Part shown: one piece after another, positions 1 through 64,000 of the stretch | Numbering within the stretch: position 1 is the stretch's first letter | Layout of the letters: the number at the start of each line of letters is the position of its first letter | Assembly (NCBI RefSeq): GCF_947492535.1 | Contig: NZ_CANLNH010000001.1 | Coordinates: 62,001 to 126,000 of the forward strand | Reading direction: 5' to 3' | From: an uncultured Dokdonia sp. | Lineage (GTDB): Bacteria > Bacteroidota > Bacteroidia > Flavobacteriales > Flavobacteriaceae | DNA: 64,000 nt | The notes under the pieces: generated by a model | What the model saw: only the letters and a program-made list of their open reading frames with translations | The model's database searches: none | Told to the model about the DNA's origin: nothing | Translations under genes and position numbers: made by a program

Positions 1-2
1 CT

Positions 3-833
3 TATATTACTGAGTTATTTATGTCTTGGTATTCTGGTGTAGAATATGAACAATATGCATTCTTAAATCGTGCAACAGGACCTTATGCTTGGTCATATTG
101 GGCGATGATGACATGTAATGTATTCTCTCCACAGTTTATGTGGTTCCCTAAATTAAGAAGAAGTATCATGTTCTCTTTTGTAATTTCAATTGTAGTGAAC
201 ATAGGAATGTGGTTTGAGCGTTTCGTAATTATCGTTACATCATTACACCGTGATTACCTTCCTTCTTCTTGGACAATGTTCTCGCCTACATTTGTAGATA
301 TAGGAATTTTTATAGGTACGATAGGATTCTTCTTTGTATTATTCTTATTGTATGCGCGTACATTCCCAGTAATTGCACAGGCAGAAGTAAAAACAATTAT
401 GAAGTCTTCTGGTGAGCGTTATAAGAAATTAAGAGAATCAGGACAATCATTGTTAGGTACAGGTGCAGACCCTCGTACTTCAGGTGGTCCAGTGAAAATA
501 AATCTTGGAGATCACATAACAACTGCAGATGTTCAAAAACTTGATGATGGACAGCCCTTAGTTGAAGCGTCTTCAGGAAGTGTAGAAGATCTTGTTGGTT
601 CACTTGGTGCATTTGATGCAAGTACACAACAGGCAGATGATCTTAAGAAAATTAATGGTATTGGTCCAAAAATGGAAGAGAAGCTTAATGAGCTTGGTAT
701 CTTTACATTTGCTCAAGTCGCAAAAATGACTCAGAGAGAGTACGACCTTTTAGATAGTATTACAGGTTCATTCCCAGGTAGAGCAGAACGCGATGATTGG
801 GCAGGACAGGCAACAAAACTTAATAACAACTAG
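3..833 (+). CDS. actC: Alternative Complex III subunit ActC (NrfD-like), 5'-truncated, with C-terminal HhH domain
   Basis: This is the C-terminal part of the NrfD/PsrC-like membrane subunit of Alternative Complex III, which oxidises menaquinol and passes electrons to cytochrome c. The frame is already open at base 3, so the gene starts before the window; the Met at 21 is internal. Seen: hydrophobic segments around WSYWAMMTCNVF, MFSFVISIVVNIGMWF and FIGTIGFFFVLFLLYA, then a hydrophilic tail. The tail ends in a helix-hairpin-helix module (LKKINGIGPKMEEKL, bases about 637-830) of the kind found in DNA-binding proteins and in the flap-endonuclease-like HhH_5 family. The assignment follows from actD, actE and actF directly downstream. 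The HhH tail is an unusual addition to a respiratory subunit. Confidence 0.92.
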   Translation, partial: YITELFMSWYSGVEYEQYAFLNRATGPYAWSYWAMMTCNVFSPQFMWFPKLRRSIMFSFVISIVVNIGMWFERFVIIVTSLHRDYLPSSWTMFSPTFVDIGIFIGTIGFFFVLFLLYARTFPVIAQAEVKTIMKSSGERYKKLRESGQSLLGTGADPRTSGGPVKINLGDHITTADVQKLDDGQPLVEASSGSVEDLVGSLGAFDASTQQADDLKKINGIGPKMEEKLNELGIFTFAQVAKMTQREYDLLDSITGSFPGRAERDDWAGQATKLNNN

Positions 834-834
834 T

Positions 835-1371
835 ATGAGTACGGGATCACACGTTATACACGCACTTTATACAGATGACGACGTTTTAATGAACGCCGTT
901 AAGGAAGCAAAGAAGAAGCACTTACATATCAATGAAGTGTATACTCCGTTTCCTGTGCACGGACTTGATAAAGCAATGGGATTAGCTCCTACAAGATTAG
1001 CCATTACTGCATTTATGTATGGATGTGTTGGACTTACAGTAGCTATTACAATGATGAATTTTATTATGATTGAAGACTGGCCTCAGAATATTGGAGGTAA
1101 GCCTAGCTTTAGTTATATAGAAAATATGCCTGCATTTGTTCCAATTATGTTTGAACTTACAGTGTTTTTTGCAGCCCATTTAATGGTAATTACGTTCTAC
1201 ATGCGTAGTAGGTTATGGCCGTTTAAAAAAGCAGAAAACCCTGATGTACGTACAACAGATGATCATTTTCTAATGGAAATTGATGCTTCAGGACACGATG
1301 CTCAAGAACTTGCTGACTTTTTAGTAGGAACAGGAGCAACAGAAATTAATTTAGTAGCAAACGAAGAATAA
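835..1371 (+). CDS. actD: Alternative Complex III subunit ActD (DUF3341)
   Basis: Membrane subunit of Alternative Complex III, about 178 residues. The start at 835 lies one base after the actC stop and gives the usual N-terminus (MSTGSHVIHALY); an in-frame ATG at 793 would overlap actC and is less likely. Seen: a soluble N-terminal DUF3341 domain (FxDDDxLMNAV-like, then HINEVYTPFPVHGLD), two membrane helices at about residues 58-82 and 105-125, and an acidic C-terminal tail with HFLMEID. In characterised complexes this subunit packs its two helices against ActC and ActF. It is tightly coupled to actC and actE in one operon. Confidence 0.93.
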   Translation: MSTGSHVIHALYTDDDVLMNAVKEAKKKHLHINEVYTPFPVHGLDKAMGLAPTRLAITAFMYGCVGLTVAITMMNFIMIEDWPQNIGGKPSFSYIENMPAFVPIMFELTVFFAAHLMVITFYMRSRLWPFKKAENPDVRTTDDHFLMEIDASGHDAQELADFLVGTGATEINLVANEE

Positions 1372-1380
1372 GGATACGCA

Positions 1381-2076
1381 ATGAAGAATATATTCAAAAT
1401 AGCTATCGTACTTATTGCCATTATAAGTTTAGGTTCTTGTAAGGAAGATAATAAGCCTAACTATCAGTATATGCCTAATATGTATGAGTCAGCAGGTTAT
1501 GAAACCTATGGTGATTATGAAGTGTTTGAAGACGTAACTGGAGGGTCGTCAGCAATGAAACCAGCTGAAGGATCAATAGCACGTGGGTGGATGCCTTATG
1601 AGATAGAAAATACAAATGAAGGGAAAGAGTTTGCGAAAGCAAATCTTAAAAATAAACTTCCTTTTACTGAAGAGACTGAAGCAAAAGGACAAGAGCTTTA
1701 CGATATTTATTGTGGTATTTGCCATGGTAAAAAAGGAGATGGTAATGGGAAGCTTGTAGAACGTGAAAAAATATTAGGTGTGCCAGCTTATAATGATGCT
1801 GGTAGGGCTATTACTGAAGGAAGTGTATATCATGTTATGTATTATGGTATTAACTCTATGGGGTCTTATGCTTCTCAAATGACAGAAGAAGAGATGTGGA
1901 TGGTAGATCACTATGTAATGTCTCTAAAAGATAAATTAGATAAGAAAGAGCCTCGTGCTTATGATGTGGTAGAAGTTATTGAAGAAATTCATACAGAAGA
2001 AACACATGCAGATGAAGGAGGACATGAGACTGAAGAACACCCTACTACCGAAGAAGATCACGGTACTGAGCACTAA
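1381..2076 (+). CDS. actE: Alternative Complex III monoheme cytochrome c lipoprotein ActE
   Basis: Cytochrome c subunit that takes electrons from the complex on the periplasmic side. Seen: a lipoprotein signal peptide with lipobox Cys at residue 20 (ISLGSCK), one heme c site CGICH at residues 111-115, and probable axial Met residues further on (for example in YGINSMGSYASQM). Length is 231 residues. The C-terminus is a charged tail rich in His and Glu (EEIHTEETHADEGGHETEEH), outside the cytochrome fold. It starts 10 bases after actD and precedes actF by 35 bases. Confidence 0.94.
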   Translation: MKNIFKIAIVLIAIISLGSCKEDNKPNYQYMPNMYESAGYETYGDYEVFEDVTGGSSAMKPAEGSIARGWMPYEIENTNEGKEFAKANLKNKLPFTEETEAKGQELYDIYCGICHGKKGDGNGKLVEREKILGVPAYNDAGRAITEGSVYHVMYYGINSMGSYASQMTEEEMWMVDHYVMSLKDKLDKKEPRAYDVVEVIEEIHTEETHADEGGHETEEHPTTEEDHGTEH

Positions 2077-2110
2077 ATACACTAACTGAAAAAGCGATAA
2101 TTAAAAGGAT

Positions 2111-3484
2111 ATGGATTATAAATTATCTAAAAACTTACGACTCACAGCCTTCATTTTCATGGCTGTTGGTGCGATATTGTTTGCAGTAGATTATGCTAAC
2201 TTACCTAGTACTACGGCAGAAGTGGCAGCTATGGAAGCAGCGCATGGCGGAGGACACGGAGGTGGTCACGAAGCAGAAGCAACACATGACAATGGTCATG
2301 GAGAAACTGCTGCTCATGGTGAAAAGTCTTCTCATAGTGAGGGAGGTCACGAGATGACTCCAGAAGAACATAATGAGCATGTATTAGGGCAGTATCAAAA
2401 TAAACCTTGGTCTGCTATCTATATTGCTGCATTCTTCTTTTTTATGATAGCATTAGCGTGTCTTGCTTTTTATGCAATACAATATGCTTCACAAGCAGGA
2501 TGGTCACCATTGGTGCTTCGAGTAATGGAAGGAATTACAGCGTATTTACTACCTGGTAGTATTATTATGTTTGTATTATTATGTTTATCAAGTTCTCATG
2601 TAAATCATATGTTTCATTGGATGGCAGAGGGTATTACCGATCCAGAAAATGCTCATTATGATAAATTAATAGATGGTAAATCAGGATACTTAAATGTTCC
2701 TTTTTTCTTAGGAAGAGCAGCATTCTTCATTTTAGGATGGAACCTTTATAGATTTTTTGCTCTGAAATTTAGCAAAAACCAAGACGAAGCAACTGATAAT
2801 AGATGGCATAAAAAGTCTTTCAAAGCTGCAGCGATGTTTCTTGTATTCTTTATTTATACAGAATCAATCATGTCTTGGGACTGGATTATGTCATTAGATC
2901 CACACTGGTTTAGTACATTATTTGGATGGTACGTATTTGCAGGAATGATGGTATGTGCAATTACAACAATTGCATTGGTAACAATGGTACTGAAATCTCA
3001 AGGATATTTAAAACAAGTGAATGACAGTCATATTCATGATTTAGCAAAATTTATGTTCGCTTTTAGTATTTTCTGGACATACCTTTGGTTCTCTCAGTTT
3101 ATGCTAATCTGGTATTCAAACATTCCAGAGGAAGTAACATACTTTATTACAAGGATAGAAGATTATAACCTTCCTTTCTTTGCAATGCTTGGTATGAATT
3201 TCGTTTTCCCATTATTATTATTAATGAATAGCGACTTCAAACGAGTAAATTGGTTTGTAGTTATGGCGGGTATTGTAATTCTATTAGGACACTATGTAGA
3301 TTTATTTAATATGGTTATGCCAGCAACTGTAGGAAAATCATGGTCGTTTGGTTTTGTTGAGATAGGATCATTATTATTCTTCCTTGGATTGTTCATTTTT
3401 GTAGTATTTAGATCACTTACAAAACGTCCATTAGAGCCTAAGCGTAATCCGCTTATTGAAGAAAGTAAACATTTTCACTATTAG
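2111..3484 (+). CDS. actF: Alternative Complex III quinol-oxidising subunit ActF
   Basis: Large polytopic NrfD-family subunit of Alternative Complex III, 457 residues, related to ActC. Seen: a first helix at about residues 8-30, then a His/Gly-rich segment at about residues 43-92 (GGGHGGGHEAEATHDNGHG), then about nine further hydrophobic helices, including YAIQYASQAGWSPLV and FSIFWTYLWFSQFMLIWY. Family knowledge places it in the membrane beside ActC. The His-rich insert is not part of the conserved fold and could bind metal ions; that is inference. It is the last act gene before coxB. Confidence 0.92.
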   Translation: MDYKLSKNLRLTAFIFMAVGAILFAVDYANLPSTTAEVAAMEAAHGGGHGGGHEAEATHDNGHGETAAHGEKSSHSEGGHEMTPEEHNEHVLGQYQNKPWSAIYIAAFFFFMIALACLAFYAIQYASQAGWSPLVLRVMEGITAYLLPGSIIMFVLLCLSSSHVNHMFHWMAEGITDPENAHYDKLIDGKSGYLNVPFFLGRAAFFILGWNLYRFFALKFSKNQDEATDNRWHKKSFKAAAMFLVFFIYTESIMSWDWIMSLDPHWFSTLFGWYVFAGMMVCAITTIALVTMVLKSQGYLKQVNDSHIHDLAKFMFAFSIFWTYLWFSQFMLIWYSNIPEEVTYFITRIEDYNLPFFAMLGMNFVFPLLLLMNSDFKRVNWFVVMAGIVILLGHYVDLFNMVMPATVGKSWSFGFVEIGSLLFFLGLFIFVVFRSLTKRPLEPKRNPLIEESKHFHY

Positions 3485-3511
3485 TATATAGATAAAAGAA
3501 GTTAGAAAGCA

Positions 3512-4582
3512 ATGACAGGTTTATTAGCACTCATCGTAGTAATTCTATTTGTAGTTACAATTTGGCAAATGTCAAAAATCTTTAAGTTGTCTCAACTTAA
3601 AGGGAATAGTGAAAACGGACAAATAGCAAATGATAAGGACAACCGTGTGAACGGTAAGTTGATGATTATGTTCCTTATCTTCATGTATTTTATAACAATA
3701 TATTGTTTCTGGAATTATAGTAAATTCTATTTGCCAGAGGCATCTTCAGAACATGGTTCTAGTTATGATACATTAATGTTTATATCGCTTGCACTTATTA
3801 TGGTGGTTCAAGTTATAACACAAGCATTACTCCATTATTTTGCATATAAATACCAAGGTAAAAAGGGTAATAGAGCTTTGTTTTATGCAGATAATGATAA
3901 ATTAGAATTTATATGGACAATCATTCCAGTAATTGTTCTAGCGGGTCTTATAATCTATGGATTATTTACGTGGTCTGATATTATGAACTTCGAAGAAGAA
4001 GAAGATGCTATTGTAATAGAGTTATATGCAAAGCGATTTGCATGGGAAGCTCGTTATGCTGGAGAAGATAATATTTTAGGAAACGCAAATGTGCGTTTTA
4101 TAGAAGGAGCAAATACTGTAGGTGTAGATTTAAGTGATCAAGATGCAATGGATGATGTGATTACTTCAGAATTACACTTACCTGTAGGACGTCAAGTAAT
4201 CTTTAAATTAAGATCTCAAGATGTATTACATTCAGCATATATGCCACATTTCCGTGCGCAAATGAATGTTGTTCCTGGTATGATTACACAATTCTCTTTT
4301 ACACCTTCAAAAACCACTGCAGAAATTCGTGAGACACAGTACATGAAAGATAAGATGCAGGTGATTAAAGAAATCAGAAAAGAGAAAAACAAAAAGTCTA
4401 TTGCAGCAGGTAATGGTGAAATAGATGAATATGATGAATTTGATTATTACTTGCTATGTAATAAAATTTGTGGTGCATCACACTACAACATGCAAATGAA
4501 AATTGTTGTTGAAACACAAGAAGAATATGACGCTTGGATGAAACAACAAGAAACATTTGGAAAGAAAATAGCAGGAAATTAA
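3512..4582 (+). CDS. coxB: cytochrome c oxidase subunit II
   Basis: Subunit II of the heme-copper oxidase. It carries the CuA centre that receives electrons from cytochrome c. Length is 356 residues. Seen: an N-terminal hydrophobic segment, two subunit II membrane helices (at about residues 85-110 and 130-155), a cupredoxin domain, and the CuA motif C316-NKI-C320-GAS-H324-YN-M327 with a partner His in VLHSAYMPHFR. Between the CuA loop strands there is an extra charged segment (about residues 265-310, rich in Lys and Glu). The residue normally Glu between the two Cys is Lys here; only the backbone carbonyl of that residue coordinates CuA in known structures, so function is probably kept. Confidence 0.95.
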   Translation: MTGLLALIVVILFVVTIWQMSKIFKLSQLKGNSENGQIANDKDNRVNGKLMIMFLIFMYFITIYCFWNYSKFYLPEASSEHGSSYDTLMFISLALIMVVQVITQALLHYFAYKYQGKKGNRALFYADNDKLEFIWTIIPVIVLAGLIIYGLFTWSDIMNFEEEEDAIVIELYAKRFAWEARYAGEDNILGNANVRFIEGANTVGVDLSDQDAMDDVITSELHLPVGRQVIFKLRSQDVLHSAYMPHFRAQMNVVPGMITQFSFTPSKTTAEIRETQYMKDKMQVIKEIRKEKNKKSIAAGNGEIDEYDEFDYYLLCNKICGASHYNMQMKIVVETQEEYDAWMKQQETFGKKIAGN

Positions 4583-4614
4583 AAAGAAAAATTAATTAAA
4601 GAAGTATACAGATT

Positions 4615-6441
4615 ATGTCAGCACACGCAGCAGGGTTAGATCACGCACATGACGATCATGGACATCATCATCATAAAGAAACGTTTGTAACAAAGTATAT
4701 CTTTAGTACAGACCATAAAATGATCTCAAAGCAGTATTTAATTACTGGTTTGATCATGGGTATTATAGGTATTGCAATGTCATTGCTTTTCCGTTTACAA
4801 TTAGCTTGGCCAGATCATCAATTTACTATTTATGAAGTATTATTAGGTGATTGGGGTAAAGATGGGGTAATGGATCCTAATGTATATCTTGCACTTATCA
4901 CGATACATGGTACTATTATGGTATTCTTTGTATTGACAGCAGGTCTTAGTGGTACATTTAGTAACCTCTTAATTCCATTACAGATTGGAGCTAGAGATAT
5001 GGCATCAGGTTTCTTAAATATGGTGTCTTACTGGTTATTTTTCCTTTCATCAGTTATTATGGTACTCTCTCTCTTTGTAGAGTCTGGACCAGCTGCAGCA
5101 GGATGGACGATCTATCCTCCATTAAGTGCACTTCCTAATAGTATTTCTGCTTCAGGAATGGGTATGACACTATGGTTAGTATCTATGGCAATATTTATCG
5201 CATCTTCTCTTTTAGGATCGCTTAATTATATTGTTACAGTATTAAATTTACGTACAAAAGGAATGACAATGACACGTCTTCCTCTTACAATATGGGCATT
5301 CTTTGTAACTGCAATTATTGGAGTAGTATCATTCCCGGTATTATTATCTGCAGCATTAATGCTTATTATGGATAGAAGTTTTGGTACGTCTTTCTTCCTG
5401 TCAGATATTTACATAGGAGGAGAAGTATTACATAACTCTGGAGGTTCTCCTGTATTATTTGAACATTTATTCTGGTTCTTAGGTCACCCTGAAGTATACA
5501 TTGTATTATTACCAGCATTAGGAATAACATCAGAGATTATCGCAACAAACTCTCGTAAACCAATTTTTGGATATCGAGCTATGGTTGCATCCATTCTCGC
5601 GATTGCATTCTTATCTACAATCGTATGGGGTCACCATATGTTTATCTCAGGAATGAATCCATTTTTAGGATCTGTGTTTACATTTACAACACTATTAATT
5701 GCAATTCCTTCTGCCGTTAAAGCATTCAACTATATAACCACACTTTGGAAAGGAAATCTACAGTTCAATCCTGCAATGTTATTCTCGATTGGATTAGTAT
5801 CTACCTTTATCTCTGGAGGTTTAACAGGAATTATTCTTGGAGATAGTACACTTGATATTAATGTACACGATACATACTTCGTAGTAGCTCACTTCCACTT
5901 AGTAATGGGTATATCTGCGCTATATGGGTTATTTGCAGGAGTGTATCATTGGTTCCCTAAAATGTTTGAAGGGAAAATGATGAATAAAAATTTAGGATAT
6001 GTTCATTTCTGGGTAACTGTAATTGGAGCTTATGGAATTTTCTTCCCAATGCACTTTATTGGTATGGCAGGTCTTCCAAGACGTTACTATACAAATACAG
6101 CATTCCCTTATTTTGATGATCTTTCGGATGTGAATATTGCGATTACTATTTTTGCTTTCATTACAGGAGCAGCACAATTAGTATTCTTATACAACTTTAT
6201 TCACTCTATGTTCTATGGAAAGAAAGGACCTAAAAACCCTTGGAAATCTAATACATTAGAATGGACAGCTGAAGTAAAGCATATTCACGGAAACTGGGAT
6301 GGACCTATTCCAGAAGTACACAGATGGGCATATGATTATAGTAAACTGAACAAGGATGAATCTGATTATGTGATTCCTGGTCAAGATTTTGCGCCACAAC
6401 ATATTCCATTACAAGATAATGAAGAAGAAATGCATCACTAA
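4615..6441 (+). CDS. coxA: cytochrome c oxidase subunit I
   Basis: Catalytic subunit of an A-type heme-copper oxidase, 608 residues. It reduces oxygen and pumps protons. Seen: CuB ligand region WFLGHPEVY (His291, with the A-type proton-channel Glu293), the HH pair in WGHHMFISGMNP (His340/341), and the heme ligands in HDTYFVVAHFHLVMG. Twelve or more hydrophobic segments fit the family. The N-terminus is His-rich (HAHDDHGHHHHKE, residues 10-22), which is not part of the catalytic fold. It follows coxB by 32 bases and ends the cluster; a strong terminator lies 20 bases downstream. Confidence 0.97.
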   Translation: MSAHAAGLDHAHDDHGHHHHKETFVTKYIFSTDHKMISKQYLITGLIMGIIGIAMSLLFRLQLAWPDHQFTIYEVLLGDWGKDGVMDPNVYLALITIHGTIMVFFVLTAGLSGTFSNLLIPLQIGARDMASGFLNMVSYWLFFLSSVIMVLSLFVESGPAAAGWTIYPPLSALPNSISASGMGMTLWLVSMAIFIASSLLGSLNYIVTVLNLRTKGMTMTRLPLTIWAFFVTAIIGVVSFPVLLSAALMLIMDRSFGTSFFLSDIYIGGEVLHNSGGSPVLFEHLFWFLGHPEVYIVLLPALGITSEIIATNSRKPIFGYRAMVASILAIAFLSTIVWGHHMFISGMNPFLGSVFTFTTLLIAIPSAVKAFNYITTLWKGNLQFNPAMLFSIGLVSTFISGGLTGIILGDSTLDINVHDTYFVVAHFHLVMGISALYGLFAGVYHWFPKMFEGKMMNKNLGYVHFWVTVIGAYGIFFPMHFIGMAGLPRRYYTNTAFPYFDDLSDVNIAITIFAFITGAAQLVFLYNFIHSMFYGKKGPKNPWKSNTLEWTAEVKHIHGNWDGPIPEVHRWAYDYSKLNKDESDYVIPGQDFAPQHIPLQDNEEEMHH

Positions 6442-6460
6442 GATGTGATATAGATATTTT

Positions 6461-6491
6461 AAAAACCCATTCTAATCAGAATGGGTTTTTT
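6461..6491 (+). terminator. Rho-independent terminator after coxA
   Basis: Perfect stem of AAAAACCCATTCT (6461-6473) and its complement (6478-6490) around the loop AATC, running into a T tract. It closes the act-cox transcription unit. Confidence 0.92.
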
Positions 6492-6564
6492 GTTTTGACC
6501 TATTTTTTAGAAACTTCTAATACCTACATTGGTTTTAATCGTTATAAGTTTGTGAGATACTTTT

Positions 6565-6584
6565 TACGCTTTCGCGAAAGCGTA
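6565..6584. repeat. TTTCGCGAAA palindrome copy 1 (intergenic)
   Basis: Perfect 20-bp palindrome TACGCTTTCGCGAAAGCGTA between coxA and ruvB. It ends 13 bases upstream of a TATATTTG element (6598-6605) that resembles the flavobacterial -7 box. It therefore occupies the place where a -33 TTG would be expected. Confidence 0.93.
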
Positions 6585-6597
6585 CTAAGACAATCCT

Positions 6598-6605
6598 TAT
6601 ATTTG
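6598..6605 (+). promoter_or_regulatory. candidate -7 promoter element for ruvB
   Basis: TATATTTG matches the Bacteroidota -7 consensus TAnnTTTG, 25 bases before the ruvB ATG. No TTG is seen at the expected upstream spacing; the palindrome copy 1 sits there instead. Confidence 0.45.
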
Positions 6606-6630
6606 TGTAACACGATTATTCAATCATACT

Positions 6631-7653
6631 ATGAATGAACATTTAGATCCGACAAGTAATCAATACTCTCATGAAGAGATGGATGTAGAACGCGCTTTGC
6701 GTCCACTGTCCTTTGAAGATTTTACAGGTCAAGATCAAGTGTTAGAGAATCTTAAGGTTTTTGTGCAAGCTGCAAATTTAAGAGGAGAAGCTTTAGATCA
6801 TACACTATTTCACGGACCTCCAGGGTTAGGAAAAACAACCTTAGCCAATATTCTTGCAAATGAACTAGATGTAAATATAAAAATCACATCAGGCCCTGTA
6901 TTAGATAAACCAGGAGACCTTGCAGGTTTATTGACAAACCTTGAAGAACGCGATGTGCTATTTATAGATGAGATTCATCGTTTAAGTCCTATAGTTGAAG
7001 AGTATTTATACTCAGCGATGGAAGACTATCGTATTGATATTATGATTGAGACAGGACCCAATGCACGCACAGTGCAGATTGATTTGAGTCCGTTTACGTT
7101 AGTAGGCGCAACGACACGATCAGGATTGCTTACAGCACCTATGAGAGCTCGTTTTGGAATCTCTTCTCGATTACAATATTATAGTACAGAGTTACTCACT
7201 TCTATCGTGCAACGTAGTTCCCATATTTTAGGAGTGCCTATTTCTATGGAAGCTGCTATAGAAATAGCAGGAAGGAGTAGAGGAACGCCTCGTATTGCAA
7301 ACTCATTACTGCGTCGTGTGCGTGATTTTGCACAAATAAAAGGTGATGGCACTATAGATATAGGAATTGCTAGGTTTAGTTTGAAGGCATTAAATGTAGA
7401 TGCACACGGATTAGATGAAATGGATAATAAGATACTGGCTACTATTATCGATAAGTTTAAAGGAGGGCCTGTAGGAATCACCACATTAGCAACGGCTGTT
7501 TCAGAAAGTGCAGAAACCATAGAAGAAGTATATGAGCCTTTCTTAATACAACAAGGTTTCATCATGCGTACTCCTAGGGGAAGAGAAGTGACAGAAGAAG
7601 CCTATCGCCATTTAGGCAGAACCAAAGGGCCTGTACAAGGAGGTTTATTTTAA
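6631..7653 (+). CDS. ruvB: Holliday junction branch migration helicase RuvB
   Basis: AAA+ ATPase motor that drives Holliday junction migration with RuvA in recombinational repair. Length is 340 residues, the usual family size. Seen: Walker A in [13 protein letters not shown], Walker [10 protein letters not shown], the arginine-containing segment [14 protein letters not shown], and the C-terminal winged helix ([16 protein letters not shown]). The ATG at 6631 gives the normal N-terminus ahead of [11 protein letters not shown]. It is monocistronic or cotranscribed with the P450 gene 70 bases downstream. Its partner ruvA is far away at 19415. Confidence 0.98.
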
Positions 7654-7723
7654 TGGAAATGCTCAGAGTAGCAGATGTGTTACAAACAAACCACAAGAAG
7701 TGTAATCATATAACAATCGTATT

Positions 7724-9073
7724 TTGAAAGAAAAAAAAATTCCCACAGTTTCTTTTTTTAGTTTTCTTAAAAATGCAAATAAGATTGTTAAGAACCCATT
7801 ACCTTTTCATCATAAGAACTTTGAAAAAAATGGAGATACATTTCGCTTAAAATTAGGAATGGGTAACTCGGTGATATTCTCCAGAAACCCCGAATTCGCA
7901 ATGTATACATTGCAGAAAAACCAACGTAACTATACAAAATCCAAAATTCAGACGAAAGACCTTTCTAAGTATGTGGGGAAAGGATTGCTTACTTCAGAAG
8001 GAGAACTTTGGAAAAAACAACGCCGACTCATACAACCGGCATTTCATAAAAAACAACTAGAACAGTTGCTGGATACTGTTTTGGAAGCTATCCAGATTGA
8101 AATGCGCCATATTCAGCCTAATACAGCTATAGATATCTTTCCGATATTAAATGATCTTGCGTTTCAAACCGTAGCAAAGGCTCTGTTTAGAACTCAGATA
8201 GACCCTATGATTATTAAAAGGCTACAGTACATTACAGAAGCTGCACAACAGATGCTTGTTAAGGAATTACGACAGCCTTTTAAAACATTGTATTTTAAAT
8301 ATGGTGGACCCATCAAAAAACACATAGACCTCACAATAGAAGCTCGGGAAATTCTACAGAAACTCGTGAGTGAACGTAGAGAAAGTGGAGAGCGACAAAA
8401 TGACCTTCTTGATATGCTGCTAGATGCTCGTTATGAAGATGGTACAGGTATGGACGAATCCCAATTAATAGATGAGATATTAATTCTATTTGTTGCAGGT
8501 CATGAGACGACATCAAATGCACTTACATTTACATTACAACTCCTTGCGCAGTATCCTGAAATTCAAGAAAAGGTATATGCTGAATGCAATGGGAGTGAGA
8601 AGGATTCCGCTTTCGCGAAAGCGGATACAACATCATTACTAGCATATATTAAACACTGTGAGTACACCAAACAAGTTATAGAAGAGTCTATGCGATTATA
8701 TCCGCCAGCATATTTTGTGGATCGTGTGAATTATGAAACAGATGAATTTGATGAGATTAGGATAGCAAAAGAATCTAGCTTGTTGTTTTCTATTAAGGAA
8801 ATCCACATGCATAAAGAGTATTGGGAAGACCCTGAATCTTTTAATCCTGATCGCTTTGCAGATAATGCAGGAATGAAACACAAAGCCTATTTTCCATTTG
8901 GAGCAGGTCCACGTATGTGTATAGGGAATAATTTTGCAATGTATGAGATGGTACTTGCGATTGCTGAAGTTGTAAAAAAGTATAAAATAAAGAAGAAAGA
9001 GACTCCGATAGAGATCAAACCTTTAATTACATTAAAACCGCAAAATGCGATTTTAGAGTTTATACCTCGTTGA
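7724..9073 (+). CDS. cytochrome P450
   Basis: Heme-thiolate monooxygenase, 449 residues, substrate unknown. Seen: I-helix oxygen-activation motif [10 protein letters not shown], ExxR motif in EESMRLYPP, and the heme-binding loop [10 protein letters not shown] with the proximal Cys at residue 399. There is no membrane anchor, so it is probably soluble. The start is a TTG at 7724, since no suitable ATG lies upstream and the next Met would remove conserved sequence. A copy of the genome palindrome lies inside the gene (8606-8625) and encodes DSAFAKAD in the variable region before the ExxR helix. A redox partner is not visible in the window. It overlaps nothing and is followed at once by queG. 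Confidence 0.93.
8606..8625. repeat. TTTCGCGAAA palindrome copy 2 (inside P450 gene)
   Basis: Perfect 20-bp palindrome TCCGCTTTCGCGAAAGCGGA, read in frame as SAFAKAD without disturbing the P450 frame. Confidence 0.93.
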
Positions 9074-9077
9074 TGAA

Positions 9078-10004
9078 GTGATTGAAAATCGAGCAAAACA
9101 TACTGCGCTCATTAAAGCTGAAGCAAAACGCTTAGGCTTTATGTCTTGTGGTATTTCTAAGGCTGGATTTTTGGAAGAAGAAGCTCCTAGATTAGAGCAG
9201 TGGCTTACTAATAATATGCATGGAGAGATGCGTTATATGGAAAACTACTTTGACAAAAGACTAGACCCTACTAAACTGGTAGAAGGTTCTAAGAGTGTGA
9301 TTTCCTTATTACTTAATTATTACCCAAGTGAAATTCAAAAAGAAGATTCTTATAAGATTTCAAAATATGCATATGGCACCGATTACCATTTTGTAATCAA
9401 AGACAAACTCAAAGAGTTACTATATTATATTCAGTCGGAAATAGGTGAAGTAGGTGGTCGTGCTTTTGTAGATAGTGCTCCAGTACTTGACAAAGTATGG
9501 GCAGTAAAAAGTGGATTAGGTTGGATGGGAAAGCATACAAATGTGCTTTCTAAAAAAACAGGTTCGTTTTATTTTATTGCAGAGTTGATTATTGATCTTG
9601 ACCTAGAATATGATACGCCTGTTACAGACCATTGCGGGAGTTGTACTGCATGTATTGATGCATGTCCTACACAAGCAATTGTGGAACCTTATAAAGTAGA
9701 TGGGAGTAAATGTATTAGTTATTTTACGATAGAGTTAAAAGAAGCGATACCTGAATCAGTAAAAGGGTCTTTTGATGATTGGATGTTTGGATGTGATGTG
9801 TGTCAAGATGTATGCCCATGGAATCGATTTAGCAAATCACACAGCGAACCTTTGTTTGATCCAAATCCAAAACTACTAGAATATTCAAAGAAAGATTGGG
9901 AAGAGATCACGCAGGAAGTGTTTGCTGAAGTCTTTAAGAAATCAGCGGTAAAAAGGACAAAGTATACAGGATTACTACGTAACATTCAGTTTTTAAAAGA
10001 ATAA
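9078..10004 (+). CDS. queG: tRNA epoxyqueuosine(34) reductase QueG
   Basis: Cobalamin and iron-sulfur dependent enzyme for the last step of queuosine synthesis in tRNA. Length is 308 residues. Seen: the N-terminal cobalamin-binding part with [11 protein letters not shown] and [13 protein letters not shown], then two 4Fe-4S cluster motifs, [12 protein letters not shown] and [11 protein letters not shown]. The start is a GTG at 9078, four bases after the P450 stop; the overlapping ATG at 9073 meets a stop after two codons. The family sometimes has a longer C-terminal HEAT-like part; this is the shorter form. Confidence 0.95.
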
Positions 10005-10037
10005 CCTCTCTTTCTATTGCATTTTCAAGTAATTTTT

Positions 10038-10053
10038 ACGAAATCGTTTTCGT
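10038..10053. promoter_or_regulatory. LacI-family operator candidate upstream of the sugar operon
   Basis: ACGAAATCGTTTTCGT is a 16-bp palindrome with a central CG and one mismatched pair, the architecture typical of LacI-family operators. It lies 104 bases before the first transporter ATG. Its last base overlaps a TTG (10053-10055) placed 22 bases before a weak -7-like TAGTTTCA (10078-10085), so a bound protein would block a promoter there. No LacI-type gene is present in the window. Confidence 0.5.
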
Positions 10054-10110
10054 TGAGTATTTGTTATAAAACCTATATAGTTTCAGAAAAAATCCAGATA
10101 TTACTACTAC

Positions 10111-10147
10111 AAAAATGCATTTATGATATGTAAATAGCATTTTTTTC
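10111..10147 (+). terminator. leader hairpin with U tract before the first MFS gene
   Basis: AAAAATGC-ATTTA (10111-10123) pairs with TAAAT-GCATTTTT (10131-10144, one bulged A), with a 7-base loop, followed by a T run ending about 10 bases before the ATG at 10158. The stem has only two GC pairs, so it is weak. It may end queG transcripts or act as an attenuator for the sugar operon. Confidence 0.4.
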
Positions 10148-10157
10148 TTTCTTAAAA

Positions 10158-11633
10158 ATGAGCAGTATGTTTAAAAATATTAAAAAGCCTAATCTTTCTT
10201 TTTGGCAAATATGGAATATGAATGTTGGATTCTTCGGAATTCAATTTAGTTTTGGTTTACAACAAACAGCTGTTAATCCTATTTTTTCATTTCTAGGAGC
10301 CGATCATGCGGAATTGCCTTTGCTTAACTTGGCAGGACCAGTAACAGGACTTTTAATCCAACCTATTATTGGAGCGATAAGTGATAAAACATGGATTCCA
10401 AAATGGGGAGGAAGAAGAAAACCTTTTTTCTTGATTGGAGCCATATTAGGAAGTCTATGTTTACTAGCGTTTCCTTTTAGTCCAGGATTGTGGTTTGCAG
10501 TTGGTCTATTATGGGTATTAGATGCTGCAAATAATACTGCTATGGAGCCTTATAGAGCTTTTGTTGGTGATAAACTGAATGATGATCAGCTTACATTTGG
10601 ATATCAAATGCAAAGTTTGTTTGTAGGAGCGGGTATAACAATTGCTAACTTTTCACTCTTTCTATTTCAAGATTGGTTTAGTGTGCCTGCTGAAGAAACT
10701 GCTAGTTTATGCAGTACGGCAACAGAAACAGTATCTGCAATACCTACTTGGGTATATTACTCCTTTTTCTTAGGTGCTTTTGCGTCAGTAGCAACGATAG
10801 CTTGGTCAGTTTGGAAAACGCCAGAAATTCCTCCAAGTGAAGAAGAACTAGAAAAGTTACAACAAGAAAAAAATGAAAAATCATTTTTCCAAAGAGCAAT
10901 AGAACCGATAGTTGAAATTTTTGGAGCTATAGGTCACATGCCTAAAATGATGTGGAAATTAGCTGCTGTTTACTTTTTTCAATGGTATGCTTTATTTGTG
11001 TATTGGCAATTTATTACACCTATGATACGCTCAAGCTTATATGGTCAGACACCTGAAGATAGCGAGAGATACGAAGGTATTATGACTGCTTGTAAAGCAG
11101 GAGAGACAATAAGTACAACGGATACCTCATTTGCACAAGGTTTTCAACAAATATCGGAACAAGCATTAGCGCAAACAGGTTTAATGAATGGATCATATAA
11201 CCTAGTGACCATGTTAGTAGCATTAGCATTGGTGCCTTTTGCTAAGAAATATGGTTCTCGTAATGTATATGTAGTAAGCCTTGTATTTGCAGGGATTGCA
11301 ATGCTAAGCATGCCTTTTATAAAAGATGAATACATGTTGTTACTACCAATGGTTTTATTTGGTATTGGGTGGGCAGCCATGATGGGAATTCCATATGCCA
11401 TGGTATCTAAAGTAATTCCGGAAGATAAAAGAGGAGTCTATATGGGTATTGTAAATATGATGATTGTAATCCCTATGCTTATACAAACTGTTACATTTGG
11501 TCCAATTATCAAGAATTTATTAAATAATAATGCTGTAAATGCTATTTTGTTTGGAGGTGTATTCTTTATCATCGCGGCATTATTAGCCCTACGATTAAAA
11601 CGATCTGTATCAGCATCAGTAACAGATATATAA
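10158..11633 (+). CDS. MFS disaccharide transporter (SLC45/sucrose-symporter-like)
   Basis: Inner-membrane sugar:cation symporter, 491 residues, about 12 hydrophobic helices. Seen: GRRKPFFLIGAILGS, the loop 2-3 signature of the MFS fold, and LDAANNTAMEPYRAFVGD, which resembles the conserved helix-4 motif of sucrose and maltose symporters. A soluble loop (about residues 225-255) separates the two halves. It is the first gene of an operon with a second MFS protein, a trehalase, a GH100-like glycosidase and a PfkB kinase. An intact disaccharide such as sucrose, trehalose or maltose is the likely substrate; this is inferred from the cytoplasmic hydrolases beside it. Confidence 0.85.
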   Translation: MSSMFKNIKKPNLSFWQIWNMNVGFFGIQFSFGLQQTAVNPIFSFLGADHAELPLLNLAGPVTGLLIQPIIGAISDKTWIPKWGGRRKPFFLIGAILGSLCLLAFPFSPGLWFAVGLLWVLDAANNTAMEPYRAFVGDKLNDDQLTFGYQMQSLFVGAGITIANFSLFLFQDWFSVPAEETASLCSTATETVSAIPTWVYYSFFLGAFASVATIAWSVWKTPEIPPSEEELEKLQQEKNEKSFFQRAIEPIVEIFGAIGHMPKMMWKLAAVYFFQWYALFVYWQFITPMIRSSLYGQTPEDSERYEGIMTACKAGETISTTDTSFAQGFQQISEQALAQTGLMNGSYNLVTMLVALALVPFAKKYGSRNVYVVSLVFAGIAMLSMPFIKDEYMLLLPMVLFGIGWAAMMGIPYAMVSKVIPEDKRGVYMGIVNMMIVIPMLIQTVTFGPIIKNLLNNNAVNAILFGGVFFIIAALLALRLKRSVSASVTDI

Positions 11634-11644
11634 ATCCTTAAGTT

Positions 11645-12871
11645 ATGAAACATTTTGGCGTAAAACTGTCACTTTATCTTAATTACTTTGTGTTTGCTAT
11701 TCTTCTGAATAGTGTAGGGATTGTGATTTTAAAATCTCTTAATAATTATGGAGTAGCGGAAGATACAGCAAGTATTTTAGAAGCATTTAAAGATTTGCCT
11801 ATTGCGATTGTATCTTTTTTAGTAGCTTCCTTTTTACCGCGATTAGGATATAAGAAAGCAATGCTTATTGCTCTTGCATTGGTTACAATAGGTTGTATTG
11901 CTATGTATTTCGGAAATAGTTTTGATACAGCAAAACTTCTCTTTGCAACAGTAGGTGCTTCTTTTGCTTTGATTAAAGTATCTGTATATTCTGTCATAGG
12001 ATTAGTCACTTATAGTACAAAAGAACATAATTCTTTAATGAGTTCAATAGAGGGGGTCTTTATGTTTGGTATTGCTCTAGCGTACTATCTATTTCCTGCT
12101 TTTAATACAGAAGGGCAGCCAGATGCCTGGTTAAATGTATATTGGTTGTTAGCAGCTATGACTGTAATTTCTTTTGTAATACTGCTTTTTACAAAGTTTG
12201 AAAATCCACCACAACCAGAAGGAAGCAACGTTAAAGAAGATTTTGTCGAAATGTTTAAGTTATTAAGTAAGGTGCTGATTATTATTTTTGTTATTAGTGC
12301 TTTTCTGTTTGTAATGATTGAACAAGGGATCATGACTTGGTTGCCTACTTTTAATGAGAGAGTACTAGGACTTACAGAGAATACGGCAATAATGATGGCT
12401 AGCATTCTAGCTATATCCTTAGGTATAGGTAGGTTGTTAGCAGGAGCTCTTACTAGAAAAATAAGTTGGATATACGTATTGTCTGGATGTACTATTATTG
12501 CGATGGCATTAGTGCTCTTTGTGTTGCCTGAACTTTTAAACCTTGAAGTTAGTGGAGTAGAAAATATAAGTGATATTCCTCTTTTAGGGTTTGCATTTCC
12601 AATTATAGGGCTATTTATTGCTCCTATATATCCATTGTTAAATTCTGTAGTATTATCTGCACTACCTAAAACATTACATAGTCCTATGACAGGTTTGATT
12701 GTTATTTTTTCTGCATTAGGAGGAACAATAGGGAGTCGTATTATTGGGTATTTGTTTAAAGAAGTCGGTGCGCAAAAAGCATTTTATTTTACACTTATAC
12801 CAATGACTGTTTTATTAATATGTTATTTCATCTTAAAAAAATTAACAGAAAACAATGCAGTTCAAGGGTAA
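11645..12871 (+). CDS. MFS transporter, second of the sugar operon
   Basis: Polytopic major facilitator protein, 408 residues with about 12 hydrophobic segments. Seen: PRLGYKKAMLIALALVTIGC in the first half and the matching RLLAGALTRKISWIYVLSGC region in the second half. It resembles the FucP-type sugar porters in general shape, but I do not recognise a specific substrate. It starts 11 bases after the first transporter and its 3' end overlaps the trehalase start by 17 bases, so the three are translationally close. It may carry a monosaccharide or the same sugar as its neighbour. Confidence 0.8.
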   Translation: MKHFGVKLSLYLNYFVFAILLNSVGIVILKSLNNYGVAEDTASILEAFKDLPIAIVSFLVASFLPRLGYKKAMLIALALVTIGCIAMYFGNSFDTAKLLFATVGASFALIKVSVYSVIGLVTYSTKEHNSLMSSIEGVFMFGIALAYYLFPAFNTEGQPDAWLNVYWLLAAMTVISFVILLFTKFENPPQPEGSNVKEDFVEMFKLLSKVLIIIFVISAFLFVMIEQGIMTWLPTFNERVLGLTENTAIMMASILAISLGIGRLLAGALTRKISWIYVLSGCTIIAMALVLFVLPELLNLEVSGVENISDIPLLGFAFPIIGLFIAPIYPLLNSVVLSALPKTLHSPMTGLIVIFSALGGTIGSRIIGYLFKEVGAQKAFYFTLIPMTVLLICYFILKKLTENNAVQG

Positions 12872-14777
12872 CATAGAAGAAACACTTCAGCGGTTACTAT
12901 CTCAAGAAGATACCGATGGAGATAAAAAAATCACAATAGAAGATAAAGGGCCTAAGGCTTTTACAATAGACCTTCTTTCTGAGAATGGTTTCGCGAAAGC
13001 GTATGTCATAAAAGGCACTTATCACTTATCAAACTTTCTTCAAGAATTAGCTCTAGAAAAAACACTTGGGAAAACCGAAGCTACAATTCCATTATCTAAA
13101 ATAGAAGAAACACCTTCCGCTCGCGTATCAAGAATGATCAAAGATTACTTTTGGGATGATCTTACGCGTACATTAGATGCTGACGGCTTGCGTAAAAGTC
13201 TAGGAGATGATAAAGCTATAGATACGACACAGCGACTATATGTTCCCGTAACAGATACAGAAGGCGTTGCTTATTATCAAAATATACAACAACAATTTCC
13301 GAATCTAGAAGTTGTGATACTCCCTGAAGATATTACACCAACATATGTCAAATCAATTAATGACAAACCAGGTGTTTTAGCATTGGCATTGCAAGAGGGA
13401 AAAGGAGTGCCGTTTGTAGTACCCGGAGGTCGATTCAATGAAATGTACGGATGGGATAGTTATTTTGAGGGTGTTGGATTAATCATAGATGGCCGAATCG
13501 ATCTTGCTAAAGCGATGATAGATAACTTCTGCTATCAGATTACGCATTATGGGAAAATATTAAATGCAAATCGTTCCTATTATCTTACTAGAACGCAACC
13601 GCCTTTTTTGAGTTCGTTTATTTATAAAGTATATGAAGCAGATCCTTCTATTGGAAAAGAATGGTTAGCAAGTGTTTTAAAGGTGGCAATTCAAGAGTAT
13701 GAAACTGTTTGGATGCAAGCACCACGTCTTACAGAAAATGGATTGAATCGTTATTATGCACAAGGTATTGGGATTCCTCCAGAAACCGAAGAGGGACATT
13801 TTGATGATGTGTTATCCGCTTTCAAGGAGCAATGTGACGCAGAAGTTTATGCTGAGCAAAGTCGAAGTGCGAAAGGTGCGAGTCGCACTGACAAAGAGGG
13901 AAAACCGCTTTCCGTAAAAGAATTTGCAACGTTGTACCAATCAGGAGAATTGCAAGAACCTAAACTAGACACTTATTTTACGCATGACCGAAGCCTACGA
14001 GAAAGTGGACATGACACCTCTTGGCGATTGGACGATGTATGTGCCGACTTGAATACAGTAGATTTAAATAGTTTGTTATATAAATATGAATTGGACTTTG
14101 GTTATATAATCGACACCTATTTTGATGGAGAGTTTGAAGGATATAATGGTTCGCATTGGTTTATAGAAGCTGAAGAAAGAGCAGAGCGTATGAATACTTT
14201 GATGTGGAATGAAGAAGCAGGTCAGTATTTTGATTATAACTTTGAAACGGGAAAACAAACAAACTTTGAAAGTGCCTCAAATTATTTTCCATTTTGGGCA
14301 GGACTTGTAGATCAAGAAAGAGTGTCTAAAATGGTTAAAAGTTTGATGCGAGATCTCAAAGAAAAAGGAGGAATCGCTGGCACATCAAAAGCCATGCATG
14401 CACAAGTGCCAGAAGGAGCAGTGCAACGCCAATGGGATTATCCTAACGGATGGGCACCACATCAAATGATGATATGGGGAGGGCTCAAAATTCAAAAATT
14501 TGAAGACGAACTACAAGAGCTTATCTATAGATGGTTATGGATGATTACTCGAAATGCTGTCGATTATAACGGAACCATTCCTGAAAAATATGATGTAGTT
14601 GCTTGTACACATAAAGTATATGCAGAGTACGGTAATGTAGGAACTGAGTTTGATTATATTACTACCAGTGGTTTTGGGTGGATGAATGCCTCTTATCAAT
14701 ATGGACTATCACTATTAAATACTGATCTAAGAAATAAACTAGATCAATTAGTAGATCCAGATACCTTGTTTTCGTAG
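12855..14777 (+). CDS. trehalase family glycoside hydrolase (GH37)
   Basis: Alpha,alpha-trehalase family enzyme, 640 residues, predicted cytoplasmic because no signal peptide is seen. Seen: trehalase signature 1 PGGRFNEMYGWDSY from residue 190, QPPFLSSF, ESGHDTSWRLDD, and signature 2 QWDYPNGWAPHQ from residue 526. Near the N-terminus residues 19-30 (DTDGDKKITIED) look like an EF-hand calcium loop, with Asp at positions 1, 3, 5 and 12. The gene overlaps the upstream MFS gene by 17 bases. A degenerate copy of the genome palindrome (core 12989-12998) encodes GFAKAY. Trehalose is the likely substrate; a related disaccharide is possible. Confidence 0.9.
   Translation: MQFKGNIEETLQRLLSQEDTDGDKKITIEDKGPKAFTIDLLSENGFAKAYVIKGTYHLSNFLQELALEKTLGKTEATIPLSKIEETPSARVSRMIKDYFWDDLTRTLDADGLRKSLGDDKAIDTTQRLYVPVTDTEGVAYYQNIQQQFPNLEVVILPEDITPTYVKSINDKPGVLALALQEGKGVPFVVPGGRFNEMYGWDSYFEGVGLIIDGRIDLAKAMIDNFCYQITHYGKILNANRSYYLTRTQPPFLSSFIYKVYEADPSIGKEWLASVLKVAIQEYETVWMQAPRLTENGLNRYYAQGIGIPPETEEGHFDDVLSAFKEQCDAEVYAEQSRSAKGASRTDKEGKPLSVKEFATLYQSGELQEPKLDTYFTHDRSLRESGHDTSWRLDDVCADLNTVDLNSLLYKYELDFGYIIDTYFDGEFEGYNGSHWFIEAEERAERMNTLMWNEEAGQYFDYNFETGKQTNFESASNYFPFWAGLVDQERVSKMVKSLMRDLKEKGGIAGTSKAMHAQVPEGAVQRQWDYPNGWAPHQMMIWGGLKIQKFEDELQELIYRWLWMITRNAVDYNGTIPEKYDVVACTHKVYAEYGNVGTEFDYITTSGFGWMNASYQYGLSLLNTDLRNKLDQLVDPDTLFS
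12989..13003. repeat. TTTCGCGAAA palindrome copy 3 (inside trehalase gene)
   Basis: Core TTTCGCGAAA with only the right arm (GCGTA) kept; the left arm has been lost. It reads in frame as FAKAY near the N-terminus. Confidence 0.85.
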
Positions 14778-14781
14778 TTTT

Positions 14782-14820
14782 AATCAACAATCAACAATCA
14801 ACAATCAACAATCAACAATC
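14782..14820 (+). repeat. heptamer tandem repeat AATCAAC, about 5.6 copies
   Basis: Uninterrupted direct repeats of the 7-base unit AATCAAC fill almost the whole gap between the trehalase stop (14777) and the TTG start of the next gene (14823). Copy number changes by slippage would alter the spacing and sequence of the translation initiation region but not the reading frame of either protein. Confidence 0.93.
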
Positions 14821-14822
14821 CA

Positions 14823-15992
14823 TTGACTCCATACCAACACGCAATACAACTCCTTAAAAAAGTAGCAACGCCTCAGGGCTTTTTAGCTAGTGCAAATGAT
14901 ATTGCAAATTATAAAAGAGTATGGGCGCGTGATGGAGTGATTTGCGGATTAGCTGGAATCCTAGATGGTGACAAAACATTGGTTGCTGCGATGAAAAATA
15001 CCTTGCGTACATTAGCAGATCACCAACATGAAAATGGAATGATTCCTTCCAATGTATATTTTGAAGGAGAAAAATCGTCTGTAAGTTATGGCGGATTAGC
15101 AGGCCGTGTAGACACGGTTGCTTGGTTTATTATTGGGGTTTGTCAATACACATATAAAACAGGAGATACCGCTTTTTTTAAGCAATTACAACCACATATT
15201 CATAAAGGATTTCAGATTCAACAAAGTTGGGAGTACAACGCAGGAGATTTAATGTACGTACCTCGCAGTGGTAATTGGGCTGATGAATACCCTACACAAG
15301 GATTTATATTATATGATCAATTGTTACGACTTTGGGCATTACGATCATATTTACACTTTGATGACGATGTGACTTTGAGAAAAAAAGAAAAAGCGATTAC
15401 AGAAAAAATAGTTGCTAACTATAAAAAAAGTACTTCTAAAGAAAATCGATATCACCCCAATGCATATAAGGAACTAAAAGAAACGCCTTATTGGGTAGCT
15501 TCCCTAGAGCCTGCAGGATATCAAACCCAATTTGATGCCTTTGCAACCAGTTTAGCACTTCTATTAAATATAGGAGAATCCCAAGATCATAAAGAATTGA
15601 TAAACTATACGGAAACCCTTCGTCTTTCATTAGATTTGCAGTTGGTTCCTGCGTTTTGGCCAGTGATACAAGAAGGAGATGATGATTGGAAATGGCTGAC
15701 CAATAATTGCAAATATGAATTCCGTAATTATCCATACGAATTTCATAATGGCGGGACTTGGCAAATGGTAAATGGTTTTTACGGTATGGGGTTAGCAATT
15801 CATAAAGAAGAAGAAAAAGCCCGACAGGTACACGCTCAAATTGAAAAATTAAATCAAGTAGAAGATTGGCGCTTTTATGAAAATTTCAATTCTAAAACAG
15901 GAGCCCCTAATGGAGTGCCATTTTGTACGTGGAGTGCTGCAGGAAGTGTGTTGCTTGAGCAAACATTAACTAATAATAAATTACTAGTCTAA
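14823..15992 (+). CDS. (alpha/alpha)6 glycosidase, GH100-like / amylo-alpha-1,6-glucosidase-like
   Basis: Cytoplasmic glycoside hydrolase of the alpha-toroid class, 389 residues. Seen: YKRVWARDGVICGLA near the N-terminus with a candidate catalytic Asp, HQHENGMIPSNVYF, GRVDTVAWFIIGV, and VPRSGNWADEYPTQGF, a pattern shared by bacterial neutral invertases (GH100) and debranching-like enzymes. The start is a TTG immediately after the heptamer repeat; no in-frame ATG lies between the upstream stop TAA (14781) and 14823. With the fructokinase-type gene three bases downstream, sucrose cleavage is a sensible reading, but the substrate is inferred. Confidence 0.8.
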   Translation: MTPYQHAIQLLKKVATPQGFLASANDIANYKRVWARDGVICGLAGILDGDKTLVAAMKNTLRTLADHQHENGMIPSNVYFEGEKSSVSYGGLAGRVDTVAWFIIGVCQYTYKTGDTAFFKQLQPHIHKGFQIQQSWEYNAGDLMYVPRSGNWADEYPTQGFILYDQLLRLWALRSYLHFDDDVTLRKKEKAITEKIVANYKKSTSKENRYHPNAYKELKETPYWVASLEPAGYQTQFDAFATSLALLLNIGESQDHKELINYTETLRLSLDLQLVPAFWPVIQEGDDDWKWLTNNCKYEFRNYPYEFHNGGTWQMVNGFYGMGLAIHKEEEKARQVHAQIEKLNQVEDWRFYENFNSKTGAPNGVPFCTWSAAGSVLLEQTLTNNKLLV

Positions 15993-15995
15993 TAC

Positions 15996-16943
15996 GTGAA
16001 TCATATAGATAACATAGATATTTTTTGTGTAGGAGAAACACTTATTGATTTTATAGGACATCAAGAAGAAGCTCGTATAGAAGAAACAAAAGATTATCAT
16101 CGGTATTTAGGAGGATCTCCTACAAACGTAGCGATGAATATGGCTCGATTGGGAGTGAATGTATGTCTGGCAAGTACCATAGGAGAAGATGGTTTTGGAA
16201 CCTATATTTTAGATAAGTTGAATGACAATAGAGTTCCTGTAACGTATGTACGTAAAGATGCCATACAGCCTACCTCTGTTATATTTGTTTCAAAAACAAC
16301 AGGTACTCCTGATTTTATCCCTTTTAGGAAGGCAGATGTCATGATTACCGAAAATCAGATTCCCACAGAGGCACTAGAGAAAACACGTATTTTTCATACG
16401 ACTGCTTTCGCCCTAAGTAAGAATCCGTCTCGTAATACCATTTTAGCAAAAGCAAAAGAAGCACATGACTTAGGCGTTACCTTAAGTATAGATATCAATT
16501 ATTCTCCCATTATATGGCCAGATCGATTAAAGGCCATGGAGACGCTAAAAACCTATTGTCAATATGATCCATTGGTGAAAATTAGTGAAGATGATATGGA
16601 ACGTCTTTTTGAAGAGCGCCTTTCACATGAAGAAATCTTTACATTCTTTCACGATCATCTTAATGTGAGTGTAGTATGTTTGACATTAGGGAGTCGTGGT
16701 GTTACGCTTTCGCGAAAGCATAATACGCCCATAACCCTTCCTGCCGAAAAAGTAGAAAACATCATGGATGCCACTGGAGCAGGAGATGCGTTTTGGAGTG
16801 GTTTCCTATTTGCTTATTTAAAAGAATTTCCTGTAGAGCGATGTTTAAAAATTGCCTTAGCATTAGCCGCTATTAAATTACAGAATGTAGGCAGATTACC
16901 ACAGAACATGGATGTCTTATCCGAATTATTGAGAATTACATAA
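15996..16943 (+). CDS. PfkB family sugar kinase, probable fructokinase
   Basis: Ribokinase-like (PfkB) carbohydrate kinase, 315 residues. It phosphorylates a sugar with ATP. Seen: the N-terminal IDIFCVGETLIDFIG, the sugar-binding YLGGSPTNVAMNMARLG, and the PfkB signature 2 DATGAGDAFWSGF with the catalytic Asp. The start is a GTG at 15996, three bases after the glycosidase stop. Last gene of the sugar operon. In this context it would feed released fructose into glycolysis; the exact sugar cannot be read from sequence. Palindrome copy 4 encodes LSRKH in a loop region just before the C-terminal part. Confidence 0.88.
   Translation: MNHIDNIDIFCVGETLIDFIGHQEEARIEETKDYHRYLGGSPTNVAMNMARLGVNVCLASTIGEDGFGTYILDKLNDNRVPVTYVRKDAIQPTSVIFVSKTTGTPDFIPFRKADVMITENQIPTEALEKTRIFHTTAFALSKNPSRNTILAKAKEAHDLGVTLSIDINYSPIIWPDRLKAMETLKTYCQYDPLVKISEDDMERLFEERLSHEEIFTFFHDHLNVSVVCLTLGSRGVTLSRKHNTPITLPAEKVENIMDATGAGDAFWSGFLFAYLKEFPVERCLKIALALAAIKLQNVGRLPQNMDVLSELLRIT
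16703..16722. repeat. TTTCGCGAAA palindrome copy 4 (inside kinase gene)
   Basis: TACGC-TTTCGCGAAA-GCATA, one mismatched pair in the arms. It is read as TLSRKH, a different reading frame of the palindrome from copies 2 and 3. Confidence 0.88.
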
Positions 16944-16991
16944 AGAGATTCATGTTTGTAAGTAATCCATGCATGAGCCATTAGAATACCT

Positions 16992-16999
16992 TATTTTTG
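16992..16999 (+). promoter_or_regulatory. candidate -7 promoter element for maeB
   Basis: TATTTTTG fits TAnnTTTG, 17 bases before the maeB ATG. No TTG lies at the usual distance upstream, so only half of the promoter is supported. Confidence 0.45.
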
Positions 17000-17016
17000 C
17001 AAGTCAATGACCAACT

Positions 17017-19299
17017 ATGAAAAAGTACAATAATAAACGTCGAGAAGCACTCGTTTACCACGCAAAACCAACACCAGGTAAAATAGCAGTGGTTCCTACA
17101 AAAAAATATGCCACTCAAAGAGATCTTGCGTTAGCATATTCTCCAGGAGTAGCAGAGCCTTGTCTAGAGATCGAAAAAAATGTAGAAAATGTCTATAAGT
17201 ATACAGCAAAAGGAAATTTAGTTGCTGTTATATCCAATGGAACTGCTGTTTTAGGATTAGGTGATATTGGTCCTGAAGCATCAAAACCTGTAATGGAAGG
17301 GAAAGGATTGCTTTTTAAGATTTTTGCAGGAATAGATGTATTTGATATAGAAGTAGGAACAAAAGATGTAGATGCTTTTATAGAAACAGTAAAAAATATA
17401 GCGCCTACATTTGGTGGAATTAATTTAGAAGACATAGCAGCCCCAGAAGCCTTTGAAATAGAACGCAGGCTCAAGGAAGAGCTTGATATTCCTGTGATGC
17501 ATGATGATCAACATGGGACGGCAATTATTTCTGCAGCCGCATTATTAAATGCCTTAGAAATTGCTGGTAAAAATATAGAAGATGTTCGTATTGTTATAAG
17601 TGGGGCGGGAGCTGCCGCAGTTTCTTGTACGCGTTTATACAAAGCTTTTGGTGCTAGTAGCGAAAATATAGTAATGCTGGATAGTAAGGGTGTTATTAGA
17701 AAAGATAGAGAAGTGTTAAGCAAAGAAAAAGATGAATTTGCTACCCATAGAAAAATAGATACACTTGATGAAGCTATGGAAAATGCAGATGTATTTGTAG
17801 GGCTTTCTATTGCAGATATCGTATCCCCTGAGATGATACGTTCTATGGCAGAAAATCCAATTGTCTTTGCCATGGCAAATCCAGATCCTGAAATTGCCTA
17901 TGATTTAGCGTGTCGTACACGTGAAGATATTATTATGGCTACAGGACGTTCAGACCATCCTAACCAAGTAAATAATGTACTTGGGTTTCCATTTATCTTT
18001 AGAGGAGCACTTGATGTGCGAGCTACAGGAATTAATGAAGAAATGAAAATGGCAGCGGTAAAGGCTTTAGCTAATCTAGCTAAAGAACCTGTTCCTGAAC
18101 AAGTAAATATTGCCTATGGAGAAACGCGCTTTACATTTGGAAAAGATTATATCATCCCTAAACCTTTTGATCCAAGATTGATCACTACAGTACCCCCAGC
18201 AGTTGCAAAAGCAGCGATGGAAAGTGGTGTAGCACAAGAGCCTATAAAAGATTGGGATGCCTATGAAGATGCATTGTTAGAACGACTAGGGGAAGATAAT
18301 AAGATTGTACGATTATTATTGGATAGAGCACGTCGCGACCCTAAACGTATTGTTTTTGCTGAGTCAGATCAATTAGATGTCCTAAAAGCAGCACAAATTG
18401 TACATGATGAAGGGATTGCAATTCCAGTATTGTTAGGAAATAGAGAAGTCATTCTTGAGTTAAAAGCAGAAATAGATTTTGATGCAGATGTAGAGATTAT
18501 AGATCCAAAATCTAAAGAACAAATACCACAAGTCAATGCCTATGCAGAGTTGTATTGGAAAGCTCGTAAACGCAAAGGGATTACACTTTTTGAAGCCAAA
18601 AAATTACTAAGACAACGTGATTATTTTGCAGCTATGATGGTAAATGAAGGCGATGCAGACTGTATGCTTTCTGGTCATAGTAGAAGCTATCCTTCTGTTG
18701 TAAAGCCTTTATTGGAAGTGATTGGGCCTGCAAAAGGAGTGCAAAAAGTAGCCGCTTGTAACTTAATGATTACATCTCGTGGTCCTTTGTTCTTAGCAGA
18801 TACGTCTATTAATATAGATCCTACGGCAAAAGAATTGGCATACATTGCCCAAATGACAGCGACTACAGTAAAAATGTTTGGTTTAGAGCCTGTTGTAGCA
18901 ATGACAAGCTATGCTAATTTTGGCTCGTCAACTAATGAAAAAGCAACAAAGGTTGGTGAAGCCGTAGCTTATTTACATAGGCACTATCCAGATCTTATTG
19001 TAGATGGAGAAGTACAAGCAGACTTTGCATTGAATAAAGATATGTTACAGAGTAAGTTTCCATTTTCGAAACTCGCAGGAAAGAAAGTAAATACATTAGT
19101 ATTCTCAAATATTGATAGCGCAAATATTACCTATAAGATGGTAAAAGAGCTTGAAAAGGCTGACAATATCGGTCCAATTATGTTAGGAATGCGTAAGCCG
19201 GTACACGTGTTGCAATTGGGAGCTAGTGTAGATGAAATGGTAAATATGGCAGCTATTGCAGTGATAGATGCCCAAAAGAAAGAAAAGCACGGTATGTAG
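17017..19299 (+). CDS. maeB: NADP-dependent malic enzyme with phosphotransacetylase-like C-terminal domain
   Basis: Decarboxylates malate to pyruvate with reduction of NAD(P). Length is 760 residues, the size of the bacterial MaeB fusion type. Seen: malic enzyme domain in about residues 1-430 with YSPGVAEPCLEI, VMHDDQHGTAIISAAALLNAL and the nucleotide-binding IVISGAGAAAVSC; then a Pta-like domain from about residue 430 (RIVFAESDQLDVLKAAQI, MLSGHSRSYPSVVKPLLEVIG). In this family the second domain is usually regulatory, sensing acetyl-CoA, and not catalytic. It precedes ruvA and sprA, a gene order I know from other flavobacteria. Confidence 0.96.
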   Translation: MKKYNNKRREALVYHAKPTPGKIAVVPTKKYATQRDLALAYSPGVAEPCLEIEKNVENVYKYTAKGNLVAVISNGTAVLGLGDIGPEASKPVMEGKGLLFKIFAGIDVFDIEVGTKDVDAFIETVKNIAPTFGGINLEDIAAPEAFEIERRLKEELDIPVMHDDQHGTAIISAAALLNALEIAGKNIEDVRIVISGAGAAAVSCTRLYKAFGASSENIVMLDSKGVIRKDREVLSKEKDEFATHRKIDTLDEAMENADVFVGLSIADIVSPEMIRSMAENPIVFAMANPDPEIAYDLACRTREDIIMATGRSDHPNQVNNVLGFPFIFRGALDVRATGINEEMKMAAVKALANLAKEPVPEQVNIAYGETRFTFGKDYIIPKPFDPRLITTVPPAVAKAAMESGVAQEPIKDWDAYEDALLERLGEDNKIVRLLLDRARRDPKRIVFAESDQLDVLKAAQIVHDEGIAIPVLLGNREVILELKAEIDFDADVEIIDPKSKEQIPQVNAYAELYWKARKRKGITLFEAKKLLRQRDYFAAMMVNEGDADCMLSGHSRSYPSVVKPLLEVIGPAKGVQKVAACNLMITSRGPLFLADTSINIDPTAKELAYIAQMTATTVKMFGLEPVVAMTSYANFGSSTNEKATKVGEAVAYLHRHYPDLIVDGEVQADFALNKDMLQSKFPFSKLAGKKVNTLVFSNIDSANITYKMVKELEKADNIGPIMLGMRKPVHVLQLGASVDEMVNMAAIAVIDAQKKEKHGM

Positions 19300-19310
19300 T
19301 ATATTGTTTT

Positions 19311-19338
19311 TAAGTACGCTTTCGCGAAAGCGTACTTA
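19311..19338. repeat. TTTCGCGAAA palindrome copy 5 (intergenic, longest)
   Basis: Perfect 28-bp palindrome between maeB and ruvA, extending the 20-bp unit by TAAG/CTTA on each side. It lies 12 bases after the maeB stop. There is no T tract after it, so it is not a typical terminator. Confidence 0.94.
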
Positions 19339-19414
19339 TTAAGAATCTATCCGTAATGATGACTCTTGGTAAAGATATTTTCTTACATTTACGGGCTTAA
19401 CACTAGAAATAAAG

Positions 19415-19996
19415 ATGATTACTCATTTAAGGGGTAGGCTTATCGAAAAAAATCCAACCTATGTGGTCGTAGACTGCAATGGGGTTGGTTATTTTGTTAA
19501 TATATCGCTGCATACCTTTTCTGCTTTGCCACAAACAGAGGCAATATCTATTTATACACACCTTCAGGTAAAAGAAGATAGCCATACCCTATATGGGTTT
19601 ATGGATGTGATGGAACGTGAGATATTTAGATTATTAATTTCTGTTTCCGGAATAGGAACGAGTACAGCTAGAACAATGTTGTCTTCTTTACATCCTGATC
19701 AAATAAAACAAGCAATAGCATCTAATGATGTAGCTACAATTCAAGGAATCAAAGGGATAGGTGCAAAAACGGCTCAACGTGTCATTTTAGATTTAAAAGA
19801 TAAAATCTTAAAAGTGTTTGATTTAGATGTCAATTCTGCCTTACAGAGCAATACACACAAAGAAGAAGCGTTATCAGCATTAGAAACATTAGGTTTTGCA
19901 AGAAAACAATCTGAAAAAGTTTGTATGCAAATTCTTAAAGAAAAGCCAGAGGCTAGTGTAGAGATCATTATAAAAGAAGCATTAAAAAAATTATAA
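19415..19996 (+). CDS. ruvA: Holliday junction DNA-binding protein RuvA
   Basis: Tetrameric Holliday junction binder that loads RuvB. Length is 193 residues. Seen: N-terminal OB-fold (MITHLRGRLIEKNPTYVVVDC), two HhH motifs (LISVSGIGTSTARTML and IQGIKGIGAKTAQRVILDLKDK), and the C-terminal RuvB-binding three-helix domain (EEALSALETLGFARKQSEKV). A TACATTTA element at 19384-19391 could be part of its promoter, but the upstream TTG spacing (15 bases) is short. sprA begins 8 bases after its stop. Confidence 0.98.
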   Translation: MITHLRGRLIEKNPTYVVVDCNGVGYFVNISLHTFSALPQTEAISIYTHLQVKEDSHTLYGFMDVMEREIFRLLISVSGIGTSTARTMLSSLHPDQIKQAIASNDVATIQGIKGIGAKTAQRVILDLKDKILKVFDLDVNSALQSNTHKEEALSALETLGFARKQSEKVCMQILKEKPEASVEIIIKEALKKL

Positions 19997-20003
19997 AGCC
20001 ATT

Positions 20004-23000
20004 TTGGGGACAAAATATTACTTAAAATTTCGCATACTTTTATTAGCTGTTATGAGTTTGTTCTTCTTAGGGACGTCTTCATTAACAGCACAAGAAGGTA
20101 ACCAACCAACACCGCAAGATTCAGTACCAACTACATTTTCTTTTGGAAATTTATCATTGCCTAATCCTAATAGTATTGTTTCAAAATACACCTACGATCC
20201 AGAAACAGATCGATATGTATATACAGAGCAATTAGGGTCTTTTAATATTAATTACCCACTTATTTTAACACCTGAAGAATATTTTCGTCGCCTTAGAGAT
20301 GAGCAGATGAAACAATATTTTGATGAGAAAGTAGCGGCATTAGATGGGAGAACAGATGAAGGGAAAGATGCTCAAAAGAGTTTAATACCTACACTTTATG
20401 TGAAATCAGACCTCTTTCAAACCATTTTTGGAGGTGATAAAATTGAATTTACACCTCAAGGATCTGTAGAGATGGATTTAGGGGTATTATTTACCAAGCA
20501 GGATAATCCTGCCTTTTCTCCTCGTAACAGAAGTAACCTAACATTTGATTTTGATCAACGTATTAGTTTAAGTTTATTAGGTAAAGTAGGAGAACGTTTG
20601 CAAGTAACTGCAAACTACGATACAGAGTCTACATTTGATTTTCAGAATCAAATTAAATTAGAATACACACCTACCGAAGATGATATCATTCAAAAAATAG
20701 AAGTAGGTAACGTCGCAATGCCTCTTAATAGTTCCTTAATACAAGGATCTCAAAGTTTATTTGGAGTTAAGACAGAACTCCAATTTGGGAAAACAAATAT
20801 TACAGCTGTTTTTGCAGAAAATAGATCACAGCCTCGAACAGTAACTGCAGAAGGTGGAGCAACTGTTCAGGATTTTGAAGTAGCAGCATTAGATTATGAT
20901 GAGAACAGACACTTTTTCTTAGCGCATTACTTTAGAGATACGTATGATGAGTCTTTAAGAAATTACCCATTTATTAATAACAATATCCAAATTACACGTA
21001 TGGAAGTTTGGATTACCAATAGACAAAACCAAACGCAAGATGCTCGTAATATTGTCGCTATTCAAGATATAGGGGAAGCAGATCCATCAAATATAGGATT
21101 AGATTTCCCACCTGCAGGATTTATAAATAATCCAGCAAGTGCATTTCCTGATAATGCCAATAATGATTTTAATCCAAGAGGGATTACAGACGCAAGTGTG
21201 CAATCAGTACTTAGTAATGCCATTAGAGATGTTGCAACAGTGCAACAAGGATTTGGAGGTGTGCAAGTAAGTGATGGAGTAGACTATGTGTTACTAGAAA
21301 ATGCACGTAAACTACAACCTAATCAATATACATTGTATCCTAGATTAGGATATGTTTCGTTAAATCAACGATTAAATAATGATGAGGTGCTTGGAGTTGC
21401 ATTCCAGTATACAGTGGGAGGTCAAGTTTTTCAAGTAGGAGAATTTGCAAATGATGGTATTGAAGCAACAAATGGAGATCGTCCAGACGCTGATGACGAT
21501 GGTATTCCAGATATCGCCGATGCTGATTTTGGACAGGGAAGACCCGATCAAGATCAAGATGGTATTGCTGATGACGCAGATGCAGACGTCAATGGAGATG
21601 GTGTGCCAAATGGACAAGATGCCGATGGAAATGGTATTTTAGATAGTGTAATTCCTGCGGGTCAGGCTGGAAGTCCACAAAACCTTGTTGTTAAAATGCT
21701 TAAGAGTAATTTGACAAATGTTCAAGAGCCTGTTTGGGATTTAATGATGAAAAACATCTACCCTCTAGGAGCCTTTCAATTAGAACAAGATGGTTTCCGT
21801 ATGAATATCGTATATGCAGATCCTTCTCCTTTAAATTTTATTACACCTATTAAGAATGGTGTTCCAGTATCATCTACCGACAATGGAGTTCTTGTAGAAG
21901 ATTTACCTTATAGTTTTAATGGAGTGACTGACGATGCGAGTGTTAATCCTCAGATCATGCCTATCGAAAATCTTGAAAATGCTATAACAAATCCAGATAG
22001 AGGTTTCTTAGAGAGTAATACTCTTTTAAGAGTTTTTAATATGGATAGGCTTACTGCTTTTGGAGATCCACAAACTGGCGGTGATGGTTTTTTTGATTTT
22101 GTGCCTGGGACTACTGTGCACTTACAGAGTGGAAGTATTGTTTTTACTACTGTGGAGCCTTTTGGAGAGCATTTGTTTGAGTTATTAAGGCAAGATAGGA
22201 ATCAAGTAGATATGATTAATGATGAAGATTATGAAGATGAAGATACTTACAATGAACATCAAGCAAAATATGTATATAATACATTATATCAATCTACAAA
22301 GACAATTGCCCGTGATAATGCAGAAAAAAATAAGTTCTTATTAAAAGGGCGTTATAAATCTGCTCAAGAACAAGGCATATCATTAGGTGCATTTAATATC
22401 CCTCAAGGATCTGTTACTGTAACAGCAGGAGGACGTCCTTTAGTTGAAGGATTAGACTATACCGTAAATTATCAGTTAGGTCGTGTAATTATATTAGATA
22501 AATCTTTAGAAGCTTCGGGTATTCCTATTACGGCATCTGTAGAGAATAATGCTGTTTTTGGACAACAGAACAAACGCTTTACAGGACTTAATATAGAGCA
22601 TCGTTTTAGTGATGATTTCATTGTTGGAGGAACTTTCTTAAATTTAAATGAACGACCATTAACACAAAAAGCAACCTATAGTTTTGAACCTATAAATAAT
22701 ACCATATTTGGAATCAATGCTAGTTATTCAACAGAGATCCCATTCTTAACAAGAATGGTAAATAAATTACCAAATATAGATACAGATGCGCCTTCCAACT
22801 TTTCGATACGAGGAGAGGCAGCATTCTTATCTCCAGGACAACCTAAAGGAACTGATTTCAATGGAGAAGCGACATCCTATATAGAAGATTTTGAGGCTTC
22901 GCAAACAGCCATTGATGTAAGTAGTCCTTTGCAATGGTTTTTATCTTCTGCTCCAGTAGGTTTTGGAGGGGAATTACCTAATAACGATATCGCAGGAGGT

Positions 23001-26000
23001 TTTAGAAGAGCAAAATTAGCTTGGTATACCATTGATCCTGTTTTTTATAATTCACAACGCCCAGGAGGAATATCCGATACAGACCTTTCATTGCCAGAAA
23101 CACGTCGTGTTTTTAGAGATGAAATTTTCCCACAACAAGATATCGTAGCTGGGCAAACACAAGCCTTATTTACACTTGATTTAGCATACTTCCCAGATGA
23201 AAGGGGACCCTATAACTTTAGTGTAGATGCACAGGATGAACAATTAAATAATCCAGAACAGAATTTTGGAGGTATAATGAGGCAACTTACTTCTACAGAT
23301 TTTGAACAAGCAAATGTAGAATTTGTTGAATTCTGGTTATTAGATCCGTTTTTTGCTAATAATGATACGACCAACCCTGGAGGTAAATTGACCATAAACT
23401 TAGGAAGTATTTCTGAAGATATTCTGAAAGATGGTCGTAAGCAATATGAAAATGGATTGCCTGAAGTGGCATTCCCTCAAGATGGATTTGATGAAGCAAC
23501 TACCACGACAAACTGGGGAAAAGTACCAACCAATCAATCATTAGTATATGCTTTTGATACAGAAGGGGCAGCTCGTAATAACCAAGATGTTGGGTATGAC
23601 GGGCTAAATGATGCTGAAGAAGCAAATTTATATCCTGGATTTGCAGGACTTCCTGATCCAGCAGGAGATAATTATGATTATTTCTTGAATGCTCAAGGAG
23701 ATGTTATTGAGCGTTATAAAGCATTTAATAACCTACAAGGAAACTCACCAGTGGAGGTTACTCAAACCAATAGGGGATCTACTACATTCCCAGATATAGA
23801 AGATGTCAACCGTGATAATACGATGAATACGATTGATGCCTATTATGAATATGAACTAGATATCAATCCAGGGACTCTTAATATTGAGACAAACGAATTT
23901 GTGACTGATGTTCGAGAACTTACAGTAACCACACAAGATGGCTCTTCATTACCAACACGCTGGGTGCAATTCAGAGTTCCTATTAGCCAAGCTACAAATG
24001 TAGTAGGAGGTATTTCTGATTTTAGAGCCATACGTTTTATGCGTATGTACATGAGTGACTGGCAAAATGATGTAATTCTCCGTTTTGGTACGTTAGATTT
24101 AGTGCGTGGTGATTTTAGAAGGTATTTATTGACGCTAGATCCTACAGAGCCAAATAATGATAATGATAATACATTGTTTGAAGTTGCTGCGGTAAATATA
24201 GAAGCAAATGAGACTCGATCTCCGGTACCCTATAATTTACCTCCTGGCGTACAAAGAGAACGATTAAATAATAATAATAATAATATTCGTCAAAACGAAC
24301 AATCACTCTCTATACGTGTAAATGGTCTAGAAGAACAAGATTCGAGAGGGGTCTATAAGTTTTATAATCTAGATATGAGACAGTATAAGAATCTGCGAAT
24401 GTTCATGCATGCAGAGGCATTATCTGAAGATGGCAGTGATGGATTGAATAATGACAATATTGTTGGTTTTGTGCGTATGGGTACAGACCTTAATAGTAAT
24501 TTCTATCAAATAGAATTAGGATTAGAACCAACGCCATTCAATGTGGCTCAGACTAATCGAGAAGCGATATGGCCTGCCGCAAATGAAATGAATCTTGATT
24601 TAGAATTACTACAGACTATTAAGGCTAAAGTGATTTCAGGGGATGTGGAAGATGATCCTGATGCCATTACGTATTTTGATCAAAATGGAGACCGTGTAAA
24701 CCCTGCGATCATCTGTCATGTCCCTGGAGAACTTCGTATAGGTATCAAAGGATTGCCTAGTTTTGGAGATATAAGAACATTAATGCTGGGAGTTAAAAAC
24801 GGGAACCCAAGAACAAGTATCGATATTGGATGTTCTCCCGGTGAAATAGGAGGAGAAGTATGGTTTAATGAGCTTCGTCTTTCAGATTTAAGTAATGAAG
24901 GAGGATGGGCAGCAGTGGTAAATGCAGATGGAAATATAGCTGACTTTGCTACCGTATCTGCGACAGGTAGACAGAGCACAGTAGGATTTGGAAGTATAGA
25001 ACAAGGGCCTGCAGAACGTAGTCTTGAAGATGTATTCCAATATGATGTGGTTACCAATGTAAATGTAGGACAGTTATTACCTAAAAAGTGGGGAATTCAA
25101 TTGCCTTTTAATTATGCAATAGGTGAAGAGATTATTACACCAAAGTTTGATCCTCAGTTTTTAGATTTAGAACTAGATGATAGATTAGATAATGCAGCAA
25201 CACAAGAAGAACGAGATGATATAGAAGGTGCAGCAATAGATTATACAAGACGTAAAAGTATCAACTTTATAGGAGTTCGTAAGGAACGTACAGGCGATAA
25301 GAAACCACAGCCTTATGATGTAGAAAACTTAACATTCTCTTATTCGTATAACCAGACAGATCATAAAGATTTTGAAATTGAGCAATCTAGAGATCAGAAT
25401 GTTCGTCTTGGAGGAACGTATAGTTTTGATTTTCAAAACAAACCTGTAGAGCCATTTAAGAAAAATGATTCGTTATTTACAGGAAAGTACTGGAAATTCC
25501 TTAAAGATTTTAATTTCAACTATTTACCATCTAATATTTCTGTGAGTTCTAATATTGTAAGACAGTATAATGAGCAAAAATTCAGAGACCTTTTAGGTAG
25601 TGAAAGTGATATTAGTATCCCTAGACTTTTTCAACGTAATTATCTTTTTGATTGGCAATACAGTGTGAATTTTCCAATCACAAATAGTTTGCGATTTAAT
25701 TATGATGTAAGTCATAATCGTATTGTGCGTAATTATTTAGATAATGATGGAAATCCTAGTTTCTTAGATGATAATGGAGATGAAATAGAAGGATTTGGCG
25801 TATATAATGGGTTCTTTGATATAGGACAACCTAATACGCATTTTGGAACATTGCAGTTAAACTATGATCTTCCTTTTGATAAATTTCCATTTTTAGAATG
25901 GATTACAAATACGACATATTCGTATACAGCAAGTTATACTTGGCAACGAGGGTCACAGCAATTCCAGACACTTGAAGGTATTCCAGATCTAGGGAATTCT

Positions 26001-27572
26001 GTAGAAAATAGAAATACACATGCCATTAATAGTACCTTAGAGATGGACAAGCTTTATAAATATATTGGGCTTACTAAGAAGACTAAAGGGAATAACATCA
26101 AAGATAGATCACGAGGAGTTCCTTCACCTACAGATGAAGAAGATTCAAAATCAGGATCACTCACTAAGAAAGAAGGGACTACAAGTACACTTGGTGGTGG
26201 AGATAAAGCACTCAATACAGGTATAGGTCTATTAACTGCTATAAAGAGAGTACAAATAAACTATCAAGAAGATAATGGTATCTTTTTACCAGGATATCTT
26301 CCTTCTATTGGGTTTTCAGGTAGTTTAAGACCAACTGCAGGATTTATTTTTGGAAGTCAAGCAGAGGTAAGAGAATTAGCTGCTCGTAATGGATGGCTTA
26401 CATTGTTCCAAGATTTTAATCAGCAGTATAGAGAAGTTGAAAGTAGAAATTTAGGAATACAAGCACGTATTGGTTTAATAAAAGACTTGGATATAGACCT
26501 TAACTTTAATCGTATTTTCCAAGAAAACTATTCAGAAAATTACCGTATAGACCCTAATACACTCCAGTATGAGTCTCTAACAGGTAATAATTTTGGAAAC
26601 TTTAATATCTCAACATTATTAATAGGTACAGCTTTTAGTAAGAGTACTTCAGATTTTTCAGAAGCATTTAATACATTTAGATCTAATCGTATTGAAGTAG
26701 CAGATCGTTTAGCTGCCAATTTTTATGGTACTACTGAATTTGAAAGAGATGAAAATGGATTCCCTGTAGGTTTTGGACGTACAAATCAGTCTGTATTATT
26801 GCCAGCATTCTTGGCAGCTTATACAGGTAGAGATGTTTCAAAAACAAAAACAGGACCTTTCAGAGATATCCCATTACCTAATTGGAATATCAAGTATACA
26901 GGACTTATGCGTCTTAAATGGTTTAAGCAGAACTTTAAGAGGTTTTCTATGCAACATGGGTATACTGCTGGATATACAATTAACCAGTTTAATACAAACT
27001 TAGCCTTTAATAGAGATACAGATTTTAACCCTGAAATAGCACAAACCGATCAAGCTGGAAATTTCTTAAACCCTACATTATACGGTAGTGTTACATTAAC
27101 AGAGCAATTTACGCCGTTGATGCGTTTGGATTTTGAAATGAAAAATTCTGTAAAAATCCTTGCTGAAGTAAAACGTGATAGAGCTTTAGGATTGAGTTTT
27201 GATAATAATATCCTTACAGAAATAAAAGGAGATGAATATGTGCTAGGATTAGGATATCGTATTAAAGATTTAACGTTTGTCACTAATTTTGGAGGTCGTA
27301 GAAAAGTTCTTAAAAGTGACTTGAACTTTAAAGCAGATCTTTCTTTACGACGTAATGAAACAATTATCAGATATCTTGATATCGATAATAGTCAAACAAC
27401 TGCTGGACAAGATATATATGGATTACAGTTTACAGCAGATTATGCGCTAAGTAAAAATTTAACAGCGTTATTCTTTTATGATCATACATTTTCTACATTT
27501 GCAATATCAACAGCATTCCCACAGACTACAATTAGATCAGGATTTACGTTGAGATATAATTTCGGAAACTAG
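20004..27572 (+). CDS. sprA: type IX secretion translocon / gliding motility protein SprA
   Basis: Giant outer-membrane beta-barrel, 2,522 residues, known in flavobacteria as the protein-conducting channel of the type IX secretion system and as needed for gliding. Seen: signal peptide (LLLAVMSLFFLGTSSLTAQ, cleaved near residue 30) behind a TTG start, many aromatic beta-strand segments through the whole length, and a C-terminus ending in a strand with aromatic and basic residues (RSGFTLRYNFGN). Residues about 490-553 hold Asp-rich calcium-type repeats (DADDDGIPD, DQDQDGIADDADADVNGDG) like thrombospondin type 3 repeats. A run of six Asn is encoded by an AAT microsatellite near 24265. Neighbours maeB, ruvA, gcvH and remB match the usual locus. 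Confidence 0.97.
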   Translation: MGTKYYLKFRILLLAVMSLFFLGTSSLTAQEGNQPTPQDSVPTTFSFGNLSLPNPNSIVSKYTYDPETDRYVYTEQLGSFNINYPLILTPEEYFRRLRDEQMKQYFDEKVAALDGRTDEGKDAQKSLIPTLYVKSDLFQTIFGGDKIEFTPQGSVEMDLGVLFTKQDNPAFSPRNRSNLTFDFDQRISLSLLGKVGERLQVTANYDTESTFDFQNQIKLEYTPTEDDIIQKIEVGNVAMPLNSSLIQGSQSLFGVKTELQFGKTNITAVFAENRSQPRTVTAEGGATVQDFEVAALDYDENRHFFLAHYFRDTYDESLRNYPFINNNIQITRMEVWITNRQNQTQDARNIVAIQDIGEADPSNIGLDFPPAGFINNPASAFPDNANNDFNPRGITDASVQSVLSNAIRDVATVQQGFGGVQVSDGVDYVLLENARKLQPNQYTLYPRLGYVSLNQRLNNDEVLGVAFQYTVGGQVFQVGEFANDGIEATNGDRPDADDDGIPDIADADFGQGRPDQDQDGIADDADADVNGDGVPNGQDADGNGILDSVIPAGQAGSPQNLVVKMLKSNLTNVQEPVWDLMMKNIYPLGAFQLEQDGFRMNIVYADPSPLNFITPIKNGVPVSSTDNGVLVEDLPYSFNGVTDDASVNPQIMPIENLENAITNPDRGFLESNTLLRVFNMDRLTAFGDPQTGGDGFFDFVPGTTVHLQSGSIVFTTVEPFGEHLFELLRQDRNQVDMINDEDYEDEDTYNEHQAKYVYNTLYQSTKTIARDNAEKNKFLLKGRYKSAQEQGISLGAFNIPQGSVTVTAGGRPLVEGLDYTVNYQLGRVIILDKSLEASGIPITASVENNAVFGQQNKRFTGLNIEHRFSDDFIVGGTFLNLNERPLTQKATYSFEPINNTIFGINASYSTEIPFLTRMVNKLPNIDTDAPSNFSIRGEAAFLSPGQPKGTDFNGEATSYIEDFEASQTAIDVSSPLQWFLSSAPVGFGGELPNNDIAGGFRRAKLAWYTIDPVFYNSQRPGGISDTDLSLPETRRVFRDEIFPQQDIVAGQTQALFTLDLAYFPDERGPYNFSVDAQDEQLNNPEQNFGGIMRQLTSTDFEQANVEFVEFWLLDPFFANNDTTNPGGKLTINLGSISEDILKDGRKQYENGLPEVAFPQDGFDEATTTTNWGKVPTNQSLVYAFDTEGAARNNQDVGYDGLNDAEEANLYPGFAGLPDPAGDNYDYFLNAQGDVIERYKAFNNLQGNSPVEVTQTNRGSTTFPDIEDVNRDNTMNTIDAYYEYELDINPGTLNIETNEFVTDVRELTVTTQDGSSLPTRWVQFRVPISQATNVVGGISDFRAIRFMRMYMSDWQNDVILRFGTLDLVRGDFRRYLLTLDPTEPNNDNDNTLFEVAAVNIEANETRSPVPYNLPPGVQRERLNNNNNNIRQNEQSLSIRVNGLEEQDSRGVYKFYNLDMRQYKNLRMFMHAEALSEDGSDGLNNDNIVGFVRMGTDLNSNFYQIELGLEPTPFNVAQTNREAIWPAANEMNLDLELLQTIKAKVISGDVEDDPDAITYFDQNGDRVNPAIICHVPGELRIGIKGLPSFGDIRTLMLGVKNGNPRTSIDIGCSPGEIGGEVWFNELRLSDLSNEGGWAAVVNADGNIADFATVSATGRQSTVGFGSIEQGPAERSLEDVFQYDVVTNVNVGQLLPKKWGIQLPFNYAIGEEIITPKFDPQFLDLELDDRLDNAATQEERDDIEGAAIDYTRRKSINFIGVRKERTGDKKPQPYDVENLTFSYSYNQTDHKDFEIEQSRDQNVRLGGTYSFDFQNKPVEPFKKNDSLFTGKYWKFLKDFNFNYLPSNISVSSNIVRQYNEQKFRDLLGSESDISIPRLFQRNYLFDWQYSVNFPITNSLRFNYDVSHNRIVRNYLDNDGNPSFLDDNGDEIEGFGVYNGFFDIGQPNTHFGTLQLNYDLPFDKFPFLEWITNTTYSYTASYTWQRGSQQFQTLEGIPDLGNSVENRNTHAINSTLEMDKLYKYIGLTKKTKGNNIKDRSRGVPSPTDEEDSKSGSLTKKEGTTSTLGGGDKALNTGIGLLTAIKRVQINYQEDNGIFLPGYLPSIGFSGSLRPTAGFIFGSQAEVRELAARNGWLTLFQDFNQQYREVESRNLGIQARIGLIKDLDIDLNFNRIFQENYSENYRIDPNTLQYESLTGNNFGNFNISTLLIGTAFSKSTSDFSEAFNTFRSNRIEVADRLAANFYGTTEFERDENGFPVGFGRTNQSVLLPAFLAAYTGRDVSKTKTGPFRDIPLPNWNIKYTGLMRLKWFKQNFKRFSMQHGYTAGYTINQFNTNLAFNRDTDFNPEIAQTDQAGNFLNPTLYGSVTLTEQFTPLMRLDFEMKNSVKILAEVKRDRALGLSFDNNILTEIKGDEYVLGLGYRIKDLTFVTNFGGRRKVLKSDLNFKADLSLRRNETIIRYLDIDNSQTTAGQDIYGLQFTADYALSKNLTALFFYDHTFSTFAISTAFPQTTIRSGFTLRYNFGN
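21472..21660 (+). repeat. TSP3-like calcium-binding repeats within sprA
   Basis: The coding sequence repeats GATGxxGATGGT-type units. They encode Asp-rich motifs such as DADDDGIPD, DQDQDGIAD and DVNGDGVPN (residues about 490-553). This pattern matches thrombospondin type 3 calcium-binding repeats, here inserted in an outer-membrane channel protein. Confidence 0.75.
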
Positions 27573-27595
27573 TATAGATGATAAGCGTGTTATAA

Positions 27596-27613
27596 ACGCT
27601 TTCGCGAAAGCAT
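27596..27613. repeat. TTTCGCGAAA palindrome copy 6 (intergenic)
   Basis: ACGC-TTTCGCGAAA-GCAT with one mismatched arm pair, between sprA and gcvH, 28 bases before the gcvH start. Confidence 0.88.
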
Positions 27614-27641
27614 AAACAAACCACATAATAATAAACTAATA

Positions 27642-28022
27642 ATGAGCATACCAGCAGAATTAAAGTACACAAAAGATCACGAGTGGGTGCGTATCGAAGG
27701 AGATACAGCTACCGTAGGTATCACACATTTTGCCCAAGGAGAGTTGGGAGATATTGTATATGTTGAAGTAGAAACATTAGACGAATCACTTGATAAAGAT
27801 GAAGTATTTGGAACTGTAGAAGCTGTAAAAACAGTATCAGACCTTTTTCTTCCGTTAACTGGAGAGATTGTAGCATTTAATGAAGCTCTTGAAGATGACC
27901 CAGAATTAGTAAATAAAGATCCTTACGGAGAAGGCTGGATGATCAAATTAAAGATAGCGAATACAGAAGAAATAGAAGACCTTCTTGATGCTAGTGGATA
28001 TGCGTCTATCATCGGGGCATAA
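27642..28022 (+). CDS. gcvH: glycine cleavage system H protein
   Basis: Lipoyl carrier protein that shuttles the aminomethyl group of glycine between the P, T and L proteins. Length is 126 residues. Seen: KYTKDHEWVRIEGDTATVGIT at the N-terminus (in part) and the lipoylation site VEAVKTVSDL with Lys63. The rest of the glycine cleavage system is not in the window; gcvH sits in the sprA-remB neighbourhood, as in other flavobacteria. Confidence 0.98.
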   Translation: MSIPAELKYTKDHEWVRIEGDTATVGITHFAQGELGDIVYVEVETLDESLDKDEVFGTVEAVKTVSDLFLPLTGEIVAFNEALEDDPELVNKDPYGEGWMIKLKIANTEEIEDLLDASGYASIIGA

Positions 28023-28413
28023 GGTATTATTTGTAATTGCTATAGTATATACAATAGCGCTTACATTAGGGTCGCTTATACGTCCAATACATATCGTAGA
28101 GACTCCTATATCAAATATCGATAAGCTCCTGCATGCAGGAGCTTATTTTGGTTTAACCATTTTGTGGATCATGTGGATGATTTTCAAACGTTCTAATAAA
28201 AATGATATCTCATTAAAATTAATGCGAAAAATCGTTTTAGGAGTTGTTGTAATAACCATTCTTTATGGCGCCTTAATGGAAGTTTTGCAAGGAACGCTTA
28301 CTTCATATAGAACGCCAGATGGGTGGGATATTTTGGCAAATACTACGGGAAGTATTCTTGGTTTAGGAGCGTGTCTCATATATATTAACAAATCTAGAAT
28401 GCTAAAATCATAG
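28000..28413 (+). CDS. VanZ family membrane protein
   Basis: Small polytopic membrane protein, about 137 residues, family named after VanZ of teicoplanin resistance but of unknown function here. Seen: four hydrophobic helices, with NIDKLLHAGAYFGLTILWI and the DILANTTGSILGLGACLIY ending that mark the family. The start at 28000 overlaps the gcvH end by 23 bases; an ATG at 27985 would overlap further. The overlap suggests coupled translation with gcvH. Confidence 0.87.
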   Translation: MRLSSGHKVLFVIAIVYTIALTLGSLIRPIHIVETPISNIDKLLHAGAYFGLTILWIMWMIFKRSNKNDISLKLMRKIVLGVVVITILYGALMEVLQGTLTSYRTPDGWDILANTTGSILGLGACLIYINKSRMLKS

Positions 28414-28472
28414 TTTTAGTTTTATTTTAGGATTTTATTTCGTTAATTTACTTTCTTTAATATTCACAATTT

Positions 28473-29198
28473 ATGGAAAACAAGAAAAATCCAAAAGCAG
28501 ATCTTAACAAACGTAGTTTGCTGTTTTTACAATTAGGTCTTATTGCCGTTCTTTTGATAACGTATGTTACAGTAGAATGGAAGACTTATGATAAGAGCGA
28601 TATTAATTTAGCGCAATTAAATGTAGATGACCTAGATGAAGATATTCCAATCGTAGAATTAAATACACCTCCACCACCTCCACCACCTCCACCGCCACCA
28701 GCACCGGAAATCATAGAGGTAGTAGAAGATGAAGAAGAAATTGAAGAAACAATTATAGAATCTACTGAAACTACACAAGATGAAGAAATCGTCGAGGTAG
28801 AAGAAGTAGAAGTTGCTGAAGAAGAAGAAGAAATTGCAGATGTACCATTTGCAGTTATTGAAAACGTTCCCATTTTTCCTGGATGCGAAAGCAAAAAGAA
28901 CAATGCAGAGCGTAAGAAATGTATGAGTGAAAAAGTAAGTAAGCTCGTAAATAAGAAATTTAATACAGAACTTGGGTCTGATTTAGGACTAAGTGGTGTA
29001 AACAGAATATTTGTAAGTTTTAAAATAGACAAAAACGGAAACATTGTAAATATCCGTTCAAGAGCTCCGCATCCTAGATTAGAACAGGAAGCAGCACGTG
29101 TAATTAAATTACTTCCTAAAATGACACCTGGAAAACAAAGAGGTAAGCCTGTAGGAGTATTATATTCACTTCCAATTACGTTTAAAGTAGAAGATTAA
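28473..29198 (+). CDS. energy transducer TonB, first of a tandem pair
   Basis: TonB-like protein, 241 residues, that would transmit proton motive force to outer-membrane transporters. Seen: one N-terminal membrane helix (SLLFLQLGLIAVLLITYVTV), a run of eleven prolines, a Glu/Val-rich spacer, and a C-terminal TonB domain. The C-terminal domain begins with a two-Cys motif, VPIFPGCESKKNNAERKKCM, and ends YSLPITFKVED. It has a close paralogue immediately downstream at 29314, and the same domain type recurs at the N-terminus of RemB. A terminator follows. Confidence 0.92.
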   Translation: MENKKNPKADLNKRSLLFLQLGLIAVLLITYVTVEWKTYDKSDINLAQLNVDDLDEDIPIVELNTPPPPPPPPPPPAPEIIEVVEDEEEIEETIIESTETTQDEEIVEVEEVEVAEEEEEIADVPFAVIENVPIFPGCESKKNNAERKKCMSEKVSKLVNKKFNTELGSDLGLSGVNRIFVSFKIDKNGNIVNIRSRAPHPRLEQEAARVIKLLPKMTPGKQRGKPVGVLYSLPITFKVED

Positions 29199-29220
29199 TT
29201 TCTTTCTTTTCATAAAATTT

Positions 29221-29258
29221 AGAAATCCCGATGGCGTTAGCTCTCGGGATTTCTTTTT
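29221..29258 (+). terminator. Rho-independent terminator after first tonB
   Basis: Stem AGAAATCCCGA (29221-29231) paired with TCGGGATTTCT (29244-29254), then TTTT. Confidence 0.9.
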
Positions 29259-29313
29259 TGGTATGCTTGTTGATTTGCTTTAAAAATTGTTTAACATTTT
29301 AAAATCAAATCTT

Positions 29314-30111
29314 ATGAGAAATTCACAAGAAAGTAAGGATGTTCGCCAAAACATTCCTTATGCAAAATCACGCAAGCATGAAGCAAATTTACGAAGAAAT
29401 CCCACACTCCATTTTCAGATTGGATTAATCCTATCATTATTTGTTGCAATTCTATTTATAGAAATGCGAATGCCTACCAAAGCAGAAAGAGGTCCCTCTG
29501 AAGGTATAGGGGAAGAAGACCTTCTTTGGTCAGAAGTTATTGATATCGAACCAATACAGGTGGATAAAATTACTCAAAAAGAACCGCCGCCACCTCAGCA
29601 ACAGCAACCGGAAGATTTCACCATCATAGATGATGAAGACGATTTGCTTGAAGAGTTTGTAGATGATACGGAAACAAATCAAGATGATATTATATCTGAT
29701 AATGAGCTTCAAACCCTTGAAGATCCAGATGTTGATGTAGAAGATATCGCTCCTATTCCTGTAAACTTTGTGCAAAAAGTGCCTATTTTTCCTGGTTGTG
29801 AAGGGTTGAATACTAATCAAGAACGCAAAGATTGTATGAGTAGTAAAATTTCTAAAATCATTAATAGAAAGTTTGATACTGAATTAGGAGAAAAATTAGG
29901 ACTTACAGGTGTAAATAAGATTTTTGTTCAGTTTACAATTAATAAAGAAGGTGTTGTAACAGATATGAAGGCAAGAGGGCCTCATGAAGCTTTAGAAAAA
30001 GAAGCAAAGCGAGTTATTGGTTACCTTCCTAAGATGACACCAGGAAAGCAAGGAGATAAGTCTGTAGGGGTGATCTATTCACAACCTATTACTTTTCAAA
30101 TACAAGATTAA
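29314..30111 (+). CDS. energy transducer TonB, second of a tandem pair
   Basis: TonB-like protein, 265 residues from the ATG at 29314; an upstream TTG at 29287 is possible but less likely. Seen: a longer basic cytoplasmic N-terminus, one membrane helix (FQIGLILSLFVAILFI), a short PPPPQQQQ stretch, a long acidic linker (TIIDDEDDLLEEFVDDTE), and a C-terminal domain with PIFPGCEGLNTNQERKDCM and MTPGKQGDKSVGVIYSQP. It is clearly a duplicate of the preceding gene in the C-terminal domain, while the linker has diverged. It lies between two terminators and so is its own transcription unit. Confidence 0.92.
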   Translation: MRNSQESKDVRQNIPYAKSRKHEANLRRNPTLHFQIGLILSLFVAILFIEMRMPTKAERGPSEGIGEEDLLWSEVIDIEPIQVDKITQKEPPPPQQQQPEDFTIIDDEDDLLEEFVDDTETNQDDIISDNELQTLEDPDVDVEDIAPIPVNFVQKVPIFPGCEGLNTNQERKDCMSSKISKIINRKFDTELGEKLGLTGVNKIFVQFTINKEGVVTDMKARGPHEALEKEAKRVIGYLPKMTPGKQGDKSVGVIYSQPITFQIQD

Positions 30112-30132
30112 ATAAATCTTCAAATAAAAAAT

Positions 30133-30164
30133 AAAACCCGTTACGAACCAGTAACGGGTTTTTG
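30133..30164 (+). terminator. Rho-independent terminator after second tonB
   Basis: Stem AAAACCCGTTAC (30133-30144) with its complement (30151-30162) around GAACCA, followed by T residues. Confidence 0.92.
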
Positions 30165-30211
30165 TATTTAAAATTCCTATCTTTCGCTCATTAATGCATA
30201 ACACCTACCAT

Positions 30212-32341
30212 ATGCACAAATATGTTGCCCTTCTTATAAGTATACTAGTGATAACGTCTGTACAGGCGCAGATCAATCCTGATCCAAGTGATTTTGAAAA
30301 ATACCCTATGTTTCCTGATTGTGAAACGCTTGCAGTAGCAGATATTCCCAATTGTTTTAATGCAAAGATGATCCAGTTCTTTGTTGAAAAATTTGAAATG
30401 CCTTCACGAGTTACTGAAGAGCAGTATGAGGGACAAATGGTGATGCTTTTTGAAGTAACAACAAAAGGAGAATTCAAACTTTTGAATACAGATGCAATAT
30501 ATGTAGAGCTTAAAGAGGAAGCGCAGAAAGTATTTGATCAACTTCCTAAAATACAACCAGCAACCTATAATGGAGAACCTGCATATATTCAATTTTCTAT
30601 GCCTGTTAAGATTCCGCTTTCGCGAAATAAAATAGGTGAGTATACATCTCCAGAAATAACAACTACTGAAAAGACTGAAACAAATGCACTTGAAGCTCAG
30701 GCAGCCTCAAAGGAATTAGAGAATATAAAAAGTAAAGACTTTGATAGAAAAGTACAGTATAAAAGCCAACTTAACATTCCTTTTTCTCATGAAGTATATT
30801 CCAGATTTGATAAGGCATTAAATCAAATAGGGGTAAATACACATACAGCGAGTCGTCCTTTTTTATATGATGTCGTCAATAACTACCATAATTTTGACTC
30901 TATAGTCAATACGCTACAGCTAGATAAGAAAAGTTGGTTTGGACGAAAGTTCTTTAATGAACATATGATTCGTTTTCAGGGAGATAATTATTGGTTTACA
31001 ATAAACCCTGGGGCAGACCTTGCATTAGGAACTGAAACAGATGATCGTAAAGTTGAAAATCTAACCTATAATAATACAAGAACTGTTTTTATTCAAGGAG
31101 GTATCGGTACTAAGTTTAGTTTTTATACGGCATTATTTGAAAGCCAAGGACGCTTTGCACAATACTATAATGATTATGCAAGATCGCTTCGTCCAGATGG
31201 AGGAAATCCAGCTGTAATACCCGGAAGAGGTATTGCTTCCGAAGGAAGAGGAGGTGATTTTGATTACCCTGTAGCTGAAGGATATGTATCGTATACCCCA
31301 AATAAGTTTTTTAATTTTCAAGCGGGAACTGGTCAGCAATTTATTGGAGATGGATATCGCTCATTACTCTTAAGTGATGTATCTGCAAACTATCCATTCT
31401 TTAAAATAAATACAACCATCTGGAGGCTTAAGTATACAAATACATGGTCGTCAATAAAAGATGTACGACCAGGAGTCACTGCCGATGGTGCATTCATTAA
31501 TAAATTTGCTGTAAATCATTACTTAAGTTACAATGTAAATAACAAGCTTAATTTAGGATTTTTTGAATCTGTGATCTCTGCAAGTGAAGATAATGGAGGA
31601 TTTGATGCGAGTTTATTAAATCCTATTATTTTTCTTAGGAATGTAGAATTTCAAAGAGGTTCTCGAGGCGGAAATGCATTAATTGGTTTAACGGGAAAAT
31701 ATAAGCTTTCAAATAATATCAATATATATGGACAGCTTGTTATAGATGAGTTACGCCTTTCGGAGCTTACAAGCGGAAATCAGAACTTTAGAAATAAACA
31801 TGGTGTCCAGTTAGGGGTAAAATATTACGACGCTTTTAAAGTGCCTAATCTCTTGTTACAAGCTGAGTTTAATCAGGTACGACCGTATACGTTTTCTAAT
31901 AACGATCCATTGCTTAGTTACACCAATACCAATCAGCCGTTGGCACATCCTTATGGAGCTAACTTCAGAGAGTTTATAGCAATAGCTAGATATCGAACAG
32001 ATAGATGGTATGGAAATGCACGTATTATCTATGGGCAACGTGGTTTTGAAGGAGATATAAATGATGTGTTCTTTGGAGGAAATAACTTATTTGGAAGTGA
32101 AGATAATAGACCAAGTGATAATGGAATAGCATTATTGCAAGGGAATAGAGTAAACTCTTTATATGCAGATTTGGAAGTAGGCTATCTTATTAATCCTGTA
32201 ACAAATCTTAAAGCATTTATAAATCCAATATTCAGAGATTTTAGTGCAGAGATGCAAACAGATGCTGTTTTTGATACGAGTACACTTTGGTTTAATATAG
32301 GTTTTAGAACAGACTTGTTCAATTGGTACTTTGATAACTAA
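30212..32341 (+). CDS. remB: gliding motility protein RemB-like outer-membrane protein with N-terminal TonB-type domain
   Basis: Outer-membrane protein, 709 residues from the ATG at 30212; an ATG at 30194 would add six residues. Seen: signal peptide (HKYVALLISILVITSVQAQ); a first domain at about residues 25-135 with YPMFPDCET...NCF and LPKIQPATYNGEPAYIQFSM, which parallels the Cys-containing TonB domains of the two genes upstream; then a Wzi/RemB-type beta-barrel (WFTINPGADLALG, FNFQAGTGQQFIGDGYRSLL, ending FNIGFRTDLFNWYFDN). RemB is a cell-surface gliding protein in Flavobacterium johnsoniae, encoded near sprA there as here. The palindrome copy 7 encodes PLSRNK at the junction between the two domains. 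Confidence 0.85.
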   Translation: MHKYVALLISILVITSVQAQINPDPSDFEKYPMFPDCETLAVADIPNCFNAKMIQFFVEKFEMPSRVTEEQYEGQMVMLFEVTTKGEFKLLNTDAIYVELKEEAQKVFDQLPKIQPATYNGEPAYIQFSMPVKIPLSRNKIGEYTSPEITTTEKTETNALEAQAASKELENIKSKDFDRKVQYKSQLNIPFSHEVYSRFDKALNQIGVNTHTASRPFLYDVVNNYHNFDSIVNTLQLDKKSWFGRKFFNEHMIRFQGDNYWFTINPGADLALGTETDDRKVENLTYNNTRTVFIQGGIGTKFSFYTALFESQGRFAQYYNDYARSLRPDGGNPAVIPGRGIASEGRGGDFDYPVAEGYVSYTPNKFFNFQAGTGQQFIGDGYRSLLLSDVSANYPFFKINTTIWRLKYTNTWSSIKDVRPGVTADGAFINKFAVNHYLSYNVNNKLNLGFFESVISASEDNGGFDASLLNPIIFLRNVEFQRGSRGGNALIGLTGKYKLSNNINIYGQLVIDELRLSELTSGNQNFRNKHGVQLGVKYYDAFKVPNLLLQAEFNQVRPYTFSNNDPLLSYTNTNQPLAHPYGANFREFIAIARYRTDRWYGNARIIYGQRGFEGDINDVFFGGNNLFGSEDNRPSDNGIALLQGNRVNSLYADLEVGYLINPVTNLKAFINPIFRDFSAEMQTDAVFDTSTLWFNIGFRTDLFNWYFDN
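30614..30627. repeat. TTTCGCGAAA palindrome copy 7 (inside remB)
   Basis: Left arm CCGC plus core TTTCGCGAAA; the right arm is lost. It is read as PLSRN right after the N-terminal TonB-type domain. Confidence 0.8.
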
Positions 32342-32370
32342 TACGTTTTTTTAAATTGGTGAGTTTTAAG

Positions 32371-32394
32371 TATACGCTTTCGCGAAAGCGTATA
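32371..32394. repeat. TTTCGCGAAA palindrome copy 8 (intergenic, convergent genes)
   Basis: Perfect 24-bp palindrome, the 20-bp unit plus TA on each side, between the convergent ends of remB and the SRPBCC gene. Confidence 0.94.
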
Positions 32395-32463
32395 GTGAAT
32401 GATTTTAAAACGTGAAGAAACGCTGCAATCACCAATAAAGATGTAATGATTACAGCGCTTATT

Positions 32464-32913
32464 TTATGACAGTTCTTTTAAGAACTCGTCTAGTCTGCTA
32501 AAAACAGAGCCCCAGCCATTCATAATTCCCATTTGTTCTTGTTGTATTTTGTATGCCTCTGTAGGATGAATCACATGAAACGTGAAATCTGTTTTGTCTC
32601 CATTTTTCTTAAATAATGACACGATTTCTACCCCTTCAGTCATAGGTTTAAAGTTAGCTGTTGATGTGATTTTCTCTAGCTCAGTAATTTCGGTGTATTC
32701 TCCTTCTGCAATAAACTCTTGTCCGTTAGGCATGAGCATCGAGTATTTCCATTTTCCACCTACTTTAAATGAATGTTCTACTATTGTAGTTCCTTCTCCT
32801 CTAGGATTCCACCATTTTGCGATGTGTTGAGGATCTGACCATGCCTCCCATACTAATGCTATAGGTGCATTAAATGTTTTTTTAATAGTAATTGTTCTGT
32901 TAGATTTATCCAT
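32464..32913 (-). CDS. SRPBCC (AHSA1-like) domain protein
   Basis: Small START/Bet v1-like fold protein, 149 residues, of the activator-of-Hsp90 AHSA1 type. Seen: the family N-terminus ITIKKTFNAPIALVWEAWSDP, then HIAKWWNPRG and the C-terminal helix MNGWGSVFSRLDEFLKEL. The function is unknown; such proteins probably bind a hydrophobic ligand. Its start overlaps the end of the ArsR gene by 8 bases, a pairing seen in many bacteria, which suggests that the protein and the regulator form one stress or ligand-response module. Confidence 0.92.
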   Translation of the reverse strand: MDKSNRTITIKKTFNAPIALVWEAWSDPQHIAKWWNPRGEGTTIVEHSFKVGGKWKYSMLMPNGQEFIAEGEYTEITELEKITSTANFKPMTEGVEIVSLFKKNGDKTDFTFHVIHPTEAYKIQQEQMGIMNGWGSVFSRLDEFLKELS

Positions 32914-33235
32914 CTTTCTTGTTTTTTGATTGTAATTCAGTTAAGTAATTTTCAAAAGAGTCAATTCTTTCTTCCCACAGTGTTTTGTATTGTTCGATCC
33001 ATAAAAAAGCAGGAACTAACTGTTGAGGTTGGATTTTGCAAAACCGTTTTCTCCCTTCTTTATGAATTTCAAGAATGTTACACTCATTTAATATTTTGAT
33101 ATGCTTTGAAATAGCAGGCCTGCTTATGTCAAATTCTTCGGCGATATCATTAACGGTTAGCATTTTTTTTGACACCAATTCAATAATATCTCTTCGTATG
33201 GGGTCAGCAATTGCTTGAAAAACATCTCTTCTCAT
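32906..33235 (-). CDS. ArsR family transcriptional regulator
   Basis: Winged-helix repressor, 109 residues. Seen: the ArsR HTH (RRDVFQAIADPIRRDIIELV, TVNDIAEEFDISRPAISKHIKIL) followed by a C-terminal IEQYKTLWEERIDSFENYL helix. There is no CxC metal-binding motif, so it is of the non-metal SdpR-like kind. It is the first gene of a two-gene operon with the SRPBCC protein. Two copies of a GTAAC-N6-GTTAC element directly upstream are likely its operators, implying autoregulation. Confidence 0.94.
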   Translation of the reverse strand: MRRDVFQAIADPIRRDIIELVSKKMLTVNDIAEEFDISRPAISKHIKILNECNILEIHKEGRKRFCKIQPQQLVPAFLWIEQYKTLWEERIDSFENYLTELQSKNKKDG

Positions 33236-33245
33236 ATCTAATTAG

Positions 33246-33261
33246 GTAACCAATTGGTTAC
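33246..33261. promoter_or_regulatory. ArsR operator candidate 1
   Basis: Perfect 16-bp palindrome GTAACCAATTGGTTAC, 10 bases upstream of the ArsR ATG. It sits in the operon's leader or promoter, well placed for autorepression. Confidence 0.65.
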
Positions 33262-33271
33262 AAATATAAAT

Positions 33272-33287
33272 GTAACTATTCGGTTAC
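33272..33287. promoter_or_regulatory. ArsR operator candidate 2
   Basis: GTAACTATTCGGTTAC repeats the GTAAC-N6-GTTAC frame of operator 1 with a diverged centre, 26 bases away centre to centre. Confidence 0.55.
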
Positions 33288-33408
33288 GCAAATAATTTAC
33301 TTAAAAATGTTAAAGATGGTTTTTAACTTTTGAATGCTGTAATAAAACTTGAAGCAGTAACGTTATCAGAATAAGGGACAGAACTACTTCAACTAAATTA
33401 TCTTAAAA

Positions 33409-33825
33409 ATGTCATCAAGAATCGCCTTTGTGGGGATGGTTGTTCTGTTGTTGCTGTCTTCATCATGTCAAGAGTCGGGGTGTTATAAATCTCAACGCAA
33501 TCAAATCTTAGGAAAAAACGAATATAATAGTAGGATATATCAAGAAGAGCTCTATAGGCTTATTAAAGAAAATCCCGATGTAGATTATTATTTTGAAGTT
33601 CGAGAAGAAATTTTTGGACAAAGTTACCTTGTGATTAATGCTTTTGGAGATGCTTTTTGTGGAAAGCTATGCCTAATGATTCCTGAAGAAGATACCACAA
33701 GTATTACACTTAAAGATTCGGCTGAGTTTCAAGGAGCACAATTAATTGGATTACGCTATAAACAACACAAGACCGACTATGGGTCGGCCTTGGTGTATGA
33801 TTCTGTAGAATATATTGTTGATTAA
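33409..33825 (+). CDS. small lipoprotein of unknown function
   Basis: 138-residue protein that I do not recognise. Seen: lipoprotein signal peptide with Cys at residue 20 (VVLLLLSSSCQ), then a mainly polar domain containing DVDYYFEVREEIFGQSYLVIN and a CGKLC pair of cysteines (near residue 85). It would be anchored in a membrane facing the periplasm or the surface. It stands alone between the divergent ArsR operon and the convergent thioredoxin gene, whose end is only 4 bases away. Confidence 0.75.
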   Translation: MSSRIAFVGMVVLLLLSSSCQESGCYKSQRNQILGKNEYNSRIYQEELYRLIKENPDVDYYFEVREEIFGQSYLVINAFGDAFCGKLCLMIPEEDTTSITLKDSAEFQGAQLIGLRYKQHKTDYGSALVYDSVEYIVD

Positions 33826-33828
33826 TAA

Positions 33829-34254
33829 TTAAGGAACGATTCTTCGTCCAAAATTAATTAAGATATGTGGTTTCTTAAATCCTACTGTCTTGGTTTTTTT
33901 CTTTCCATTGTAATCGGTAATGATCAGTGTAGGGTATGCAGAAACGCCATATCTACGTGCTATTTTTATACCTTCTCTTGATTCTGCATCAATAGAAACA
34001 TTAATAAAGTTTTTGTTATAGTAATCTCCTACGTTGCGATCTTTAAAGCTTGTACGTTTTAGTTGTTTACAAGGACCACACCAAGTAGCATAGAAGTCAA
34101 TAAATACATATTTGTTTTCTTCTTTTGCTTTTGTGAGCGCCTCTTCCCAACTTCCTTTAAAGAAAGAAATTCCTTTTTTCTTTAAAGGAGCATCACTATA
34201 ACTTGATAGTGTGAAAGCTAGAGCGCAAAGAATGAGTATATACTTACTTTTCAT
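33829..34254 (-). CDS. periplasmic thioredoxin-family protein
   Basis: Thioredoxin-fold protein, 141 residues, exported (signal peptide KYILILCALAFTLSSYS). Seen: the active site FYATWCGPCKQLKRTSF and the cis-Pro segment YGVSAYPTLIITDYNG. It probably acts as a periplasmic thiol-disulfide reductase like the DUF255/SoxW-type thioredoxins. It lies 39 bases downstream of the MBL hydrolase on the same strand and may be cotranscribed with it. Confidence 0.93.
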   Translation of the reverse strand: MKSKYILILCALAFTLSSYSDAPLKKKGISFFKGSWEEALTKAKEENKYVFIDFYATWCGPCKQLKRTSFKDRNVGDYYNKNFINVSIDAESREGIKIARRYGVSAYPTLIITDYNGKKKTKTVGFKKPHILINFGRRIVP

Positions 34255-34293
34255 GACATAGACTTTTTCTGCTAAAAGCCAAGGTAAGAAGTT

Positions 34294-35184
34294 TTAGTGA
34301 CTCATTTCTTTTTCTGAAGTAATACTTTGATACGCTGCACGACGTATTTTTTCTCCAGTGATAAAATCTTTTTCAGTTTCTTTATCAGAGTAATACATCG
34401 AAGTTAATGTTTCCATTTTGGCAATTTCTTCTTCGGTCTTTCCTGCTTTCATTGCGTTAGAGACGTTTTCATGAATACCAACAAGCATGTCGTGATACTT
34501 TTGATAATCTGCTTTACTTGCTATTGGACCGTGACCTGGAATGATTTTAGTACTTGCGTTGATGATTAAGAGTCCTTTTTTGGCAGCTTCGATATCTCCT
34601 GCTAAGCTTCCTCCATTTTTAATATCTATGTATGGGAATTTAAATCTGCCATGAAAATAGGTGTCTCCTGTGTGTAATACATTGCTTTGTACAAAATACA
34701 CCAATGCATCTCCATCTGTATGTGCATTGTGAACGTGTGTGATGAAAATATCATTTTCGTTCATATAAAAAGTCGCATCGTCACTAAATGTAATTACGGG
34801 AAGTCCTGCGCTTGCTGTATTTTCATTTGATTCAAGACGTTTGCGTACATTATCGTGAGCAACAATCATAGCACCAGCGGCTTCAAAATTTGCATTCCCA
34901 CCTGAGTGATCTCCATGAAAATGAGTGTTTACTAAAAACTTAACAGGTTTGTCCGAAATCGTTTTGATAGCTGTGATAATTTTGTCACTTAAAGGTGCAA
35001 ATTGATCGTCAATCATAAAAACACCGTCTTCTCCTACAGAGATTCCTATATTTCCGCCAGCACCTTGAAGCATATAAATATGGTCAGACACAGGTTCTAT
35101 TTTAATTTTCACATTGTCAAAACGACCTTGTGCATATCCTATAGAAGTGATTGTAAATAAGGCTATAAGTATACTTTTTTTCAT
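34294..35184 (-). CDS. MBL-fold metallo-hydrolase, exported
   Basis: Metallo-beta-lactamase-fold enzyme, 296 residues with a signal peptide (KKSILIALFTITSIGYAQG). Seen: the zinc motif NTHFHGDHSGGN, a downstream His/Asp pair in LHTGDTYFHGRF, and IIPGHGPIA for the last ligand. The substrate is unknown. Related periplasmic proteins include quinoprotein-relay and lactamase-like hydrolases, so antibiotic resistance should not be assumed. The gene begins 95 bases from the ctaB promoter of the divergent strand. Confidence 0.92.
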   Translation of the reverse strand: MKKSILIALFTITSIGYAQGRFDNVKIKIEPVSDHIYMLQGAGGNIGISVGEDGVFMIDDQFAPLSDKIITAIKTISDKPVKFLVNTHFHGDHSGGNANFEAAGAMIVAHDNVRKRLESNENTASAGLPVITFSDDATFYMNENDIFITHVHNAHTDGDALVYFVQSNVLHTGDTYFHGRFKFPYIDIKNGGSLAGDIEAAKKGLLIINASTKIIPGHGPIASKADYQKYHDMLVGIHENVSNAMKAGKTEEEIAKMETLTSMYYSDKETEKDFITGEKIRRAAYQSITSEKEMSH

Positions 35185-35230
35185 AATAATGGTTTGTGTT
35201 AAAGGCTTCCAGTCGTAAATTGCAGAGAAA

Positions 35231-35247
35231 GCTTTCGCGAAAGCGTA
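35231..35247. repeat. TTTCGCGAAA palindrome copy 9 (intergenic, divergent genes)
   Basis: 14-bp perfect inner palindrome GCTTTCGCGAAAGC with only the right arm extended (GCGTAA). It lies between the divergent MBL gene and the ctaB promoter. Confidence 0.9.
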
Positions 35248-35278
35248 ATTTTAACACGTATTTAAGATGCATATATTG

Positions 35279-35309
35279 TTGTGTAAACGACAATCAGGGA
35301 GTATCTTTG
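35279..35309 (+). promoter_or_regulatory. flavobacterial promoter for the ctaB-cox operon
   Basis: TTG (35279-35281), 20 bases, then TATCTTTG (35302-35309). This matches the known Bacteroidota consensus TTG-N17-23-TAnnTTTG and lies 34 bases before the ctaB start. It is the best promoter match I found in the window. Confidence 0.8.
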
Positions 35310-35343
35310 CACAACTTTTAAAATAGCTAATCTTCTTGTTGAT

Positions 35344-36237
35344 TTGAACGAAGTTGCATCACATACAATTGCCATATCTCCATGGCAAGATTTTAAAGAA
35401 ATCACAAAAATGCGATTATCGATTAGCGTTGTCTTTTCTAGTGTCGCTGGATATTTTCTTGGTACTTCTGAAATAGACTGGGCTGTAGTAGTAATGCTAG
35501 CGGTAGGTGGCTATTTTATGGTAGGGGCTTCAAATGCATATAATCAGGTGCTTGAACGTGATTTAGATGCTTTAATGGATCGTACTAAAAATAGACCTGT
35601 TGCTTCAGGGCGTATGTCTGTGAAGACTGCACTGGGAATTGCTATTTTATTTACAGTATTAGGGCTCGTGACATTATTTTATATTAATCCTCAGACGGCT
35701 ATGTTTGGTGGGATTTCTATATTTATGTATGTATTGCTCTATACACCACTTAAAACAAAAACGCCACTTTCGGTTTTTGTAGGTGCTTTTCCAGGAGCGA
35801 TTCCTTTTATGTTGGGATGGGTAGCAGCTACCAATGATTTTGGAATAGAACCTGGAACATTATTTATGATTCAATTTTTCTGGCAATTTCCTCACTTTTG
35901 GGCAATAGGCTGGTTTTTATTTGATGATTATAAAAAAGGAGGGTTCTTTATGCTTCCTACAGGCAAACGAGATAAAGGGACCGCAGTACAGGTGATTTTA
36001 TATACTATATGGACGATCCTTATTTCGATAGTACCTGCATTTGGTGTTACTGGTGGATTATTTTTATCGCCTATAGCAACAATTGTTGTTGCTGGTTTAG
36101 GATTGTTTATGTTGTACTGGGCAATTAAGCTATACCAAAAAAGAGATGCTCCTACAGCAAAAAAATTAATGTTGTCTAGTGTGACATATATAACGCTACT
36201 TCAAATTGTATTTGTAGTAGATAAATTTTTAAGATAA
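35344..36237 (+). CDS. ctaB: protoheme IX farnesyltransferase (heme O synthase)
   Basis: Membrane prenyltransferase that converts heme B to heme O for the cytochrome oxidase. Length is 297 residues. Seen: the polyprenyl-binding motif NAYNQVLERDLDALMDRTKNRPVAS (conserved Asp-rich NxxxDxxxD region) and a second Asp motif in WFLFDDYKKGGFFML; about nine hydrophobic helices. The start is a TTG at 35344 after a clear promoter. It overlaps the next gene by one base (TAATG). Also called cyoE. Confidence 0.96.
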   Translation: MNEVASHTIAISPWQDFKEITKMRLSISVVFSSVAGYFLGTSEIDWAVVVMLAVGGYFMVGASNAYNQVLERDLDALMDRTKNRPVASGRMSVKTALGIAILFTVLGLVTLFYINPQTAMFGGISIFMYVLLYTPLKTKTPLSVFVGAFPGAIPFMLGWVAATNDFGIEPGTLFMIQFFWQFPHFWAIGWFLFDDYKKGGFFMLPTGKRDKGTAVQVILYTIWTILISIVPAFGVTGGLFLSPIATIVVAGLGLFMLYWAIKLYQKRDAPTAKKLMLSSVTYITLLQIVFVVDKFLR

Positions 36238-36821
36238 TGGATTACACAGCAGGAACAGAAAAATACAAACAAGATCGAGCAAAGAAGCAAATGCTTTGGT
36301 TTGGGATTATTAGTTTGTGTATGACGTTTGCAGGTCTTACAAGTGCATATATTGTAAGTATGGAGCGTAAAGATTGGTTAGATAACTATGAATTCCCGCT
36401 ATCACTTATCATTTCTACAGTTGTAATTGTAGTGAGTAGTATTACCATACAATTAGCAAAACGTTTTATTACTACCAATAAAAGACAACTAGGAACGCTA
36501 CTGTTAGTAGCAACATTGGTGTTAGGATTTGTGTTTGTAGGATATCAATACCAAGGAATATTTACAGAATTAACAGGTCAAGGTTATTTTGTAACTGGTG
36601 AATCAAGTAACATTACCACTACATTTTTGTTCTTAATTGTTGCGGTACATATAGCTCATGTTATAGCAGGAATGATTGCGCTGATTACTGTTGTTATAAA
36701 TCATATACGAGGGAAGTATTCTAAAGAAGATCATTTAGGATTAACATTAGGAGTTACATTCTGGCACTTTTTAGGAGTGCTATGGATATTCCTATTTTTA
36801 CTATTATATTTTACAAAGTAA
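36237..36821 (+). CDS. cytochrome c oxidase subunit III (short form)
   Basis: Heme-copper oxidase subunit III family protein, 194 residues with five hydrophobic helices. Seen: MTFAGLTSAYIVSMERKDW at helix 1 and the helix-loop VAVHIAHVIAGMIALITVV and GVTFWHFLGVLWIFLFLLLYF at the C-terminus. It overlaps ctaB by one base. The gene beside it (36980) encodes a second, longer subunit III. In such tandem arrangements both can be part of one caa3-type complex; this is inferred. Confidence 0.92.
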   Translation: MDYTAGTEKYKQDRAKKQMLWFGIISLCMTFAGLTSAYIVSMERKDWLDNYEFPLSLIISTVVIVVSSITIQLAKRFITTNKRQLGTLLLVATLVLGFVFVGYQYQGIFTELTGQGYFVTGESSNITTTFLFLIVAVHIAHVIAGMIALITVVINHIRGKYSKEDHLGLTLGVTFWHFLGVLWIFLFLLLYFTK

Positions 36822-36953
36822 AAGTAAGGTTCTGGTGGGCTTATAGTCAGTTTATTAAGGGCTTAAAAGAATTCTGAAAATAAAAGCTATATAAACCCAT
36901 TATAAATCCTAATTTTATCTTTGAAATACGCATAGAAAATACCTATTTTTGCA

Positions 36954-36961
36954 AACGATAA
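36954..36961 (+). promoter_or_regulatory. candidate -7 promoter element for the long subunit III gene
   Basis: TATTTTTG matches TAnnTTTG, 18 bases upstream of the ATG at 36980, in a 158-base gap. A TTG exists at 36921-36923 but 30 bases away, longer than the usual spacer. Confidence 0.45.
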
Positions 36962-36979
36962 ATTAACCAAAATGTCACT

Positions 36980-38050
36980 ATGGACGCTACTGTAACAAAT
37001 ACAACAAGCGAAGGTAAAACTTGGGGCGGCGGAAACAAGCCTCTAAAAGCAAGCTACGGAAAGTTAATGATGTGGTTTTTCATCGTATCTGATGGATTAT
37101 CTTTTTCAGGATTTCTTGCTGCTTATGGCTTTTCTAGATTTAAATTTATAGACTCTTGGCCTATTGCTGATGAAGTGTTTACTCACTTTCCTTTCTTACA
37201 TGGTGTGCCTGCACCTATGTATTATGTGGCATTCATGACATTTGTTCTTATTATGTCATCAGTAACTATGGTACTTGCCGTAGATGCTGGACATCACATG
37301 AAAAAGAATAAAGTGATCATTTATATGTTCCTTACTATTATAGGAGGAGCAGTTTTTGTTGGATCACAAGCATGGGAATGGGCTACATTTATCAAAGGAG
37401 ATTATGGAGCTGTAGAGACTAAAGGAGGTAAAATATTACAATTTTTAGATGCTGAAACTGGTAAGCGAGTAGCGCTTGCAGATATAGCGACAACAATTCC
37501 TTCCGTAAGAGAACAGCACGAACGTAAGAATGGAATTTGGTATGATTCAGAAGGAGCATTACCTACATTTTCAGTAGAAGAAATAAAAGCTGGATTTGCT
37601 GCAAACCCTAATTTATTGATTAGAGTTCAAGATTTAGTTCCAGACATAGAAGCATTAAAAGCTTCAGAAGACCCAACAAAACTAGCAAAAGCTGCATCAT
37701 TAGAAAAGACACTAGTGAATGTAGATGGAATAGGTGAAAAGTCTATTTTGAATAGAGAACAATCATTACTTCGTTTAAATCGAGATGCCGTAGGTGTTGT
37801 AGAAGGTGCAAACCTCAAGCATAACGAATATGGGACTCCTTTATTTGCAGATTTCTTTTTCTTTATTACAGGTTTTCACGGTTTTCACGTATTTTCAGGA
37901 GTTTTAATTAATATCATTATTTTCTTCAATGTAGTACTTGGAACGTATGAGCGTAGAGGTCACTATGAAATGGTGGAGAAAGTAGGACTATATTGGCACT
38001 TTGTCGATTTAGTATGGGTATTTGTATTTACCTTCTTTTACCTTGTATAA
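36980..38050 (+). CDS. cytochrome c oxidase subunit III with large soluble insertion
   Basis: Subunit III family membrane protein, 356 residues. Seen: N-terminal helices (KLMMWFFIVSDGLSFSGFLAAYGF, about 23-44, quoted in part), helices around residues 82-100 and 112-132, then a hydrophilic block at about residues 141-281 containing DAETGKRVALADIAT and NVDGIGEKSILNREQSLL. The family pattern resumes with FFFFITGFHGFHVFSGVLIN and ends in GLYWHFVDLVWVFVFTFFYL. The inserted block makes the protein about 140 residues longer than a usual subunit III. Its role is unknown; by topology it should face one side of the membrane as a domain. Confidence 0.93.
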   Translation: MDATVTNTTSEGKTWGGGNKPLKASYGKLMMWFFIVSDGLSFSGFLAAYGFSRFKFIDSWPIADEVFTHFPFLHGVPAPMYYVAFMTFVLIMSSVTMVLAVDAGHHMKKNKVIIYMFLTIIGGAVFVGSQAWEWATFIKGDYGAVETKGGKILQFLDAETGKRVALADIATTIPSVREQHERKNGIWYDSEGALPTFSVEEIKAGFAANPNLLIRVQDLVPDIEALKASEDPTKLAKAASLEKTLVNVDGIGEKSILNREQSLLRLNRDAVGVVEGANLKHNEYGTPLFADFFFFITGFHGFHVFSGVLINIIIFFNVVLGTYERRGHYEMVEKVGLYWHFVDLVWVFVFTFFYLV

Positions 38051-38120
38051 TTTTATTCCCGTGAAGATGGGAATCTCAATAAAGTATATATCATAGAATA
38101 GTTGAAAAGATATTTTAAAA

Positions 38121-38504
38121 ATGGCACACGAACATAAATTAGAAATATTTAGAGGACTTTTAAAATTTAAGTCTAACGTAACAAAAATCTGGGGAGTACT
38201 TATTGTACTGTCTATTGTGACTGCGATAGAAGTATGGTTAGGTATCGTTAAGCCAGAATCTCTTACAGAAAACACATTTATAAGAATGAAACTCCTTAAC
38301 TGGATTTTCATTATCCTAACCATATTTAAAGCATACTACATTACTTGGGACTTTATGCACATGCGTGATGAAGTAAAAGGACTGCGTAGGGCTGTAGTAT
38401 GGACAGGAGTATTCTTGATTTTATATCTAGTCTTTATCTTACTAACAGAAGGAGACTATATTTTTAATGTATACGATACAGGATTCCAAAGCTGGGATTT
38501 TTAA
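38121..38504 (+). CDS. cytochrome c oxidase subunit IV-like protein
   Basis: Small membrane protein, 127 residues, of the prokaryotic oxidase subunit IV family. Seen: three hydrophobic helices (KIWGVLIVLSIVTAIEVWLG; LLNWIFIILTIFKAYYITWD; VVWTGVFLILYLVFILLTEG) and the DFMHMRDEVKGLR loop. It follows the long subunit III by 70 bases. A terminator lies just downstream, closing the subunit III/IV unit. Confidence 0.93.
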   Translation: MAHEHKLEIFRGLLKFKSNVTKIWGVLIVLSIVTAIEVWLGIVKPESLTENTFIRMKLLNWIFIILTIFKAYYITWDFMHMRDEVKGLRRAVVWTGVFLILYLVFILLTEGDYIFNVYDTGFQSWDF

Positions 38505-38512
38505 TATAATTG

Positions 38513-38540
38513 AAAAGCGGTTTTTATAACCGCTTTTTTT
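38513..38540 (+). terminator. Rho-independent terminator after subunit IV
   Basis: AAAAGCGGTT (38513-38522) paired with AACCGCTTTT (38528-38537), then further T residues. Confidence 0.9.
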
Positions 38541-38646
38541 AGCACTACACTCAATGCGTATTTCTAATTAAATATACTAAAGTGTATATAGGTGTTATAA
38601 AAGATAGTACTATGAAATAAGCATAAATAAAATTAATTTTTTATTT

Positions 38647-38721
38647 ATCAATCGTAATAATTAAACTTTTATGCGAACCTGCCTGGCGGTAGGGAGGAGC
38701 AGAGCGATTGATCGAATCAAT
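38647..38721. repeat. inverted repeat enclosing a GC-rich island
   Basis: ATCAATCG (38647-38654) is the exact inverse of CGATTGAT (38705-38712). Between them lies the GC-rich stretch CCTGCCTGGCGGTAGGGAGG, itself able to fold (CCTGCC against GGTAGG). ATTGAT-CGA-ATCAAT (38707-38721) followed by eight T residues resembles a terminator. The sequence composition is very unlike the AT-rich surroundings. It lies in the 264-base gap between subunit IV and the SCO-like gene. Confidence 0.5.
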
Positions 38722-38768
38722 TTTTTTTATTTTTTATTTCATTTTAATAAAATAAAAATTTGAAATAG

Positions 38769-39455
38769 ATGAAAAAGAAATTAGTGCTTATTGCGCTTTT
38801 TGTTTTGCCCATTGTGGCCTATTTATTTTTCTCTTCAGGGATATACAACTTTGCAAAGCTGCCTATCATTACAGAAAAAGTAGCTGATGTAACCACAGTA
38901 ACAAATCGAGAGATTAAAACACCTAGCCATTCTTCAAAAACGCCTTTAACTTTAAAAGATCATGTCTCTATAGTAGGATACTTAGGCGATAATCTTACGT
39001 CAAACATAGGATATACAGCAAACCTTAATTTGATGATCTATAAGTATTTTGTGAAATATGAAGATTTTCAAATGATCCTTTTTGTATCTCCAGGAAGTGA
39101 GCAAGTGATTAATGATTTGAAAACTGAATTAGGTAGAATCTTTGATGTGACAAAAATACGTTTTGTACAAGCTTCTAAAGAACAAGCAAGAACCCATTTT
39201 GAAAGCTTAGGAACCTCATTAAGTCTATCTCCTAATGGAAGTCATCCTAATGTGTTTGTCATAGATAAAGCGCTGACATTACGATCTGGGCATGAAGAAA
39301 AAAAACCTAACGGATACGGCTATGATATGACACAGGCTGTAGAAATGGGGTATATGAAAGATGATATTAAAATATTGCTAGCGGAATATAGATTGGCACT
39401 CAAAAAAAATAACAATGCTAGCGATAAAATAGAACAACGTAGAGAAAAGAAATAA
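38769..39455 (+). CDS. SCO-like thioredoxin-fold membrane protein lacking cysteines
   Basis: 228-residue protein with one N-terminal membrane anchor (KLVLIALFVLPIVAYLFFSSG). The remainder looks like a thioredoxin/SCO-type domain: DHVSIVGYLGDNL, FQMILFVSPGSEQ and NVFVIDKALTLRSGHEEK. No cysteine is present anywhere in the protein, so it cannot bind copper or do thiol exchange as SCO does. It overlaps the true SCO gene by one base (TAATG), so the two are cotranslated. It is probably an assembly partner derived from SCO; that is inference. Confidence 0.78.
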   Translation: MKKKLVLIALFVLPIVAYLFFSSGIYNFAKLPIITEKVADVTTVTNREIKTPSHSSKTPLTLKDHVSIVGYLGDNLTSNIGYTANLNLMIYKYFVKYEDFQMILFVSPGSEQVINDLKTELGRIFDVTKIRFVQASKEQARTHFESLGTSLSLSPNGSHPNVFVIDKALTLRSGHEEKKPNGYGYDMTQAVEMGYMKDDIKILLAEYRLALKKNNNASDKIEQRREKK

Positions 39456-40192
39456 TGCGTAAGAATACATACATAGGGATTGCTTTTGTAGTACTTATTT
39501 TTGGGATTATTTTTATTCCTAAAATCTTTAAAAGATATGCAAATGATGATGTGGTAAGAGGAGGGCGCATGCATGCAATAGGAGAATCTGAAGAACTATC
39601 AGAAGATGAGCTTCTATATGTTATGGTTAATAAGAAAGAGAAAAAAGTACCTGCTTTCAAATTTATAGACCAAAATAAAGACACAATCTCTGATAAAGAT
39701 TATAGAGGGAAAGTATTTCTTGTGGAGTTTTTCTTTACGCGATGCACCGATATTTGTATCCCTATGAATCATAATCTGCAAGCTATTGCAAAGATGTATG
39801 AAGAAAATCCTAATTTTGGTATTGCCTCTTTTTCTATAGATCCAGAACATGACACACCAGATGTTATGAAAAAATATGCCGAAGATTATGGAGTGACTAA
39901 CCCTAACTGGCATTTTATGACAGGAGATCGTTCAGATATATTAAAACTATCTAATGAAGGGTTCTACCTTGCAACCAATACCGAAGATGATCTAGATAAC
40001 GGATTATATCATTCAGGGCTTTTTGCATTAATAGATCAAAACGGTTTCATTCGTTCTAGATCTGATGGTTATGGAAATCCTAAACCTTATTATAGAGGAT
40101 CTGTTCCTATGGATGCAACCGTAGCAGAAGGAGAAGAAGCTTCGGAAATAGACATACTTATAGAAGATATTAAAAAACTATTGGAAAAATAA
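39455..40192 (+). CDS. SCO family copper chaperone (SCO1/SenC/PrrC)
   Basis: Membrane-anchored copper chaperone that helps load the CuA centre of oxidase subunit II. Length is 245 residues. Seen: N-terminal helix (YIGIAFVVLIFGIIFIPKIF), the copper motif C97-TDI-C101 in FFFTRCTDICIPMN, SIDPEHDTPDVMKKYAEDYG, and a downstream His in GLYHSGLFALIDQNG as the third ligand. It is overlapped by one base on both sides (upstream SCO-like protein, downstream DUF420), showing a tight operon for oxidase assembly. Confidence 0.95.
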   Translation: MRKNTYIGIAFVVLIFGIIFIPKIFKRYANDDVVRGGRMHAIGESEELSEDELLYVMVNKKEKKVPAFKFIDQNKDTISDKDYRGKVFLVEFFFTRCTDICIPMNHNLQAIAKMYEENPNFGIASFSIDPEHDTPDVMKKYAEDYGVTNPNWHFMTGDRSDILKLSNEGFYLATNTEDDLDNGLYHSGLFALIDQNGFIRSRSDGYGNPKPYYRGSVPMDATVAEGEEASEIDILIEDIKKLLEK

Positions 40193-40740
40193 TGAGCACA
40201 GATCTTTCAGATAAAGAAAAGAAATATCAAAAATGGATTGTCGTACTATCTATTGTAATTCCGCTAGCAGTAGCAGCGTTATTTGGTGTTAAGCTTAAAG
40301 ATTATGGGGTTGATGTAGAACCACTTACTTTTTTGCCTCCCATTTATGCAACTATTAATGGACTTACAGCGATTGTATTAGTATTGGCAGTCCTGCAGAT
40401 TAAGAAAGGGAATCGTAAAATGCATGAACGACTCATGAAATTTGCGATACTCCTTTCAGTATTGTTTTTGGTGATGTATGTAGCTTATCATATGACGTCA
40501 GATTCTACACCATATGGAGGAGAAGGAACTATACGATATCTATATTTCTTTATTCTAATTACACATATTGTACTCTCTATTGTGATTATTCCGTTAGTGC
40601 TTTTTACGTATGTAAGAGCACTTGCAGAACGCTTTGATAAACATAAGAAATTAGCAAAGATTACATTTCCTATTTGGTTATATGTAGCTGTTACAGGAGT
40701 GATCGTGTATCTTATGATTTCACCCTATTATGTACATTAG
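40192..40740 (+). CDS. DUF420 membrane protein (CtaM-like oxidase assembly factor)
   Basis: 182-residue protein with about five hydrophobic helices. Seen: VDVEPLTFLPPIYATINGL, GNRKMHERLMKFAILLSVLFL (in part) and HIVLSIVIIPLVLFTYVRAL, all typical of DUF420. In Bacillus and Staphylococcus the related CtaM is required for heme-copper oxidase activity, so an oxidase assembly role is likely. It begins inside the stop of the SCO gene. Confidence 0.9.
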   Translation: MSTDLSDKEKKYQKWIVVLSIVIPLAVAALFGVKLKDYGVDVEPLTFLPPIYATINGLTAIVLVLAVLQIKKGNRKMHERLMKFAILLSVLFLVMYVAYHMTSDSTPYGGEGTIRYLYFFILITHIVLSIVIIPLVLFTYVRALAERFDKHKKLAKITFPIWLYVAVTGVIVYLMISPYYVH

Positions 40741-40746
40741 AATGGT

Positions 40747-41031
40747 ATGAGAATTAAAAAAAATATCATTATTGTTTTTATGATTTTTGTTTCCGCTTTC
40801 GCGAAAGCAGAGACAGTAGCACCCACTACATTATTGAATCCTCAATGTGCTATGTGTCGAGCTGTTCTAGAATCTGAAGAAGATAATAGCACAGCTAAAG
40901 GAATAAATAATGGGATTAAATACCTTATGATTATTCCGTATATATTAGTAGGTGGTGTTTTTTACTTTATCTATAAATCCAGAAAAAAAGATAAAGAAAT
41001 GGGTTCTGAAGATTCTTTTTCAGAAAACTAA
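40747..41031 (+). CDS. small CxxC membrane protein of the oxidase assembly locus
   Basis: 94-residue protein without a function I can name. Seen: a signal peptide (KKNIIIVFMIFVSAFAKA) with a good signal peptidase I site after AKA at residue 21, a C34-AM-C37 pair in NPQCAMCRAVLESEE, one membrane helix (IKYLMIIPYILVGGVFYFIY) and a charged C-terminus. The position after SCO and DUF420 suggests a role in copper handling or oxidase assembly. The genome palindrome (copy 10) lies inside the gene and encodes exactly the SAFAKA cleavage region. Confidence 0.8.
   Translation: MRIKKNIIIVFMIFVSAFAKAETVAPTTLLNPQCAMCRAVLESEEDNSTAKGINNGIKYLMIIPYILVGGVFYFIYKSRKKDKEMGSEDSFSEN
40793..40810. repeat. TTTCGCGAAA palindrome copy 10 (inside signal peptide coding region)
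   Basis: CCGC-TTTCGCGAAA-GCAG, read as SAFAKAE. The Ala-Lys-Ala is the predicted signal peptidase site. Confidence 0.88.
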
Positions 41032-41220
41032 TAAAGAAGTATTGTAACACAATTCTAAAAGGATAGTCTATACTCCCGAGAGGTATTTATAATCAATTGT
41101 TATTTATATCGTTTTTGTCAAACTGTTTGTAAGGAGAATCCTTTTAAATAGTGGTATTAACACCAATTTCACACAATTTTAGCTTTTCATTACTAATATT
41201 GTGCAATCAAAGTGTAGACT

Positions 41221-41922
41221 ATGATCCAAATTAAAGATTTACATAAATCATATCAAATGGGGAGTAACTCACTCCACGTTTTGAAAGGCATTGACTTTAA
41301 CGTAAAACAGGGAGAGTTGGTCTCTATTATGGGGTCTTCTGGCTCTGGTAAATCTACGTTGCTCAATATACTTGGAATGCTGGATGAAGCAGACCTTGGG
41401 TCGTACACATTAGATAATGTACCAATTAAAAACCTTAATGAAAAAGTAGCGGCTCAGTATCGAAACAAATTCTTAGGTTTTATTTTTCAATCGTTCAATC
41501 TTATTAATTATAAAAATGCCTTAGATAATGTGTCTATGCCTTTATATTATCAAGGCATGAAACGTAAGGAACGCACAGACAAAGCATTACATTATTTAGA
41601 AAAAGTAGGACTTGCAGATTGGGCGACACATCTTCCAAGTGAGCTTTCTGGAGGTCAGAAGCAACGTGTTGCCATCGCTAGAGCACTTGCAAGTGATCCT
41701 AAAGTATTACTCGCCGATGAACCTACAGGAGCATTGGATACAAAAACTTCATATGAAGTAATGGAACTTATACAAGGGATTAACGATGAAGGAAAAACAA
41801 TACTTGTGGTAACACATGAGCCAGATATAGCAGAAATGACCAAACGTATTGTAAACCTTAAGGATGGTCGAATTATAGATGATAGACCTGTAAAACAAAT
41901 ACTAGCAAAGCATCATGTTTGA
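41221..41922 (+). CDS. ABC transporter ATP-binding protein (MacB/LolD type)
   Basis: ATPase subunit of a MacB-type exporter, 233 residues. Seen: Walker A GSSGSGKSTLLNILG, Q-loop FIFQSFNLI, ABC signature LSGGQKQRVAIARAL, Walker B VLLADEPTGALDT and the H-switch VVTHEP. Unlike E. coli MacB the ATPase and permease are separate. Its end overlaps the first permease start by 8 bases. The substrate is unknown; the family exports lipoproteins, peptides or small toxins. Confidence 0.96.
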   Translation: MIQIKDLHKSYQMGSNSLHVLKGIDFNVKQGELVSIMGSSGSGKSTLLNILGMLDEADLGSYTLDNVPIKNLNEKVAAQYRNKFLGFIFQSFNLINYKNALDNVSMPLYYQGMKRKERTDKALHYLEKVGLADWATHLPSELSGGQKQRVAIARALASDPKVLLADEPTGALDTKTSYEVMELIQGINDEGKTILVVTHEPDIAEMTKRIVNLKDGRIIDDRPVKQILAKHHV

Positions 41923-43159
41923 TATAGAACGCTGGCAAGAGATTTTTGAAACACTGGGAAAAAACAAACTCCAGACGTTTTTGACAATGGTGTCTGTATT
42001 TTCAGGAGTACTTATTCTTATTATTCTTATAGGGTTTAGTACAGGTATTCAAAATGGGGTGCGTAGTGAGTTTGAGCAAGATGCTACTAATAGAATTGCG
42101 ATCCGCCCAGGTATCACAACCAAAGAATATAAAGGACTCAATCCCGGTAGACGTATTCAAATGCGTAATGCCGATTTTGAAGAGATAAATACGAAGTACG
42201 AGGACGATATTGAATATAAAACAGGTATTTATAATATCTGGGGAGGACAAACTACGTACGGTAAAGAATCTGGTAATTACCGTATAGAAGGATCGTATCC
42301 AGATCAGCAGTTTATTGAAAATGCAAGTATGGTTGCAGGACGTTTCCTCAATCAAGACGATATGGATGAGTCTCGCAAAATTGCTATTATCGGAAATCAA
42401 ATAAAACGAGATTTGTTTAAGGATAAAGAAGCCGTAGGCGAAACGATTAAAATTTTTGATATCAATTTTAAGGTCGTTGGTGTATATACAGATCCAGGAG
42501 GAGAACGAGAAGAAACACGTGTGTTTATTCCGTTGCCTACAGCTCAAAAAGTATTTAATGGTGGAGATAGAATACGTTCTATGGCATATACCGTAAATAT
42601 GTCTGAAAATTTTGAAGAAGCAGTTGCATTATCACAAGTTTTATCAGAAAATTTTGAAACTGATCTTAAAGCAAAATATAGTGTTGCGCCAGATGATCGT
42701 AGTGCTTTTAGAGTCAATAATACATTAGAACAAGCGCGTAAAATTTATAGCCTTATAGATACCATTAGTGCTGTGTTTTGGTTTATAGGATTAGGAACTA
42801 TCATTGCAGGAGTGGTTGGTGTAGGAAATATTATGCTTATTGTAGTAAAAGAACGAACCAAAGAAATAGGAGTGCGCAAAGCATTAGGAGCGCTCCCTAG
42901 TTCGATCATAGGAATGATTTTGCAAGAAGCTATTTTTATTACGGCTATTGCAGGATTTACAGGATTATTTGTAGGAGTTATAGCGCTTAATATCGCAAGT
43001 CCATTTATAGATAGTGATTTTATCAAATTTCCAAGAGTCGATTTTGTGACTTCAATCACCATTGTGCTTATCATCATTTTTGCAGGAGCACTTGCGGGCT
43101 ATTTTCCGGCAAGAAGGGCCGCTAATATTAAACCTATAGAAGCACTGAGGGATGAATAA
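41915..43159 (+). CDS. MacB-type ABC transporter permease 1
   Basis: FtsX/MacB-type permease, 414 residues. Seen: N-terminal helix (VSVFSGVLILIILIGFSTG), a periplasmic MacB_PCD domain of about 220 residues, then three C-terminal helices with the FtsX core VVKERTKEIGVRKALGA and the end ANIKPIEALRDE. It forms a pair with the similar permease at 43212. It starts inside the ATPase gene. Confidence 0.94.
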   Translation: MFDIERWQEIFETLGKNKLQTFLTMVSVFSGVLILIILIGFSTGIQNGVRSEFEQDATNRIAIRPGITTKEYKGLNPGRRIQMRNADFEEINTKYEDDIEYKTGIYNIWGGQTTYGKESGNYRIEGSYPDQQFIENASMVAGRFLNQDDMDESRKIAIIGNQIKRDLFKDKEAVGETIKIFDINFKVVGVYTDPGGEREETRVFIPLPTAQKVFNGGDRIRSMAYTVNMSENFEEAVALSQVLSENFETDLKAKYSVAPDDRSAFRVNNTLEQARKIYSLIDTISAVFWFIGLGTIIAGVVGVGNIMLIVVKERTKEIGVRKALGALPSSIIGMILQEAIFITAIAGFTGLFVGVIALNIASPFIDSDFIKFPRVDFVTSITIVLIIIFAGALAGYFPARRAANIKPIEALRDE

Positions 43160-43175
43160 TAGTAAATGTTATGTA

Positions 43176-43195
43176 TACGCTTTCGCGAAAGCGTA
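43176..43195. repeat. TTTCGCGAAA palindrome copy 11 (intergenic, within operon)
   Basis: Perfect 20-bp TACGCTTTCGCGAAAGCGTA between the two permease genes, 16 bases from the upstream stop and 16 from the downstream start. It lies inside an apparent operon. Confidence 0.94.
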
Positions 43196-43211
43196 CTAAA
43201 AAATATAAAAG

Positions 43212-44471
43212 ATGTTTAATAAAGAACGTTGGTCAGAAATACTGGAAGCTTTAAACGCAAATCGTTTCAGAACGATGCTTACTGCTTTTGGTGTTTTTTG
43301 GGGAATCTTAATCTTGGTCTTGTTACTTGCAATGACGACAGGATTACGAAATGGAGTAACATCTGATTTTGGAGACTTTGCTACCAATTCTATCTTCATG
43401 TGGGGACAGAGTACATCAAAACCTTATAAAGGATTGCCTAAAGGTCGTAGAGTGCAATTTAAGCTTGAAGATGTAGCAATGCTTAAAGAGCAAATGCCAG
43501 AACTTAAATATGTGTCGCCTCGTAATCAATTAGGTGGATATCAAGGCGCTAATAATGTAGTTCGAAATGATAAAACTGGCGCTTTTAGTGTCTCTGGAGA
43601 TTATCCAGAATTTATCCAACAACAACCTATGGATATTACGGCTGGTAGGTTTTTGAGTTATTCAGACATCAATGAAAAACGAAAAATAGCAGTGATAGGG
43701 AAAGATGTGGTAAAAGCATTGTATGATTATGGTGAAGATCCGATAGGAACTTATATTAAGATTAACGGTGTTAATTTTATGGTTACAGGTGTGTTTAAAT
43801 CAACGAATAGTAATGGAGATGATGAAGAAGATGCCAATACTATTTTTGTACCCTTTACTACATTTTCACAAGCATTTAACCGTGCTGACAATGTAGGATG
43901 GATGGTACTTACGGCTCATGATAATGTAAGTATTACGGAGTTGAAACCACGTATTTTAGATGTGATGCGAAGACAACGTACGATTGCTCCCGATGATAGA
44001 CGAGCGATTGGGAATTTTGATAGAGCTGAAGCTTTTGGCCGTATCAATGGTCTTTTTGATATTCTTACATTGGTAGGGTATATCGTAGGTGCATTAATAT
44101 TACTCTCAGGGGTGATAGGAATTATTAATATCATGCTTATCGTAGTAAAAGAACGCACAAAGGAAATTGGAGTTCGAAGAGCATTAGGTGCGAGTCCTTG
44201 GAATATCAGGACACAAATCTTGCAAGAATCTATGGTACTTACCATGCTGTCAGGTATGTTTGGAGTTGCTGTAGCAGCCGGTGGAATATGGCTTATGAAC
44301 TATTTTTTAGGCCCTTCAGGTTCGGTAGAAAATTTTGCAAACCCATCAGTACACGTAAGTATTGCTTTTATCGCACTTCTGATTCTTATTGTTTCGGGCC
44401 TTATAGCAGGATTAATACCGGCAATTAAAGCAACACAAATCAAACCAATAGATGCATTACGCATCGAATAA
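43212..44471 (+). CDS. MacB-type ABC transporter permease 2
   Basis: Second MacB/FtsX permease, 419 residues, a paralogue of permease 1. Seen: GVFWGILILVLLLAMTTG for the first helix, a large periplasmic domain, VVKERTKEIGVRRALGASPW and the end TQIKPIDALRIE. The two permeases probably form a heterodimer with one ATPase, which would explain the single ATPase gene; this is inferred from the operon. Confidence 0.94.
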   Translation: MFNKERWSEILEALNANRFRTMLTAFGVFWGILILVLLLAMTTGLRNGVTSDFGDFATNSIFMWGQSTSKPYKGLPKGRRVQFKLEDVAMLKEQMPELKYVSPRNQLGGYQGANNVVRNDKTGAFSVSGDYPEFIQQQPMDITAGRFLSYSDINEKRKIAVIGKDVVKALYDYGEDPIGTYIKINGVNFMVTGVFKSTNSNGDDEEDANTIFVPFTTFSQAFNRADNVGWMVLTAHDNVSITELKPRILDVMRRQRTIAPDDRRAIGNFDRAEAFGRINGLFDILTLVGYIVGALILLSGVIGIINIMLIVVKERTKEIGVRRALGASPWNIRTQILQESMVLTMLSGMFGVAVAAGGIWLMNYFLGPSGSVENFANPSVHVSIAFIALLILIVSGLIAGLIPAIKATQIKPIDALRIE

Positions 44472-44507
44472 TACGAATAGAGTTCAATCAATCAATAATA
44501 GAATCAT

Positions 44508-45674
44508 ATGAAAAGAACGGGAACCATCATCATTTTAGCACTTATAGTTATAGTGTTTTCAGCAGGTATCTGGTATTTGTGGATGAAGGATAAACAAGAT
44601 CCTGTTGTGTATAAAACAGAACAGGCTAGTACTAAAACCATCGTAAAAAAGACGGTAGCTACTGGAAGTATTGTTCCTAAAGAGGAAGTGCTTATTAAGC
44701 CTAATATTTCAGGGATTATAGATGAAATATATGTAGAGGCGGGAGATCAGATTAAAGCGGGAGATCTTATTGCAAAAATTAAAGTAGTCCCTAATGCTTC
44801 GTCACTTACAAATGCAAAAAATAATATTGCAAGTGCACGTACAGCAGTGCAAACCGCTAAACTTGCTTTTGAAAATCAAAAAAGTATCTACAATCGTCAG
44901 AAATCATTGTTTGATAAAGGTGTGATTTCTGCAAATGATTTTGATGGTATTGAAAATGCCTATAATCAAGCAGATCAGCGTGTAAAGCAAGAACAGGTTA
45001 GTTTAACAAGTGCTTTGCAAAATTATGACATCATAAAAACGGGTACGACAAGTGGTCTTGGAGCAGCTGCGACAACACAAGTGCGTTCTACCATCACAGG
45101 AATGATTTTAGATGTTCCAGTGAAGACAGGAAATCAGGTGATTGAGGCAAATAATTTCAATGACGGTACTACTATTGCAACACTGGCCGATGTGGATAAG
45201 ATGATTTTTGAAGGTAAGGTGGATGAAAGTGAAGTTGGAAAAATAAAAGAAGACTTACCATTGGAGATTACTGTAGGTGCTATTGAAAATATGAAATTTG
45301 ATGCTGTGCTAGATTATATCGCACCTAAAGGTGTAGCAGAAAATGGTGCAATACAATTTGAGATCAAAGGAACATTAGCTAAGATAGATTCTACTACATT
45401 TATCAGAGCAGGACTTAGTGCAAATGCAAGTATTATCTTGGCAAAAGCAGATTCAGTACTTGCCATCAAAGAGGCTTTAGTACAATATGATCCAAAAACA
45501 AAGAAACCTTTTGTAGAAATAGAGACTGGAAATCAGCAATTTGAACGTCGAGATTTAGAACTTGGAACTAGTGATGGTATCTTTGTAGAAATAAAAGAAG
45601 GGGTTTCTAAGGATGATAACATCAAAATTTGGAATCAAATCAAAGCGCCACAAGGATTTGGTAGAAGAGGTTAG
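44508..45674 (+). CDS. periplasmic adaptor (MacA/HlyD-like) 1
   Basis: Membrane fusion protein linking the inner-membrane exporter to a TolC channel, 388 residues. Seen: an N-terminal anchor (TIIILALIVIVFSAGIWYLW), a barrel-sandwich/lipoyl half GIIDEIYVEAGDQIKAGDLIAKI, an alpha-hairpin (about residues 95-170), and a beta-barrel domain. It follows permease 2 by 36 bases. A second, distinct adaptor is encoded after the TolC gene. Confidence 0.92.
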   Translation: MKRTGTIIILALIVIVFSAGIWYLWMKDKQDPVVYKTEQASTKTIVKKTVATGSIVPKEEVLIKPNISGIIDEIYVEAGDQIKAGDLIAKIKVVPNASSLTNAKNNIASARTAVQTAKLAFENQKSIYNRQKSLFDKGVISANDFDGIENAYNQADQRVKQEQVSLTSALQNYDIIKTGTTSGLGAAATTQVRSTITGMILDVPVKTGNQVIEANNFNDGTTIATLADVDKMIFEGKVDESEVGKIKEDLPLEITVGAIENMKFDAVLDYIAPKGVAENGAIQFEIKGTLAKIDSTTFIRAGLSANASIILAKADSVLAIKEALVQYDPKTKKPFVEIETGNQQFERRDLELGTSDGIFVEIKEGVSKDDNIKIWNQIKAPQGFGRRG

Positions 45675-45696
45675 GTTACTATAAATCCAGTCTGAG

Positions 45697-45716
45697 TACG
45701 CTTTCGCGAAAGCGTA
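45697..45716. repeat. TTTCGCGAAA palindrome copy 12 (intergenic)
   Basis: Perfect 20-bp palindrome between adaptor 1 and the TolC gene, 22 bases after the adaptor stop. Confidence 0.94.
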
Positions 45717-45785
45717 TAAAAATTAATTAACATTTTTTGTAACATAAACACGTTTCAATAGTCATATTGGACATCAATCGATATT

Positions 45786-47117
45786 ATGAGAAAATTATTC
45801 ATTATATGTTTTAGTCTATTCATTTCTGCAGTAGGATTTGCTCAGAATAAAAAATGGACTCTACAAGAGTGTGTGCAATATGCTTTAGATAATAATATTA
45901 CGATAAAACAAGCTGAAGTTGCACTATTAAATACAACCCTTGATAAATCTGATGCAGAAGGTGCTTTTGTGCCAACAGTTAATGGAAGGGCAAGTGTATC
46001 TGAAAACACAGGTTTAAGTTTCAACCCAGTAACAAATCAACCACAAACCGTAACAACCTTAAATGCAACAGGAGGTATAAATGTAGGATATACATTGTTT
46101 GATGGGCTTCGAAATATTCGTCAATTACAACGAGCAGATTTAGCAAAAGTAGCTTCAGAGTTTAATCTTTCTAAAGCAAAAGATGATATCGCATTATTTG
46201 TAGCTAATGCTTTTCTAGATATTATTTTAAATAAAGAAAACTTGAAAACAATTCAGGCTCAAAATGCAATTACGTTAGAACAAATAGAAAGAACGCAAGA
46301 ACTTGTAGATGGAGGTGTATTGCCGGAGGGAGATTTATTAGAAATTAGAGCAACGGCAGCTTCAGAAAGACAACGTATTGTTGCTGCTGAAAATTCAGTA
46401 ATTCTTTCTAAAATTAATCTGGCACAATTACTTGCTGTAGAAAATTACCGAGATTTTGATGTAGTAGATGGGAGTTATTCAATTTTTGGAGAAGAGATTG
46501 TAAACTCTCCTGTAGAATCTATTATTGATAGTGCAAAAGAAAATCGTTATGAAATTAAAATTGCAGAACAAAATCTTGAGATTGCAAAGAAAGATTTACA
46601 GATAAGTAAAGGAGCTCGATATCCTACACTTTCTGCTTTTTTCGGATATGATACACGATTTACAACAAATGATTTTATTGATATTCCTTTTAGAACTCAG
46701 TTATATACTAATGACGGTATTAACTATGGGTTAAGTCTTAATGTTCCTATTATTAATGGCTTTGGAGTGCGTAATGCAATAAAACGTAGTAAACTGAATA
46801 TTGAAAATAATGAGATCGCAGTAAAACAGGCAAAGCTTGATTTAGAGTCTACCGTATACCAATCATATACAGCGGTAAAAGCGGCTAAAGAAAGCTATGA
46901 AGCAGCCAAAGTTGCTTTAGAGTCTCAGCAATTAGCTTATGAATATGCAAAGCTTAGATATGACGTAGGTCGTACAAATGCGTTTGATTTTAGTCAGTCA
47001 AAACTACGTTATGATAACGCACAGATTGAATTAACACGATCAAAATACGATTATATATTCCGTATTAAAGTACTGGAACTCTATTATGGAGTGCCAGCGA
47101 CAGAACTTAAATTCTAA
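45786..47117 (+). CDS. TolC family outer-membrane efflux protein
   Basis: Outer-membrane channel component, 443 residues. Seen: signal peptide (LFIICFSLFISAVGFAQ), repeated coiled-coil segments such as LDSTVYQSYTAVKAAKESYEA-like helices (residues about 355-380), NGFGVRNAIKRSKLNIENNE and a C-terminal FDFSQSKLRYDNAQIELTRS (about 400-420). Family knowledge: trimeric alpha-barrel spanning the periplasm. The operon adaptors on either side suggest it completes the MacAB-type exporter. Confidence 0.94.
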   Translation: MRKLFIICFSLFISAVGFAQNKKWTLQECVQYALDNNITIKQAEVALLNTTLDKSDAEGAFVPTVNGRASVSENTGLSFNPVTNQPQTVTTLNATGGINVGYTLFDGLRNIRQLQRADLAKVASEFNLSKAKDDIALFVANAFLDIILNKENLKTIQAQNAITLEQIERTQELVDGGVLPEGDLLEIRATAASERQRIVAAENSVILSKINLAQLLAVENYRDFDVVDGSYSIFGEEIVNSPVESIIDSAKENRYEIKIAEQNLEIAKKDLQISKGARYPTLSAFFGYDTRFTTNDFIDIPFRTQLYTNDGINYGLSLNVPIINGFGVRNAIKRSKLNIENNEIAVKQAKLDLESTVYQSYTAVKAAKESYEAAKVALESQQLAYEYAKLRYDVGRTNAFDFSQSKLRYDNAQIELTRSKYDYIFRIKVLELYYGVPATELKF

Positions 47118-47122
47118 CCAAA

Positions 47123-48409
47123 ATGAGTAGAAAAGTAGTATTTATCCTTTTAGGATTAATTGTAATAGTTATTTTAGGATTAATTGGACTTAGTAAGTCT
47201 GGTATCATAAAAAACGGAAAAAAAGGTAAAGAAGTTGAAACAGAACTAGTAGAACGAGCTACTATTATAGAAACTGTTGCTGCAACTGGAAAAATACAGC
47301 CAGAGGTAGAAGTGAGTATATCTTCAGAAGTATCTGGAGAGATTATTGAACTTCCTATTAAAGAAGGGCAGGATGTAAAGAAAGGAGATCTACTAGTACG
47401 TATTAATCCAGACTTAGTACAAGGGGCACTTAATCAAGTTCAAGCTTCATTACAAAGTGCACGTTCTGGACTTGCACAAGCGGAAGCAAGTTTAAATGTA
47501 GCAAAACTAAATTTTGATCGTAATAAGCCTTTATTTGATAAAGGAGTTATATCAAGGGCAGATTTTGATAGAGCACAATCAGATTATGAAGTAGCGCAGG
47601 CAACAAAACAAAGTGCGTATTATAATGTACAGAGTGTTGCTGCACAAGTAAAACAAGCACAGGATAACTTAGGTCGTACAGCGATATTTGCTCCTAGAGA
47701 TGGGACTATATCAAAACTTAGTGTAGAACTAGGAGAACGCGTAGTAGGAACTGCGCAAATGACAGGAACTGAAATTGTAAGAGTTGCAAACCTTGCAAAT
47801 ATGGAAGTAGAAGTTGATGTAAATGAAAATGATATTGTAAAAATAGAGGTAGGAGATTCTACAATAGTAGAAGTAGATGCTTATTTGAAGAAAGAATTTA
47901 AAGGAATTGTTACAGAAATAGCAAATTCGGCAGAGTCAACATTAACTGCAGATCAAGTAACAAACTTTAAAGTAAAAGTGCGTATCCTTGAAGAATCGTA
48001 TAGAGATCTTTTAGAAGGTAAATCGGAAACATACTCTCCTTTTAGACCTGGAATGACTGCAACTGTAGATGTAATTACGAAGAAAAGAGAGAATAGCATT
48101 GCAGCACCTATTAGCGCAATTGTTGTAAAGTCAGATACGAGTGCCACAAAGAAAGATAAGCCTAAAAAGGATATTAAAGGAGATGATAAAAAGTTTGAAT
48201 GTGTCTTTGTTAAAAATGGAGACAAAGCAAAACTTAAAGTAGTCACCACTGGAATTCAAGATGACTCTAATATTGAAATTTTATCTGGATTAGATGAAGG
48301 AGATGAAATCATTACGGGGCCTTATAATCTTGTAACTAAAAGACTAAAGACAGGAGATCTAGTACAGGTTAAAGAGGATGAAGAATCTAAAAATGAAACA
48401 GACGAATAA
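47123..48409 (+). CDS. periplasmic adaptor (MacA/HlyD-like) 2
   Basis: Second membrane fusion protein of the operon, 428 residues. Seen: N-terminal anchor (VVFILLGLIVIVILGLIGLS), the biotinyl-lipoyl half GEIIELPIKEGQDVKKGDLL, a long alpha-hairpin (NQVQASLQSARSGLAQAEAS), and GRTAIFAPRDGTISKLSVE before the beta-barrel domain. It has a Lys-rich insert (KKDKPKKDIKGDDKKFE) near residue 355. It starts 5 bases after the TolC gene and overlaps tsaB by one base. It is only moderately similar to adaptor 1, so the pair is not a recent duplicate. Confidence 0.92.
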   Translation: MSRKVVFILLGLIVIVILGLIGLSKSGIIKNGKKGKEVETELVERATIIETVAATGKIQPEVEVSISSEVSGEIIELPIKEGQDVKKGDLLVRINPDLVQGALNQVQASLQSARSGLAQAEASLNVAKLNFDRNKPLFDKGVISRADFDRAQSDYEVAQATKQSAYYNVQSVAAQVKQAQDNLGRTAIFAPRDGTISKLSVELGERVVGTAQMTGTEIVRVANLANMEVEVDVNENDIVKIEVGDSTIVEVDAYLKKEFKGIVTEIANSAESTLTADQVTNFKVKVRILEESYRDLLEGKSETYSPFRPGMTATVDVITKKRENSIAAPISAIVVKSDTSATKKDKPKKDIKGDDKKFECVFVKNGDKAKLKVVTTGIQDDSNIEILSGLDEGDEIITGPYNLVTKRLKTGDLVQVKEDEESKNETDE

Positions 48410-49089
48410 TGATGTCTAACATATTATGTATAGAGACAGCCACCACAAATTGTTCGGTGGCTTTGTCTATTTATGGAGAGCAAAGCGTGTTGCAAGAAGA
48501 TAATGATGTGAAATATTCTCATGCAGAACGTCTACATCCATACATAGAAAAAGTGTTGAGTGAAGCAAACATTGAAAAGAATGAGCTTACAGCTATTGCT
48601 ATAAGTAAAGGTCCTGGTAGTTATACAGGATTACGTATAGGGGTCTCAGCGGCCAAAGGATTATGTTATGCTTTAGGAATACCTCTTATCTCTATTTCAA
48701 CATTAGAGTCTTTGTCTTATAAAGTTAGTTGTAATGAAGGTGAGTACATTATACCAATGCTAGATGCGCGTAGAATGGAGGTGTATAGTGCTGTTTTTGA
48801 TGCAAACCATCATCAAGTTAGAGCTACGGAAGCTCAGATTTTAGAAGAAAATTCTTTTATTGACTACCTCGAGAAGGGAAAAGTGTATTTTGTAGGCAAT
48901 GGCGTGTCAAAGTTTGAAGAAATTTGTAAGCACCCTAATGCTGTTTTTGTAAAAAATACATTGCCTTCAGCGGCAGAAATGACCAAGCTGGCAGAAGCTA
49001 AAAATAAGCTAAGTGATTATGAAGATGTGGCCTATTTTGAGCCTTATTATCTTAAAGATTTTATTGCTGGAATACCTAAGAAAAAATAA
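48409..49089 (+). CDS. tsaB: tRNA threonylcarbamoyladenosine synthesis protein TsaB
   Basis: ASKHA-fold partner of TsaD in t6A37 modification of tRNA. Length is 226 residues. Seen: MSNILCIETATTNCSVALS at the N-terminus and the family segment ISKGPGSYTGLRIGVSAAKGL. Two overlapping ATGs (48409 and 48412) are possible; the second gives the usual N-terminus. It is coupled by one base to the adaptor gene, although functionally unrelated to the exporter. Confidence 0.95.
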   Translation: MMSNILCIETATTNCSVALSIYGEQSVLQEDNDVKYSHAERLHPYIEKVLSEANIEKNELTAIAISKGPGSYTGLRIGVSAAKGLCYALGIPLISISTLESLSYKVSCNEGEYIIPMLDARRMEVYSAVFDANHHQVRATEAQILEENSFIDYLEKGKVYFVGNGVSKFEEICKHPNAVFVKNTLPSAAEMTKLAEAKNKLSDYEDVAYFEPYYLKDFIAGIPKKK

Positions 49090-49107
49090 TCAAAAAGTAA
49101 TATCATA

Positions 49108-49142
49108 AAAAAGCTCCTATGTCTAAACCATAGGAGCTTTTT
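49108..49142. terminator. bidirectional terminator between tsaB and mscS
   Basis: AAAAAGCTCCTATG (49108-49121) paired with its complement (49129-49142). A-rich on the left and T-rich on the right, so it can work for both convergent genes. Confidence 0.9.
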
Positions 49143-49162
49143 AGCGTTATAAAATGTTGTTT

Positions 49163-49999
49163 TTATCCTTCTTTTTGAATCTCAACAGCGTGAGGGTAAG
49201 GAATCTCAATACCAGCCTTATCTAATTCTATCTTACAGTTTTCAATCGTTTGGAAGTATACATCCCAATAATGCTCTGGCGTAGCCCATGGTCGTACCAT
49301 ATAATTTACAGAACTATCAGCTAGTTCTCCCATATTAACTGTAGGAGCAGGGTCTTTTAAGACTTTATCTTGAGAAGTCATAGCTCTCATAAGTGCTTCT
49401 TTTGTCTCTTTTATATCTGCATCATAAGCAACACCTATCGTAAGATCGACACGTAACTGTCCTAATTCTGTGTAGTTTTTTATGTTGCCATTAGATAATG
49501 CCCCGTTAGGAAGAATGGCTAATTTATTTCCAGGAGTAGCCAGTTTTGTGGTGAAAATTTGAATCTCAGAAACAACACCTACTTCTCCTTGTGCTTCTAT
49601 TAAATCACCTACTTTAAATGGTCTGAATAACATAATAAGAACTCCACCTGCAAAGTTAGATAAAGAGCCTTGTAATGCAAGACCTACAGCAAGACCTGCT
49701 GCGGCAAGAATAGCAGCAAAAGAAGCAGTGTCAATACCTAATTGGCCTAGTATGGCTATAATCAATAAAACCAGCAAAATGGATCTGAGAAGATTAGAAA
49801 GAAATTTTTCTAAAGTCTCATCCATATTTTTGTTCTTCTTGAGCATTTTCTTGAAGACCTTCATGATGATGTTGATAATCCATTTTCCAATAATCCATAT
49901 GATAATTGCCATAATGATTTTGGTACCATACTCAATACCATATTCTAAGGCAGTTTCTGTCCAATCTTTAGCTTCTTGTGCTTTTTGTTCTATTTGCAT
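49163..49999 (-). CDS. small-conductance mechanosensitive channel (MscS family)
   Basis: MscS-type channel that opens under membrane tension, 278 residues. Seen: helices at about residues 25-50, 65-90 and the pore helix with ILAAAGLAVGLALQGSLSNFAGGVLIML (residues about 92-119, a Gly/Ala-rich TM3; quoted beyond the key part LAVGLALQGSLSN), followed by the beta domain FRPFKVGDLIEAQGEVGVV and ending IEIPYPHAVEIQ. It is minimal in size, like E. coli MscS. A terminator lies before the convergent tsaB. Confidence 0.95.
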   Translation of the reverse strand: MQIEQKAQEAKDWTETALEYGIEYGTKIIMAIIIWIIGKWIINIIMKVFKKMLKKNKNMDETLEKFLSNLLRSILLVLLIIAILGQLGIDTASFAAILAAAGLAVGLALQGSLSNFAGGVLIMLFRPFKVGDLIEAQGEVGVVSEIQIFTTKLATPGNKLAILPNGALSNGNIKNYTELGQLRVDLTIGVAYDADIKETKEALMRAMTSQDKVLKDPAPTVNMGELADSSVNYMVRPWATPEHYWDVYFQTIENCKIELDKAGIEIPYPHAVEIQKEG

Positions 50000-50149
50000 T
50001 GTGTGAATGTTTATTTGTTATTATAAAAATAAGAAAAATACCAAGCGTTCTTTTAAGAGGTATGGTTTTAAATACCTTGTAAGTCAAATGTATGTGTATA
50101 TCGACATATTTGTGTCGTATATCTATAAATTTCGATATTCTTTACTTAT

Positions 50150-52267
50150 TTATGATTTAATAAGCGCTAATGCCTCTGTGATACTTCTCACTGGAAGCTT
50201 GCATGCATTATTAACACAAACATAAATGAGTGTTTCATTTTTGAGATAACGTCCTTCAAAAATCTCCTGTGTGCTTTCTGAAGTGCTAGCCGCTATTAAC
50301 TTATTCGGAATGTAATGAGTGTTTAACTCCGTAAGAACTTCTTTAGCATTAGGTCCTACTATCACAATCTCATAATAAGGATTCGTATAATTAAGATATA
50401 AATCTAACCAGTTACTAAAAGCCGTTGGAGATTGATCTATTTCTGGTTGCATATTATTGAGCATTGCTGCTGCCGTTTGCGTATATGATTTATCTAGATA
50501 ATAGTGAGAGAGTGTGAAAATATTTTTTGCCATCATAGAGTTGGATGCAGGGATCACTTTATCTATATACGCTATATTCCGGCTTATTAAATCGGTGTCT
50601 TCATCAGATGTAAAAAAGAACATGCTATTTTCTTTATTCTGAAAATGCACAAATGCATAATCTGTAAGTTGTTTTGCTTTTTCTAACCAGAAAGTATCTG
50701 TAGTTACTTCAAATAAAGCGATAAAAGCATCTATAGTACTGGCATAATCTTCAAGATACCCATTGATGGTACTCTTCCCGTTCTTGTAGTTTCGATTTAG
50801 GCCACCATCTTTGCGTATCATGTTGTCAACAATAAACGAGGCATTTTTAAGTGCGATCTCTAAGAATTTCTGATCGTTAAAAACCCGATAGGCATCAACG
50901 TATCCTTTGGTCATGAGGCTATTCCAACCGGTTAGAATTTTATCATCTAGGCGAGGTCTTTCTTTATTGCTTTCGCGAAAGCGTACTAAGACCTCTTTCC
51001 ATTGATTTCTTTTTTCTTTAAGATCAGCAATTGAAATCCCATGTTCTTTTACAAAATTTACATCTGAATCTTTACGAATTAAAACATAATGGTCTTTTTC
51101 CCATATTCCAAAGTCATTGATGTTGTAATAGGAAGCAAAAAGATCATACTCTTCTTTTAAGAGTGTTTTTAAGGTTGCTTCTGTCCAAACATAATAAGCA
51201 CCTTCTTCAAGTTCGCCTTCTGGGGTGAGGCTATCAGCATCTAGAGCGCTGTAAAACCCTCCTTCTTCGGTAGTCATTTCACGAGCGATATAGGCTAATG
51301 TTTGGTAGACAGTTTCTTTATAAAGTTCTTTTTGAGTACGTAAGTATGCATCACTATAGAGGCTTACAAGTTGTGCATTGTCATAGAGCATTTTTTCAAA
51401 ATGTGGAATATGCCATTTTTTGTCTGTACTATACCTTGCAAATCCTCCGCCTATTTGATCTTGGATGCCTCCATATGCAATTTTCTCTAGTGTGGTATTT
51501 ACGTAGTTAAGGATCGTGCTATCTTGGGTTTGATGGCCATAACGTAATAAGAATTGATAGTTATTAGGCATCATGAATTTAGGAGCTCTATCAATGCCGC
51601 CTTCTTGGGTATCCCAATATTTTGACCATGTGCTAAGGGATGCTATAATAAGTTCCTCTTCAAATATTGGTTTGTTAGGATTTGGAGTTACAATATCTCT
51701 CGTTTTGATGCCAGATGCAAGTTTATCTGCAAATTCTACTAATGCATTAGGACTTTCTTTAAATGCAGTTGCTACCTGTTCTAGAGAATTCATCCAGTCT
51801 TCTTTTGGGAAATATGTACCTCCCCATACAGGTCTTCCATCTGGTAAAGCAATAGCATTAAGAGGCCACCCACCAGCTCTACCTGTCATGAGTTCAACGG
51901 CACTCATATATACATTATCTACATCTGGACGTTCTTCACGATCTACTTTTATATTAATAAAATGATCATTCATAAAATTGGCAACCAGTGTGTCTTCAAA
52001 ACTTTCATGTTCCATGACATGGCACCAGTGACAAGATGAATAGCCAATACTTACTAAAATGAGCTTGTTTTCTTTTTTAGCAAGTGCTAATGTCTCTTCA
52101 TTCCATGGTTTCCAATTTACAGGATTATGTGCATGTTGAAGTAAATATGGGCTAGTTTCCTGTATGAGGTCATTGGTATATGTATGCATATCAGATTCAT
52201 TCTGGTTTTTGCAACTCCAGAATAGTATTAGTGTGAGTAACAATAAAAATTGTCTGTATATATTCAT
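50150..52267 (-). CDS. DUF255 thioredoxin-domain lipoprotein (YyaL/SPATA20-like)
   Basis: 705-residue exported lipoprotein (lipobox LFWSC, Cys19). Seen: the N-terminal DUF255 domain, [21 protein letters not shown] and the thioredoxin-like [16 protein letters not shown]; then a long alpha-toroid part ([58 protein letters not shown]) like the N-acyl-glucosamine epimerase fold. The family's function is not established. Palindrome copy 13 lies inside and encodes VRFRESN. It shares no evident operon with its neighbours; the next gene is dodecin 70 bases upstream. Confidence 0.92.
50969..50985. repeat. TTTCGCGAAA palindrome copy 13 (inside DUF255 gene)
   Basis: GC-TTTCGCGAAA-GC with the right arm extended (GCGTA). 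On the minus strand it is read as VRFRES, the third reading frame of the palindrome. Confidence 0.9.
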
Positions 52268-52285
52268 AGGAGTAAAAATACGAAC

Positions 52286-52317
52286 AAAAAAAATCCTATC
52301 ACGAGGATAGGATTTTT
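52286..52317 (-). terminator. Rho-independent terminator after dodecin
   Basis: AAAAATCCTATC (52289-52300) paired with GATAGGATTTTT (52306-52317). The A run on the plus strand is a T run for the minus-strand transcript of the dodecin gene. Confidence 0.87.
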
Positions 52318-52336
52318 ATATGATATGTTTTGTGAC

Positions 52337-52537
52337 TTACTTTATTTCAAATGTAAGTCTAAGATTTACACGGTATTCTGTTACCTTATCTCCATCTACA
52401 ACCGCACTTTGCTCTGCCACATATACAGATTTTATGTTTTTTACTGTTTTTGACGCTTGTGATACTGCATTTTGCGTTGCATCTTCCCAACTAGTTTTAG
52501 AACTAGATAGTACTTCTATAACTTTCATTACTGCCAT
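52337..52537 (-). CDS. dodecin family flavin-binding protein
   Basis: 66-residue dodecin, a dodecameric flavin-sequestering protein. Seen: KVIEVLSSSKTSWEDATQNAV and the central TVKNIKSVYVAEQSAVV, ending in the strand EYRVNLRLTFEIK, all typical of the family. It is a single-gene unit with its own terminator. Confidence 0.95.
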   Translation of the reverse strand: MAVMKVIEVLSSSKTSWEDATQNAVSQASKTVKNIKSVYVAEQSAVVDGDKVTEYRVNLRLTFEIK

Positions 52538-52651
52538 AATTATCTTTTTTTGGTTTAAAAATTTATTGAAACTGTAAGTTACAAATAATCAATAAACTAT
52601 GTGTAAAACAAGATTTAAAGTGATAATTATGCTGTAATTATGCTTTTCATC

Positions 52652-53554
52652 CTATCCATTTATCGCTTCAACGGCATTTATGCGACCAGGTAGCATTTGC
52701 TTAAGCATATTTTCAATACCGTTTTTAAGTGTGAATGTAGAAGAAGGACACCCACTACAAGCTCCTTGTAGAATCACAGATACATTTTTAGTTTTTTCAT
52801 CGTAATTTTTAAATACAATGTTTCCTCCGTCACTAGCAACAGCCGGTTTTACATATTCTTCTATGATATTTACAATCTCCTTAGAGGTGTCATCAAGATT
52901 TTCAAAGGTAGCTTCAGCAATAGTCTCTACTTGTTGAGGTGTCTTAAGTTGCTCTGCAGTGATAATCTCTTTTCCATCTTGTATAAAGTTTCTTATAAAC
53001 TCACGAGTTTCAGTAACAACTTCGTCCCAATTTGCCATTTCATATTTTTGAACACTTACATAGTTCTCATCCATAAAAACTTCTTTTACGAATGGGAAAT
53101 GAAATAATGCTTTAGCTAGAGGTGCGTGAGCCGTATCATCTATTGTTTTAAATTCAAAAGGTGTTGTGACTAGCTTTTTATTTGCTACAAATTTTAAGGT
53201 AGATGGGTTTGGTGTACTTTCTGCATATACAGTAACGGGTACTTTTTTTGCAGCGATATCTTCAATGATAACAACGCCATTGTCATTAAGATAATCTTCT
53301 ATTTGTTTAGAGACTTCATTTTGGATATCAATCCATTCTACAATATTATACTTTTCTATTGCCACAAAATTTTGAGCAATATATACGGTCTTTACAAAAG
53401 GAAGATAAAATAGTTGTTGTGCTAATGGAGAATTTGCAGCATCATCTATATTGTTAAACTCGTAACTATTATGGTTTACCAAAAATTGGTTTGCTTGAAA
53501 TTTTTTTATTGCAGGATTTGAAGTTCCTTCAATAGTAATACTATATGTAGACAT
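52652..53554 (-). CDS. NifU/Nfu-type iron-sulfur scaffold with two Nfu N domains
   Basis: Iron-sulfur cluster carrier, 300 residues from the ATG at 53554, the first start giving MSTYSITIEGTSNPAIKKF; a longer frame from 53635 lacks family similarity. Seen: two copies of the Nfu N-terminal domain (SNPAIKKFQANQFLV...LAQQLFYLPFVKTVYIAQNF and PNPSTLKFVANKKLV...LAKALFHFPFVKEVFMDENY), then a NifU C-terminal domain with the cluster motif GACSGC. A TACCTTTG element on the minus strand (53578-53571) could be its -7 box. Confidence 0.93.
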   Translation of the reverse strand: MSTYSITIEGTSNPAIKKFQANQFLVNHNSYEFNNIDDAANSPLAQQLFYLPFVKTVYIAQNFVAIEKYNIVEWIDIQNEVSKQIEDYLNDNGVVIIEDIAAKKVPVTVYAESTPNPSTLKFVANKKLVTTPFEFKTIDDTAHAPLAKALFHFPFVKEVFMDENYVSVQKYEMANWDEVVTETREFIRNFIQDGKEIITAEQLKTPQQVETIAEATFENLDDTSKEIVNIIEEYVKPAVASDGGNIVFKNYDEKTKNVSVILQGACSGCPSSTFTLKNGIENMLKQMLPGRINAVEAING

Positions 53555-53570
53555 TACAATAATTTTTCTA

Positions 53571-53578
53571 CAAAGGTA
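53571..53578 (-). promoter_or_regulatory. candidate -7 promoter element for the Nfu gene
   Basis: On the minus strand the sequence reads TACCTTTG, matching TAnnTTTG, 16 bases upstream of the Nfu ATG at 53554. No TTG is seen at the usual spacing. This also supports the shorter start. Confidence 0.45.
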
Positions 53579-53772
53579 GGTATTATAGCTATTTATTACA
53601 CTATAGAATATGTTCTTAAATAGAGGAGGAATCAACCTTAAAAAGTAAACATTAATGTTAAAAATGTATCTAATGATTCAATAAATAGATAAAATTGTCG
53701 TTATGCAATGCACAGGCGCCTAATATATGTTGTAATTTCCTATATTTACGCCCCCTTGAAAACTACATATTG

Positions 53773-54042
53773 ATGAAAAGAATCCTACGTTTCTTACCAT
53801 TACGAATAAATTTATGTCGCACATATTCATATGATGTGAATTTTTCTATATATGATAATAGGATATTTGAATTTGTATATGCGGTTTTCAATTACATAAT
53901 GCCTGTTAAATCTGAACGCTTTAATACAAAAATTTATATATTTGAACGTTACAGAGCTTTCTGTACATCTTGTATTGTTATAAATGATTCGAAATTTAGA
54001 TACAATACACTTGTGCTAAAGCCTGTGTTACAAAAAAAATAG
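53773..54042 (+). CDS. uncertain small ORF upstream of the PorP gene
   Basis: An 89-residue open frame from an ATG (53773) to a stop 4 bases before the PorP gene. The product is basic and aromatic with no signal peptide or motif that I recognise, and it has codon use poorer in the usual Gly/Glu/Asp codons than neighbouring genes. The 492-base gap between the Nfu and PorP genes otherwise holds only candidate -7 elements (for example TATATTTG at 53937-53944, inside this frame, which could serve the PorP gene). It may simply be a long leader. Confidence 0.25.
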   Translation: MKRILRFLPLRINLCRTYSYDVNFSIYDNRIFEFVYAVFNYIMPVKSERFNTKIYIFERYRAFCTSCIVINDSKFRYNTLVLKPVLQKK

Positions 54043-54046
54043 TCCC

Positions 54047-55048
54047 ATGAATCTAAAAAAATACTATATCATACTGGCATTGTTTTGCTCGCAATTTGTT
54101 GTTGCTCAGGAAGGTTTGCCGGTATTCTTAGATTATCTTCAAGATAACCTTTATCTGCTTCACCCTTCTATGGCTGGTGCTTCAAAAACAGCAAAGCTTA
54201 GAGGTACGGCACGTGGTCAATGGGCTGGTGTTGAAGATTCGCCTGCATTACAAACCATAAGTTTAAATGGTAGGATAGGAGAAAAAGTGGGTGTCGGAGG
54301 GATACTATTTAATGATAGGAATGGTTTTTTCTCTCAACAAGGAGTATATGCAACGTTTTCATATCATTTATTGCTTTCGCGAAATTATGTAGACCTTAAT
54401 CAACTTTCATTTGGATTAAGTTTGGGAGTCTTACAAGGTAAACTAGATGAAACTAATTTTGATCTTACTGATTTTGACCCTGTGATTGCTGGTATTGAAC
54501 AATCTGATTCGTATATAAATGTTGATTTCGGGATGTCTTATAATTTCTTAGATTTCTTTGCACACTTTACGGTGAAGAATGTACTTCCTGCAAACAGAGA
54601 TATCTTTACAGAAGCATTTGAACCAAATAATCAACGTAGATATATTGTGTCTATGGGATATGTAATTTCTCCTAATTTTTCTGACTGGAGTTTTGAGCCT
54701 TCAGCCTTGTTCCAAGCGACAGAACGTACAGGAGAAGCAAATATTGATTTAAACGCAAAAGCATATTATAAATTAGATTGGGGTAGATTATGGGGAGGAC
54801 TTTCGTATAGAAGAAGTCTTGATGGTGCAGAATTCACTCCAAACGGAGAAACTGTAGATATACAAAAAACACAATTTATTAGCCCATTTGTTGGGGGATC
54901 TTATGATAGATTCTTATTTGGATATACATATTCAAATCAAACAAACTCAGTAGTTTTAACAAACGGAGGATTTCACCAAGTAACATTAGGATATAACCTT
55001 GGAGAAAATAAAGATCCATATGATTGTAACTGTCCAGCTGTGAACTAA
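54047..55048 (+). CDS. PorP/SprF family type IX secretion membrane protein
   Basis: Outer-membrane protein of the PorP/SprF family, 333 residues. Seen: signal peptide (YYIILALFCSQFVVAQ), then PVFLDYLQDNLYLLHPSMAGA, the family N-terminus, followed by KLRGTARGQWAGVEDSP and repeated beta strands to HQVTLGYNLGENKDPYDCNC. Members work with the type IX system and surface adhesins in flavobacteria; here no large adhesin gene is adjacent. Palindrome copy 14 encodes LLSRNY in a loop. A strong bidirectional terminator follows. Confidence 0.92.
   Translation: MNLKKYYIILALFCSQFVVAQEGLPVFLDYLQDNLYLLHPSMAGASKTAKLRGTARGQWAGVEDSPALQTISLNGRIGEKVGVGGILFNDRNGFFSQQGVYATFSYHLLLSRNYVDLNQLSFGLSLGVLQGKLDETNFDLTDFDPVIAGIEQSDSYINVDFGMSYNFLDFFAHFTVKNVLPANRDIFTEAFEPNNQRRYIVSMGYVISPNFSDWSFEPSALFQATERTGEANIDLNAKAYYKLDWGRLWGGLSYRRSLDGAEFTPNGETVDIQKTQFISPFVGGSYDRFLFGYTYSNQTNSVVLTNGGFHQVTLGYNLGENKDPYDCNCPAVN
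54373..54384. repeat. TTTCGCGAAA palindrome copy 14 (inside PorP gene)
   Basis: Left arm GC plus core TTTCGCGAAA, right arm lost; read as LSRNY. Confidence 0.8.
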
Positions 55049-55063
55049 TAAAAATGATAGTAT

Positions 55064-55103
55064 AAAAAAGCCTCGTTTGTTATATAACAAACGAGGCTTT
55101 TTT
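55064..55103. terminator. bidirectional terminator between porP and ompA genes
   Basis: A 19-bp perfect inverted repeat centred on AAAAAAGCCTCGTTTGTTA (55064-55082) with a 2-base spacer. It carries A and T tracts on both sides and so serves both convergent genes. Confidence 0.93.
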
Positions 55104-55130
55104 ATTGAATTATATGTCTTTTACTATAGC

Positions 55131-55997
55131 TTATTCATTTGATGCTATAAGCGCTAAAAATTTATCAAGATTTGGTAAAATGATAATACGAGTTCTTCGG
55201 TTTATAGATCTGTTCTCTTTACTATCATTTGGAACTATAGGCATATAGCTACTTCTTCCCGCAGCGATTAACTTGGCTGGATCTACTTGATAAGTGTTTT
55301 GTAACTCTCTAATAATAGCTGTAGATCGTTCTACACTAAGTTCCCAGTTGTCTTTGACATAAGCTCCGGGCTTTACAGACTGATCGTCCGTATGACCTTC
55401 TACCATTACTTCTATCGCAGGTTCAGAATTTACAACATCTGCAATTCGTTTAAGTAAGGCATTTGCTTCTTTATTAACTCTATAACTTCCTGACTTAAAT
55501 AATAATTTGTCAGAAATAGAAATCATAACTACAGTTTCATCAATATCTATAGAAATATCATCATTTTCAATATCTTCTATGACATCACGGTCAAGATTGC
55601 GTTTAAGATTATGTGAAAGTGCTAAATTCATAGAATCTTCAAGCGTTTTGGCTTTTGAAAGTTCTGCTTGATCTACATTGGCCAATGTTGCTGCCATTCG
55701 TTTTTTGACATCATTTGATATCACAGCTCCATTACTTGTTCTGTCTAATTTCTGATCATTTGCTACGGTAAGTTCATTATTAATATCTTTTAAAGAATTA
55801 ATTTTTGTATTATACTCTTCAACACGAGCTTGTATAGCGCCATATTTACTTTCTAATTCTTCTTTTTCTACTTTAGTTTTCGTTAGTGTAACCTTAGTGT
55901 TGTCATACTCCGACTGTAAAGCAACATACTTCTTTTTGGATACGCATGAAGCAAGAGATAGCGAGGTTATCGCAATAATTATAAACGTTTTTTTCAT
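55131..55997 (-). CDS. OmpA family peptidoglycan-binding lipoprotein
   Basis: 288-residue lipoprotein (lipobox SLASC, Cys18). Seen: a coiled-coil region at about residues 25-75 (YVALQSEYDNTKVTLTKTKV), then an OmpA/MotB C-terminal domain with VEGHTDDQSVKPG and NWELSVERSTAIIREL, ending NRSINRRTRIIILPN. It probably ties the outer membrane to peptidoglycan. It is a single gene with an intergenic region of about 160 bases upstream. Confidence 0.95.
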   Translation of the reverse strand: MKKTFIIIAITSLSLASCVSKKKYVALQSEYDNTKVTLTKTKVEKEELESKYGAIQARVEEYNTKINSLKDINNELTVANDQKLDRTSNGAVISNDVKKRMAATLANVDQAELSKAKTLEDSMNLALSHNLKRNLDRDVIEDIENDDISIDIDETVVMISISDKLLFKSGSYRVNKEANALLKRIADVVNSEPAIEVMVEGHTDDQSVKPGAYVKDNWELSVERSTAIIRELQNTYQVDPAKLIAAGRSSYMPIVPNDSKENRSINRRTRIIILPNLDKFLALIASNE

Positions 55998-56105
55998 TTT
56001 AACTTGGGTTTTAATTGTTTTACTACTTTATGTCAGTAGTTCTTTGTTTATATATATTATACGTTTCAAGTAGTATATTTGGTTTTTACAAATTGTATTT
56101 AAAAT

Positions 56106-56136
56106 AAAAAAACGTATACAATACTGTATACGCTTT
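56106..56136 (-). terminator. Rho-independent terminator after VWA gene
   Basis: CGTATAC (56113-56119), loop AATACT, GTATACG (56126-56132), with an A run on the plus strand that is a T tract for the minus-strand transcript. Confidence 0.82.
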
Positions 56137-56158
56137 TCATTTATAATGGAATATGGGT

Positions 56159-57328
56159 TTATTCCCAAGTATAATTTTTTTTCTTTGCTTGTGTTTTAAT
56201 AGCTTCTACCATTGCATTACGTAACTGATTGTCGTCTTTTTTTGTTTGTGAAGCAACATATGCAACACGTTTACTATTAAGTTCTGCGATTTCTTTTTGT
56301 ATCTGCTCTCTTTCTTTCCTTTTTGTAGCTATATATGCTTTGATTTCAGAAGTAGACTTTCCTTTAAGTTCATCAGGAAGATCTTTATCGTCTAATTTTT
56401 CATAGCTGAAATCTGCTTCTCCCTCAGCATCTACTAGATCCCAACTACTATTTTGATAAAAGTGTGAACTCTTACTAACGGCTCTTTTTACTGCGTTTGC
56501 TTGTCCATACTCATTTGCATTAGCATCTTGTTGTACTTGTAATGCCATTTTATCTTCCGCTAACCTTCCATAGCCAACATATGTATTGTTAAGTGCTTTG
56601 TTTTTTTCTAAAATGACTTGATCGTATGGAGAAGGGATATGTACAGTGCGTTTGTCATGGTTTATGGCAATGTACGTTCCTTTGGCAGACTCTGCGCCAT
56701 CTTTCCAGTGGGTTTGGACTCCAGTATTATAATTTCCGCAAAAGATAGTGTTAATAGTTACGTCTTTCTCACACGCATTTAAAGATGCATCTTGGTAACG
56801 AACAGGGCCTTGGTCAAATGGTTCATTACCTGCTATAAAAATAAGATTCAAATCATTCTTATCTGTTCCCCAGTTTAATTGGTCTAATGATACTTGAATT
56901 ACTTTGCCACAGTATTCATTTCCTCCATTGGTGGTAAGGCCAAATAAGCTCTTTGAAATCTCATCTAGGTCATTGCTAAATGCACTTACCTGCCTAATAA
57001 AACCTTCTTGTGCATTAAGCCTATCATTACCATATTCGTATAAAGCTATTTGTAAAGAGGGCTTACTTTCATGTTTGCATTTTGCATAAGAAAGTTCATT
57101 TACCAGCTCCCATAATTGTGATTTTGCTTGATCAATAAGGCCGTCCATGCTATTAGAGGTGTCCAATAAAAGAGCTACCTTAATAACATTTGTATCTGGT
57201 TCTAGATGAATTGTATTAGTATGATGTTGCTTTACTGCTGTTTGTTCTTTAAGGTCACTTTTAGGAGACGTATTAAAAATTGATGTAGCTAGTAGTAGCG
57301 ATGTTATTAATAATGTTGCAGTCTTCAT
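56159..57328 (-). CDS. exported VWA domain protein
   Basis: Von Willebrand factor type A domain protein, 389 residues from the ATG at 57328 (signal peptide KTATLLITSLLLATSIF); a longer frame from 57373 is less likely. Seen: the metal-dependent adhesion motif LLDTSNSMDGL, FGLTTNGGNEYCGKV and the LIFIAGNEPFDQG strand typical of the fold, then a charged helical C-terminus rich in Lys, Glu and Arg. Function unknown. It is transcribed divergently from a histidine kinase, with a direct repeat in the shared region that looks like a LytTR operator. Confidence 0.88.
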   Translation of the reverse strand: MKTATLLITSLLLATSIFNTSPKSDLKEQTAVKQHHTNTIHLEPDTNVIKVALLLDTSNSMDGLIDQAKSQLWELVNELSYAKCKHESKPSLQIALYEYGNDRLNAQEGFIRQVSAFSNDLDEISKSLFGLTTNGGNEYCGKVIQVSLDQLNWGTDKNDLNLIFIAGNEPFDQGPVRYQDASLNACEKDVTINTIFCGNYNTGVQTHWKDGAESAKGTYIAINHDKRTVHIPSPYDQVILEKNKALNNTYVGYGRLAEDKMALQVQQDANANEYGQANAVKRAVSKSSHFYQNSSWDLVDAEGEADFSYEKLDDKDLPDELKGKSTSEIKAYIATKRKEREQIQKEIAELNSKRVAYVASQTKKDDNQLRNAMVEAIKTQAKKKNYTWE

Positions 57329-57394
57329 AATCGTTTGTATATTTTGATGAATATGATGTAAAACTAAAGACATAAAAAGAGGTTAAAAATTCAA

Positions 57395-57426
57395 AATGAG
57401 GGAACAGTTCATTTGAATGAGGGAAC
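57395..57426 (-). promoter_or_regulatory. LytTR-type direct repeat operator candidate
   Basis: AATGAGGGAAC occurs twice, at 57395-57405 and 57416-57426, with a 21-base period, two DNA turns. On the minus strand the second copy of GTTCCCTCATT runs directly into TTG (57394-57392), which could be the -33 box of the VWA gene (TTG, 17 bases, TATGTCTT). A direct repeat with 21-base period beside the -33 box is the known binding layout of LytTR regulators, and a LytTR gene lies at 59750. Confidence 0.6.
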
Positions 57427-57539
57427 CCTACTATTATTTTAGTATGATTGTCATTTTGATACTTAAATAGTACTATATTTTGGTATATCTGAGTATAGTC
57501 ATTTTTTGGTGTAGCAATTTTCTAGTATGTTTGAGCCTT

Positions 57540-59747
57540 ATGAAAAAGATTTTTAAAATATATTCTACTATTGTCGTGCTAATGGCATTACTTTCTTGTG
57601 TAAACTCTTTTTCACAAAATAATAATTCACTTCCTAATGATAAAGGTCCTGAAGTTACTGTAAGAGGTAGTGTTATAGATATGGAAACATCAAGACCAGT
57701 CCCAAAAGTAAATATCGAAGTTCCAGGAGGTGATTACACGACAACAACCAAAGATGGAGAGTTTAGAATTAGAGCTCGGATAGGAGATGAGCTTGTAATA
57801 CGTAGTGAAAATTTTGAAACCCAATATGTTGCAATAGAAAGTGATCAGCGTATTTATGTGCAAGTTCAACCTGTAGTATCTGATGATGATCTTCTAAGTG
57901 AGCAAGAAGATAAAAAGATATCTAAACAAAGTTTTGAAGACTATATTCGACAGGCTAAAGAAATTTATAAAGAAGATTTTTCTAAAGGAATTGATCATAT
58001 AGCCTCAGCATTAAAGATTGAAACAATAAATCAATCCGAGAGAGCCATTGCTTATGAATTACTAGCAGATGTTAATAGTTATTGGAAACAATATGATCTG
58101 GCTGTAGCTAATTATAAATCAAGTTTAGAAAGCACCTATAACATAGGTGTTGATATAAAATTAGCAAGAGCGTATTTTGATAATAAAAATTATCAAGAAA
58201 GTATTAGTCTTTATCAAGTATTACAACAAAAATCATTGTCTTTTGAGCAAAATTTAGAAGTTTTAGAAGGACTTGGCGATGCCTATAAAATGACGAAAGA
58301 TTATGAAAAAGCTATAGAGCAATATTCAAAAGTTGAGCGTATAGCAACAGACTCTTCTATAGTGTCATTAGCTACACGATTGAATACAAAAATAGCAGAG
58401 TCTTATGATGCCATTGGAAAATCTCAAGAAGCAGTTGTATCATACAATAGGGCATTAGATTTATCTAATCAAGAGAATTCAGAAAGCGCAGCACGATCCA
58501 AAGTCAATACAGCCGACTATTACAATAGAACACAACAATTTGATGAAGAAATAAAACTTCGTAAAGAAGTATTAGAAGATCTAGATAATGTTGTGAAAGA
58601 TTCAATTTCTAATGATGATGTATTAACATCTCAAAAACAAAATTATAAAATTGCAAATGCATATGCCTATCAAAATAAGCTTGAAGAAGCAATTCCATTT
58701 TTTGAAAAAAGTATTTCTGAAGCAGCTACTAGAAATGATATTATAGTAGAAAAAGATGCTACTAGGCGATTGTCAGAGGTATATCGTGATCAAAAGAATT
58801 ATGATAAAGCGACAGAAAGCTATATAAAATATATTACGCTTGTAGACGAAGAGTATCAAAGAAAAGAACAAGAATTATATAAAACAACACGATTAGAAAA
58901 AGATATAGCTGAAAAACAAGCTAGAATACGAAGCCTTGTAAAAGATAGGGAGCTGAATGAAGATCGATATGATTTGGCTTTTAGAGAGCAAGAAGTTAGA
59001 GAAGCAAGTGATAGAAATCAACGATTAATAATAGGGTCATTAATCGTAGTGGCCATTTCACTTCTTATTACAGCTTTCGCAATGTATCGCAGCTCAAAAA
59101 GACAGAAGTATGCAAACAATTTATTAGCACTTAAAGGACTTCGGTCACAAATGAATCCTCACTTTATATTTAACGCACTGAATTCTGTAAATAGTTTTAT
59201 AGCGATCAATGATGAGCGTACAGCTAATAAATATCTTTCAGATTTTTCAAGTTTAATGCGAGCTGTATTAGAAAATAGTGAAGAAGATTTTATTCCATTA
59301 TCAAGTGAAATAGAATTGATTAAAAAGTACACAATGCTTGAGCACTTTAGATTTAAAGATAAATTTGATTACACACTTACGGTAGATGAAAATTTAGCAA
59401 TAGATGAATTTCAAATACCTCCTATGTTATTACAACCTTATGTGGAGAATGCAGTATGGCATGGCATGCGATATAAAGAAGAGAAAGGGCTGCTACATAT
59501 AAACTTTAGCCAAAAAGATAAAGATACCGCTGTGATTACAGTGACAGATGATGGAGTAGGAAGGGAGCGTAGTAAAGCCATGAAAACGGATAATCAGAAA
59601 AAACAAAAATCAAAAGGAATGGGCAATATCAAAAAGCGTATCGCAATACTTAATGAGATGTATAGTGATCGCGTAGATGTAGCTATAACAGATGTTTTTG
59701 AAAATGGAGAAGGTACCAAAGTAACACTAACACTTAAAAAAGATTAA
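57540..59747 (+). CDS. sensor histidine kinase with periplasmic TPR domain (LytS/YehU family)
   Basis: Membrane sensor kinase, 735 residues from the ATG at 57540. Seen: signal peptide (possibly lipoprotein, LLSCVNS), a carboxypeptidase regulatory-like domain (EVTVRGSVIDMETSRPVPKV), a TPR array from about residue 135 to 440 (SFEQNLEVLEGLGDAYKMTK, YDKATESYIKYITLV), one membrane helix at about residues 496-517, and a LytS-type kinase with His541 in SQMNPHFIFNALNSVN and the ATP-binding DDGVGRERSKAM. TPRs outside the membrane suggest sensing of a protein or polymer. The response regulator gene follows after 2 bases. Confidence 0.93.
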   Translation: MKKIFKIYSTIVVLMALLSCVNSFSQNNNSLPNDKGPEVTVRGSVIDMETSRPVPKVNIEVPGGDYTTTTKDGEFRIRARIGDELVIRSENFETQYVAIESDQRIYVQVQPVVSDDDLLSEQEDKKISKQSFEDYIRQAKEIYKEDFSKGIDHIASALKIETINQSERAIAYELLADVNSYWKQYDLAVANYKSSLESTYNIGVDIKLARAYFDNKNYQESISLYQVLQQKSLSFEQNLEVLEGLGDAYKMTKDYEKAIEQYSKVERIATDSSIVSLATRLNTKIAESYDAIGKSQEAVVSYNRALDLSNQENSESAARSKVNTADYYNRTQQFDEEIKLRKEVLEDLDNVVKDSISNDDVLTSQKQNYKIANAYAYQNKLEEAIPFFEKSISEAATRNDIIVEKDATRRLSEVYRDQKNYDKATESYIKYITLVDEEYQRKEQELYKTTRLEKDIAEKQARIRSLVKDRELNEDRYDLAFREQEVREASDRNQRLIIGSLIVVAISLLITAFAMYRSSKRQKYANNLLALKGLRSQMNPHFIFNALNSVNSFIAINDERTANKYLSDFSSLMRAVLENSEEDFIPLSSEIELIKKYTMLEHFRFKDKFDYTLTVDENLAIDEFQIPPMLLQPYVENAVWHGMRYKEEKGLLHINFSQKDKDTAVITVTDDGVGRERSKAMKTDNQKKQKSKGMGNIKKRIAILNEMYSDRVDVAITDVFENGEGTKVTLTLKKD

Positions 59748-59749
59748 TC

Positions 59750-60487
59750 ATGCTAAAGCTTAAAACCATCATAGTAGAAGATGAAGAAATGAGTAGAGAA
59801 ATTCTGCGTAATTATCTTCAAAAATATTGTCCAAAGATTGAGCTTGTAGGGGAGGCATCAAATATAGAAGAAGGACTTGCTTTGATACGTAATCATACAT
59901 TAGATCTCGTTTTTTTAGACGTGGAAATGCCACATGGAAATGCTTTTGACCTATTAGAACAAGTGGGAGATCGTAGTTTTGAAACAGTCTTTGTAACTGC
60001 CTATAATCAATATGCTATTGAAGCACTTAATACACATGCCTCTTATTATTTGTTAAAACCAGTGTCTATTGATGAGCTTATTAAAGCGGTAGATTATGTG
60101 ATTCAAATTAAAGAAAAAGAAAATGATTTAGAAGATAAAGTACTCACGGCTTTTAATGCAGATAAGCAAGGGAAGATTACAATTCCTGTTCAAGATGGAT
60201 TTGAGGTTCTAGAAGCATCATCTATTTTATATTGCCAAGCAGACGATAATTATACCCAAATATTCTTAACCAGTGGCGGTAAAAAACTAGTAAGTAAAAC
60301 ACTTAAATATTTTCAAGATGCCTTGGTAGATTTCGGCTTTGTACGAGTACATAAATCGTATTTGATTAATATCAATGAAGTAACTGGGTATAGAAAAGGA
60401 AAAGGCGGTACTGTTGTTTTGAGTACAGGCAAAGAAGTGATGGTTTCCGCTTCTCAAAAAGCCAATTTACTGGCGTATTTTAAGTAA
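59750..60487 (+). CDS. LytTR family response regulator
   Basis: 245-residue response regulator. Seen: receiver domain with the phosphoacceptor Asp57 (LDLVFLDVEMPHGN), the acidic pair in VEDEE, the Lys in YYLLKPVSI, and a C-terminal LytTR DNA-binding domain (SSILYCQADDNYTQIF, FVRVHKSYLININEV). It is encoded 2 bases after its kinase. The 21-base-spaced direct repeat upstream of the kinase is a fitting target, suggesting control of the VWA gene and of the system itself. Confidence 0.95.
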   Translation: MLKLKTIIVEDEEMSREILRNYLQKYCPKIELVGEASNIEEGLALIRNHTLDLVFLDVEMPHGNAFDLLEQVGDRSFETVFVTAYNQYAIEALNTHASYYLLKPVSIDELIKAVDYVIQIKEKENDLEDKVLTAFNADKQGKITIPVQDGFEVLEASSILYCQADDNYTQIFLTSGGKKLVSKTLKYFQDALVDFGFVRVHKSYLININEVTGYRKGKGGTVVLSTGKEVMVSASQKANLLAYFK

Positions 60488-60490
60488 AAG

Positions 60491-61309
60491 TTAAAAGTCT
60501 TTATAAGAAACCTCAATGGCTATTTTTTCAGGGATTAGTCCGCTTTCGCGAAAGCGTATAATACAATCTTCAAGTACGTCAATAGTTTTATTAGAGTAGA
60601 TATGATGCTTTATAGATTGAACAATCTCTGTGCGTATCATTTGCTTTTGCTCTAATATGGTTTTAGTCTGTTTTGCGACCGCTTCTCCTGAATCAATGAT
60701 AGTAACTTGACTTGGTAGTAGTTCTTTTAAAATAGGTAGTAAAAATGGGTAATGACTGCAACCCAAAACTAAATAGTCAATATTTGCTTCTATCATAGGC
60801 GCTAAATAGGTAGCAAGTAACGCTCTTGTTTGTGTACTATCTATTTTTCCTTGTTCAATTAAAGGAACGAGGCCCGTGCCTATCACTTCTATGGTATTAA
60901 TTTCTTGTGCGTAGCGTTTTGAAGTGGTAGAAAATAAACGACTGTTTAAGGTTCCTTTAGTCGCTAGAATAGCAATACTCTTATTTTTAGATTGTAATGC
61001 AGCAGGTTTAATCGCTGGTTCTATTCCAATAAAAGGAACATCGTAATTTGCTCTTAAATAGTCGATAGCATTTGTAGTAGCTGTATTACAAGCAACAACA
61101 ATGATCTTAGCGCCTAGTTTGAGGAGTGTTTCTGTGTTTTTAATGCATAGATGTGTGATCTCTTCTTGAGATTTTCCTCCATAAGGGGCATATTTGCTAT
61201 CGGCTAAATAAACGGTTGACTCTAAAGGGAGTAATTGAACAATTTCTTTCCAGATAGAAATGCCTCCTATTCCACTATCAAACACACCGATGTATTGCTT
61301 TTTTTGCAT
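60491..61309 (-). CDS. murI: glutamate racemase
   Basis: Makes D-glutamate for peptidoglycan. 272 residues from the ATG at 61309; a longer frame to 61336 would run into the upstream terminator hairpin. Seen: the N-terminal GVFDSGIGGISIW with the first catalytic region, IIVVACNTATTNAIDYLR with the first Cys, and YLVLGCSHYPFLLP with the second Cys. Palindrome copy 15 lies inside and encodes IRFRESG near the C-terminus. Downstream (minus strand) of the OmpH genes. Confidence 0.96.
   Translation of the reverse strand: MQKKQYIGVFDSGIGGISIWKEIVQLLPLESTVYLADSKYAPYGGKSQEEITHLCIKNTETLLKLGAKIIVVACNTATTNAIDYLRANYDVPFIGIEPAIKPAALQSKNKSIAILATKGTLNSRLFSTTSKRYAQEINTIEVIGTGLVPLIEQGKIDSTQTRALLATYLAPMIEANIDYLVLGCSHYPFLLPILKELLPSQVTIIDSGEAVAKQTKTILEQKQMIRTEIVQSIKHHIYSNKTIDVLEDCIIRFRESGLIPEKIAIEVSYKDF
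60539..60558. repeat. TTTCGCGAAA palindrome copy 15 (inside murI)
   Basis: CCGC-TTTCGCGAAA-GCGTA, one mismatched arm pair. On the minus strand it reads IRFRESG, the same frame as copy 13. Confidence 0.9.
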
Positions 61310-61315
61310 AGGTCT

Positions 61316-61352
61316 AAAATAAAAAACTGCCTTCATTTTGAAGGCAGTTTTT
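61316..61352 (-). terminator. Rho-independent terminator between the ompH genes and murI
   Basis: AAAACTGCCTTCA against TGAAGGCAGTTTT (stem 61322-61335 with 61339-61352, loop TTT). On the minus strand it is followed by a T tract. It falls just upstream of the chosen murI start. Confidence 0.87.
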
Positions 61353-61390
61353 ATAAACTTTCGCTTTAAGCGAAATTATAAGTAATGTGT

Positions 61391-61906
61391 TTAGATGCCT
61401 AAATCTGCTTTTACATCAGCCATAAGGTCATAACCATCTGCCATGATTACACCAGCAGCACCAGGCGTAGAATCAAGAACAAACTGGTATCCTTTTGCTC
61501 TAGCTACTTTTTGAATCGTTACACGAGCCTTTTCAAGGATAGGCTTTAATAACTCTTGCTCTTGCTGACGAAGCTTTGTGTATGCATTTTGCTCATAGGT
61601 ATTAATTTGCTGTAATGTCTCTTGTACTTCTTTTTGACGTGCAAGATTAGTCTCGTCAGTTTGCTCGTTTACTTCACGACCATATCTTTCAGATGTTTTC
61701 TGAAGTTCAGTTTTCATTTCTGTTAACTGAGCTTGATACGATTTTTGTGCTTTTTCAAGCTCAGCATTAGCAGCTACATAACTTGGCATTGCTTCCACTA
61801 ATGCCTGTGTATTAATGTGCGCAATTTTTGAATCTTGAGCTTGCATTACACTAGTCATTCCTATTACTAGAGCTATGGCTACGAATACTTTTTTAATGTG
61901 TTTCAT
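61391..61906 (-). CDS. OmpH/Skp family periplasmic chaperone, short
   Basis: 171-residue Skp-like chaperone for outer-membrane proteins. Seen: signal peptide (KVFVAIALVIGMTSVMQAQ), the N-terminal SKIAHINTQALVEAMPSY, a long coiled coil (NAELEKAQKSYQAQLTEMKT), and the C-terminal YQFVLDSTPGAAGVIMADGY return to the body. It lies between a longer paralogue and murI on the same strand. Confidence 0.94.
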   Translation of the reverse strand: MKHIKKVFVAIALVIGMTSVMQAQDSKIAHINTQALVEAMPSYVAANAELEKAQKSYQAQLTEMKTELQKTSERYGREVNEQTDETNLARQKEVQETLQQINTYEQNAYTKLRQQEQELLKPILEKARVTIQKVARAKGYQFVLDSTPGAAGVIMADGYDLMADVKADLGI

Positions 61907-61946
61907 TGTAATCTAATTAAGTTAAGTGTTATTATAAAAAGGGTTA

Positions 61947-62945
61947 TTAAATACCTCCTTCTCCATTATCATCTTCTTCAGGAGGTTTTGGAAGGTTGTT
62001 TGCTTTGTTTTTACGAGCAGCTGTAATAGAATCTTTTCTTGCTTTACGTGCCTGTAAAATAGAATCTTTTCTTTTTTGACGCTCTGCTAATATTTTTTCT
62101 TGTCTTGCTTTCTTTTCTTCTGCTGTCAAAGGGGCTGGTCTCCCTGATTTTTCTCTAGCAGCAGCTTTCACAGCAGCAATCGAATCTTTCTTTTTTTGAC
62201 GCTCAGCAAGGATACGCTGTCTTCTTTCTTCAAATGCTTTGTTACGTGCTTCTTTTTCTTCTTCACGTTGTTTTGCTTTTTCCTCTATTAAGGCTTCTCT
62301 TTCTGCTTTCTTGTCGTCTATTGCTTTCTGACGTGCTTGTGTCGCTTTATCTTGTTCTACTGTTTTTGCTTCGTCTCTATCAAAAGATTTTTCTTCTTTC
62401 TTACTATTTATTTGTTTACGTTTTGCAGATCTAGTAATACTTCTTAATACTTGATCACTCATATCAAGACGATCTGCCACATAAAGTACACCTGCTTCTT
62501 TCTTTGTTAAAACAACATCGTATTTCTTGTTTTTAGAAATTTCTTGTACGGCATTAAAAACTTGATCTTGTATAGGCTCTATTAATTGACGTTTTTGAAT
62601 AGCCAAATCTCCTTCGGGTCCAAAACGTTTTTGTTGATATTCAAAAATCTGCTCTTCTTCATAAGTGATCTCTTCTTCACGCTCTTCTATCAATTCTTTT
62701 GTAAGCAATACACGTTCATTTTGTAATTGCTTTTTCATTTCCTCTATCTCTCCTATCTTTTTTTCGATTTCACTCTTCCATTTTTTAACCTTAGAGTCTA
62801 ATTGCGAAGATGCTTCTTGATATTCAGGTACATTTTCAAGTATGTAGTCCATGTTTATATAGCCTACACGGATACCACGTTGTGCCTGCGCAACAAGGCT
62901 TACTAAAAAAAGTGATGCAAAAAAGAAAAAAACTTTTGTTTTCAT
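61947..62945 (-). CDS. OmpH/Skp family protein with extended charged C-terminus
   Basis: 332-residue Skp-like protein. Seen: signal peptide (VFFFFASLFLVSLVAQAQ), IRVGYINMDYILENVPEYQEA, coiled coil (LDSKVKKWKSEIEKKIGEIEE), KYDVVLTKKEAGVLYVADRL, then about 150 residues of Lys/Glu/Arg-rich helix with repeated ILAERQKKKDSIAA/ILAERQKRKDSIL units, and a Pro/Glu-rich end. The repeated tail is unusual against the short Skp form next door. It lies between bamA and the shorter Skp gene, the normal flavobacterial order. Confidence 0.94.
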   Translation of the reverse strand: MKTKVFFFFASLFLVSLVAQAQRGIRVGYINMDYILENVPEYQEASSQLDSKVKKWKSEIEKKIGEIEEMKKQLQNERVLLTKELIEEREEEITYEEEQIFEYQQKRFGPEGDLAIQKRQLIEPIQDQVFNAVQEISKNKKYDVVLTKKEAGVLYVADRLDMSDQVLRSITRSAKRKQINSKKEEKSFDRDEAKTVEQDKATQARQKAIDDKKAEREALIEEKAKQREEEKEARNKAFEERRQRILAERQKKKDSIAAVKAAAREKSGRPAPLTAEEKKARQEKILAERQKRKDSILQARKARKDSITAARKNKANNLPKPPEEDDNGEGGI

Positions 62946-62983
62946 ATTTGGTTATAATAGCGTTAGAAATAATCGTGCCAAAA

Positions 62984-64000
62984 TTAAAACTGCTGTCCTA
63001 TGATAAAGTGCGTTTCCCATCCGTTTGGCTGTATTAGCCCAGGTATAGGATCGAATCCATATCCAAAATCAAGCCCCAATAATCCAAAGGCAGGCATAAA
63101 TATACGAATTCCTGCACCAGCAGATCTATTCAATTGAAACGGATTATAATCTCTAAAATTGTCATAAGTTGCTCCTCCTTCTATAAAAGCTAGTGTATAA
63201 ATGGTTGCAGCTTGGCTAAATGTTACTGGATAACGTAATTCTAAACTAAATTTATTGTAAATAGTAGCACCATCATTATTGTTTGCTGTTGTAGCAGCTC
63301 CTCTATCTAAAGGAGTTACAGATTGGTTAGGATATCCTCTTAAACGAATGATCTCACGACCATCTAATGCAAACCCTCCTAGTCCATCTCCTCCTAAGAA
63401 AAAGCGCTCAAATGGAGGGATACCTCTATCATTATTATAAGCACCTAGCCATCCAAATTCAACATTAGATTGTAAAACAAATTTACCTGGAAGGCTTGTG
63501 TACCACTTTCCGTCAAATTTAATTTTGTAAAATTCTAAAAAGTTGAAACGTTCTTGATCTATCTCTGCTAATGCATCTGAATCTTGATTTTCTACCGCAA
63601 CTTCTCTGTCTGCTGCTAGTGCTTCATAATCTGTATTATTAAATAATGAGTATGGAGGCGTTAATTTTGCGGTAAGATTCCATCGGGAACCACTAGTCGG
63701 GAAAATAGGGTTTGTGGAAGTATTATTTCTGCTAAGACCAATAGTATATCCTAAGTTTACAGAAGATCCATTTCCAAACGTAAATAATCCTGTATTAAAA
63801 TTCTTAAGATTAAAGTTTTGGTAACTAATAGCGTGTGATAAAGTAAATCTTGGATCTGGCCAGTTTAGAACTTTTGCTATACCAATAGAACCTCCAGTAA
63901 TAATATTTCTACTATCTCTATTTACACGATCTCTAGCACTCGTAGCTAAGTTGTTAAATTGGAATTGTATGGTATGAGATAATGATACAGATAGCTGTAC
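62984..64000 (-). CDS. bamA: outer-membrane assembly factor BamA, C-terminal part (truncated by window)
   Basis: The frame is open from the window end to a stop at 62984, 338 residues of the C-terminal beta-barrel. Seen: SLSHTIQFQFNNLATSARDR at the visible start, FPTSGSRWNLTAKLTPPYSL, a typical Omp85 segment near the barrel's lid loop region, FLGGDGLGGFALDGREIIRL, and the C-terminal GWETHFIIGQQF with its terminal Phe. It is read on the minus strand just ahead of the two OmpH genes. The POTRA domains are outside the window. Confidence 0.95.
   Translation of the reverse strand, partial: VQLSVSLSHTIQFQFNNLATSARDRVNRDSRNIITGGSIGIAKVLNWPDPRFTLSHAISYQNFNLKNFNTGLFTFGNGSSVNLGYTIGLSRNNTSTNPIFPTSGSRWNLTAKLTPPYSLFNNTDYEALAADREVAVENQDSDALAEIDQERFNFLEFYKIKFDGKWYTSLPGKFVLQSNVEFGWLGAYNNDRGIPPFERFFLGGDGLGGFALDGREIIRLRGYPNQSVTPLDRGAATTANNNDGATIYNKFSLELRYPVTFSQAATIYTLAFIEGGATYDNFRDYNPFQLNRSAGAGIRIFMPAFGLLGLDFGYGFDPIPGLIQPNGWETHFIIGQQF

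What the first reader, a model, noticed from the sequence alone, without database searches (positions are those of the whole stretch)
6565..60558. Highly iterated palindrome TTTCGCGAAA, 15 copies across the window
Seen: the 10-mer TTTCGCGAAA occurs 15 times (cores at 6570, 8611, 12989, 16708, 19320, 27600, 30618, 32378, 35233, 40797, 43181, 45702, 50971, 54375, 60544), mostly with arms giving TACGCTTTCGCGAAAGCGTA. At an assumed one-third GC, a random sequence of this size would hold about 0.07 copies. It is scattered singly, about one per 4 kb, with no link to gene class, strand or position relative to genes. Inference: a genome-wide motif like the HIP1 octamer of cyanobacteria, perhaps bound by a nucleoid or segregation protein or targeted by a methyltransferase.
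Basis: partly seen in the sequence, partly recalled or inferred. Interest (0 to 1): 0.85.

Follow-up and report, generated by a model that had tools for sequence, protein, structure and literature searches.

The report
Thousand-copy DNA palindrome in Dokdonia bacteria
Certain marine bacteria carry about a thousand nearly identical, evenly spaced copies of one DNA palindrome that evolution keeps almost unchanged, which looks like the landing site of an unknown chromosome-wide protein.

Summary
TTTCGCGAAA occurs 15 times in the window (0.06 expected) and 1094 times in the 4.86-Mb genome. Of 397 sampled family genomes, 6 from three genera (Dokdonia and two others) have 408-857 copies of its 14-mer and 391 have 0-19. 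The sites are kept by selection on DNA: synonymous positions inside coding copies changed 0 of 126, 0 of 81 and 2 of 64, against 13, 23 and 46% over all genes. Spacing is far more even than chance. One-mismatch copies are few (57 against 282 perfect, 38 expected). The two arms vary independently, so it is no hairpin, and symmetric C-poor flanks extend the footprint to about 50 bp. This fits a dimeric protein on double-stranded DNA. Three methyltransferase families, a ParB/Noc paralogue, terminators and a transposed repeat were tested and do not explain it. Best reading: a chromosome-organising or self-marking site; rivals are a dyad DNA-uptake sequence and a two-way Chi. The protein was not found. 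Ten library searches turned up no description of it.

The parts
6565..6584 (.). site 1: TACGC-TTTCGCGAAA-GCGTA, intergenic between a cytochrome oxidase subunit I-like gene and ruvB
   Evidence: gene names. The inferred footprint of every site is core start minus 20 to core end plus 20.
8606..8625 (.). site 2: TCCGC-core-GCGGA, inside ORF 7724-9073
12984..13003 (.). site 3, inside ORF 12855-14777; left arm degenerate
16703..16722 (.). site 4, inside ORF 15996-16943
19315..19334 (.). site 5: exact 20-mer, intergenic just after a malic enzyme-like gene; a core lies at nearly the same distance after the orthologue in G014 and G015
   Evidence: gene name
27595..27614 (.). site 6, intergenic (27573-27641)
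30613..30632 (.). site 7, inside ORF 30194-32341; right arm degenerate
32373..32392 (.). site 8: exact 20-mer, intergenic between convergent ORFs
35228..35247 (.). site 9, intergenic between divergent ORFs
40792..40811 (.). site 10, intergenic (40741-41220)
43176..43195 (.). site 11: exact 20-mer, intergenic (43160-43211)
45697..45716 (.). site 12: exact 20-mer, intergenic (45675-45785)
50966..50985 (.). site 13, inside ORF 50150-52267 (minus)
54370..54389 (.). site 14, inside ORF 54047-55048; right arm degenerate
60539..60558 (.). site 15, inside ORF 60491-61336 (minus)

Best explanation
Each copy is a dyad-symmetric binding site on double-stranded DNA of about 50 bp: an invariant 10-bp core TTTCGCGAAA, arms T(A/C)CGC on both sides, then 15 bp depleted of C on the 5' side of each strand. 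It is read by a dimer of a host-encoded protein that was not identified. Committed mechanism: the protein is a chromosome-wide organiser or self-mark, that is a sequence-specific nucleoid protein placed about every 3-5 kb of the host's own chromosome, tolerated best after the ends of genes. SHOWN: the count, the range, DNA-level conservation, even spacing, independent arms, the flank composition. SUGGESTED on small numbers: that constraint is lost outside motif-bearing hosts. INFERRED: a dimeric protein. GUESSED: that its role is architecture or self-marking rather than DNA uptake or recombination.
For: Genome-wide and range-limited. DNA-level selection: aligned cores identical in 66 of 66 (G003/G016, 94% identity), 62 of 63 and 63 of 66 (G006/G008 in both directions, 90%) and 34 of 37 (G006/G016, 77%), against 65, 44, 45 and 12% of random aligned 10-mers and 113 of 189, 55 of 149, 55 of 156 and 6 of 98 other CGCG-centred 10-mers; synonymous positions 0/126, 0/81, 2/64 changed. 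Even spacing: CV 0.49-0.68 against 1.03-1.13 in gene-aware shuffles, 0 of 2000 as even, in 5 of 5 stretches, two pairs of which are close relatives; 27 samples of 20 kb of G016 hold 3-10 sites, variance/mean 0.35. Symmetric duplex recognition: arm pairing matches the product of single-arm frequencies at 30 offsets (z -1.5 to 2.1, 276 sites); C at 0.075 in the 15-bp flanks against 0.168 beyond, seen again in g11 (0.058 against 0.163). Steep specificity: 282 perfect cores, 57 one-mismatch cores with 38 expected.
Against: No protein was identified, so architecture is not shown. Copy number does not rise with genome size: in the 12 genus genomes listed at 99% completeness or more it is 663-1195 in 4.3-5.5 Mb (4 genomes) and 821-1107 in 2.9-3.6 Mb (8 genomes), which a fixed loop size would not predict. 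The flank signal is weak in g210 (C 0.170 against 0.258, 22 half-sites) and spacing there is looser (CV 0.80, 10 intervals). The evidence is also open to a site kept for DNA uptake or recombination.
Confidence: 0.4

Rival explanations
1. A dyad-symmetric DNA uptake sequence: a surface receptor prefers DNA carrying the site, and transformation spreads and maintains it.
For: Copy number, arm variants between genera (position -4 is mostly A in g1, T or C in g11) and use of permissive intergenic places fit uptake sequences as described in PMC3630211 (passages and section 11). A family member, Riemerella columbina, is competent and prefers its own DNA (PMC7965970, section 16 read). Simonsiella muelleri has 1294 uptake sequences in overlapping dyad pairs, which that paper takes as a possible sign of dimer-based recognition.
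Against: In Neisseriaceae, one-mismatch copies outnumber perfect ones in all species (for example 4265 perfect, 4914 one-mismatch); here 57 against 282, with 38 expected by chance. By the (observed-expected)/expected measure of PMC1939737 the drop from 0 to 1 mismatch is 92- and 82-fold in H. influenzae and N. gonorrhoeae (passages) and several hundred-fold here by my arithmetic, with a different null. The Riemerella paper's k-mer table shows only A- or T-rich words. Competence of Dokdonia was not examined.
Confidence: 0.25
2. A two-way Chi: a palindromic signal read by AddAB from either direction, with C-poor 5' flanks that favour RecA loading.
For: The strand that would become the RecA-coated 3' tail is C-poor and G/T-rich beside the site for entry from either side (the RecA preference for G/T is recalled). 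A PDDEXK_1 nuclease domain as in AddB/RecB is in 16 of 16 genomes examined. Even spacing suits a signal needed every few kb.
Against: Chi sites known to me are asymmetric and read as single strands (recalled). The nuclease domain is equally present in the 6 motif-poor genomes. In a tree of 15 AddB-like proteins motif-bearing g210 joins motif-poor g164 (support 0.995), though g11 joins g1 (0.85). The flank signal ends about 20 bp from the core.
Confidence: 0.12
3. A methylation-linked highly iterated palindrome of the HIP1 type, created and kept by a methyltransferase and biased repair.
For: Perfect palindrome with a CGCG centre; HIPs are linked to orphan methyltransferases in cyanobacteria (PMC4390886, abstract and passages seen).
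Against: C5, N6/N4 and D12 methyltransferase families are patchy; the window's own genome has no match to the first two and G009 none to any of the three. A 10-bp invariant core is longer than usual methyltransferase sites (recalled). Type I subunits and other families were not searched.
Confidence: 0.06
4. A structural RNA or DNA hairpin, such as a two-way terminator or a REP-like mobile repeat.
For: The core with its arms could fold into a hairpin, and sites favour the 3' side of genes (mean relative position 0.31 in 80 tandem-gap sites). Some gapped differences between species cannot exclude insertion or deletion.
Against: No covariation between arms, and the part that would be the loop is the least variable; none of 16 terminator-like matches overlaps the 6 sites in window 30000-49999; Rfam finds nothing in the window at gathering scores; T lies 5' and A 3' of the palindrome, the reverse of a two-way terminator; several differences between species are single substitutions in the core.
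Confidence: 0.04

Closest known systems
HIP1 (GCGATCGC) of cyanobacteria
   Same: Short perfect palindrome at very high copy number, lineage-limited, with outer positions more variable than the centre.
   Different: No matching methyltransferase family among three tested; about half the copies are intergenic; extended 50-bp dyad with C-poor flanks; few one-mismatch forms.
DNA uptake sequences (DUS, USS), especially the overlapping dyad DUS of Simonsiella muelleri
   Same: About a thousand copies, core plus degenerate flanks, arm variants between genera, permissive positions.
   Different: One-mismatch copies are rare here and exceed perfect ones in Neisseriaceae; competence of Dokdonia not examined; strong intergenic enrichment, whereas no such preference was obvious in Simonsiella.
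Noc/NBS, parS, SlmA and MatP sites (chromosome-marking palindromes; all recalled)
   Same: Palindromes read by a dimer; the TTTC..GAAA half-sites recall parS and NBS.
   Different: Well over ten times more copies (recalled); no depleted sector in the 27 samples of G016; no ParB paralogue that follows the motif; half-site spacing differs by 2 bp.
Chi sites (recalled)
   Same: About one per few kb, lineage-specific sequence, G/T-rich context.
   Different: Palindromic, intergenic-enriched, positions strongly conserved.

Membership tests
HIP (highly iterated palindrome) | palindrome at far above expected genome-wide frequency | tested here: met
   1094 copies, reversed word 21; 282 copies in 1.004 Mb against at most 7 for 19 other palindromes of the same composition
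HIP (highly iterated palindrome) | cognate methyltransferase present wherever the motif is abundant | tested here: not met
   PF00145, PF01555, PF02086 each without a match in several motif-bearing genomes; other classes not searched
HIP (highly iterated palindrome) | deviations concentrated at outer positions | tested here: met
   14-mer in 1.004 Mb: 15 one-mismatch forms at the two outer pairs, 9 at the five core pairs, 238 perfect
DNA uptake sequence | large pool of one-mismatch copies | tested here: not met
   57 one-mismatch against 282 perfect, 38 expected; Neisseriaceae ratio above 1
DNA uptake sequence | enhances uptake of DNA in transformation | not testable with these tools
   needs a competence assay
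Chi | RecBCD or AddAB enzyme present | tested here: inconclusive
   PF12705 nuclease domain in 16 of 16 genomes, 10 with and 6 without the motif; the enzyme name is inferred and the result does not discriminate
Chi | changes enzyme activity on passage | not testable with these tools
   needs purified AddAB
Noc/ParB-type site | a second, Noc-like ParB in motif-bearing genomes | tested here: not met
   one match in 14 of 15 motif-bearing genomes, two in G011; two also in motif-poor G184, G034 and G035
Noc/SlmA-type site | depletion around the terminus | tested here: inconclusive
   3-10 sites in each of 27 samples of 20 kb of G016, so no depleted sample; but samples lie up to 180 kb apart and the terminus was not located
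REP or MITE repeat | stem with covarying arms | tested here: not met
   no covariation in 276 sites
REP or MITE repeat | spread by insertion | tested here: inconclusive
   several differences are single substitutions, others gapped or diverged
Intrinsic terminator | stem-loop followed by a T run | tested here: not met
   0 of 6 sites overlap a terminator-like match in window 30000-49999

The most novel reading that the evidence does not exclude
A bacterial counterpart of a genome-wide insulator or self-identity code: about a thousand evenly spaced 50-bp sites, bound by one dedicated dimeric protein, that set chromosome domains or let the cell tell its own DNA from incoming DNA. The code is old (2 of 8 alignable coding sites of g11 sit at the same codon in G016), mobile elements that live in these hosts come to carry it, and it may decay once they leave.
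Probability: 0.35. Interest if true: 0.92.

Novelty: new variant of a known kind. Interest (0 to 1): 0.74.

Why it matters
Why some bacteria keep very many copies of one palindrome is, as far as I know, open even for HIP1, whose methyltransferase link complicates selection arguments. The site may also mark DNA that has spent time in these hosts: an island of about 80 kb in two motif-poor genera gives itself away by it.

Tried and rejected
Methyltransferase: three Pfam families over 36, 36 and 26 genomes; none tracks the motif. Noc-like ParB paralogue: 26 genomes; none tracks it. Terminator or hairpin. Transposed repeat: (insertion is not fully excluded). First tree of malic enzyme was wrong because loci on the reverse strand were translated in the wrong frame; redone. 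Phage and plasmid collections with a 36-base consensus: 2 records each, with matches of 17-18 bases, taken as chance. g11 and g210 are not named here; that g11 is Nonlabens is a guess from memory.

Literature: ten searches. The exact core is in 10 papers, of which I read passages of one (PMC8034619: a 12-mer absent from the human genome) and saw only the listing of the others. Of 199 papers with TTCGCGAA I saw 40 listings. The passages that I saw of PMC5217627, PMC1939737, PMC4390886 (abstract), PMC3630211 (section 11), PMC7965970 (section 16), PMC3587595 and PMC13151707 do not describe it. Most subscription papers and all preprints are outside the library.
Full report
What is there. The window holds 15 exact copies of TTTCGCGAAA against 0.06 expected, and none with exactly one mismatch, although 1.81 matches are expected when one mismatch is allowed. 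The genome (4,863,283 bases, 73 contigs) has 1094, its reversed word 21. Seventeen of 17 other genomes of the genus have 481-1195; of 41 genomes from other genera one (G027) has 595 and 40 have 0-12. For the 14-mer GCTTTCGCGAAAGC, 6 of 397 family genomes have 408-857 (G000, G012, G027, G281, G433, G230) and 391 have 0-19; of 396 genomes drawn from the class the window's own is the only one above 4. Among 20 palindromes of the same composition in 1.004 Mb the motif has 282 copies and the next 7.

Which organism. One same-genus genome, G006, is a single contig of 3,389,993 bases, exactly the length given for Dokdonia sp. 4H-3-7-5 in Table 1 of PMC3587595 (passages). So the genus is Dokdonia, on that one match. 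A tree of one protein, malic enzyme, puts g210 next to the genus, motif-poor g164 next, and g11 apart, so the motif is patchy: kept and lost, or gained more than once. Of 24 sites in 100 kb of g11 genome G281, 13 lie in long ORFs and 8 of these could be aligned to G016: 2 of the 8 have the core at the same codon (alignments 54 and 74% identical), 6 do not; against the window's genome it is 1 of 6. This favours an old common origin, on small numbers.

Selection. In aligned DNA the core is identical in 66 of 66 sites between G003 and G016 (94% identity), 62 of 63 and 63 of 66 between G006 and G008 in either direction (90%), and 34 of 37 between G006 and G016 (77%); random aligned 10-mers are identical in 65, 44, 45 and 12%, and other CGCG-centred 10-mers in 113 of 189, 55 of 149, 55 of 156 and 6 of 98. 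Sites not aligned were left out: 1, 5, 6 and 31. Between the window's genome and G016 (73%) it is 15 of 20 with 60 unaligned, in reverse 16 of 21 with 47 unaligned, and with G006 (72%) 11 of 14 with 66 unaligned, against 6.5-6.6%; alignment favours kept sites, so these deeper figures are upper values. Synonymous third positions inside coding copies changed 0 of 126, 0 of 81 and 2 of 64, against 12.8, 22.9 and 45.8% over all genes and 8.4, 19.5 and 46.8% at positions 40 and 60 bp away. Constraint is therefore on the DNA.

Steep specificity. In 1.004 Mb there are 282 perfect cores, 57 with one mismatch (38 expected, three first-order Markov simulations) and 378 with two (459 expected). The excess of one-mismatch forms is small but real: of the 14-mer there are 238 perfect copies and 24 with one mismatch where 0.33 are expected, 9 of them in the core. 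In Neisseriaceae one-mismatch uptake sequences exceed perfect ones in all species. Outside the core change is tolerated step by step: C at -1 0.94, G at -2 0.94, C at -3 0.82, A at -4 0.59, T at -5 0.77.

Not a hairpin. At 30 offsets in 276 sites the two arms pair no more often than their separate frequencies predict (z -1.5 to 2.1). A hairpin needs covariation; two half-sites read by a dimer do not.

A 50-bp footprint. In g1, C falls to 0.075 and G rises to 0.262 in the 15 bp on the 5' side of each strand, against 0.168 and 0.181 further out; position -10 is an exception (C 0.18), and the edge lies about 20 bp from the core. It is seen in 96 sites whose 50 bp are clear of called genes and in 134 sites inside genes (C 0.067 and 0.106 on the two sides against 0.170 and 0.199 further out); the other 50 of 280 sites overlap gene edges and were left out. 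It appears in g11 (0.058 against 0.163) and on the island in G116 (0.089 against 0.171) and G091 (0.082 against 0.171), and weakly in g210 (0.170 against 0.258, 22 half-sites).

Where sites sit. In seven stretches of five genus genomes, 200 of 383 sites are intergenic in 11.7% non-coding DNA; 44 of 157 divergent, 45 of 102 convergent and 99 of 441 tandem gaps of at least 30 bp carry one. Two pairs of relatives are in that sample, so the numbers are not independent, and genes are from a simple caller of my own, which called only 80.7% of G006 as coding. In tandem gaps sites lean to the upstream stop (mean 0.31 of the gap, 80 sites), which is what avoidance of promoters would give. Inside genes one frame is preferred, 72 of 134, which reads AFAKA with the usual arms. 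Spacing has CV 0.68, 0.49, 0.49, 0.57 and 0.56 in five stretches (own, G003, G016, G006, G008), against 1.03-1.13 when intergenic and coding sites are dropped at random on their own kind of DNA; 0 of 2000 shuffles was as even in any. It is 0.45 in g11 (23 intervals) and 0.80 in g210 (10 intervals). Twenty-seven 20-kb samples of the complete G016 chromosome, ten of them adjoining, hold 3-10 sites, variance/mean 0.35.

An island as a natural experiment. In motif-poor g96 and g71 the copies lie together at host-like density: 16 of 16 in 78 kb of one contig in G116, 18 of 19 on two contigs in G326, 16 of 17 on two contigs in G091, and these contigs share an island with G116. Between G116 and G326 contig C5 (96% identical) 10 of 12 cores are kept where 86% of random 10-mers are: no sign of constraint. 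With contig C4 (92%) it is 5 of 6 against 50%; between G116 and G091 (87%) 9 of 11 and, in reverse, 9 of 13 against 32-33%, and 3 of 3 on another contig against 30%: above random. My reading is that these lineages split inside motif-bearing hosts and decay has begun since; small numbers leave room for others. In motif-poor g164 the 9 and 6 copies are spread over several contigs; whether they are relics or transferred DNA is open. The island has a serine recombinase and a MksE-like gene beside a 1056-aa protein that no Pfam model matched above its cut-off, a type IIG restriction enzyme, and metal-efflux-like genes by inspection only. Two whole phages whose records name them Nonlabens phages have 0 cores in 35.7 kb each; whether their host carries the motif was not tested, so this is weak.

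What reads it. No one of three methyltransferase families is in all motif-bearing genomes: PF00145 has no match in 10 of 18 genus genomes, PF01555 none above cut-off in 17 of 18, PF02086 none in G006, G008, G009, G027, G281 and G230. ParB is single in 14 of 15 motif-bearing genomes. PDDEXK_1 nuclease domains of the AddB/RecB kind are in 16 of 16 genomes examined, and the AddB-like tree does not single out the motif-bearing genera. From symmetry, independent arms, footprint and even spacing I infer a dimeric protein on duplex DNA that acts over kilobases. I commit to a nucleoid organiser or self-mark (0.4), then a dyad uptake sequence (0.25) and a two-way Chi (0.12). Against the first, copy number does not grow with genome size.

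Novelty. The kind, a genome-wide iterated palindrome or uptake-like motif, is known; this member differs in intergenic enrichment, footprint, steep specificity and lack of the tested methyltransferases. No description was found in the ten searches named in Tried and rejected.

Noticed in passing
G116:C3:32331-110029 (L375-L379), G326:C5 and C4 (L380-L386), G091:C6 (L387-L388): A mobile island of about 80 kb with a serine recombinase, a MksE-like gene, a type IIG restriction enzyme, metal-efflux-like genes by inspection and many small unidentified genes; motif spacings of 933 and 2446 bp recur in several other genomes, which suggests relatives of the same element.
   Followed up: partly
genus genomes: Motif count is 1012-1195 in 9 of the 10 genomes listed at 99% completeness or more and 3.3-5.5 Mb (G014 has 663), so larger genomes are less dense.
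   Followed up: no
L191 upstream of ruvB (Flavobacteria bacterium BBFL7): At about the place where the window has site 6570, shortly before ruvB, this named genome has CGCTTTCGCTAAAGCG, the site with one core change.
   Followed up: no
L198, L205, L210, L224, L229, L254, L265: Seven viral contigs share the 14-mer in one near-identical context, reading either way; probably one conserved phage gene and unrelated to the bacterial motif.
   Followed up: no
L248 (IMGVR_UViG_2617271332): A viral contig stretch of 35.8% GC with three copies of the 14-mer in 11.3 kb, about the host density.
   Followed up: no
L355 (G016) and L376 (G116 island): Some coding copies fall in what look like signal peptides, giving FAFAKISFAQ or SAFAKAQ: a tolerant place for the site.
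   Followed up: no
window 20004-27572: A 2522-aa ORF fills most of the longest stretch between two neighbouring window sites (19320 to 27600).
   Followed up: no
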